35,487 nucleotides of DNA from Candidatus Methanophagales archaeon. GTDB lineage: Archaea > Halobacteriota > Syntropharchaeia > Alkanophagales > Methanospirareceae. The position numbers were made by a program, and so were the translations under genes. Every line of letters starts with the position of its first letter. Position 1 is the stretch's first letter. The notes beneath the pieces are model-generated. The model worked only from the letters and a program-made list of their open reading frames with translations, was not told where the DNA came from and did not search any database. Below, piece after piece: positions 1-35,487 of this stretch. The stretch lies in NCBI GenBank assembly GCA_030612835.1, contig JAUWND010000006.1:1-35487 (forward strand), in the 5' to 3' direction.

Positions 1-8
1 ACTCTTCT

Positions 9-38
9 GTGTTCCCCATATTTAGTAATAGGGAACAC
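9..38. repeat. inverted repeat downstream of hsdS
   Basis: GTGTTCCC at 9-16 pairs with GGGAACAC at 31-38 around a 14-base loop. The 13-base word GTTCCCCATATTT at 11-23 recurs in the same orientation at 116-128, inside the 3' end of the truncated hsdS. On the minus strand both copies encode the residues KYGE. It may be a terminator, or a scar of recombination between specificity-gene copies; the window edge prevents a decision. Confidence 0.45.
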
Positions 39-101
39 GGCTAATAAAAACCCTTTTGCTTTTACAATTTATTAAATGCTAAAATCTGGCTGATAATGTA
101 G

Positions 102-602
102 TTATGGTATTATATGTTCCCCATATTTGGTCGAAGTTAAGGTTACTATTGAAACTACATTTGCATTTCCAATTCTTTCCAATTCAATTTTAGAGTCAAA
201 AATAATATACTTTGCGTATTGAAATTTACATTTCTTATCATCTAATATAACCGAATTTATTTGTTGATTTGTAGCAAGTTCTTCTCCGGCTATCCCTATC
301 TTCCCTAAACTGCCAATACAACAAACTAATATAGAATTTTTTGGAACCTTCCGAGCGATCCGCTTTCCATTTTTATTTAATTTTATATTAGAATCAAAAA
401 TTGGTCGAAATCCTTTTAGTTCGTCAGGTCTGATCCACGGGAAATCCCCATTTTCATAATACCTCTCATCTTCTTTTGAGGGGGTATTTCCTGTTTCTAT
501 TCTGGAAAATCTTTTTAACCTATGAATTCCCCACCCCTCCGGAATCTCCCCAATCCATTGAATTCCGTAATCTTTGTATTCTGGATATGGCTTGAGTTTC
601 AT
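102..602 (-). CDS. hsdS: type I restriction-modification specificity subunit HsdS, truncated
   Basis: About 166 residues if translation starts at the ATG at 602, giving the typical HsdS opening MKLKPYPEYKDYG followed by WIGEIPEGW. An upstream in-frame ATG at 617 is less likely, because the 602 start overlaps the stop of the preceding gene as ATGA, the usual sign of translational coupling. HsdS chooses the DNA sequence recognised by the methylase/restriction complex. Full-length HsdS proteins are about 400 residues with two target-recognition domains; this one has only the first and stops before the central conserved helix. It is therefore a half subunit or a broken gene. The 13-base direct repeat at its end (see 9-38) suggests rearrangement. 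Family assignment is firm; whether it functions is open. Confidence 0.8.
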   Translation of the reverse strand: MKLKPYPEYKDYGIQWIGEIPEGWGIHRLKRFSRIETGNTPSKEDERYYENGDFPWIRPDELKGFRPIFDSNIKLNKNGKRIARKVPKNSILVCCIGSLGKIGIAGEELATNQQINSVILDDKKCKFQYAKYIIFDSKIELERIGNANVVSIVTLTSTKYGEHIIP

Positions 603-1111
603 CTTATCACTTCCCAATGTCCGCCCTTAGCAGGACCTACTCTTTTAATAATGCCTAAATTTTTTAATTTCAAAATATTTTTATCAACAGCGGTATTACT
701 AATATTTAATATTTCAGACATTCTATTTTTAGTAATTTTTTCATCTTCTAAAATTAAAAGGGCAATTTTTAACTGATTTTCTACCAACTTACTACCAACC
801 TTTTCTACCAACTTACTACCAACCTTATTTTCCAACAGAGTTAATAATCCCTTTCTTGTTTTACTTATTGTGCCAAACTCTTCGGGTTTTAACCATTTAA
901 CAAGTCCGCCGGGATTAAAAACAACTATTTTATTTGTGACTTTTATTCCTTTTATTTCGCCGCTGTCTGTTACTCCAATAAAAATTCTACCGCCTTGGGA
1001 ATTGGAAAAGGCAACCATCTCTTTTGCAAGGTTTTTATCAACGTCCTCTTTAAATTCCACAAAGAAACTTTCGCCCGTTTTCAGGATAAGTTCAAAATCT
1101 TTATCATCCAT
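599..1111 (-). CDS. AlbA_2 domain/winged-helix protein, internally shortened (COG2865-like)
   Basis: 170 residues from the ATG at 1111, just 4 bases after the hsdM stop; the longer frame to 1312 only overlaps hsdM. Residues 1-55 match the AlbA_2 (Schlafen-type) domain, with ESFFVEFKED and FSNSQGGRIFIGV. Then, without the usual ~150-residue middle part, comes the FNPGG segment normally found late in COG2865 proteins, a repeated linker (VGSKLVEK, VGSKLVEN) and a C-terminal winged helix (about 115-170). Members of this family are often placed between hsdM and hsdS; a role in regulating or aiding the R-M system is plausible but unproven. The start choice and an apparent internal deletion are my reading. 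It ends in an ATGA overlap with hsdS, so the three genes form one operon. Confidence 0.75.
   Translation of the reverse strand: MDDKDFELILKTGESFFVEFKEDVDKNLAKEMVAFSNSQGGRIFIGVTDSGEIKGIKVTNKIVVFNPGGLVKWLKPEEFGTISKTRKGLLTLLENKVGSKLVEKVGSKLVENQLKIALLILEDEKITKNRMSEILNISNTAVDKNILKLKNLGIIKRVGPAKGGHWEVIR
777..824 (-). repeat. perfect 24-bp tandem repeat (two units)
   Basis: Units 777-800 and 801-824 are identical and encode the eight-residue linker VGSKLVE(K/N) twice. Such repeats in the linker before the winged helix are common in COG2865 proteins, and the in-frame unit length allows the linker to grow or shrink by slippage. Confidence 0.85.
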
Positions 1112-1115
1112 TCTA

Positions 1116-3125
1116 CTACCCCTCTCCAAATAATTCTTGAATCTCACCTGTAACCTCTTTAATATCCTTTTCAATCTTTTCCAAAGGTCTTGGCGGTTTA
1201 TATTTATAGAAATATTTTGTGAAGTTGATCTCATAGCCAATCTTGTCATTTTTCCTGTCCATCCAGGCATCCGGATAATAAGGCTTAACCTCTTTTTCAA
1301 AATACTTTTCAATATCCTGCTTCAATGGAATCTTCTCAGAATCTCTTAAATTTGAGTCTGGCAACTTATTGCCTTTTTTATCCGGAACATAATCAGCAGA
1401 ATCGTCATGCTCGGATAAAGCAAGAATAATATTTTTTATAAAATTTGGTGATAAATCAAATCCTTTCAACGCTTCTTTAACTCTGGCTTCAAATTCATCC
1501 CAGTTCTTATATAAATTATTTTCAATCGCTTTTAAGGCATTAATAATCTCTTCCTGCTTCTTCCTGCCTTCCTCTTCTTCTTTCAGTTTTAATTCGGGAT
1601 TCTTTTTCTTACTTTCTGCTAATTTCGCAAATGCTTTAACAGAATAAAGGTTCTCAAGTCTTTCTTCGGTGACTTGATAATTCAACTGCAAAGGTCTTTC
1701 AACAATAACTTTAGTATAGCCAAACACTTCATTATCGAAGATTTTACAATATTTGTTTTCTTCAAAATCATCATACAACCCAACAATCTCCTTAATATCG
1801 TCAGCAGAGAGATAATTCCTTTTATTCCCCAGACTTTTCCGCATTTTCAAAAAGAAAGTGGTGGCATCAATCAACTGTATCTTTCCGACTCTTTCTGAAG
1901 GTTTCTCATTGGTTAATACCCAAATATAGGTATGGATGCCTGTATTGAAAAACAATTGATCAGGCAAGGCAATTATAGCTTCAACACAGTCCGATTCAAT
2001 CATCCATTTTCTTATATCGCTTTCTCCCTGCCCTGCATCCCCCGTAAACAATGGTGAGCCGTTTGTAATCACAGCAACTCGTGATTTCTCCTTTAATTTC
2101 ATCTTAGAAATCATGTGCTGCAAGAATAACAACTGCCCGTCATTTATCCGCGGTAGTCCCGCACCAAACCTTCCTCCAAACCCCTTTTCGGCTTCGTTTT
2201 TTACTGCATCTGCATCCTGCTCCCATTTTCTACCGTAAGGAGGATTAGAAATGATAAAATCGAATTTATCATCATGGAATTGGTCTTTTGAAAGCGTGCT
2301 GAAAGGACCCCTGATATTCTTATCGTTCTCTCCTTTCATTAGCATATCTGCCTTACAAATGGCATAAATCTCCGGATTAACCTCTTGTCCAAATAAAACA
2401 ACATCAACTTCCTTATTTATACTCGTGATAAAATCTTCACAACTTGTGAGCATGCCCCCTGTACCACAGGCAGGGTCATACACGGTTTTGATAATATTCC
2501 TCTGTTCCAGATTCTCGCCATTCTCAACAAAAATTAACCTGGTCATTACATTAACAACATCTCTGGGTGTAAAGTGCTCTCCTGCTTCCTCATTTGACTG
2601 CTCTGCAAACTTTCTTATTAACTCTTCAAAAATAGTTCCCATTTCATGATTAGAAACAATATCCGGATGGAGGTCAACTTTTGATTCTGAGAATTTTTTA
2701 ACTAGCCGAAATAAGAGATCTGCTTTAGCCAATTCTCTGATACGCTCTTTAATTTTAAAATTCTCAAAAATATCATGAACATTGCCGCTAAAACAGTCAA
2801 GATAATGCATTAAGTTCTGTTCAATATGTTCCGGGTCTTCAAGCAACGCTTTAAAATCGTATTTTGAATAATTATAAAACCCTAATGGATTCCCCGTTTT
2901 ATCCTTTGCAACACTTAGAAGAACAGGTTCCAGATTTTCAAACTGACCTTTGTACCTATTATAAGTTTCAAGAACTGCTTTTTTGGAATCACTTAAAGCA
3001 CAGTCAAATCGTTTAAGAACGGTAAAAGGGAGGATTACTTTTTGATATTCGTTTCTTTTATATACGTCTCTCAGCAAATCTGCCAGGTCCCAGATAAAAC
3101 TAATCTTTTCTTGAAAATTACTCAT
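1116..3125 (-). CDS. hsdM: type I restriction-modification methyltransferase HsdM
   Basis: 669 residues, an N6-adenine DNA methylase. The N-terminal HsdM_N helical domain (about 1-150) is followed by the catalytic domain: GEHFTPR near 182, SAM-binding motif I DPACGTGG near 217, and catalytic motif IV NPPYG near 294. The C-terminal ~150 residues are charged and probably contact HsdS. The start at 3125 is preceded by a purine-rich GAGGCGGG and, further up on the minus strand, AT-rich TATA-like sequence. It leads an operon hsdM-AlbA_2-hsdS. The nuclease/translocase subunit hsdR is not in the window and may lie beyond position 1. Confidence 0.95.
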   Translation of the reverse strand: MSNFQEKISFIWDLADLLRDVYKRNEYQKVILPFTVLKRFDCALSDSKKAVLETYNRYKGQFENLEPVLLSVAKDKTGNPLGFYNYSKYDFKALLEDPEHIEQNLMHYLDCFSGNVHDIFENFKIKERIRELAKADLLFRLVKKFSESKVDLHPDIVSNHEMGTIFEELIRKFAEQSNEEAGEHFTPRDVVNVMTRLIFVENGENLEQRNIIKTVYDPACGTGGMLTSCEDFITSINKEVDVVLFGQEVNPEIYAICKADMLMKGENDKNIRGPFSTLSKDQFHDDKFDFIISNPPYGRKWEQDADAVKNEAEKGFGGRFGAGLPRINDGQLLFLQHMISKMKLKEKSRVAVITNGSPLFTGDAGQGESDIRKWMIESDCVEAIIALPDQLFFNTGIHTYIWVLTNEKPSERVGKIQLIDATTFFLKMRKSLGNKRNYLSADDIKEIVGLYDDFEENKYCKIFDNEVFGYTKVIVERPLQLNYQVTEERLENLYSVKAFAKLAESKKKNPELKLKEEEEGRKKQEEIINALKAIENNLYKNWDEFEARVKEALKGFDLSPNFIKNIILALSEHDDSADYVPDKKGNKLPDSNLRDSEKIPLKQDIEKYFEKEVKPYYPDAWMDRKNDKIGYEINFTKYFYKYKPPRPLEKIEKDIKEVTGEIQELFGEG

Positions 3126-3248
3126 TTACCCGCCTCACTACTAAAGAAACATTGTGTATGCTATATGTGTAAATATTTGTACTCAATATAAATCTCAGAT
3201 CGTGTATCACGTTTTTTTACGTGTATGGCTTGGCGCATACAGAAATCC

Positions 3249-3297
3249 TTACCCTTTTGGGTTATACACACTACCCAAATGAAAGCCTATTTAAGCA
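3249..3297 (+). promoter_or_regulatory. promoter/operator element, copy A
   Basis: This stretch has TTTGGGT (3256-3262) and ACCCAAA (3273-3279) as an inverted repeat, then a TATA-like CTATTTAAGC. The same arrangement recurs at 3515-3564. It lies just upstream of the small winged-helix ORF at 3310. The layout fits an operator next to an archaeal TATA box; the binding protein is unknown. Confidence 0.5.
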
Positions 3298-3309
3298 GGT
3301 GCTTCCATT

Positions 3310-3474
3310 ATGTGCTTGATGATGGTATTTAAAGCATTGAGCTGTAAAACAAGAATAGATATGCTAAAGCTTTTGATGATGGGTGAGTATCACGTATCGA
3401 TATTAAAGCGGTTAGTACCAGTACTCGAGAAAAGGGTGAAGGTAACAGACAATGTGGAAAATCACAAAGGGTAA
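3310..3474 (+). CDS. mini ArsR-like winged-helix ORF (possibly a remnant)
   Basis: A 54-codon ORF with possible starts at 3310, 3319 or 3322. Its residues FKALSCKTRIDMLKLL, followed by GEYHVS, resemble the first helices of ArsR-family winged-helix regulators (F-K-A-L-S-x-x-x-R-x-x-x-L). After that it no longer matches: the recognition helix and wing are missing or scrambled, so this may be a 3'-truncated regulator. A TATA-like box about 20 bases upstream suggests it is still transcribed. The same promoter/operator pattern stands before the next gene, so it could once have been the local repressor. Homology is judged by eye from about 25 residues. Confidence 0.45.
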   Translation: MCLMMVFKALSCKTRIDMLKLLMMGEYHVSILKRLVPVLEKRVKVTDNVENHKG

Positions 3475-3514
3475 TTCCCACCCACAAGATATTGAGCATT
3501 TAACGCCAAAGTCG

Positions 3515-3564
3515 TTACCATTTGGGTTATAACTATTACCAAAACAGAAAGCTTTATATGCCTG
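3515..3564 (+). promoter_or_regulatory. promoter/operator element, copy B
   Basis: The order and spacing match copy A: TTACC, TTTGGGTTATA, then ACCAAA (3538-3543), GAAAGC and a TATA box CTTTATATGCC. It is about 40 bases upstream of the secreted propeller gene at 3605. A related word, TTACCCATTTGGATT, occurs at 12367-12381 before the second propeller gene. Confidence 0.5.
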
Positions 3565-3604
3565 TTTATTCTAACTACCCCAAGAAGGGATAAACAATAA
3601 AAAG

Positions 3605-5242
3605 ATGATGAGAAACAGAAGTATGTGCTTTTACGCATTGCTATTTGCAAGTTGTTTTTTGCTATTTGCTGTGCCTGCATCGGCAATGGCGGAAGAAGAA
3701 GGGTACCCTATGTTTCAATATGATGCACAAAGGACCGGAAATGTAAGCGGTATAGCGCCAGAAACGGCAACAATATTGTGGCAGTCGGGCGAAAAAACTT
3801 CGGGTTGCATACAGGCAGGACCGATTGTTTCCGATGGCAGGGTTTACATCTCTACTTGGTGGTCTTCGGGCATGAACATTAAAGGAAATGGTACTGATGC
3901 ACTCTATTGCATTAATGAGAGCACAGGCGAAGAGATCTGGAATAACACTGATGTTTATGGCGCATCCACGGCGGCGATAGCAAATGGGAAGTTGTTTGTG
4001 GGAACGCATATAGGGAACATAACATGTGTCAACGCGACGGGTGGAGATATAGAATGGAGTAAGAAGATAGAAGAGAACCCGTCGTGGAAGGGTGTTGCGT
4101 CTTCTCCGCTTGTGGTTGAAGACAAGGTGTATGTGTTAAGTTATTCAGATGGGACGCTCCATGCTTTCTCTTTCGATGGTGCAGAACATGGAAACTTCTC
4201 CACGGGCGGTGAGATATTCTGTTATGCATCGCCTTCCGCGTATGGAGATAAAATATACTTCGCTGGGAATAACGAGGGACAGCGTGCTTTATACTGCCTC
4301 GACTTGAACATGAGCGAGGAGGTTTGGAATTTCACGACAGAAACGGAGATACGAGGCTCACCCACTATTTGGGGCGAAGAGGAAATGGTTTTCTTTACTA
4401 CTGAATACATCCCAATGAAAGAATACGGGATTTACGCTGTCAATATGATAACAGGCGAAGAGATCTGGAATGTAACCCATTATTCAACTTGGGCTTCTCC
4501 TGCATTGAGCAATGGTAAGCTATATATTGGCGGCTCTACTGTTGACACCACCTTCTATTGTTACGATGCGCTAAATGGCACGTTATTATGGAAGAACGAG
4601 GAGATGGGAGGATCAATAAGTTCATCTCCTGTTGTTGCCGATGGTAAAGTGTACTTTGGAACAAACGAGGTGGATGGTACGGTATATGCATTGGATGCCG
4701 AGAATGGATCAAAACTATGGAACTATACACTTTACATACCCGAAGGATTCGGCGGCGGATTTAATATAGCGTCACCTCCTGCTATTTCCAACTCCACCTT
4801 GTTTATAGGAGTGGACAATGTGGGTGTTCTTGCGTTTAGAGATGCTACCTTCTGGGACGGTGAAGTAACATTAACGGAAAACACCACCGTTAACGTGACC
4901 GCACACAACAGCGGAGAAAGCTACGAGATAAATCAAACAACCGCGTTAGGGGCGCTTGATGCCGCAGCAGAAGCAGGCGGGTTCAAGTACTCTATAAGCG
5001 ATGAGTGGTATACGAGTTATGGTTCTTTCATGGTTGATTCTATTGCAGGGAAGGCAAGTGACCCTGTCACATGGGACGGTTGGCTCTACTGGGTGAACTA
5101 TCTCGATGACCCGATGCCTGCGGTTGGTGCGAACCTGTATGAAGTAGAAGATGGCGATGCCATAACCTATTATTATGGTGGAATGAGCACAACACCCGAT
5201 AACTCATCGATGGTGGTACGAATTCAGGTCCACCTGCCGTGA
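3605..5242 (+). CDS. secreted PQQ-like beta-propeller protein with C-terminal DUF4430 domain
   Basis: 545 residues. An N-terminal signal peptide (about 1-29, ending near ASAMA) exports it. Residues ~35-415 form repeated blades of the PQQ/quinoprotein-like type, with recurring patterns such as GKLFVGTHIGNITCVNA and DGKVYFGT. Residues ~417-545 match DUF4430, a domain related to the C-terminal part of transcobalamin/intrinsic factor: a TALGALDAA helix, VDSIAG, W-x-Y-W-V-N and EVEDGDAITYYY. No C-terminal anchor is seen, so it is secreted or held by other surface proteins. It lies 19 bases upstream of a BtuF-like gene, which supports a role in capturing a corrinoid or similar ligand outside the cell. 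The ligand is inferred. An alternative start three bases later (3608) is equally possible. Confidence 0.85.
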   Translation: MMRNRSMCFYALLFASCFLLFAVPASAMAEEEGYPMFQYDAQRTGNVSGIAPETATILWQSGEKTSGCIQAGPIVSDGRVYISTWWSSGMNIKGNGTDALYCINESTGEEIWNNTDVYGASTAAIANGKLFVGTHIGNITCVNATGGDIEWSKKIEENPSWKGVASSPLVVEDKVYVLSYSDGTLHAFSFDGAEHGNFSTGGEIFCYASPSAYGDKIYFAGNNEGQRALYCLDLNMSEEVWNFTTETEIRGSPTIWGEEEMVFFTTEYIPMKEYGIYAVNMITGEEIWNVTHYSTWASPALSNGKLYIGGSTVDTTFYCYDALNGTLLWKNEEMGGSISSSPVVADGKVYFGTNEVDGTVYALDAENGSKLWNYTLYIPEGFGGGFNIASPPAISNSTLFIGVDNVGVLAFRDATFWDGEVTLTENTTVNVTAHNSGESYEINQTTALGALDAAAEAGGFKYSISDEWYTSYGSFMVDSIAGKASDPVTWDGWLYWVNYLDDPMPAVGANLYEVEDGDAITYYYGGMSTTPDNSSMVVRIQVHLP

Positions 5243-5261
5243 CGACCGCAAAAAATCACAG

Positions 5262-6962
5262 ATGCAAAAGGGAAAAAGTATGATGGGTAAACACTCGCAA
5301 TTGGGTCAGAGTAGACTTACTCTTTCTCTTTTTCTCTTCTTTTTTATCTTTGTCTTGATCACCAGTGCAAGTTGCGCTCAATGGAACAGTGAGACCGGGG
5401 ATGTATCCAAGAATTTTTACGTTGATGTTCATATAGACGAGAGCAAAGAGGTAGAATTCTGCGTTAACTCTTCTGATTTGTCTCATAACTGGTCGTGGTC
5501 TGTTAATGGCGAGGAAATAGAAGAATCAAAAGGTGTAAGCTCAAATTTATCTTATACCTTTGAAGAATACGGCATTTACAACGTCTGTGTTGTAGGAGTA
5601 GGAGTAGGCGTAGAAGTAGGGGCAACAACAGAACGTGCATGCTGGAACGTTACGGTTTCGCTCGTAATAGGAGAAGAGAACGATCTCCGCGAGTTGGAGG
5701 GACTTGAGGATTATACGTTCAAAATTACAAAGCGACCAGCGCGGATTGTATCCCTGGCTCCAAGCTGCACAGAGATGTTATTCGCAGTCGGTGCAGGCGA
5801 TAGCGTTGTTGGCGTTACGGAATACTGCGATTATCCGTCCGAAATAGAGGATAAGAAGGAAAAAGGCGAGATTGTCGTTATAGGTGGCTATTCAACACCC
5901 AGTTTAGAAAGAATAATGGAGTTGGAGCCTGATTTGATAGTTGCCGCATATGGTAATCCATCGGATATCCTGTATTGGTTAATCGACGATAAGACGCACC
6001 CGGACATTGAATGCCCAGTTTACGCGCAAAATCCGAAAGAAATCGACACGATATTAGCTCATATGGACGTCCTGGGCACGATAACGAAAAGCAATGAAAC
6101 TGCATCTTCGCTACTTGATGATTCAAAATACAAGATAGCCGATATAGAAGAAAGAACGGAATTATTAAAACCCGAACAGCGACCACGGGTTTTCCGACCT
6201 TGTCCCGGATTTGTGACTTGTGGTAACAATACCTTCCTGAACGATGTTATATGGACTGCAGGAGGTGAGAACATTGCGGCTAAATACTTCGCAGGGTGGG
6301 GTGCGTTAAAGATAGAAGACATAATACACGAGAATCCACAAGTGATCCTGTGTCCGGCTACAGAAGAGGGAGAAAGTCTTGCATATGTGCAAATAATTGG
6401 TGAAGAGAGACTGAAAGAGGTGGATGCAGTAAGAAATAACAGGATTTACTTGATCATAGACGGTTTAATCAGTAGACCTGGTCCACGAGTAGCAAAAGCA
6501 ACAGAAAAAGTACTGGAATACCTATATGGGCTTTTTAATATCCCTGAAGAGTGCAGTACAGAAATAAACGGTGCATATTTCGGTGTTCCTAATTTCACTC
6601 TCGAACTCTCTGCGAAAGAGAACATCGCTCTACGGCTCAATATCTCAGCAGGTAACGGGTCTGAAATGGCGATTGTTCCTGAAATGGTAATTGGGAACTT
6701 TGTACGTATAGAAGTTAACGAAAGCGAAAGCGGGCATTTAGAAACAATAGACACAGTTGTAATAAGCATAGGCTACGATGAGGTCGAGTTAGAAGAAGCG
6801 GGCCTGGAAGAAACCCGCATAATGATTTGTTATTATGATGCAAGTGAAGAAGAGTGGAAACCGGTAAAAACAGACGTCTTTACTGAAGATAACATAGCAT
6901 CAGCGGGATTTTCTTGTCTAAACGAGGGTATTTATGGATTGACATTTACTAAGAATGAATGA
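5262..6962 (+). CDS. BtuF-type periplasmic binding protein 1
   Basis: 566 residues from 5262; the ATGs at 5280 and 5283 give a shorter, also plausible signal peptide. After the signal peptide comes a ~100-residue PKD-like beta domain (W-S-W-S-V-N-G). Next, at about 156-424, is a BtuF/FhuD-type solute-binding domain with KRPARIVSLAPSCTE, VGVTEYCDYP, GGYSTPSLE and LEPDLIVA. A C-terminal beta domain (~425-566) follows. These proteins deliver cobalamin, corrinoids or iron chelates to a FecCD-type permease. No membrane anchor is present, unlike its paralogue at 7651. Only 19 bases separate it from the upstream propeller gene. The exact substrate cannot be read from sequence. Confidence 0.87.
   Translation: MQKGKSMMGKHSQLGQSRLTLSLFLFFFIFVLITSASCAQWNSETGDVSKNFYVDVHIDESKEVEFCVNSSDLSHNWSWSVNGEEIEESKGVSSNLSYTFEEYGIYNVCVVGVGVGVEVGATTERACWNVTVSLVIGEENDLRELEGLEDYTFKITKRPARIVSLAPSCTEMLFAVGAGDSVVGVTEYCDYPSEIEDKKEKGEIVVIGGYSTPSLERIMELEPDLIVAAYGNPSDILYWLIDDKTHPDIECPVYAQNPKEIDTILAHMDVLGTITKSNETASSLLDDSKYKIADIEERTELLKPEQRPRVFRPCPGFVTCGNNTFLNDVIWTAGGENIAAKYFAGWGALKIEDIIHENPQVILCPATEEGESLAYVQIIGEERLKEVDAVRNNRIYLIIDGLISRPGPRVAKATEKVLEYLYGLFNIPEECSTEINGAYFGVPNFTLELSAKENIALRLNISAGNGSEMAIVPEMVIGNFVRIEVNESESGHLETIDTVVISIGYDEVELEEAGLEETRIMICYYDASEEEWKPVKTDVFTEDNIASAGFSCLNEGIYGLTFTKNE
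5589..5624 (+). repeat. GTAGGA-type short tandem repeat within the BtuF-like gene
   Basis: Near-identical hexamers (GTAGGA, GTAGGA, GTAGGC, GTAGAA) encode alternating Val-Gly/Glu in the PKD-like domain. The paralogue at 7651 lacks this insertion, so it looks like a local slippage expansion. Confidence 0.7.
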
Positions 6963-6997
6963 ATAGATAAATAAATGAATAAATAATTAAATAAATG
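6953..6997. repeat. AATG/AATA tetranucleotide repeat in the intergenic gap
   Basis: The end of the BtuF-like gene and the 32-base gap to the next gene consist of degenerate four-base repeats (AATG, AATA, AATAAAT). The repeats supply both the stop codon upstream and the start context downstream, and no ribosome-binding site is evident. Confidence 0.7.
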
Positions 6998-7654
6998 AAA
7001 GAAAAGAAGAAGGTTTTCTCCTCTTGGAGCGGCGGAAAGGATAGCAGTTTAGCATGTTATAAAGCACTGGGGGACGGGTTTGAGGTACGGCATCTCTTGA
7101 ATTTGCTATCAGAAGATGGTAAAAGGGAAAGAGCTCATGGTACTCGCCCTTTTTTATTGCGATTGCAATCAGAAGCTATGGAGATACCAATAGTTCATGT
7201 AAACGCTTCATGGGGCGAATATGAAAGCAAATTCAAGCATAAGGTAGGCGAATTGAAGCGTGAGGGCGTAATGGGCGGCATTTTCGGCGATATTGATCTG
7301 ATAGAGCATAGAGAATGGGTGGAGCGAGTGTGTACTGATCTCGAAATCGAGCCTATCCTTCCTCTTTGGGGTCTTGCACCCGAGGATATATTGCTCGAGT
7401 TCATAGATGCCGGATTCGAAGCAATTGTAGTGGCAACGAGGATAAAGCAGGAATGGCTCGGTAGAAAATTTGATAGAGCTTTTATAGCAGAGTTAAAGAA
7501 ATTCGAGTTCCATTTGTCCGGTGAATCCGGCGAGTATCATACTTTTGTAATTGACGGGCCTATTTTCAAGAGGCGGATAAAAGTGAGTGATTTTGAGCAG
7601 GTGTATGTGAACGGGACATGGTTTTTGGACATAAAAGCAGGAGAGCTGGAATGA
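6995..7654 (+). CDS. PP-loop ATP pyrophosphatase, Dph6-like (diphthine-ammonia ligase family)
   Basis: 219 residues. The PP-loop SGGKDS is at residues 12-17, and the family-typical E-x-x-G-E-Y-H-T-F segment lies near 175-185. The family (MJ0570-like, ATP_bind_4) includes Dph6, which amidates diphthine on elongation factor 2 using ATP and ammonia. Here the gene sits between two BtuF-like genes and its stop overlaps the start of the second (ATGA). That points to a specialised role in this uptake locus, for instance amidation of an imported corrinoid side chain, rather than, or besides, diphthamide synthesis. The latter is inference from position only. Confidence 0.85.
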   Translation: MKEKKKVFSSWSGGKDSSLACYKALGDGFEVRHLLNLLSEDGKRERAHGTRPFLLRLQSEAMEIPIVHVNASWGEYESKFKHKVGELKREGVMGGIFGDIDLIEHREWVERVCTDLEIEPILPLWGLAPEDILLEFIDAGFEAIVVATRIKQEWLGRKFDRAFIAELKKFEFHLSGESGEYHTFVIDGPIFKRRIKVSDFEQVYVNGTWFLDIKAGELE

Positions 7655-9609
7655 GCGCAAAAACAGGTTTTCTCGTTGCAGCTTCGGTATTACTGGTGTC
7701 AATCACCATTTGTACCTCCTGTGCGGGTAGCAACCTTACTCAATGGAACAGTGTGACAGAAGATGAACCTGATATTCCGGTGGATATTCATATGGGCGAG
7801 AGCAAGGATGTGGAATTCAGCGTTAAATCTTCTGATTTGTCTTATAACTGGTCGTGGTCTGTTAATGGCGAAGAAGTAAAAGAATCAGAAGGAGAAAGCG
7901 CAGATTTATCTTATACCTTTGCAGAATATGGCATTTATGACGTCCGTGTCGGGGGGCTAGGAGAAAATGGAACAGAGGAAGCCACCTGGGACGTTACAGT
8001 TTCGCTTGTAATAGACGAAGAAAACGACATCCGCAAGTTAGAGGGACTTGAAGATTATACGTTCAAAATATCAAAACGACCAGAGCGAATTGTATCTATG
8101 GCGCCGAGTGCAACTGAGATTCTATTCGCCGTTGGTGCTGGCGATAGCGTCATAGCTGTTACAGATTATTGCGATTATCCGCTAGAAGCAATAAAGGAAA
8201 AGAAGGATAACGGGGAAATAAAATCGATAGGCGGCTATTCAACGCCAAGCCTAGAGAAAATAGTGGATTTAGAGCCTGACCTAATAGTCGCAGCTCATGG
8301 TAACCCATCTGAGCTTTTATATTGGTTGGTGGACTCTAATGTGCACCCGGGCATTGAATATCCGGTTTATGCACAGCATCCGGGTAATATCGAAGATATA
8401 TTCGCGCATATGGAAATCATTGGTGAGCTAACGAAATGTGATGAAACAGCATCTTCAGTCGTGGCTGAGCTGAAAGATGACCTGCAAGAAATAGAAGAGA
8501 AAACGGAATCCTTAGATGAGGGGCAAAGACCACGAGTATATTATGCTATGGGTTCTATTCTCTATACCCCTGGTGAAGGTACATTTCAGCACGAGGTTAT
8601 CGAGATGGCGGGAGGAGAGAATATAGCCGCTAATTATCTCGCTTCCTGGGGCGTGTTTAGTATCGAGGATCTCATAGAAGAAGACCCGCAGGTTATCCTT
8701 TATAGCGGTCATGGTAGCGAGTCCATTGTACCCGATCAAATAAAGAATGACGAAAGACTGAGTACGATAGACGCGGTAAAAAACGACCGAGTATACCAAA
8801 TTAACGAAGGTGAAATATCAAGACCCGGTCCAAGGCTGGTAAATGTGACGAAAACTGTTTATGGACTTCTATATGATCTTTTTACTGTTTCAGATGATGA
8901 CGATGAGGAGAGTGAAGAAGATGACTACGGTAGTGGCGGGGATAGCCCATCACATGAGCCGAAAAAACGAGTAATAAAAGCAGGAGAAGAGAAGACAATG
9001 ATAATAGACGCTGTAGGCTTAAGAAACATCACAATAAAAGCAGAAGAAGAGGTAGAATTCATGAATATCTCTGTAACAGTATTAAATGATTTGAATATCG
9101 TTCAGCCACCTGCAATAGTTTACACCTGTTTCAATCTCAGCATGGTCAATCAAACAGGAAGTATCGAATGGTTCAAGTTGAACTTCAGCGTGAATAAATC
9201 ATGGGTGGCTGCTAATGCCAATAATAACACCACTGCAATTTCCCTCTTCTGCTATGATTACCACAATGATTCATGGGTCGAACAGAATGCAAGTGAAATA
9301 GTTTTAGGGGGTGGCAAAGACAAGGTCTATTACACAGCGACATGTCCTTCCGTGGGGACATTTGCTATTTGCACCATATCAAAGTCTAAATCGAAATTAG
9401 AAAGTGACGAGTTACAAATGCCTACTCCTACAGTTACATTAACGCCTTCAGCAACGCCTATACCCATCTCAGCACCTACTTCCTCCCCTGCCGCCACACC
9501 TACTCAAAAGCCATCTCAAACACCTGAGTCACCCGGATTTGAGGCGGTATTAGCAGTTGTTGGATTGCTTGCGGTAATGTATCATTTAAAAAGAAACAGG
9601 TTTGTTTAA
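7651..9609 (+). CDS. BtuF-type periplasmic binding protein 2, PGF-CTERM anchored
   Basis: 652 residues from the ATG at 7651, chosen over 7618 because it overlaps the upstream stop (ATGA), follows a GGAGAG site and begins a clean signal peptide. The order is: PKD-like domain; BtuF-like domain ~138-410 (KRPERIVSMAPSATE, VTDYCDYP, GGYSTPSLE); acidic Asp/Glu linker ~414-432; a beta domain of the PGF-pre-PGF kind ~440-590; a Thr/Pro-rich stretch ~590-626; then P-G-F near 628, a hydrophobic helix and a basic tail. This tail is the PGF-CTERM signal cut by archaeosortase, which leaves the protein lipid-anchored outside. It is a tandem paralogue of the gene at 5262 and is the likely membrane-proximal donor to the permease. 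Confidence 0.9.
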   Translation: MSAKTGFLVAASVLLVSITICTSCAGSNLTQWNSVTEDEPDIPVDIHMGESKDVEFSVKSSDLSYNWSWSVNGEEVKESEGESADLSYTFAEYGIYDVRVGGLGENGTEEATWDVTVSLVIDEENDIRKLEGLEDYTFKISKRPERIVSMAPSATEILFAVGAGDSVIAVTDYCDYPLEAIKEKKDNGEIKSIGGYSTPSLEKIVDLEPDLIVAAHGNPSELLYWLVDSNVHPGIEYPVYAQHPGNIEDIFAHMEIIGELTKCDETASSVVAELKDDLQEIEEKTESLDEGQRPRVYYAMGSILYTPGEGTFQHEVIEMAGGENIAANYLASWGVFSIEDLIEEDPQVILYSGHGSESIVPDQIKNDERLSTIDAVKNDRVYQINEGEISRPGPRLVNVTKTVYGLLYDLFTVSDDDDEESEEDDYGSGGDSPSHEPKKRVIKAGEEKTMIIDAVGLRNITIKAEEEVEFMNISVTVLNDLNIVQPPAIVYTCFNLSMVNQTGSIEWFKLNFSVNKSWVAANANNNTTAISLFCYDYHNDSWVEQNASEIVLGGGKDKVYYTATCPSVGTFAICTISKSKSKLESDELQMPTPTVTLTPSATPIPISAPTSSPAATPTQKPSQTPESPGFEAVLAVVGLLAVMYHLKRNRFV

Positions 9610-9657
9610 AAAGTCATAAACTATTTTAAAATCCAGACAGGACAAGAGGCAGTAACA

Positions 9658-9987
9658 ATGAATATTTACCACATAAGCTATACGCAAAAATTCGTGGGTG
9701 AACGGATGGCAATGCTATCTTTTAAGGGCTGTAACTTCGATTGTACGGGCTGTATCAGGAAAAGAAATGAATACGACCTCTATGCGGAAGAAAAGAGATA
9801 TATTGATTGGAGTCTCGAGAATATATTAAAGGAATTGGAAGAGTTGAATCCTCATAGGATCTATCTCGGTGGATACGAGCCTACACACGATCCCGACTTA
9901 ATAAAAGAAATCAGAGAAACGCCAAGGAAGGCAGAATTTATCGAAATTATACCTCATGGAAGAAAATCAATTATTGACACAGATTAA
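9658..9987 (+). CDS. radical SAM protein, 3'-truncated by a repeat element
   Basis: 109 residues, from an ATG preceded by AGGCAG. Residues GCNFDCTGCIRKR contain the CX3CX2C cluster motif that binds the 4Fe-4S cluster and SAM in radical SAM enzymes. Later residues (RIYLGGYEPT) resemble the GGEP region of activase-like members. Such proteins usually exceed 200 residues; this one ends where the palindromic repeat begins at 9971, and the last codons (IIDTD) and the stop come from the repeat itself. It is probably a gene broken by repeat insertion and likely inactive. Its original role in the locus is unknown. Confidence 0.75.
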   Translation: MNIYHISYTQKFVGERMAMLSFKGCNFDCTGCIRKRNEYDLYAEEKRYIDWSLENILKELEELNPHRIYLGGYEPTHDPDLIKEIRETPRKAEFIEIIPHGRKSIIDTD

Positions 9988-10076
9988 CGCAGATTAACAC
10001 AGAAGAAATTAAATCCGTGTAAATCTGTGTAAATCTGCGTCCTAAATTAAATTGATAGAAAGTATATTTTATATAC
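9971..10076 (+). repeat. palindromic repeat with promoter-like tail, copy 1
   Basis: The left arm is TTATTGACACAGATTAAC followed by further CAGATTAACACAG. The right arm, complementary in part, is CCGTGTAAATCTGTGT then AAATCTGCGTCC. The tail TAAATTAAATT leads into a TATA box (TATATTTTATATAC). Closely related copies lie at 30748 and 33665, and the arms recur around 25546-25986. It truncates the radical SAM gene and abuts the permease start. Confidence 0.85.
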
Positions 10077-10077
10077 A

Positions 10078-11118
10078 ATGAAAAAAGCAACCGCAACGCA
10101 GTTGAGTAAATTTGTCCACTGGAAGATGGTTATGATTTACTTAGTTGTACTTTTAGGCTTGAGTATCGTGCTGACAACGGCGATCGGACCAGTATATGTG
10201 CCGCCACTGGAAATTATCGCTTTGGTGGGGAGTAAATTACATCTCTGCGAGATCTCTTCTATATCGCACGAAACAATAATCTTCCGGGTAAGACTACCGC
10301 GGATACTTTTGGGTTTATTAGTTGGGCTCTCGCTGGCAACTGCCGGGACAACGCTGCAAGGACTATTTAAGAATCCTATGGCGGACCCATACATAATAGG
10401 GATAGCGTCTGGAGCCGCGGTTGGTGCGGTTCTCGCGATAACATTCATACCCTCTTTCTTCTCGATTTACACTATACCGATAATGGCCGTTGTCGGTGCC
10501 ATGTTCGCTACTTTTTTGGTCTATACCATTGCGCAAGTAAGAGGAAGAATACAGGTAGATACTTTGTTGCTCACGGGAATAGCGGTTTCGTTATTCTTCG
10601 GTGCTATATTATCTTATATGATGTTTCGGCATAGTCATGACCTGGCGGGGATCTTTTTTTGGACTATGGGTGGATTCTGGCTCGCTAATTGGACACAGGT
10701 GGAAATAATAGTCTTACCGGTTTTAGTTTGCTTCTTCTTGATTTATATATTCGCAAAGGATCTAAATGCAATGCTCTTAGGGGAAGAGACCGCACAGACA
10801 CTGGGTATAAATGTAGAGAACGTGAAGAGAATTATGTTGGTGCTTTCTGCATGTATTACCGCAGCGGCAGTTGCATTCGCAGGAACTATCGGATTCGTTG
10901 GCTTGATAATACCGCATATTACGAGATCACTCGTTGGGCCGGACCATCGGATCCTTTTCCCGGCTTCTGCATTAGTAGGTGGGATTTTCCTGATGTGGAC
11001 GGACGCATTGGCACGTTTATTGGGCGAAATGCCAGTGGGTATAATCACCGCTTTCTTTGGTGCGCCCTTCTTCATTTATCTACTTAGGACAAGGAAAAGC
11101 GGATATGGGTCAATGTAG
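10078..11118 (+). CDS. btuC: FecCD/BtuC family ABC transporter permease
   Basis: 346 residues, the usual length for BtuC/FecD permeases, with about ten predicted membrane segments. Family signatures are visible: LPRILLGLLVGLSLATAG, the coupling segment LLGEETAQTLGINV, and GTIGFVGLIIPHITR. It moves a vitamin B12-type corrinoid or metal chelate delivered by the BtuF-like proteins upstream. The cognate ATPase is missing from the window, so energy coupling must come from a gene elsewhere. The TATA box of the preceding repeat is only about 5-15 bases from this ATG. If that box is used, transcription would start inside the frame and an internal ATG (10126 or 10132, just before the first membrane segment) may be the real start. 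Confidence 0.9.
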   Translation: MKKATATQLSKFVHWKMVMIYLVVLLGLSIVLTTAIGPVYVPPLEIIALVGSKLHLCEISSISHETIIFRVRLPRILLGLLVGLSLATAGTTLQGLFKNPMADPYIIGIASGAAVGAVLAITFIPSFFSIYTIPIMAVVGAMFATFLVYTIAQVRGRIQVDTLLLTGIAVSLFFGAILSYMMFRHSHDLAGIFFWTMGGFWLANWTQVEIIVLPVLVCFFLIYIFAKDLNAMLLGEETAQTLGINVENVKRIMLVLSACITAAAVAFAGTIGFVGLIIPHITRSLVGPDHRILFPASALVGGIFLMWTDALARLLGEMPVGIITAFFGAPFFIYLLRTRKSGYGSM

Positions 11119-11201
11119 GCTCAGGGTACAAGAGCAGTTCCAACCTCGCCACATCCGAATGAATTCCGAAGCTTCCTTGTTGTTTACCTTTTCGCCGCAC
11201 T

Positions 11202-11465
11202 TTATCGGTCTTCCTCCAATATATTGTTGATTTCCTTCATCATCCTGGGATTTATTGATACTTCCAGTCCATAAGAAGTGGGTTTTGAGATCAAATAGCC
11301 AGTTTTAATTAACATTTTGAGAGCTTTCTTTATATCTCCCCTAATGCCTTTTGGAAAACCTTTAATGACATTATCTTCTGAAGTATGTCTGCGCCCAATG
11401 TAAAAATTACGTCTGAGCTTCAGAAGAATTTTCTTCTGATATTGGGTTAGTTCTCTTTGTGTCAT
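11202..11465 (-). CDS. small winged-helix-like protein
   Basis: 87 residues, basic, with a predicted helical N-terminus (QYQKKILLKLRRNFY), GRRHTSEDNVIKGFP, and a K-KALKMLIKTGYL segment followed by a short beta wing (SYGLEVSIN). The pattern suggests a single winged-helix DNA-binding domain. Small archaeal proteins of this look are common but I know no specific function. It is divergent from the regulator at 11539, with a 73-base intergenic region that must hold both promoters. Confidence 0.6.
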   Translation of the reverse strand: MTQRELTQYQKKILLKLRRNFYIGRRHTSEDNVIKGFPKGIRGDIKKALKMLIKTGYLISKPTSYGLEVSINPRMMKEINNILEEDR

Positions 11466-11538
11466 TTTTTGGGGTATATGTGATTCTCAGTTAGGGTATA
11501 TTTATTCAATAAGTTTAAATGTATCAATGGCATAATAA

Positions 11539-11910
11539 ATGTATGGGGTGATAAAAACGGCGTTAAAACATCTATTTGGAGAAACACCGGTAGTAAAGAT
11601 ACTGGATTTTTTGATAGACCATAAAGGCTATGAGTATTCTAAGATGGAAATTGCAGATAACTCGGATATCGAATGGGCGTCATTTAACGGGCATTGGATT
11701 CTATTAGAGGAATGGGAATTGGTGAAAGGGAGCAGAAAGATAGGAAATGAAACACGGTATACTTTGAATGAAGAAAATACGATAGTAAGAAAATTACTTG
11801 AATTCGATCATGAAGCGGCAATGTATATGTCAGAAAGGCTTGCAGAAAAAGAAATGGTGGATGAGAAAGTGCATACTGTGGAATTAGAGGCAATTAAAAT
11901 TCAGGGATAA
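11539..11910 (+). CDS. winged-helix transcriptional regulator
   Basis: 123 residues. Residues ~8-85 follow the archaeal winged-helix pattern: LFGETPVVKILDFLI, YEYSKMEIADNSDI (helices 2-3), W-x-L-L-E-E-W-E-L-V and a wing with R-K-I-G-N-E-T-R-Y-T-L. The recognition helix (EWASFNGHW) has lost the usual serine/threonine-rich character, so its target may have shifted. A TTTAAAT box about 20-25 bases upstream suggests a leaderless transcript. It is divergent from 11202; the regulated genes are unknown, the neighbouring surface genes being candidates. Confidence 0.7.
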   Translation: MYGVIKTALKHLFGETPVVKILDFLIDHKGYEYSKMEIADNSDIEWASFNGHWILLEEWELVKGSRKIGNETRYTLNEENTIVRKLLEFDHEAAMYMSERLAEKEMVDEKVHTVELEAIKIQG

Positions 11911-11935
11911 TAAAAATCGAAATAAAAAACACAAC

Positions 11936-12073
11936 TCGCGGATATACCCCTAAAATCAAAAGGATTCCCGGAAAAAGTAGAATATAAACTATCTAAAGAA
12001 CCTATTACGAAAAAAGGTCGAACTTACAGGTCTAATATTGTACCAGTTACATCAGGAGCTTCGGAAGTCTAAA
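11936..12073 (+). pseudogene. short open frame, probable surface-protein fragment
   Basis: This 45-codon open frame has no start codon. Its residues EYKLSKEPITKKGRTY and NIVPVTSGASEV look like the end of an immunoglobulin-like beta domain seen in archaeal surface proteins. It lies just before the decayed cohesin fragment and may belong to the same lost gene. The assignment is weak. Confidence 0.25.
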
Positions 12074-12084
12074 CTTGCTAGCTT

Positions 12085-12320
12085 GAACAGCAGGACTGCA
12101 CCGGGGCGTGTGGGACACCCCTAAAAGTCGCGGTAAAGGTAAGTATAACCCGTGGGACATATCCTGCGGGTGCGTGTAGCTATTGGGACGACATATACTA
12201 CAATCGGAACTGTGTGGATATAACAAATGTGGATCAGAGCATAATTACGAAGCTAATAACGAAGATAGTGACCAGGTAACACAGGAGTAAATCAACGGCT
12301 TCTGCACCTGTTGCTCACTT
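12085..12320 (+). pseudogene. decayed copy of the cohesin-like N-terminus
   Basis: Translation from 12094 gives DCTGACGTPLKVAVKV, then TRGTYPAGACSYWDDIYY and NCVDITNVDQS. These match residues ~35-90 of the 2102-residue protein (DSTGECGALTKVSVKI, SGTYPEGMCSYQDDIYY). After about 12243 the sequence jumps to material matching HEANNEDGDPVTQEW of the intact gene, with about 170 bases deleted, a shifted frame and stop codons. It is a paralogous remnant without start or downstream repeats. The remaining stretch to 12460 shows a TATA-like GGTATTTATATACC at 12403-12416 and no further gene. Confidence 0.75.
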
Positions 12321-12402
12321 TGTGCCGCTGCAGTGGCAGTTTATAATTATGTAATCTTTCCCTTTATTACCCATTTGGATTGCACTTGTTATCTAAAATT
12401 AG

Positions 12403-12416
12403 GGGTATTTATATAC
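12403..12416 (+). promoter_or_regulatory. putative TATA box for the dockerin-protein gene
   Basis: GGTATTTATATACC resembles an archaeal TATA element. It is preceded at 12367 by TTACCCATTTGGATT, similar to the 3249 and 3515 promoter elements. Confidence 0.4.
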
Positions 12417-12463
12417 CGCTCTCTCTTGTAGGTATGGTAGCGGGACATGAAGGAAGATAACAA

Positions 12464-13771
12464 AAAAAGTGTTGCCGCCCAGATGTATGGTCGTTTAATG
12501 CAAAAACGGGTGCTGAGAATGGGAATAAATATTACAACGGTCCTGCAAGCCCACCGTATTACCAGCTCTCAACGCCTGCTTATGGTGACGCCAAGATATT
12601 CTTTGGAATGAGCACGGGCGCCAAGAAAGGGCACGTCTTTGCGGTAAGCGCGAATGATGTAACTGTTAAGGTCTGGGAGAAGACGATAACTGAGAACGAG
12701 CAGATAGATACGCCGATAACATATGATAACAACAAGATCTATTTTGGGACCTGGAATGGAACAGCAGGCATGACCTATTCCGGCACATACTACTGTCTTA
12801 GTGCTGCGGATGGCACAGAACTCTGGAATTATCCCGCCACAGGAAACAACGGCTACTACTGGGCTGGCGCGTGCATAATTGACGACTACATCATCTTTGG
12901 TGATTGTCTTGGCAATATAACATGCTTGAATAAGAATACCGGCGCTTTAGTGGACGAAGAGAATCTTGCAGCGGTTAAGTCCATCACAGGAGCGATCAAG
13001 GCATCAGTTACCTGCAATGCAGCCGGCAGCAGGATTTACTTCTCTGAGGGATATACCAATGGCAGCACTCTAGGCGGACGTCTATGGGCGTACAACGTTA
13101 ACAGAACGACCGGAGACCTCACCTATGCATGGCGATGTCCTCTTAACACGATCACAACGTCCACACCGGTAGTTTATAATGGCCGCATCTACGTTGCGGA
13201 TGGCAGTTACCAAGCCAACGGCAGGCTCTATTCTATCTATGAGTCAAACGGCACGATCGAATGGTATTACGAAACCCCAGACAATAACGGTAATGGTTCG
13301 CCCGGTATAAAGGCGTCTCCAGTGATTTCTGTCGCTGGCAATGAGCTTTACATTTACTTTACTACAAACTGTGAGAACGGCAGGCTCTATTGCATAAATA
13401 AAACCGGCCAACTGTGCTGGTATTACGAACCTATGGAATCGACGGGGAGTGGAGAATACATCCTCCAGGGTGTTTCTGTCTACAGCAATGGGGGCGACAT
13501 GCGCGTCTTCTTCGGAAACGATGCCGGGACTCTATATGCACTCGATAAGGGCATGTGCGGGGATGTGGATGCAAATGGCGATATAAGAGCGAGTGATGCA
13601 CAAAAGATATGGAACCGAGCAGAAAACCCTGATTCCTTTCTCGATAGCCCTTGGGCTGCTGATGTCGATTGCAACGGCGAAATAAGTACAAGCGATGCTG
13701 AAATGGTCTGGATGCGTGCGATAGATACAAGTTATGACTTGAATTGCTGCTGTGATGACCCTGATGGGTGA
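12464..13771 (+). CDS. beta-propeller protein with C-terminal dockerin, 5' end degenerate
   Basis: The longest ATG-started frame begins at 12608 (387 residues), but clear coding similarity runs in the same frame back to about 12464 (DVWSFNAKTGAENG, YYQLSTPAYGDAKIFFG). No start codon exists there and a stop precedes it, next to a run of seven A. The signal peptide and first blade are thus lost or frameshifted. The propeller blades are PQQ-like (NKIYFGTWNG, GRIYVADGS, GTLYALDKG). From about 13557 there is a type I dockerin with two calcium-loop repeats, DVDANGDIRASDAQKIW and DVDCNGEISTSDAEMVW. Dockerins bind cohesins, and a cohesin-like domain opens the next gene 31 bases downstream. Either this is a recent pseudogene or it is expressed without export. 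Confidence 0.75.
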   Translation, partial: KKCCRPDVWSFNAKTGAENGNKYYNGPASPPYYQLSTPAYGDAKIFFGMSTGAKKGHVFAVSANDVTVKVWEKTITENEQIDTPITYDNNKIYFGTWNGTAGMTYSGTYYCLSAADGTELWNYPATGNNGYYWAGACIIDDYIIFGDCLGNITCLNKNTGALVDEENLAAVKSITGAIKASVTCNAAGSRIYFSEGYTNGSTLGGRLWAYNVNRTTGDLTYAWRCPLNTITTSTPVVYNGRIYVADGSYQANGRLYSIYESNGTIEWYYETPDNNGNGSPGIKASPVISVAGNELYIYFTTNCENGRLYCINKTGQLCWYYEPMESTGSGEYILQGVSVYSNGGDMRVFFGNDAGTLYALDKGMCGDVDANGDIRASDAQKIWNRAENPDSFLDSPWAADVDCNGEISTSDAEMVWMRAIDTSYDLNCCCDDPDG

Positions 13772-13802
13772 ATAGCGAAAAAAAAGGTTGTAAGAGGTAA
13801 AA

Positions 13803-16800
13803 ATGAGAGGGAAACGGGTGACAACTTCGCATTTTCCGCTGGCAATAGCGCTTTTGACCCTACTGCTGTTGAGCGTTGTGCCAGTCATAGCCGGTCCATC
13901 GGATGTATGGACCTGCTATCTCGAGCCGCAGGACAGCACAGGTGAATGCGGTGCTCTCACAAAAGTTTCTGTAAAGATCGGTATAACCAGTGGTACATAT
14001 CCTGAAGGTATGTGCAGTTACCAGGACGATATATATTACGATCCGAATTGTGTCAACGTGAAAGATGTGAATCAGAGCATGAGTCCGTTCACGTTGAATG
14101 CTTGGCATCTTTATGGCAACTATGTCCGGATTTCCAGTATGAACGGTCTGACCGAGGTACCAACTGGAGTCTATACAATTGCTGTGCTCACTCTGGAATG
14201 CAACGGCAGCAGCGCACCATGTTCCTGTGACCTGACCCACCAGAATCACGAAGCTAATAACGAAGACGGAGACCCAGTAACGCAGGAATGGATCAACAGC
14301 ACCTATACCTGCAGAACGGTAGAGAAGCCGGACTTAGTGATCAATAACTCGGTTAGCCTTAGTAATAGCAACTTCACGATAAATTACACCGTCACCAATA
14401 TTGGCACAGGGCTGGCAAATGAGAGCACGACCTGTAAGTATGTAGACGGGGAACTCAAAGAGAGCCAGACCTGCCCCACGTTGAACCCTGGAGAGAGCCA
14501 CAAAGGCACATTTAATCCCGAATCATGCCCATGTGGTTCAACCTACAATGTCACAGTGTGTGCAGATAGAGACAATGTAATCAACGAAAGCGACGAGACG
14601 AACAACTGCGCGGTGAACATTATAGAATGTCCCACCACCAAAGTGGATATCCGAGCGGATGGAATCGCAGGTACTATCTTTGGTGTATCCAGATACTCGA
14701 TTTGTCCGGGTACAGTAACAGAGGACTGGTACACCATAACTAATGAGACCGCGATGGGCGCTCTTGTGATCTATTGCCAGAATGACGGGATCAACGTCCA
14801 TATAATCATGACCGATTTGGGCGAATATTTGGTTCAGATCGGCAACGACTCGGCGGATAATAATAATTGGAAGTACGCGGTCAATGAGAAGGCCCCGCCA
14901 GTAGGTGGAGCTCAGAAGGCAATTGCTGATGGTGACCGGGTGCACTGGTACAACTACAATCTGCATTACTATGAGGTGCTCACCGCGCTTGACAAAACGG
15001 AACTAATAGTTGGTGGGAACCTAACAGCTACGGTTTCCTGGAAGAACATGACCGAAACCCACCTCCTGAGTGGTGCAAGTGTTTATGTTGGCGCTTTGCA
15101 TCCCTGGGGACCTGAAACAGGAACACATGTGGGAACCACAGGTGCTGATGGTACATGCAGCTTTTCATGGTCTAATCCAGGTGAATGGGGTGTCTATGCC
15201 GTTGATCCAGTTCATGGCAGTGGGCAATACAATTGGCCTTATGTGACCTTCACATGCAGAACAGAAGGGATGCCTGACTTAGTGATCAATAAGACAGTGT
15301 CCTTTAGTGATAGCACCTTCACGGTAAATTATACAGTCACTAATATAGGAATAGGTAGGGCGAATGAAAGCACAACTTGCAAGTATCTTGACGGCGTGCT
15401 TATGGAAAGTCAGAGGTGTCCTGCGTTAGAGCCTGGTGAAAGTTACAACGGCGCCTTTGATCCTGAACCGTGCCCAGGTGGTTCAACCCTCAATGTCACG
15501 GCGTGTGCGGATAACCACAATGTAGTTAACGAAAGTGACGAGACGAACAACTGCGAGGGGAACATCATAACCTGCCCGTCAACTACGAGGGTGGACATCC
15601 AAGCGGAGGGTATTGCGGGCACTATCTTTGGTGTCTCTGGATACTCGATTTGTCCGGGCACAGTAACAGAGGACGGGGTCACCATAAACAACGAGACAGC
15701 AATGGGCGCTGTTGTGATCTATTGTCAGAATAATGGTATCAACGTCCAGATAACAATGGGTTCATGGGGCGAATATCTACTCCAGATCGGCGACGACCAG
15801 GCGGATATTAACAATTGGATGTATGCAGTCAACGAGGAGGCACCACAAGTAGGAGGAGCTCAGAAAGAAATTGTTGATGGCGACCGGGTGCACTGGTATA
15901 ACTACAATCTGCATTACTATTCCGTGCTCACCGCGCTTGACAAAACGGAAATAGTGGTTGGTGAGAATCTAACCGCTAGGGTTTCCTGGAAGGCTATGGG
16001 CGGAACACACCCCCTGAGTGGTGCAAGCGTTTATGTTGGTGCTATGAGTCCCTGGGGACCTGAACCAGGAACACCTGTGGGAACCACCGGTGCAGATGGT
16101 GCAGATGGTACGTGCACGTTCTCATGGCCCACGGTAGGCACGTGGGGCGTCTATGCCATTGATCCAGTTCATGGCAGTGGTCAATACAATATGCCTTATG
16201 TGACATTCACATGCAGAACAGGGGGAAAGCCGGACTTAGTGATCAGCAAGACAGTGTCCTTTAGTGCTAGCACCGTCACGGTAAACTATACCGTCACTAA
16301 TATCGGAATAGTTAGGGCAAATGAAAGCACAACTTGCAAGTATGTGGACGGCGTGCTTATGGAAAGTCAGACGTGTCCTGCGTTAGACCCAGGTGCGAGT
16401 CACAAAGGCACATTTGATCCTGAACCGTGCCCATGTGGTTCAACCCTCAATGTCACGGCGTGTGCGGATAACAACAACGTAGTTAACGAAAGCGACGAGA
16501 CGAACAACTGCGAGGTGAACATCATAACCTGCCCGTCAACTACGAGGGTAGACATCCAAGCGGATGGTATTGCGGGCACTATCTTTGATGTCTCTGGATA
16601 CTCAATTTGTCCGGGCACAGTAACAGAGGACGGGGTCACCATAAAGAACGAGACAGCAATGGGCGCTGTTGTGATCTATTGTCAGAATAATGGTATCAAT
16701 GTCCAGATAACAATAGGTGCCTTGGGCGAATATCTACTCCAGATCGGCAATGACCCGGCAGATAATAATAATTGGATGTATGCAGTCAACGAGGAGGCAC

Positions 16801-19800
16801 CGCCAGTAGGTGGAGCTCAGAAAGCAATTGTTGATGGCGACCGGGTGCACTGGTATAACTACAAGTTGAATTACTACGCGGTGCTCACCACACTTGACAA
16901 AACGGAAATATTTGTTGGTGAGACTATAACCGCTACGGTTTCCTGGAAGGGTATGGACGGGACACAGCCCCTGAGTGGTGCAAGTGTTTATGTTGGTACT
17001 ATGGGTCCGTGGGGACCTGAACCAGGAACACATGTGGGAATCACAGGTGCTGATGGTACATGCAGCCTTTCATGGTCTAATCCAGGCGAATGGGCTGTCT
17101 ATGCCGTTGATCCAGTTCATGGCAGTGGTCAATACAATATGCCTTATGTGACATTCACATGCAAAACAGGGGGAAAGCCGGACTTAGTGATCAGCAAGAC
17201 AGTGTCCTTTAGTGCTAGCACCTTCACGGTAGACTATGCAGTCACGAATATCGGAATAGTTAGAGCAAATGAAAGCACAACTTGCAAGTATATTGACGGT
17301 GTGCTTATGGAAAGTCAGAGCTGTCCTGCGTTAGACCCTGGTGCGAGTCACAAAGGCACCTTTGATCCTGAACCGTGTCCAGGTGGTTCAACCCTCAATG
17401 TCACGGCGTGTGCAGATAACAACAACGTGGTTAACGAAAGTGACGAGACGAACAACTGCGAGGTGAACATCATAACCTGCTCGTCAACTACGAGTGTAGA
17501 CATACGAGCAGATGGAATCGCAGACAATATCTTTGATGTCTCTGGATATTCGATTTGGCCGGGCACAGTAACAGTGGACTGGGTCACCATAAAGAACGAG
17601 ACTGCGATGGGTGCTCTTGTGAGCTATTGTCAGAATAATGCTCTCAACGTTCAGATAGCAATAGGTACCTGGGGCGAATACGTGGTTCAGATCGGCAACG
17701 ACCCTATAGACAATGATAATTGGATGTATGCCGTCAACGAGGAGGTACCGCCAGTAGGAGGAGCTCAGAAAGAAATTGTTGATGGCGACCGGGTGCACTG
17801 GTATAACTACAATCTGCATTACTATGAGGTGCTCACTGCGATTGACAAAACGGAAATAGTGGTTGGTGAGAATCTAACCGCAACGGTTTCCTGGAAGGAC
17901 ATAACAGGAACGCACCTCCTGAGCGGCGCAAGTGTTTATGTTGGTGCTATTGGTTCCGGGGGACCTGAAACAGGAACACATGTGGGAACCACAGGTGTGG
18001 ATGGTACATGCACCTTTTCATGGTCTAATCCAGGCGAATGGGCTGTCTATGCCGTTGATCCAGTTCATGGCAGTGGACAATACAATTGGCCTTATGTAAC
18101 TTTCACATGCAGAACAGGGGGGAAGCCAGACTTGGAAGTCTATAAGACTGCTTTTCCTACTGGGGGTACAGTAGGTACAGACGTAAAATTCAGCATAAAC
18201 GTTACGAATACTGGTAACTGTACCCTAAATCCGGTGAGGGTTGTGGACATGTTGCCCGCAGGCATGAGCTATGTAGCAACAGGGACTACACCAGCACCAA
18301 GCAGTGTAGTCGGAAACGAAGTAACATGGAATAATGTAAGTTCTTTGGATCCTAGTGACTCAACTATAATCTCTCTTATTGCCCACATAGACGAAGGGGC
18401 TTCTGGAACATTGATAAATGACGTTACAGCTACAGGAACTCCGCCCTATGGTGCCGATGTTCACGATTCTGATACCGCAACGGTTACTGTGATGAACGTA
18501 TCAATATCAATAAATAAATCATGCTCACCGACTATCGTAGCACCTGGTGGAATACTGACATACACGATAAGTTGCTCCAATTCGGGTGTGGCGAATCTAA
18601 CGAATGTCACGATAACAGAAGACTATCCGGAAGGCATAACGTTCATCTCTGCCAATCCTGCTCCAGATCCCGGTACAAACAACATGTGGACAATAGGCAT
18701 CCTCCCTGTTGGTGAGTTCAGAACGATAACAATAAAGGTAAAGGTCCCGGATTCGCGTGATATAGCCTTTACAGAGACTGGCAGCGTAACAGGCGAAGGT
18801 TTTGTAATGGTTAGCAAAGAGCTATCCACAAAGCAAGAGCCATATACGCTCAAGAATGTAGTTACAATCGAATGTGCCGAGACAGACCCTGTAACTGCCT
18901 CTGCTTTTACGACTGTGAGTGGCATGCCTGGAACGAGCTTAGAGATTACCGAGAGTGGCAGTGGCAACTACAAGTCCGAAGAGATCTTGAACTTAGAGAC
19001 AAAGAACAAAAGTATCGGCCTTCAAAAGAGCACAGAAGCAGAATACCAACCTACTACCTTTAACTTCTCCGACAGCTTCTCTGTTAACTTTACTACCCTA
19101 TGGAAGCAGGACATCTGTAGCAAGAACCTGGTATTGAAAGATGCAATGCACAAGAAGATAAAGGATGCCACCTACATTAAGGATGATACGATAACCGAAA
19201 TGGGTGCGTATGGCACATCAATGGAATTTGACTCTTCTTTCTATGGTGCGGCACACATAGGCGCTGTATCAAAGGACATAACGACTTCAGAAGATTACAT
19301 CGGCGAGTTTGAGCTCTATTGGGCGACAAGAGAAGAGTGCAGGTATCTATTCAACTGGAGCCAGGTTCCGGGAAACGATAGCGAGAAACTGATACGGTAC
19401 CTCGTAGATGTTCTGGCTATCAAATGGGCTGTGAATGCAACCATCACCAAATCCAGTGACGACAAGATCATCCACATTTCTACCGATGGGCGCTCTGCCG
19501 AGATAGTAATGGGAGCAAATAATGAAACAGCAACGGTGAAAGTAGGTGCTGAGACAATATATGTTTTAGAGGTTAGAACTGAGGACGGCACGCTAAACGT
19601 ATACGATCGCAGACTGAAAGAGATGTCAGAAAGTGTGAGAGGAGTGGGATATGTGATGGTGGATAATGCGCTATCCAAGGGTCAAATACAGGTCGTAGAG
19701 CATGGAAGCGGAAACTATTCTTCTGACATGGTTTTTGACTCACATCAGCTTGACAAGGACACAGAAGCCGAATACCTGCCCACCACCTTTAACTTCTCTG

Positions 19801-20111
19801 GCGATTTTGGTGTTAACTTCTCTTCTATGTGGGTACAGGGCATATGTGCCAAGAACGAGAAGGCAGACACTGCGATACACAAGAAGATAAGCGATGCCTC
19901 CTCTATGGTGGATGATACAAATGCGACTAAGTCCACGATGAGATTTGAATCGTCATTCAATGGCTCTATGCATATAGGTGTAGGAACAAATAACACGAAG
20001 ATATCAGAGGATTACATTGGTGAGTTCTATGTTGTAGAGGCCATAGAAATACGTAACAAAAATGTGACCTCACAGAAGGAGAAAGAAGAAGAATGGATGG
20101 AGTGCCCCTAA
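13803..20111 (+). CDS. giant secreted surface protein: cohesin-like, four CARDB/DUF4430/Ig-like repeats, DUF11 domains
   Basis: 2102 residues with a signal peptide (cut near VIAG). Residues ~30-170 resemble a cohesin: an alternating beta pattern with YPEGMCSYQDDIYYDP, VNVKDVNQS and GVYTIAVLTLEC. Four repeats of 315-319 residues follow (from about 176, 491, 810 and 1126). Each contains a Cys-rich CARDB domain (PDLVI, NYTVTNIG, NESDETNNC), a DUF4430-like domain (NETAMGA, W-x-Y-A-V-N-E, DGDRVHWYNY) and an Ig-like segment (LSGASVYVGA, GSGQYN). Two DUF11 domains (~1442-1650) and a C-terminal part with an internal duplication (GSGNY, AEYxPTTFNF, SEDYIGEF) complete it. No sorting signal or terminal helix is visible, so anchoring may depend on partners. 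It is a plausible surface scaffold and ligand-capture protein; the specific ligand is inferred from DUF4430's relation to transcobalamin. Confidence 0.87.
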   Translation: MRGKRVTTSHFPLAIALLTLLLLSVVPVIAGPSDVWTCYLEPQDSTGECGALTKVSVKIGITSGTYPEGMCSYQDDIYYDPNCVNVKDVNQSMSPFTLNAWHLYGNYVRISSMNGLTEVPTGVYTIAVLTLECNGSSAPCSCDLTHQNHEANNEDGDPVTQEWINSTYTCRTVEKPDLVINNSVSLSNSNFTINYTVTNIGTGLANESTTCKYVDGELKESQTCPTLNPGESHKGTFNPESCPCGSTYNVTVCADRDNVINESDETNNCAVNIIECPTTKVDIRADGIAGTIFGVSRYSICPGTVTEDWYTITNETAMGALVIYCQNDGINVHIIMTDLGEYLVQIGNDSADNNNWKYAVNEKAPPVGGAQKAIADGDRVHWYNYNLHYYEVLTALDKTELIVGGNLTATVSWKNMTETHLLSGASVYVGALHPWGPETGTHVGTTGADGTCSFSWSNPGEWGVYAVDPVHGSGQYNWPYVTFTCRTEGMPDLVINKTVSFSDSTFTVNYTVTNIGIGRANESTTCKYLDGVLMESQRCPALEPGESYNGAFDPEPCPGGSTLNVTACADNHNVVNESDETNNCEGNIITCPSTTRVDIQAEGIAGTIFGVSGYSICPGTVTEDGVTINNETAMGAVVIYCQNNGINVQITMGSWGEYLLQIGDDQADINNWMYAVNEEAPQVGGAQKEIVDGDRVHWYNYNLHYYSVLTALDKTEIVVGENLTARVSWKAMGGTHPLSGASVYVGAMSPWGPEPGTPVGTTGADGADGTCTFSWPTVGTWGVYAIDPVHGSGQYNMPYVTFTCRTGGKPDLVISKTVSFSASTVTVNYTVTNIGIVRANESTTCKYVDGVLMESQTCPALDPGASHKGTFDPEPCPCGSTLNVTACADNNNVVNESDETNNCEVNIITCPSTTRVDIQADGIAGTIFDVSGYSICPGTVTEDGVTIKNETAMGAVVIYCQNNGINVQITIGALGEYLLQIGNDPADNNNWMYAVNEEAPPVGGAQKAIVDGDRVHWYNYKLNYYAVLTTLDKTEIFVGETITATVSWKGMDGTQPLSGASVYVGTMGPWGPEPGTHVGITGADGTCSLSWSNPGEWAVYAVDPVHGSGQYNMPYVTFTCKTGGKPDLVISKTVSFSASTFTVDYAVTNIGIVRANESTTCKYIDGVLMESQSCPALDPGASHKGTFDPEPCPGGSTLNVTACADNNNVVNESDETNNCEVNIITCSSTTSVDIRADGIADNIFDVSGYSIWPGTVTVDWVTIKNETAMGALVSYCQNNALNVQIAIGTWGEYVVQIGNDPIDNDNWMYAVNEEVPPVGGAQKEIVDGDRVHWYNYNLHYYEVLTAIDKTEIVVGENLTATVSWKDITGTHLLSGASVYVGAIGSGGPETGTHVGTTGVDGTCTFSWSNPGEWAVYAVDPVHGSGQYNWPYVTFTCRTGGKPDLEVYKTAFPTGGTVGTDVKFSINVTNTGNCTLNPVRVVDMLPAGMSYVATGTTPAPSSVVGNEVTWNNVSSLDPSDSTIISLIAHIDEGASGTLINDVTATGTPPYGADVHDSDTATVTVMNVSISINKSCSPTIVAPGGILTYTISCSNSGVANLTNVTITEDYPEGITFISANPAPDPGTNNMWTIGILPVGEFRTITIKVKVPDSRDIAFTETGSVTGEGFVMVSKELSTKQEPYTLKNVVTIECAETDPVTASAFTTVSGMPGTSLEITESGSGNYKSEEILNLETKNKSIGLQKSTEAEYQPTTFNFSDSFSVNFTTLWKQDICSKNLVLKDAMHKKIKDATYIKDDTITEMGAYGTSMEFDSSFYGAAHIGAVSKDITTSEDYIGEFELYWATREECRYLFNWSQVPGNDSEKLIRYLVDVLAIKWAVNATITKSSDDKIIHISTDGRSAEIVMGANNETATVKVGAETIYVLEVRTEDGTLNVYDRRLKEMSESVRGVGYVMVDNALSKGQIQVVEHGSGNYSSDMVFDSHQLDKDTEAEYLPTTFNFSGDFGVNFSSMWVQGICAKNEKADTAIHKKISDASSMVDDTNATKSTMRFESSFNGSMHIGVGTNNTKISEDYIGEFYVVEAIEIRNKNVTSQKEKEEEWMECP
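14331..18128 (+). repeat. four tandem ~948-bp coding repeats
   Basis: The word GACTTAGTGATCA begins units at 14331, 15276, 16233 and 17181, and a diverged start lies at 18129. The spacings are 945, 957, 948 and 948 bases, all multiples of three. Units 3 and 4 are the most alike at the DNA level. The second unit is 9 bases longer because GGTGCAGAT is doubled at 16089-16106. Confidence 0.9.
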
Positions 20112-20186
20112 GCTGCAAAAATATGCTGCACGCATCAACAGGACTAACCAGAAGAAAGCAGGTATTTGTTTAGCTACTTTTTATAA

Positions 20187-20213
20187 CCACCGGATTACAC
20201 GGATTTCCACGAG
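20187..20213. repeat. short dispersed-type repeat (CCGGATTACACGG)
   Basis: ACCACCGGATTACACGG followed by ATTTCCACGAG resembles the short intergenic repeats built from GGATT/ACACGG words seen in many genomes. It is a different family from the GACACAGATTAAC repeat. The 229-base gap also holds an AT-rich promoter-like region (20300-20325) before the ATPase genes. Confidence 0.5.
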
Positions 20214-20340
20214 AAAAGGAATAATATTAACGTAGTTTCTGTACTATTTGACAGATCAACCTCATGCCCTACATTCTTTTTAGGTGTGCTGATAAACAAA
20301 TAGCTTTATTATTATACATTCTAATATAGATAGTGAGAGG

Positions 20341-21390
20341 ATGAGCATATCAGGATATGCATATTCGTATGCGCGGGTAATGTCGCGAATGAGCGATATT
20401 TTGAGTGAGGGGCGATTAAAAGACCTTATGGCTGTGGGGACTAAGGACGATTTTATATCTTCGCTGATGGATACCACGTATAAGGAGAAGTTAACAAAAG
20501 CGCCTTCGACAGACCTGCGAAATACAGAGCTGGCGCTTAAAGACGAGCTAATAGACCAATATTTAATGGTGCTGCGGTCAACACGCGGCAAAGTAAACGC
20601 TTTCTTCGAAGAACTATTCAGAAGATTTGAAGTGAACAATCTGAAAGCAGTTATCATAGCGAAAGCTACAGGTATATTAACCGAAAAGCCACTCTTCTTC
20701 CCGGTTGAAGACTTCTTTGGACGAAAGATGAGCGGATTGTTGGATGCGGATTCGATGAAGAATCTGATAATGCGATTAGAAGACCCGTACAAGCGTGTGT
20801 TGGAGGCGGTGCTTCCGGAATATGAAGCGAGTAAAAAGGCATTAATTCTTGAAAGTGCCCTTTACCAGGAACTCTGTGGTGCTATATGGGCGCGGATGAC
20901 CGGGTTAGGTGCCAAGGATAGGGCGATAGTAAGAAAGATAATTGGCACTGAGTTTGACATCATAAACATCACGACTTTGTTAAGGTGTAAGGCAGCGGGA
21001 ATAAAGGAGGCGGAGATGACGAAATACTTCTTACCATATACATATACCTATTCATTTGATTTCAATGCCGATAATGTAAAGGCTTCGATGTCCGCGGAAG
21101 ATGCAAGTACAGTTGTCCAATTGTTGCCTCCTTCTGCATATAAAGAAGTGTTAATGGGTGCTATTCCCGAGTATGAAGAAGAAAAATCACTTATCCCTTT
21201 TGAACGAGCACTAAGAAATCTATTTTTCTACACTATAAAGAATACACTACGTGGCGCTCCTATCAATATAGGTACGATAATAGGTTTCCTTTACCTCAAG
21301 GAACTAGAAATAAAAAACCTTTGTACTATCTCTGTATGTAAAGAGAATGATCTATCGGCAGAAGAGACAATGGGGATTGTTATGTTATAA
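20341..21390 (+). CDS. atpC: A-type ATP synthase subunit C
   Basis: 349 residues matching the archaeal/V-type subunit C (AhaC/NtpC). The opening GYAYSYARVMSRMSDIL and LRCKAAGI near 220 are family features. Subunit C links the central rotor stalk to the membrane ring of the ATP synthase. GAGAGG stands directly before the ATG. It leads a two-gene set with subunit I; the catalytic subunits A and B and the other stalk subunits are not adjacent, unlike the usual single archaeal operon. Confidence 0.92.
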   Translation: MSISGYAYSYARVMSRMSDILSEGRLKDLMAVGTKDDFISSLMDTTYKEKLTKAPSTDLRNTELALKDELIDQYLMVLRSTRGKVNAFFEELFRRFEVNNLKAVIIAKATGILTEKPLFFPVEDFFGRKMSGLLDADSMKNLIMRLEDPYKRVLEAVLPEYEASKKALILESALYQELCGAIWARMTGLGAKDRAIVRKIIGTEFDIINITTLLRCKAAGIKEAEMTKYFLPYTYTYSFDFNADNVKASMSAEDASTVVQLLPPSAYKEVLMGAIPEYEEEKSLIPFERALRNLFFYTIKNTLRGAPINIGTIIGFLYLKELEIKNLCTISVCKENDLSAEETMGIVML

Positions 21391-21421
21391 ACTTTAACGG
21401 AGTATATATAATAGAACTACG

Positions 21422-23578
21422 ATGCTTAGACCAGTGGAGATGCGGGAGCTGCGAATTGTCACCTTAGATGAAGATGTAGATCGAGTAATCAAGAGACTTG
21501 AAGTACTGGGTAATGTGCATCTAACAGATGTAAAGGAGTTCTTAGATGCATGGGAGGGGCTAATAGAACCCTCAAAGGCAGATGCGAAGCTGATAAAAAG
21601 CTCTGAACTATTGGCAAGGCTAGATAGCATAATCTCGATTTTACAGCCTGCGGAAGTAGAGAAGAAGAGCCTAAAGGAGACGCTATTTAAAGCGCCGGAA
21701 GAAGAGCAGATAGAGCGGATAAAAGTAGAGGAGCCAAATTTGGCTGAGATGGAGCGGGAGTTAGATAGCTTAGAGGCGACAGTAAATAAGTTAATAGCGG
21801 GTAATGAAAGTTCAAAAGAAGAATTATCAAATACAAAGGATATATTACGTGTATTAGCGTTATTAGACGATTTTGAGATTGATTTGGATTTCATAGGCGA
21901 AAAGGAATTTGTTATTGTGCACGCGGGCAATTTATCGAGCGTGAATTTGGAAGCGTTGAGATCAAATCTCGAAGCTGAGACCGGTGAAAATAACTTTATT
22001 GCTTCAAAGGCCATAACCGATGAAGTATCTTTTGCTATCATTGTGACCTTGAAAAGTGATAAGGATGCAGTAGCGAAAGTGCTGAGGGCTGCGGACTTTG
22101 AAATATGGCAACGACCTCCGCTGGACGATATACCTGAGAGAACAAAAGAAGCAATAGCGGCATTAAAAGCAAAGGTTGCAGAATTGGAGAGTGGTATAAA
22201 CGATAATGAGCGCGAATTAGCGGTAATAAGAGATGAAAGGTTTAATGATTTGCTTGTGATGCATGAACTCGTGCAAATAGAGGAGAACCGGGAGAAGGCA
22301 AAGGTTCTTTTCGGTAAAAGTGCACGTACGCGTGTTATAGAAGGATGGACACCGAAAGAAGAGGTTGACCGGGTAATAGACGGGATAAATGATGAGACAT
22401 CGGGATTTTGCGTTATCGATGTGAAGGAGCCGAAGAGAGAGGACGTGCGGGTGCCGTCTTTACTGAACAATCCGAAAATCGTGAAGCCATTTGAATCGAT
22501 AGTGAACATGTATGGTCATCCGTTATACAATGACATAGACCCAACGTTGATTACCGCTATAATGTTCCCTATCCTTTTTGGTCTTATGTTCCCGGACATA
22601 GGACATGGAATGTTTTTGCTTGCGATTGGTTTGGCATTGATGTTTGCTTTTAAGGGCTTGGGAAAGGAGATTAAGGGTGTGGGCGTAATATTAGTGTTAT
22701 GTGGTTTTTGTTCGTTGATCATCGGCTTTTTGTTCGGTGAATTCTTCGGCTTAAGTGAGTATGCACACCATTTGGTTCATGATTCTATGGGCATGAGCAT
22801 TCCGGAGATATTCGTCTTCGAGCCTTTGTGGTTCGAGCCGATCCCGAATGTGACAGTTATGTTCATCGTAACGATGCTAGTAGGGACGCTACACATGGGG
22901 CTTGGATTACTGCTCAGTGCGATAAACAAAGTCTCCAGTAGAGACATGTTTGGTGTTTTATGGGAGGCAGTAAAGATTTGGTGCTTGTTTGGGACTCTTT
23001 ATTTCTTACTTTTGTTACTCAGTTCTTCTCTTGTAGGGGTAGACATAGGTATTGCGGTTTTCGTCGTTAATGTTATTTCTCATATTGAGCCAATGGCAGG
23101 TTTGATTTTTTTAGTAGCACTCCCGGTACTTATACTCTTCGCTTTCAAGGTTTTTTCCGAGTTGCGGCATGAAAAGCACGGTAAAGCGGAAAAAGGTGAG
23201 AAGCTGTCAGGCATGGACTATATCATCATTCTCATAGATGGATTAATAGATGCAGTGCTGGAGAATCTCTTCAGATTTCTTGCGAATATCGTCTCTTACG
23301 GCCGTATTCTCGCGTTAGCATTATGTCATGCGGCGTTAATGGAAGTGTTCATTCTTTTGGCGTTCATGTGTTGGGGTAGTATCGCAATAATCGGGCCGGT
23401 GATAGGTATTATTATATTCATTGCCGGGAATGCGGTAGTGATCGTGCTTGAAGCGATAATGGCAGGCATCCATACAATCAGGCTGCATTTCTACGAGTGG
23501 TTCACGAAGTTCTATGATGGTGGCGGGGTAGAGTTCTCGCCGTTCCGATTTAGTAGGACCTATACGGCACGAGAATGA
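21422..23578 (+). CDS. atpI: A-type ATP synthase subunit I (a)
   Basis: 718 residues. The N-terminal half (~1-340) is soluble and coiled-coil rich (LDSLEATVNKLIAG). The C-terminal half has about seven to eight membrane helices, starting near PTLITAIMFPILFGLMFPD. The proton/sodium-path arginine is visible as R628 in SYGRILALALC. It forms the stator half-channel of the ATP synthase. It starts 31 bases after subunit C. Confidence 0.93.
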   Translation: MLRPVEMRELRIVTLDEDVDRVIKRLEVLGNVHLTDVKEFLDAWEGLIEPSKADAKLIKSSELLARLDSIISILQPAEVEKKSLKETLFKAPEEEQIERIKVEEPNLAEMERELDSLEATVNKLIAGNESSKEELSNTKDILRVLALLDDFEIDLDFIGEKEFVIVHAGNLSSVNLEALRSNLEAETGENNFIASKAITDEVSFAIIVTLKSDKDAVAKVLRAADFEIWQRPPLDDIPERTKEAIAALKAKVAELESGINDNERELAVIRDERFNDLLVMHELVQIEENREKAKVLFGKSARTRVIEGWTPKEEVDRVIDGINDETSGFCVIDVKEPKREDVRVPSLLNNPKIVKPFESIVNMYGHPLYNDIDPTLITAIMFPILFGLMFPDIGHGMFLLAIGLALMFAFKGLGKEIKGVGVILVLCGFCSLIIGFLFGEFFGLSEYAHHLVHDSMGMSIPEIFVFEPLWFEPIPNVTVMFIVTMLVGTLHMGLGLLLSAINKVSSRDMFGVLWEAVKIWCLFGTLYFLLLLLSSSLVGVDIGIAVFVVNVISHIEPMAGLIFLVALPVLILFAFKVFSELRHEKHGKAEKGEKLSGMDYIIILIDGLIDAVLENLFRFLANIVSYGRILALALCHAALMEVFILLAFMCWGSIAIIGPVIGIIIFIAGNAVVIVLEAIMAGIHTIRLHFYEWFTKFYDGGGVEFSPFRFSRTYTARE

Positions 23579-23598
23579 TGTGTGTGGTTTGATGTAAA

Positions 23599-24222
23599 AT
23601 GGTAGCGATAAAGCGAAAGGGGATAAGAATAAAAGAGCTGGAAAACTACGGCTCTTCTCATCATCCGGCATATACGATAAATGTGGAACTAGATATAGAC
23701 GTTAGTGAAAGCCCAGATACGCTTCATAAGCTTTTTAGTCAGTCGGGACTCATATCAAGAGAAACCATCCCTTTTGATGTGGTATCGGATTTCCGCGGGT
23801 CGGCAGATGATAAGCCCTTTTATTCCGCGGTCATCATGCACGAAGGCATCACAAAAGAATATAGTGTGGAGGCAAGAGACACTGGCGGTTCTACAAAGGC
23901 GGGGATAAAGTATGAGCCCGTAGTATATCCCGAAGAACTCCGTTTGATGCATCCTGCGGAGTTCGCTCAATTGGGTATGGAAGTCAGGGCTTGGGAACTA
24001 CATAACTACAAGTATTATTTCTTGCGTTTCATCTCCTCTAAGCGGTATGAAAGTTTTAATATCCTGGTAAATAGAGTGGGGGCATTGACGCTAATAAGAC
24101 TAAACCTTGTGGAATCAGGGTTAGAAGAGAAGAAAGCACCTTGTTCGTGGTATCAGAAGCGGCTTTCGGTCTTTGACGGGTTTAACATGGAGGAGGAAGT
24201 GAAGAAGGAAATTGATGCATGA
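23599..24222 (+). CDS. uncharacterised protein coupled to truD
   Basis: 207 residues that I do not recognise. It appears soluble, mixed alpha/beta, with no signal peptide, membrane segment or cysteine cluster. Distinct segments are GSSHHPAYTINVELDID, FRGSADDKPFYSAVIMHEG, and a basic/aromatic part WELHNYKYYFLRF. Its stop overlaps the truD start (ATGA), so the two are translationally coupled, and it follows ATPase subunit I by 20 bases. A role in RNA modification is possible only by association. Confidence 0.75.
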   Translation: MVAIKRKGIRIKELENYGSSHHPAYTINVELDIDVSESPDTLHKLFSQSGLISRETIPFDVVSDFRGSADDKPFYSAVIMHEGITKEYSVEARDTGGSTKAGIKYEPVVYPEELRLMHPAEFAQLGMEVRAWELHNYKYYFLRFISSKRYESFNILVNRVGALTLIRLNLVESGLEEKKAPCSWYQKRLSVFDGFNMEEEVKKEIDA

Positions 24223-25520
24223 TACTAAAAGCAAGTCCTGAATTTGAAAAGCGAATAGGCATATGGTTTTACAGTACGAATTCGGAAGGAATAGGCGGAA
24301 CGATAAAAACAATACCGGCAGACTTTAATGTTCGTGAAATCACGAATAGGACGGAGCGAGAAGAGGGGAAATACCTGATTGCCGAATTGACGAAGGAGAA
24401 CTGGGACACTCATGGCGTGATAAGAGAGATCGCGCATCGGCTGCGAGTTAGCAGGAACCGAATTGGGTTCGCAGGTACAAAAGACAAATTCGCAGTGACG
24501 AAACAGAAGATAAGCATCTGGAGCACAGAAGAAAACGAGCTGGCGCGAGTAAACATCGCCGATGTATCGTTAGATGTAATAGGTAGGTCGAATAAGGCGG
24601 TTTCCTTAGGCGACCTCTATGGGAACGAGTTTGAAATTGTTATTCGTGGCGTAGAAGGCAGATACGAGGCGGTAAAAGATAAAATTGATGCGATAACAAA
24701 CGAAATAAAAACTAATGGCGGAATACTCAATTTCTTCGGTGTTCAGCGGTTTGGCATCATCCGCCCGATAACGCATGTCGTGGGTAGACACCTGATAAAT
24801 GGTGATATAAATGGGGCAGTGATGTCTTACATCTCCGACATCTTCCCGGGCGAAAGTGAAGCGTCGAAAGAAGCAAGGATGTTATGTAAGAGCGGCAAAC
24901 TAAAAGAGAGCTTGAAAATAATGCCTTTGCGGTACGAGAGGGCGATGTTGAATGCGCTGATAAAAAACGACGGTGATTCCCTTTCTGCTTTTCATAGTCT
25001 CCCAAAGAACTTGCAAAGACTGTTTGTCCATGCTTATCAGTCGTATCTCTTCAACCTCATCTTGAGTCAACGTATGAAGCAGAATTTACCGTTTTATGTG
25101 GCGATAGCAGGCGATGTGGTATGCTTTCACAATGAATTTGGATTTCCAGACCCAGATAAGGTGGAAAAAGTCACCGCGAATAAAATAGAGGGAATGAACA
25201 GGTTATTAAAGCGAGGTCGGGCTTTTGTCACCGCCCCCATATTTGGCTATGAAACTGAATTTGCAGACGGTGTGGTAGGTGCGATAGAGCGAAAGGTACT
25301 GGAAGAGGAAGCGATAGAACTTGCTAATTTTCGTATCGAGAAGATGCCAGAACTAAGTTCTAAGGGTACAAGTAGGCCAGTGCTGTTACCGACGGAGTTA
25401 AAAGCAGAAATCAGTGACGATGAGCTCAATCCAGGACAGTTAAAAGTGAAATTGAATTTCTTCCTGCCTAAAGGCGCCTATGCAACGGTCTTGTTGCGGG
25501 AATATATGAAAGATAAATAA
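24219..25520 (+). CDS. truD: tRNA pseudouridine(13) synthase TruD
   Basis: 433 residues of the archaeal TruD family, which converts U13 of tRNA (or related sites) to pseudouridine. The catalytic segment GFAGTKDKFAVTKQ has the active aspartate at D89; NFFGVQRFG is the second conserved motif. An insertion domain lies between about 200 and 330. The start overlaps the stop of the preceding gene. Confidence 0.95.
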   Translation: MILKASPEFEKRIGIWFYSTNSEGIGGTIKTIPADFNVREITNRTEREEGKYLIAELTKENWDTHGVIREIAHRLRVSRNRIGFAGTKDKFAVTKQKISIWSTEENELARVNIADVSLDVIGRSNKAVSLGDLYGNEFEIVIRGVEGRYEAVKDKIDAITNEIKTNGGILNFFGVQRFGIIRPITHVVGRHLINGDINGAVMSYISDIFPGESEASKEARMLCKSGKLKESLKIMPLRYERAMLNALIKNDGDSLSAFHSLPKNLQRLFVHAYQSYLFNLILSQRMKQNLPFYVAIAGDVVCFHNEFGFPDPDKVEKVTANKIEGMNRLLKRGRAFVTAPIFGYETEFADGVVGAIERKVLEEEAIELANFRIEKMPELSSKGTSRPVLLPTELKAEISDDELNPGQLKVKLNFFLPKGAYATVLLREYMKDK

Positions 25521-25545
25521 CAAGAAAGAATAATTTTTGATAATC

Positions 25546-25986
25546 GGACGCAGATGAACGCAGATAATCAGGATTTTAAATATAAGGTTTAGTTGACGGA
25601 GGAGATTATTAGAATCTTCTATCGAGTTTATAATAAACTGGGTTATGGCTTTCTGGAAAAGGTTTATGAGAATGCAATGATGATAGAACTTAAAAAGGCT
25701 GGTTTTCCTGCGGTTTCTCAATATGCAATAAGGGTGCTTTATGAAGGTGAAGTTATAGGTGAGTACTATGCTGATATACTGGTTGAAAACAAGGTAATCG
25801 TGGAGATAAAAGCACAGCAAGAAGTTTGGTAAAGGAAAATGAAGCACAGTTATTGAATTATCTAAAAGCAACCGATAGTGAAGTTGGACTTTTAGTTAAT
25901 TTTGGCACTAAACCGGAAGTTAAACGTAAGGCATTTGATAATTTAAGGAAATAGTTTTCTGCGTAAATCAGTGTAAATCTGCGTCC
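25546..25986 (+). mobile_element. GxxExxY element with terminal inverted repeats
   Basis: GGACGCAGAT at 25546-25555 is repeated inverted as ATCTGCGTCC at 25977-25986, and similarity continues inward (AACGCAGAT against ACACTGATT). Between them is a frameshifted GxxExxY gene. The outer arms match the arms of the short palindromic repeats at 9971, 30748 and 33665, which lack the gene. It resembles a small mobile unit whose short copies are internal deletion forms. No transposase of a known class is present, so mobility is inferred. Confidence 0.5.
25593..25954 (+). pseudogene. GxxExxY family protein, frameshifted
   Basis: The first part, from a TTG at 25593, carries the signature G-F-L-E-K-V-Y within NKLGYGFLEKVYENAM, and later IGEYYADILVENKVIVEIKA, which resembles a PD-(D/E)xK nuclease core (D, then E-x-K). 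It runs into a stop at 25830-25832. The next frame continues the family sequence (LVKENEAQLLNYLKAT, GLLVNFG, KRKAFDNLRK) to 25954, so a single frameshift near 25822-25830 breaks it. The 5' end has no ATG and may also be trimmed. It is probably non-functional. Confidence 0.75.
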
Positions 25987-26025
25987 TAAATTAAATTTAT
26001 GGGTAGAAGTTATACTTCATATACC
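25955..26025 (+). repeat. palindromic repeat right arm with promoter-like tail, copy 2
   Basis: TTTTCTGCGTAAATC, then AGTGTAAATCTGCGTCC, then TAAATTAAATT and GTAGAAGTTATACTTC match the right halves of copies 1, 3 and 4. The tail ends about 30 bases before the Bax1 start. Confidence 0.8.
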
Positions 26026-26055
26026 TGTAAGAGCTATTAGGAGGATTAAGAGAAA

Positions 26056-27594
26056 ATGTTACCCGGAGATTTGCTCCGCACGCGACTAAAAAAGGACAGG
26101 ATATATCCTGATTTTGTGCCGATAGATGCAGAGCATCTGGAATTAGCCAGGGGGCTTATAGAAGTATATCATGATTTTAGCGGTAAAAGGAAGAGCGAAA
26201 TAGACGATATAGTGGTGGAATTGGAACAGGGCTTGAATTTCAAACGTATAAGGGGATTGAGAACGCTCTTAGAACGGCGATGTAGCTTCAAGTCGCAGTT
26301 CATCATTGAACCCGTGTTGGCACGTAAAGCGGTCTTTGAAGCGGCAAGCAGCAGAAAAGTAACTAATAGTAAAGAGCGGGCTGAGGTGATCGAAGCTGTA
26401 GCACGGGAACAGAACATTTCGGTTACCGATTTAGAGCAATCTTTATGGGCGGACCATGAATCCAAGCTAGTATTGGCTGACTTTTCGCCGTTAAAACCAG
26501 AAGAGCTGCTTAAGCTCTATAACCTCTCTCTTGCACAAACGCTATTGTTTAAAGCCACAGGTATGACCATCGCATTTAGAGGCAATTATAAAGATATTTT
26601 CCGTAGAATTAAGTATCTCGGCTTGATGTATAACCAGGAAGACGGGAATAGAATAAGGATAGAAGGTGCGTCGGCATTACTGAAGTTAAGTGAGCGGTAT
26701 GGTACGTCACTGGCGAAATTGCTGCCTGAGATTGTTAATAGCGATGATTGGGCGATAGAAGCCGAGATTGTCATCAGACGAGACATACCGCGGATTTATC
26801 GGTTTATACTGGATAGCGCGAGTAAGAATTTGTTAATGGCAAAAGAGAACGAGGCAAAAACTACGTTCGATAGCAGTGTTGAGGAACGGTTTTATAATGC
26901 GTTCTTAGCCTCACCGGCATCGAAGGGCTGGGAAGTGATAAGAGAGCCGGACGCAATTTTCACGAGTAAAGGAGTATTTATACCCGATTTCATGTTCAAG
27001 CATAAAGCGCTAAATATAGAGACATATTTCGAAATCATGGGGTTCTGGACCGAGGATTATATCAGGCGGAAATTGTCGAAACTCAGGGCTCTGCCGTTTC
27101 ATATCCTAGTGGCAATAGATAAGAACCTTGCGTGTTTCAATTCGGCTAATTTCGAGTTGGAGCTCAATCACCCCGTGATTCTGTACACCCGAAAAGTCCC
27201 TGTTGGAGAGGTAGTCAAATATTTAGCGAAGATCGAAGAGAACGAGATAAAAAGACAGGTAGAAAGTTTGGAAGGAGTGCAGATAGAACTTGAGGGTGAT
27301 ATAATCCCTATTACGGATATTGCTATGCGATATGAGGTCTATAAAGAGGCAGTAAGAGCGTGTTTGAATGTCCCTGACTATGTCGTGTTTAAAGAGGTAC
27401 TGGTAAAGAAGGAGTTTTTGAGAGAGGTAAAGGATAAACTGGTCTCTACACATTCGTATGTGGATGCAAAGAGGACTATTGATGGCTTCGGCTTACCAAA
27501 TCACGATGAAGTTCTGGCCGAACTCGGATTCAAAGTAAAGTGGAAGGGTTTGGATATGGGTGCTGCAACTATTGAGTTAAGTTCTTCCTTGTAG
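26056..27594 (+). CDS. Bax1 / DUF790 family nuclease
   Basis: 512 residues from an ATG with a strong AGGAGG site upstream. The family (DUF790) includes archaeal Bax1, the structure-specific endonuclease partner of helicase XPB in DNA repair. N-terminal opening LPGDLLRTRLKKDRIYPDFV is typical. The nuclease core is visible as VEERFYNAF (near 275), IPDFMF (near 308) and YFEIMGFW (near 325), followed by RRKLSKL. XPB is usually next to Bax1 but is absent here. Transcription probably starts from the TATA element in the repeat upstream. Confidence 0.88.
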   Translation: MLPGDLLRTRLKKDRIYPDFVPIDAEHLELARGLIEVYHDFSGKRKSEIDDIVVELEQGLNFKRIRGLRTLLERRCSFKSQFIIEPVLARKAVFEAASSRKVTNSKERAEVIEAVAREQNISVTDLEQSLWADHESKLVLADFSPLKPEELLKLYNLSLAQTLLFKATGMTIAFRGNYKDIFRRIKYLGLMYNQEDGNRIRIEGASALLKLSERYGTSLAKLLPEIVNSDDWAIEAEIVIRRDIPRIYRFILDSASKNLLMAKENEAKTTFDSSVEERFYNAFLASPASKGWEVIREPDAIFTSKGVFIPDFMFKHKALNIETYFEIMGFWTEDYIRRKLSKLRALPFHILVAIDKNLACFNSANFELELNHPVILYTRKVPVGEVVKYLAKIEENEIKRQVESLEGVQIELEGDIIPITDIAMRYEVYKEAVRACLNVPDYVVFKEVLVKKEFLREVKDKLVSTHSYVDAKRTIDGFGLPNHDEVLAELGFKVKWKGLDMGAATIELSSSL

Positions 27595-27641
27595 GTGGGG
27601 TTATGAAGAACTAAAAAGGTTTTCCTGATGCGCTTCAATAT

Positions 27642-27800
27642 TTAAATTTTAAGCTTTTCAACCACAAAAGCATCAATGCTATTTTGCTCTGTACCCTGAT
27701 CTACAACCGCTCTTTTAACCTCCTTGGGAATGATGACTTCTTGAAAAAAGTCCTTTCGAAGGGCTAACCGCCCAAGTAATTGGTATAATTTAAATTGATG
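27642..27800 (-). pseudogene. PIN-domain (DUF3368-like) protein remnant
   Basis: A 52-codon open frame without start codon reads LLGRLALRKDFFQEVIIP then KEVKRAVVDQG. This fits the middle of DUF3368/PIN toxin proteins (L-F-x-E-V-I-I-P-x-x-V). The catalytic N-terminal part and the C-terminal half are missing. It sits in the 295-base gap between Bax1 and the fibronectin-type protein; nothing else was seen there. Confidence 0.45.
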
Positions 27801-27889
27801 TTATCGTGCGAGGCAACGGTGAACGGACAGTTCTAAAAAGACTCGCTTATAATGTGAGGAAGATTGTTCATTATAGAAGTGCTTTATAG

Positions 27890-29800
27890 CTATTTCGTCT
27901 TTTTAGAGGAAAGGTAATTGATCAACGCCGCAGCGATTACCCCTAATGCACCAATTAGAGCTACTATAATGGTTATCCACACACCCATACCCAGTGTATC
28001 CCCCTTTGGCTCTACATCTACCTCTATCTCGTTAGACTTTTCTCCTTCTCCTGGTAAGTTTACCGCGCTGACTTGGTAGTAATATCTCTGATCATTTTCC
28101 ACATGGTAGTCCCTATAGTTTACCGCATTGTCAACTTCAGCCAAAAACTCTTCTCCTCGCGGTGCCATACCACGATAGACCTTGTATTTCGTTATGGGAG
28201 AACCGCCATCATTGGACGGTGGATTCCAGCTCAGGTCTACATATTCATCTCCTCGATCTGCATTGAGGTCCTGAGGTGCGGATGGCACTGTTTCACCAGG
28301 TATTAGCGTTGCTGATGCCTCATCAGACATGTTTCCTTCTCCTGCTGAGTTTACCGCGCTGACCTGGTAGTAATATTTCTGATTGTTGATTACATCGTCG
28401 TCAGTATAGCTTAGCACATTGCTAACTGTCTCCAGCAGTGTCTTTCCTCCAGAAGTTGTACCACGATAGATGTTGTAATTTGTTATTGGAGAACCACCTT
28501 CATCACTTGGTTCTGCCCACTCTAGGTTTACATAGCCATCGGCAGCAGATGCTTTGAAGTTCAGAGGTGCGGAGGGCGTTGTTACAAGAGGTGCTGTAGT
28601 TTGCGTTAAAGATGATTTTGGCCTTGCATCTACCACGTTAGACTTTTCTCCTTCTCCTACTGAATTTTCAGCGCTGACTTTGTAGTAATATATCTGATCG
28701 TTAGTAACTGTACTATCTATATATGAAGTTGTAGGTGCACTCACAGAATAAAGGTAACTCTCAGCATCAGAACTTGTGCCTCTGTATATAGTGTATTCAG
28801 TTATGGTGGAACCTCCATCATCAACGGGTGCATTCCAGTTCAGGTTTACAACGCGATCACTAGCAGTTGCTATGATGTTTCGAGGTGCGGATGGCACGGA
28901 TACCCCAGGTATTAGCGTTGCTGATGCCCCATCAGACCGTTCTCCCTCTCCTGCTGAGTTTACAGCGCTGACCTGGTAGTAATATTTCTGATTGTTGATT
29001 ACATCATCGTCCGTATAGCTTAGCACATTGCTAACTGTCTTCAGCCGTGTCTCTCCTCCAGAAGTTGTACCACGATAGATATTGTAATTTGTTATTAGAG
29101 AACCACCATCATCACTTGGTTCTGCCCATTCTAAGTTTACATTGCCATCGCCAGCAGATGCTTTGAAGTTCAGAGGTGCGGAAGGCGTTGTTACGCTAGA
29201 TGTTGGTGTTGCTTTTGTCGAGGCGGAAGTTCCTTCTTCTTTTTCTTTGTTTACTGCACTGACCTTGTAGTAATATGTCTGCCCGTTTTTAACCGCTGTG
29301 TCTTTATACGAAGTTCTGGATGCAGTTACAGAATCAAGAAGAACCTCTTTCCCATAACTTGTGCCTCGGTAGATCCTGTATTCTGTTATGGCTGAACCGC
29401 CATCGCTGGATGGCGCATCCCAACTCAGGACTACATATCCATCTCCTGGGCTTGATTGGAGGTTCTGCGGAGAACTTGGGTATGCGAGTGTCAGTTCTTT
29501 AAAATATTCTGATTTTATTAGAGGATTAATAATATGCTCCTCAGTAATAGGATCAATAAAATATGCGTCAGTAATTGCTTTATCATCCATTTTAGATTTT
29601 ACGACCGTGAAACTGTTGGAAGAGGGCTCCTCTGTTGCTGCCCTCACTTCTCCAGGAATAACCGTTAGTATCCCTATAAGAACGCTTGCCAATAGAAGCA
29701 CAACAAAAAGTTTACTAGCGATTTTTTTTTTTTTTTTGATTGCAATCACATTTTTACGGGCGTGCATGTCTAGCTCTCTTTCTTCCAGGTTATTTTGCAT
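27890..29800 (-). CDS. membrane-anchored surface protein with five fibronectin type III domains
   Basis: 636 residues; GGGGGAGG lies upstream of the ATG at 29800. A basic N-terminus with a poly-lysine run precedes a hydrophobic signal/anchor segment (KLFVVLLLASVLIGIL). Five fibronectin III domains follow from about residue 107, each with P-x-x-P, L-x-W, DDGGS, Y-x-I-Y-R-G and YYYQVSAVN-G-E-G. A single membrane helix near the end (WITIIVALIGALGVIAAAL) with SSKKTK anchors it. Domains 2 and 4 are almost identical at DNA level. The 16-A run in the coding strand just before the signal segment makes the frame prone to slippage. Probable adhesion or cell-surface structural role. Confidence 0.85.
   Translation of the reverse strand: MQNNLEERELDMHARKNVIAIKKKKKIASKLFVVLLLASVLIGILTVIPGEVRAATEEPSSNSFTVVKSKMDDKAITDAYFIDPITEEHIINPLIKSEYFKELTLAYPSSPQNLQSSPGDGYVVLSWDAPSSDGGSAITEYRIYRGTSYGKEVLLDSVTASRTSYKDTAVKNGQTYYYKVSAVNKEKEEGTSASTKATPTSSVTTPSAPLNFKASAGDGNVNLEWAEPSDDGGSLITNYNIYRGTTSGGETRLKTVSNVLSYTDDDVINNQKYYYQVSAVNSAGEGERSDGASATLIPGVSVPSAPRNIIATASDRVVNLNWNAPVDDGGSTITEYTIYRGTSSDAESYLYSVSAPTTSYIDSTVTNDQIYYYKVSAENSVGEGEKSNVVDARPKSSLTQTTAPLVTTPSAPLNFKASAADGYVNLEWAEPSDEGGSPITNYNIYRGTTSGGKTLLETVSNVLSYTDDDVINNQKYYYQVSAVNSAGEGNMSDEASATLIPGETVPSAPQDLNADRGDEYVDLSWNPPSNDGGSPITKYKVYRGMAPRGEEFLAEVDNAVNYRDYHVENDQRYYYQVSAVNLPGEGEKSNEIEVDVEPKGDTLGMGVWITIIVALIGALGVIAAALINYLSSKKTK
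29722..29737 (-). repeat. 16-base poly-A (coding strand) run in the surface-protein gene
   Basis: Sixteen T on the plus strand encode five lysines plus the first base of the next codon. A change of one base would frameshift everything including the signal segment. Confidence 0.9.
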
Positions 29801-30000
29801 AGCTCTTAAAGCCTCCCCCTTTCCTATTCACTAATTACCCTCCCTTTTTAAGGCGATTAATAAATTTTTCGTCTTCATATATCTTTATTACAATTTCAGT
29901 CGGGATTATATATAAAAGTATCACATTTTTTCTACCTGCAAAATCCTGTGAACCCAAAACAGAGGGGAAATTCAGGTTCAGGTCCTAGCCATTTAAAATT

Positions 30001-30174
30001 TCATCGCTTTGTGCGCCATACGAAGTTCCGCAACCCACGGGCATCACATGCTACTCGTTGCTCCAAATCGGTGTTCGTCATTGGTACGAGTTTCGACTGC
30101 CCTGTTGTCCCTCGTGTCATCGCCCATTCAATTGCTGGCTCGGGGAGAAGGGCTTGGAATTTACCGCGTTTTAC
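30001..30174 (-). pseudogene. acyl-adenylating (GH3/acyl-CoA ligase-like) enzyme remnant
   Basis: A 57-codon open frame lacking a start reads IEWAMTRGTTGQSKLVPMT. This resembles the ATP-binding T-S-G-T-T-G-x-x-K motif of adenylate-forming enzymes, with the first Ser replaced by Arg. It continues DLEQRVACDARGL and ends at a stop. Only this fragment remains; the rest of the 470-base gap (29801-30271) shows AT-rich promoter-like sequence for both flanking genes. Confidence 0.45.
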
Positions 30175-30271
30175 TTAAGTCTTCTGAGCGTGAAATCATG
30201 TGATTGTACTGGGTTCTTTACCAACCGCAAATCTTAAATATGATGAATAACAATATATGATGTGATAAAAA

Positions 30272-30664
30272 ATGAGTGAGGAGACATCAGGAATAATAAA
30301 AAATGTGTGGGACGAGCTTCGGAAGACAATTAAAGTTGAAACAGCAATCGGCAATCCAATAGAGATAGAAGATAAGACCCTGATCCCCATCTTTGGAGTT
30401 GGCTTTGGCGCTGGTGGTGGTGGCGGCAAGGGTAAAGAGAAGGAGGGGCAGGGCTATGGCTTTGGAGGTGGCGGCGGAATAACGCCGGTAGCACTCGTGG
30501 CGGTGTTCAAGGGCATACCAGGACCCGAAGGGCTGAAAGTGGTCTCGCTGAAACCGTCCGGTGCAATAGAGAGAATCGTCGGTGAAGCCATGCCGATGGT
30601 GATGGAGAAAATCAAAGAGACGAAAGAGGAGAAAGAGGGTAAAAAAGCAGAAGGTAAAAAATAA
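30272..30664 (+). CDS. GerW/YtfJ family protein
   Basis: 130 residues. The family hallmark is visible: V-E-T-A-I-G-N-P-I, then LIPIFGVGFGAGGGGG, a second Gly-rich GYGFGGGGG, and TPVALVAVF. The C-terminus is a charged Lys/Glu tail. In Bacillus the related YtfJ/GerW is a spore-germination protein, but archaeal members must do something else, probably at the cell envelope. It is followed by a DUF2953 (YtfI-like) gene, the same neighbour as in Bacillus. Confidence 0.87.
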   Translation: MSEETSGIIKNVWDELRKTIKVETAIGNPIEIEDKTLIPIFGVGFGAGGGGGKGKEKEGQGYGFGGGGGITPVALVAVFKGIPGPEGLKVVSLKPSGAIERIVGEAMPMVMEKIKETKEEKEGKKAEGKK

Positions 30665-30669
30665 TGCTT

Positions 30670-30739
30670 GTTGGATGTCTATATGGGGAGTTAGAGAAAC
30701 ACTCCCTCTATTTATTTTCAAGAAAGCATAACATCCAAC
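30670..30739. terminator. nested inverted repeats after the GerW-like gene
   Basis: GTTGGATGT (30670-30678) pairs with ACATCCAAC (30731-30739). Inside it GGGAGT (30686-30691) pairs with ACTCCC (30701-30706), followed by a T-rich stretch. It could be a transcription terminator or a small inserted palindromic unit. Confidence 0.45.
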
Positions 30740-30747
30740 TAAAATTA

Positions 30748-30841
30748 ATTATTGACACAGATTAACACTGATTAACGCAGAAAAAATTAAATCCGTGTAA
30801 ATCTGCGTCCTAAATAGGTAGATGTTATACTTTAGTTATAC
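30748..30841 (+). repeat. palindromic repeat with promoter-like tail, copy 3
   Basis: ATTATTGACACAGATTAAC, ACTGATTAACGCAG, then CCGTGTAAATCTGCGTCC and a tail GATGTTATACTTTAG. It separates the GerW-like and DUF2953 genes and ends 15 bases before the latter's ATG. Confidence 0.85.
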
Positions 30842-30855
30842 AAAAATAAAATACT

Positions 30856-31470
30856 ATGGACCTGATACTGATCCTCGCAATTGTTTTAGCGATCATAGTA
30901 GCCTTAATAGCTGCTGCGCTTCTAATACCGGCTGATATCTCGCTTAGGCCATTTAAGGAAGGACCATTGGCACAACTATGTGTATCATTTAGGCTCTTAA
31001 AAGGTGTTTCTTCTGGTCGCCTGGACGTTAGCACGGCGAAGCGGGAATTCCGATTACGTGTCCTGGGCGTTACTATTCTGACGAAGGACCTTAAGAAGAA
31101 GGAGGAGGAGAAGGAGAAAAAGAAGAAGAAGCCCACCGATTGGAAGAAGCTTGTATGGAACGCAAATGAGCTCTATGATGCAGGAAAGGAATTGGTGGCG
31201 GCGCTCACTAAAAACACATCTATAAAGCGATTGAGGGGCAATGTGAAGGTGGGGCTATCGGACCCAGCCCAGACGGGCATGCTGATTGGTTTTCTATATG
31301 CCGGCAGTGGCATAGCGAAAGCAGTCCTGCCGGAATCAGAACTTGAAATAGAACCCTCGTTTGACACGGAGCGGATGGATGCGGATATAGAAACAGAGCT
31401 CCGTCTACCCTTATTTAAGGTTGTTATTCCTCTTATCCGGTTCTTCCGCAGGGTAAGGAACTCCCAGTAA
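30856..31470 (+). CDS. DUF2953 (YtfI-like) membrane protein
   Basis: 204 residues. One N-terminal membrane helix (LILAIVLAIIVALIAAALL), then a beta-rich part (FRLRVLGVTIL), a Lys/Glu-rich linker near 80-95, and the conserved stretch VKVGLSDPAQTGMLIGFLYA typical of DUF2953. In Bacillus the relative YtfI is encoded beside YtfJ, as here. The TATA-like box in the repeat is about 25 bases upstream of the ATG, which fits a leaderless transcript. Confidence 0.85.
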   Translation: MDLILILAIVLAIIVALIAAALLIPADISLRPFKEGPLAQLCVSFRLLKGVSSGRLDVSTAKREFRLRVLGVTILTKDLKKKEEEKEKKKKKPTDWKKLVWNANELYDAGKELVAALTKNTSIKRLRGNVKVGLSDPAQTGMLIGFLYAGSGIAKAVLPESELEIEPSFDTERMDADIETELRLPLFKVVIPLIRFFRRVRNSQ

Positions 31471-31520
31471 ATAGTTTAGTTTACCAATTTTGATAAATAT
31501 TAAAAAATCAATACACTACT

Positions 31521-31555
31521 TTAAATCTGTGTTAATCTGCGTTAATCTGTGTCGT
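31521..31555 (-). repeat. palindromic repeat arm, inverted copy
   Basis: TTAAATCTGTGTTAATC, then TGCGTTAATCTGTGTC is the reverse complement of the left arm of copies 1, 3 and 4. With copy 3 it brackets the DUF2953 gene in opposite orientation. Confidence 0.8.
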
Positions 31556-31695
31556 AGAAATCATTGGAAAATGTTAGATGCCGTTCTGGCAAATTATTAT
31601 TTTCGTGGTACGGATTATACACAGATGCCGAAATTTTTATTTGCTATGCTAATGCATAGTTTATGGTAACAAGAAACAAAAATAGGAGTAGAAAA

Positions 31696-32775
31696 ATGGA
31701 AGAGAAGAAAGGGTTCGGCGATTTGAATAGAGAAGTGATAGAGACGGGTAAATGTACACTTTGTGGTGGCTGTGTCGCTACTTGCAGTTTACTCGATTAC
31801 GGCTATCTTAGTATAGATCTGACAAAAGAAAGACCAGAGATGAGAGAAAGCCACATATGCCCGCCTAATTGTGGATATTGTTATTATCAATGTCCAAGGG
31901 TAGAGGAACCGGAATTAATGGAAGGGCTTGAAGAGATTTACGAGGTTGTTAGTAAAGATGAAGAGCTAAAAAATGCGTGTCAAGATGGCGGTGTTGTTAC
32001 TACGCTACTTGCTTATGCACTTGCCGATGCGGTAGCAGAGGGCTGTATAACAGTTGTAGATAGCGGTGACTGGAAGCCGGAGGTGCAAGTAGCAATGGAT
32101 AAAGCGAGCTTGATAAAGGGTGCAGGCAGCAAATACACGCCTGCGGCAACTCTGACCGGTATACCAGTTGCTATTATGAACTACGGGCTGTGGTCGGTCG
32201 CGATGGTAGGGACGCCGTGCCAGATGGCAGGTTATGAGAAGATGCTTGTTGTAGGTCGGGCTAGCCACAATGCGCATAACTTCTCGTCTACTCTGCGGTT
32301 AAGAATAGGGCTGTTTTGCCAGGGTGTTTATTCATATGAGAAGCTAATGAATGAATTTCTTGAACGCAAGTGTGGTATAAATATAAGTGAGATAACGAAA
32401 TTGGACATCAGGGATGATCTTTTCCATGTCTATTCCGGCGAGAAGGAGCTATTGAGTGTGGCTATTAACGAGATAGAGGGTTATAAGCGAGAAGGGTGCA
32501 AGATATGCAAAGATTTCAGCGGGCTGTTTTCTGATATAAGTGTCGGAAATGTCGGTTCACCTGCGGGCACGTCAACAGTAATAGTCCGCACTGATTTCGG
32601 TAAGGAGGTATTTGAATACGCTTTGGAGCGCGGATTTATAGAAGCGAAGCCGATAGATAAGTCAGGTGCAGATTTGATACACCAGTTGATAAAAGAGAAG
32701 AAAGAAGCTGCGGAGAAGGAGATGAAGAAGAAGCAGGTGGAAAAAGGTAGTGTAAAAGTAAGCGCGGAATCATAG
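31696..32775 (+). CDS. coenzyme F420 hydrogenase/dehydrogenase beta-subunit family protein (FrhB/FdhB-like)
   Basis: 359 residues from the ATG at 31696, preferred over 31663 because AGGAG lies 9 bases upstream. A 4Fe-4S motif C-T-L-C-G-G-C-V-A-T-C begins near residue 20, and a second Cys group (CPPNCGYCYYQC) near 66. The catalytic part has DGGVVTTLLAYAL, KYTPAATLTG and GTPCQMAGYE, as in FrhB/FdhB proteins that pass electrons to or from F420 or a related carrier. No hydrogenase or formate dehydrogenase alpha subunit is near, so the partner is unknown. The C-terminus is Lys/Glu rich. Confidence 0.9.
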   Translation: MEEKKGFGDLNREVIETGKCTLCGGCVATCSLLDYGYLSIDLTKERPEMRESHICPPNCGYCYYQCPRVEEPELMEGLEEIYEVVSKDEELKNACQDGGVVTTLLAYALADAVAEGCITVVDSGDWKPEVQVAMDKASLIKGAGSKYTPAATLTGIPVAIMNYGLWSVAMVGTPCQMAGYEKMLVVGRASHNAHNFSSTLRLRIGLFCQGVYSYEKLMNEFLERKCGINISEITKLDIRDDLFHVYSGEKELLSVAINEIEGYKREGCKICKDFSGLFSDISVGNVGSPAGTSTVIVRTDFGKEVFEYALERGFIEAKPIDKSGADLIHQLIKEKKEAAEKEMKKKQVEKGSVKVSAES

Positions 32776-32806
32776 ATTTAAAGGATGGCAGCCGGTATTA
32801 TGAAAA

Positions 32807-33612
32807 ATGAATAAGAAACAGGGGATAGGTATTTTTACAGTACTTGTAATTGTAGTGGTAGCGATGTTGGTGGGATGCATTGAGACAAAAACACCTCAGC
32901 CAATTACTCTTGACGTCACTCCCGTTTACGGCTACAAAATAGTATAGTCAACACCTACCCTCACGACCGAAAAGCCTTCACTGAAGGGTTAGTCTTTGAT
33001 GATGGTTTTCTGTATGAAGGAACCGGCATTTGCGGGGAATCAACGCTGCGCAAAGTCGAATTGGAAACAGGAAAAGTCCTAAAGTTATACCATTTGCCCG
33101 CCCAATTCTTTGGTGAGGGTGTGACCATTTGGGAAGATAAGCTGATTCAACTGACCTGGAAGTCGAAGATTGGCTTCGTCTACGATAAGGAGAGCTTCCT
33201 TCTACTCAGGGAATTCGCCTATCCCACTGAAGGCTGAGGAATCACCCATGATGGAAAGCACCTGATCATGAGCGATGGAACTTCAGCGCTGTATTTTTTG
33301 AATCCGGATACCTTCGAAGAAATCGGACAAATCGAAGTCCGTGACAAGGGCGTGCCTATTATCAACCTCAACGAGCTTGAATATATCCAAGGTGAGATTT
33401 ACGCTAATGTTTGGCGGACTAACCACATTGCGAGGATCTCACCGGAAACAGGCCAAGTCGTCGGGTGGATTGATCTAAAAGGGCTGTTAAGCGAAGAAAA
33501 TCGCTCAGAAGATGTACTCAACGGTATTGCCTATGACGCAAAGCAAGATAGAATCTTCGTAACTGGGAAATGCTGGCCTAAGCGGTTCGAGATCAAACTG
33601 AACTCTTCATGA
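32807..33612 (+). pseudogene. glutaminyl-peptide cyclotransferase lipoprotein, broken
   Basis: The start at 32807 encodes a lipoprotein-type signal (VVVAMLVGCIE). The frame hits TAG at 32945 because ATAGT is doubled (32939-32943 and 32944-32948); removing one copy restores Y-K-I-V-N-T-Y-P-H-D and AFTEGLVFDDGFLYEGTG, typical of the enzyme. A second lesion, TGA at 33235-33237, replaces the Trp of the conserved E-G-W-G-I motif. The rest (SDGTSALYFLNPDTF, NELEYIQGEIYANVW, LNGIAYD) is intact to 33612. The functional enzyme converts N-terminal Gln of exported peptides to pyroglutamate; this copy is almost certainly inactive. Confidence 0.85.
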
Positions 33613-33664
33613 CTGGAGATGTTGTTAAAGCTAAAGCATTATAGGCTAAAAACAAAATAAAATA

Positions 33665-33764
33665 AATTATTGACACAGATTAACACTGATTAACACAGAA
33701 AAAAAATTAAATCTGTGTAAATCTGCGTCATAAATTAAATATGTAGAAGTTATACTTTATATAC
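33665..33764 (+). repeat. palindromic repeat with promoter-like tail, copy 4
   Basis: AATTATTGACACAGATTAAC, ACTGATTAACACAG, then CTGTGTAAATCTGCGTC and a tail with GTAGAAGTTATACTTTATATAC. It ends 9 bases before the phosphatase start. The long stem is formed by GACACAGATT-type and AATCTGCGTC-type words. Confidence 0.87.
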
Positions 33765-33773
33765 AAATATAAA

Positions 33774-34589
33774 ATGGAAATAGAAGAACTGTTAGAGCTC
33801 GCGACAGAACTAAGAGATTCTATAAGGTCTTACATTGCAGAGACTGAAGACTATGGTGAGATAATTGTAAGAAGAGCGCAGGACGTAACGAGGAAGATAG
33901 ACATGTTTGCAGAACGGGAATTAGAGCGTGAATTGGCGAGTCGCAGCTACTGTGCACGGATAATATCAGAGGAATTGGGCGATCATATATACCCAAAAGG
34001 CGGTGATCCGGGATTCACACTTATCTTCGACCCTATTGACGGGTCCACAAACGCGATTCTTGGTATCCCTTTCTTCTGCTCTTCTATTGCCTATTCCCCT
34101 AATGTAGACAACGTTACTTTTGATAGCATACAAGCGAGCGTTGTTGCAACCATTTACGGGAAGACATATTACGCAGATAAAGGCGGTAACGCATTTGTAG
34201 ACGGTAAGAAGCTCCCACGCACCTTTAAAGGTAAGACCAAACCAATTTTCTCTATCTACACATACGGTGCAGAATCAATACCGGAATCACTGATACAATT
34301 CCAAAAGGGTGCAAAAAAGGTGATTTTTCGTCTGCTTGGCAGTATTGCAATCGAGATATGCCTGGTTGCAGAGGGCGTTATAGATGCAGTAATGGATGTT
34401 CGTGGCTTAATTAGCGGTTATGACATTGCAGGTGCCGCACTAATCCTAAAAGAAGCAGGCGGGATAGTTACAGATGTGGGTGGTGAAGAGCTGAGAAGCG
34501 AAGTAGGGCAAATGCACAATATCGATCTCGTTGCTGCTCTAGAGCCAGAAATGCATAGGAAGATGCTTGCTGTTTTAGCGTCAAAATAG
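33774..34589 (+). CDS. inositol monophosphatase/fructose-1,6-bisphosphatase family protein
   Basis: 271 residues. The metal-binding motifs are visible: ISEELGD (near 64-70), FDPIDGSTN (85-93), and GYDIAGAALILKEAGG (near 213), with the family's WD changed to YD. Archaeal members hydrolyse inositol phosphate and/or fructose 1,6-bisphosphate, for gluconeogenesis or solute synthesis. It stands alone, probably driven by the TATA element in repeat copy 4, and converges with hicA. Confidence 0.9.
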   Translation: MEIEELLELATELRDSIRSYIAETEDYGEIIVRRAQDVTRKIDMFAERELERELASRSYCARIISEELGDHIYPKGGDPGFTLIFDPIDGSTNAILGIPFFCSSIAYSPNVDNVTFDSIQASVVATIYGKTYYADKGGNAFVDGKKLPRTFKGKTKPIFSIYTYGAESIPESLIQFQKGAKKVIFRLLGSIAIEICLVAEGVIDAVMDVRGLISGYDIAGAALILKEAGGIVTDVGGEELRSEVGQMHNIDLVAALEPEMHRKMLAVLASK

Positions 34590-34602
34590 ACAAAAGGACC
34601 TT

Positions 34603-34839
34603 TTAAAGTATTCTTTCAATTAATTCAAACCATTCGTCCCTTGTTAGTTTAGCATCGCTTAATACCTTCCTGATCAATCCCTTCCCTATATCTTCACCGG
34701 GATGAACGGTGATTAGAGTAGTTCTCCCATCGGGATGGCGCATGAATAAATGGCTCCCTTTTTGTCTAATTTGCGTAAACCCAATTTTCTCAAGCACCCT
34801 TATTACTTTTTTGGCGGGAAGTGGTTTGATTTTGTCCAT
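34603..34839 (-). CDS. hicA: HicA-type mRNA interferase toxin
   Basis: 78 residues from the ATG at 34839, with GGTGAT upstream; a GTG at 34857 is the alternative. The double-stranded-RNA-binding-like fold of HicA is recognisable as KKVIRVLEKIGFTQIRQKGS, then H-L-F-M-R-H-P-D-G and ITVHPGEDIGKGLIRKVL, with the catalytic histidine in GSH. HicA cleaves mRNA unless bound by HicB. It is encoded after its antitoxin, the less common order. Confidence 0.9.
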   Translation of the reverse strand: MDKIKPLPAKKVIRVLEKIGFTQIRQKGSHLFMRHPDGRTTLITVHPGEDIGKGLIRKVLSDAKLTRDEWFELIERIL

Positions 34840-34894
34840 TTTCAGATCACCGTACACATTATATTATAAAATGAGGGTATCACGTTTAAGGACA

Positions 34895-35116
34895 CTAAAC
34901 AGTGACTTTAATCTTCTGTATACCTACAAATTCTAAAGGTACTGCTTCTACGATTTCAGATTCTACCTCTAAATAGAGCTGTATCGCTTCATTTACCCGT
35001 TCTCTTAACTCATCTAAAGTCTTGGCTTGTGTATGGCAGCCTTCCAGCTCTGGTACAGATGCAACATAAATACCATCTTCATCCTGCTCGATAACTATAG
35101 TGAATTCTCTCTTCAT
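34895..35116 (-). CDS. hicB: HicB-type antitoxin
   Basis: 73 residues with the partial RNase H-like fold of HicB: VIEQDEDGIYVASVPELEGC, then H-T-Q-A-K-T-L-D-E-L, and NEAIQLYLE. It lacks the C-terminal helix-turn-helix or ribbon-helix-helix DNA-binding domain of longer HicB proteins. It should neutralise HicA by direct binding. Its promoter contains a perfect palindrome at 35140-35155. Confidence 0.88.
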   Translation of the reverse strand: MKREFTIVIEQDEDGIYVASVPELEGCHTQAKTLDELRERVNEAIQLYLEVESEIVEAVPLEFVGIQKIKVTV

Positions 35117-35139
35117 CTTAATCCATTCTATACTATATT

Positions 35140-35155
35140 TTTGATAGTTATCAAA
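35140..35155. promoter_or_regulatory. palindromic operator candidate upstream of hicBA
   Basis: TTTGATAGTTATCAAA is an inverted repeat of seven bases per arm with a two-base centre, 24 bases before the hicB start and next to AT-rich TATA-like sequence. The position suits autorepression of the toxin-antitoxin pair, and it lies 87 bases upstream of the divergent RLI gene. Confidence 0.55.
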
Positions 35156-35242
35156 TATGCGTTTTTTTCATATAAACCTTTTTACTCCAAAATTGAAACC
35201 TGAAGAGCTATAAAAAATTAATAAACATGGGAAAGCCGAAAA

Positions 35243-35487
35243 ATGCGGATAGCGATATTGAAGAAGGATAAGTGCCAACCGCGGAAATGCGAGTATGAAT
35301 GCATAAAATACTGCCCGATGGTGCGTACAGGCGTGGAAACGGTAGTCCTGGGAGACGATAGTAAGCCGATAATATCAGAGGAGTTATGTGAGGGTTGGGG
35401 CATATGCATAAAAAAATGCCCCTTCGGTGCCATTTCTATTATCGGCTTGCCCGAAGAGCTGGAGGGTGAAGCGACACACAGATACGG
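35243..35487 (+). CDS. RNase L inhibitor homologue / ABCE1 (N-terminal part, cut by window end)
   Basis: The 81 visible residues are the Fe-S domain of RLI/ABCE1, the ATPase that splits ribosomes after termination. It opens [20 protein letters not shown], followed by CPMVRTG and a ferredoxin-like [16 protein letters not shown] motif; together these bind two 4Fe-4S clusters. The two ABC domains lie beyond 35487. It is divergent from hicBA. Confidence 0.93.

Follow-up and report, generated by a model that had tools for sequence, protein, structure and literature searches.

Could an uncultured methane oxidiser collect corrinoids at its cell surface with relatives of the vertebrate B12 carriers? 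Corrinoids serve central methyl transfer in methanogens and anaerobic methanotrophs, and to our knowledge their acquisition by uncultured members of these groups is poorly known. The cluster investigated here occupies positions 3605–20111 of the window, the whole analysed stretch of 35,487 nt from contig JAUWND010000006.1 of assembly GCA_030612835.1, which belongs to a Candidatus Methanophagales archaeon (ANME-1). A first-pass annotation had proposed five DUF4430 domains around genes for two BtuF-like proteins and a BtuC-like permease. The profile search with PF14478 returned all five domains individually above the Pfam gathering cut-off of 23.8 bits (genome search), one at the C-terminus of the propeller protein encoded from position 3605 and four in a protein of 2102 residues, and Pfam matches confirmed both BtuF-like proteins and the permease between these genes. 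We regard the cluster as a probable capture and import system with a corrinoid (B12-family) as predicted ligand.

The genes and domains of the cluster lie on the + strand. The import operon begins with a secreted β-propeller protein (3605–5242; PQQ_2, 118 bits) that carries one C-terminal DUF4430 domain (4940–5179, residues 447–525, 30.7 bits). Its AF2 model (pLDDT 72.9) contains a BamB-like propeller, with BamB and quinoproteins as fold matches. BtuF1 (5262–6962; Peripla_BP_2, 108.9 bits) consists of a PKD-like domain followed by a BtuF-type binding protein, in which no C-terminal anchor was seen. BtuF2 (7618–9609; Peripla_BP_2, 122.5 bits) is a BtuF-type binding protein with a PGF-CTERM membrane anchor (29.8 bits). 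The two share 75% identity across about 730 bases, and both find their top NCBIfam model in TIGR04281, a PGF-CTERM-anchored substrate-binding protein, with B12 BtuF in second place. Further downstream, the remnant of a radical-SAM gene (9658–9987), truncated at a dispersed repeat and encoding about 255 aa in relatives, precedes a BtuC-type permease (10078–11118; FecCD, 315.6 bits). Several genes are damaged in the window's copy of the cluster. Known RNA families including riboswitches were not found in the window at gathering thresholds.

The best NCBIfam model of the permease is B12 BtuC with 350 bits, compared to 226 bits for the best model of another substrate; the B12 equivalog cut-off of 461 bits is not reached. 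BtuD is absent within the window and its homologue is encoded on another contig of the same genome (C184), where it scores 341 bits with an equivalog cut-off of 537. BtuF1 and BtuF2 also remain under the curated cut-offs. Among named substrates the B12 models score highest for BtuC and BtuD, and the genome holds a complete set of BtuF, BtuC and BtuD homologues. BtuC was dropped as a substrate marker, as in the PDB it matches permeases for hydroxamate, for heme and for B12 alike.

Between BtuF1 and BtuF2 lies a gene (6995–7654) for a DUF71-B12 protein, a PP-loop ATPase of COG2102 (PF01902, 179 bits). In this family, the DUF71-B12 subfamily is characterised by an ENGEF/YH motif as opposed to EGGE/DxE and is predicted to salvage B12 (de Crécy-Lagard et al. 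2012, PMC3541065). Similar to that subfamily, the window protein has a histidine where Dph6 has glutamate and a BtuF gene as neighbour; unlike it, the signature GESGEYH contains ESGEYH, with S for N, as do most orthologues. With the Dph6 equivalog the protein scores 132.8 bits, below the cut-off of 197.3, and a COG2102 homologue on contig C163 of the same genome is of the Dph6 type with EGGEFE. A second cluster on contig C52 again places DUF71-B12 beside B12 transporter genes, and the signature recurs in related loci. CbiZ is also present in the genome.

The relation of the DUF4430 domains to the C-terminal part of transcobalamin, as first proposed, could be verified with profiles. These were needed since a single-sequence search with one repeat of the giant protein matched nothing in the PDB. 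An archaeal DUF4430 profile including three window domains gave haptocorrin (E=5e-4) and transcobalamin-2 (E=0.003) as top PDB matches, and the homology of the domain profiles extends to intrinsic factor. The modelled domain shows strands-helix-strands in an order matching a β-grasp with a hairpin inserted behind the helix, and its best fold match is haptocorrin with cyanocobalamin (E 0.11). With a pLDDT of 54 the model is too weak for structural proof of the fold and was used as support only. Both structure predictions, of the propeller protein and of the domain, drew on sequences of the window and its related loci alone. The isolated human β-domain binds cobalamin and cobinamide (PMC5599065).

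Comparison with related archaea revealed a neighbourhood conserved across the phylum. At 40 loci outside ANME-1, the neighbours of extracellular DUF4430 include a propeller in every case, an alpha/alpha toroid in 37 and BtuF in 35, compared to BtuF in one of 20 control regions. ANME-1 relatives encode BtuF and the propeller/DUF4430 protein as one fusion, with the domain orders BtuF-propeller-DUF4430 and propeller-DUF4430-BtuF. The corrinoid link drawn by the first-pass annotation is well supported because of the carrier homology, the DUF71-B12 protein in the operon, the BtuF fusions and this phylum-wide neighbourhood; the hand-off to BtuF2 in particular and the membership of the giant protein are parts of that proposal that we infer. 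The analysis establishes the identity of the domains, their homology to vertebrate B12 carriers, the gene order, the fusions in relatives and the presence of BtuD and CbiZ.

In the proposed mechanism, the secreted propeller-DUF4430 protein would bind corrinoids outside the cell, and the giant protein with its four DUF4430 domains may, less surely, do the same. The corrinoid would then pass to BtuF1 and the membrane-anchored BtuF2 and be imported by BtuC together with the BtuD from contig C184. Once in the cytoplasm, it would be a substrate of the DUF71-B12 protein and of CbiZ for further processing.

The giant surface protein (13803–20111) is built of four CARDB-DUF4430-Ig-like units followed by DUF11 domains (Pfam CARDB 219 bits, DUF4430 92.5 bits over four copies). 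Its DUF4430 domains lie at 14745–14954 (34.2 bits), 15693–15902 (30.4 bits), 16653–16859 (32.4 bits) and 17598–17807 (39.4 bits). The partner is a second propeller with a C-terminal dockerin (12485–13771, gene 12608–13771; Dockerin_1 23.7 bits, cut-off 22.9). Its gene lacks the 5' end, so that about 100 N-terminal residues are missing, as is the signal peptide; by tblastn it is 88% identical to the orthologue in the related genome G002 from orthologue residue 102 onward. It is probably a pseudogene, or else the result of an assembly error. At positions 12040–12344, the N-terminus of the giant protein is present as a second, decayed copy. A putative cohesin at the N-terminus of the giant protein itself, which together with the dockerin would point to a cohesin-dockerin scaffold, stayed at 12.1 bits under a cut-off of 24.1 and had no support from the PDB.

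Whether this pair belongs to the import system is less certain. Two unrelated neighbours, a corrinoid import operon at 3605–11118 and an adhesion or sheath structure of giant protein and propeller-dockerin whose DUF4430 domains do not bind corrinoids, are a serious possibility, if not the one we favour. The pair is set apart by 1366 bases, and on the sequence available it occurs without BtuF in two relatives (L046 and L071). CARDB, DUF11 and dockerin belong to the general repertoire of surface proteins, and the giant-type DUF4430 is just 24–26% identical to that of the 3605 protein. On the other hand, the giant copies retain the WGxYxxxI core and exceed the Pfam cut-off, propeller and DUF4430 form the standard pair elsewhere, and the pair adjoins the import operon both in the window's genome and in G002. 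This proximity suggests, less surely, that the giant protein is a member of the capture system.

Another captured tetrapyrrole or chelate, such as heme, F430 (a nickel tetrapyrrole) or one of its precursors, or an iron complex, with a DUF4430 re-purposed from B12, appears unlikely. Because the archaeal carriers can make B12, Burroughs et al. proposed that they take up a different metabolite (PMC1796856). In accordance with this, the window's genome has CbiD, as do 30 of the 40 carriers examined outside ANME-1, so that a need for scavenging is hypothetical. CbiD-less genomes showed no significant enrichment of the system (p 0.27), and missing de novo corrin genes, suggestive for single genomes but without significance overall, were discarded as evidence. 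Heme and siderophores are also bound by the BtuF fold family, and the permease scores well with those for heme and hydroxamate, too. However, BtuF2, BtuC and BtuD score higher with B12 models than with heme or iron models, the operon contains the DUF71-B12 protein, and ANME-1 genomes without CbiD and CbiC still have the system. None of the homologous clusters pointed to iron, an outcome that the first-pass annotation had named as speaking against its own proposal.

DUF4430 and a toroid in a single protein constitute the transcobalamin architecture. No alpha/alpha toroid was found in the window's genome and its genus, whereas other Halobacteriota DUF4430 loci contain one, fused to BtuF or DUF4430 in most of the 40 loci outside ANME-1. 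In the toroid-less genus the propeller may stand in as DUF4430 partner. Sequence homology of the toroid to the transcobalamin α-domain was not supported; that toroid and DUF4430 instead bind or modify lipids or terpenoids outside the cell is nevertheless very improbable, as the PDB matches to squalene-hopene cyclases (E 6e-20) and the retained DxDDT-like motif are outweighed by these fusions and by the transcobalamin α-domain itself being a toroid that cooperates with a DUF4430-type domain. Extending the corrinoid reading, we tentatively propose, with somewhat more doubt than confidence, a phylum-wide surface B12-scavenging machine. In it, the intrinsic factor/transcobalamin domain and the substrate-binding component of an ABC importer would form one fusion, with capture and hand-off along linked proteins; in the window's ANME-1 genus a β-propeller would have replaced the toroid and the domain would have been amplified in a giant four-site protein.

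If the corrinoid reading is right, many uncultured methanogens and anaerobic methanotrophs use surface homologues of human intrinsic factor and transcobalamin, gene-fused to a BtuF-type importer, which would answer the idea of Burroughs et al. that the archaeal proteins collect a different metabolite. Studies of how the animal B12 carriers arose would gain prokaryotic relatives to work with, and corrinoid exchange within methane-oxidising consortia would become an assayable hypothesis.

The B12-binding surface lipoproteins BtuG and BtuH of Bacteroides are reported to work similarly, with B12 caught at the surface and passed to a transporter. There is no outer membrane here, BtuG is absent from the 50 best fold matches of the 3605 propeller, indicating no relation to this type of surface propeller, and BtuH is reported to belong to another domain family (DUF4465). 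Similar to BtuCDF, BtuF and BtuC share an operon and BtuD the same genome; unlike it, BtuF is duplicated, both paralogues carry PKD domains and one is PGF-CTERM-anchored, and BtuD lies outside the operon. With vertebrate transcobalamin, haptocorrin and intrinsic factor the cluster shares the homologous β-domain (DUF4430/SLBB), its WGxxVxxI core and secretion, but the toroid is replaced by a propeller or tandem repeats, and delivery would proceed to a BtuF-type ABC importer instead of a receptor. MM2441 of M. mazei was dropped as a candidate DUF4430 regulator, the domain going unmentioned in its paper. For the transcobalamin clade of prokaryotic SLBB proteins, Burroughs et al. (2007, PMC1796856) predicted that B12 is scavenged at the cell surface; their proteins resemble the archaeal clusters in toroid, propeller and ArsR fusions. 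While those proteins were linked to CbiO/CbiQ, the linkage here is to BtuF, BtuC and DUF71-B12, with fusions to BtuF.

The window (contig C79 of genome G000) derives from an ANME-1 archaeon; the 3605 gene has its closest named records in Methanophagales / ANME-1 genomes. The genes of the presumed corrinoid-capture system follow one another on the plus strand: propeller-DUF4430 (3605..5242), BtuF1 (5262..6962), DUF71/COG2102 (6995..7654), BtuF2 (7618..9609), a radical-SAM remnant (9658-9987) and BtuC (10078..11118). With intergenic gaps of 19, 32, -37, 48 and 90 bases, this series is spaced as in an operon. Downstream of BtuC, 1366 bases including decayed coding sequence precede a propeller-dockerin gene truncated at its 5' end; the gene of the 2102-residue surface protein (13803..20111) begins 31 bases further on. 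A decayed copy of the N-terminus of this giant protein, containing in-frame stops, lies upstream of the truncated propeller gene (12040-12344).

The domains read from the sequence in the first-pass annotation, namely five DUF4430, two Peripla_BP_2 proteins and one FecCD permease, were all borne out by Pfam. Both DUF4430-bearing proteins match PF14478 above the cut-off of 23.8 bits, the 3605 protein with 30.7 bits and the giant with 92.5 bits for its four copies combined. The repeat unit of the giant comprises about 316 residues (CARDB, DUF4430, Ig-like; starts near residues 281, 597, 916 and 1232), and the units share 81-86% DNA identity. Another surface protein, on the minus strand (27890-29800), carries five fibronectin type III domains in repeats with 66-75% DNA identity. 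A short, probably truncated ORF at 33268-33612 resembles by eye the C-terminal part of a glutamine cyclotransferase.

The gene order from propeller-DUF4430 to BtuC, whose comparison in related archaea had been proposed, recurs whole or in part in seven ANME-1 genomes (G002, G003, G015, G016, G023, G024, G033). BtuF fusions occur too: a single protein of 1173 residues in G023 combines BtuF, propeller and two DUF4430 domains, one of 1103 residues in G012 combines propeller, DUF4430 and BtuF, and further propeller-BtuF fusions occur in G015, G024 and G002. The radical-SAM protein, of about 255 residues, is likewise a recurrent member of such clusters (L080:10464-11225, L158:1123-1893 and the window's remnant); its best models, MoaA and tungsten-cofactor maturase, score far below threshold.

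Outside the window's family, one extracellular DUF4430 locus per genome was taken from 40 genomes of the phylum, spread over nine families, and compared with 20 control regions, mostly displaced by 300 kb in carrier genomes, using neighbourhood profiles built from loci of this analysis. Propellers were found at 40 of the test loci, toroids at 37, BtuF at 35, BtuC and BtuD at 23 each; the respective control counts were 0, 0, 1, 1 and 4 (p = 4e-10, a value that overstates independence due to close relatives among the 40 genomes). Counted by family, six of the nine outside ANME-1 have BtuF close to DUF4430. Frequent orders are [propeller+DUF4430][DUF4430+toroid][BtuF] and [propeller+DUF4430][DUF4430][toroid+BtuF], and the occurrence of toroid and BtuF in one chain ties the transcobalamin-type architecture to the importer. 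Secreted toroids beside DUF4430 and BtuF (e.g. L047:5723-6949, L056:1532-2785) keep a DxDDT-like motif of squalene-hopene cyclases.

For archaea, Burroughs et al. suggested a distinct metabolite, since many of them have the B12 pathway (PMC1796856). CbiD was found in 30 of 40 carriers examined outside ANME-1, and the window's genome itself (G000) encodes both CbiD and CbiC. Four lines of evidence point to a corrinoid as the probable substrate. Firstly, the gene between the BtuFs has the marker histidine of DUF71-B12 (ESGEYH; published ENGEF/YH) and not the Dph6 motif. The DUF71-B12 motif is conserved in six of seven related copies, and in the study defining the subfamily 75 of 102 members adjoined B12 transporter genes (PMC3541065). 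The other DUF71 homologue of G000, on contig C163, shows EGGEFE; this Dph6-type sequence (C163:3361-4008) forms the C-terminal part of a frame of about 720 residues, whose N-terminal part resembles by eye an asparagine-synthase-type protein. A second BtuF/DUF71-B12/radical-SAM/BtuC cluster of G000 (L158, C52:59-8751) has as its surface neighbour a 1661-residue beta-helix/PA14/PKD protein, not a propeller-DUF4430. Secondly, B12 models rank top among named-substrate models for both BtuFs, BtuC and BtuD, albeit below equivalog cut-offs. Thirdly, G000 encodes the salvage enzyme CbiZ. Fourthly, some ANME-1 genomes without CbiD and CbiC retain extracellular DUF4430, e.g. G006 (98% complete), G012 and G020, the first two also encoding CbiZ; statistically this line is weak, as enrichment of the system among CbiD-less genomes was not significant (p 0.27).

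Searched against 177,635 PDB sequences, a profile built on 18 DUF4430 domains of the window and its relatives gave eight matches. Seven are human or other mammalian B12 carriers (haptocorrin, transcobalamin-2, intrinsic factor), at E values of 0.02-0.4 only; the eighth is the structural-genomics protein 3u7z. With 27 diverse archaeal domains, haptocorrin (5e-4) and transcobalamin-2 (0.003) were matched, with some unrelated proteins further down. The common aligned core reads TSWGLVVSSI in intrinsic factor, RSWGPYITCIQGLC in haptocorrin, TSWGPFVxCIAGKC in the archaeal DUF4430-toroid consensus and GTWGEYVVQI in the window's fourth repeat. Burroughs et al. assign the B12 contacts to the hairpin that follows the helix and to adjoining strands (PMC1796856). 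The structure predicted for the fourth repeat, though weak at pLDDT 54, finds its top PDB fold match in haptocorrin with bound cyanocobalamin (probability 0.82, E 0.11). Since the human beta-domain on its own binds both cobalamin and cobinamide (PMC5599065), and binding starts with the beta-domain, the alpha-domain closing afterwards (PMC11107200), a toroid-free DUF4430 can in principle capture a corrinoid.

The window carries a derived version of the system. The five genomes of the window's genus yielded no toroid, and BtuD lies elsewhere in G000 (contig C184). The second propeller lacks the first ~100 residues of its G002 counterpart. The end of the radical-SAM gene coincides with a dispersed repeat having palindromic parts, and in G002 no radical-SAM gene separates BtuF2 from BtuC. 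Part of these differences may be assembly damage in a draft genome of 213 contigs. Dispersed repeats of ~60-130 bp with palindromic ACACAGATT parts occupy intergenic positions 9960-10086, 25964-26024, 30729-30852 and 33647-33775.

We propose that corrinoids would be bound at the cell surface by the secreted propeller-DUF4430 and, less surely, by the giant, taken over by BtuF1, on which no anchor was seen, and by BtuF2 with its PGF-CTERM anchor, and imported by BtuC with BtuD; DUF71-B12 and CbiZ could then turn them into usable intermediates. The propeller/DUF4430-BtuF fusions argue for a direct hand-off from surface protein to BtuF. A small protein of G000 with an ArsR-type HTH followed by DUF4430 (C171:332-847) has similar ones in most ANME-1 genomes searched, and would be a natural candidate for sensing the same ligand in the cytoplasm.

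B12 scavenging by this domain was predicted in 2007 by Burroughs et al. (PMC1796856), and the role of DUF71-B12 in 2012 by de Crecy-Lagard et al. (PMC3541065). A literature search, with most subscription journals outside its scope, returned no paper joining DUF4430 with BtuF in archaea. New are the linkage of DUF4430 to BtuF, BtuC and DUF71-B12, the fusions that involve BtuF, the wide occurrence across the phylum and the giant version with four DUF4430 domains; corrinoid binding by the cluster's proteins is predicted. Burroughs et al. recorded toroid, propeller and ArsR fusions, the latter proposed as sensors like the ArsR-DUF4430 protein here, and operons with CbiO/CbiQ (PMC1796856), whereas the window's cluster contains BtuF, BtuC and DUF71-B12. 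Transcobalamin unites DUF4430 and toroid in one chain, as do some loci of the archaeal phylum.
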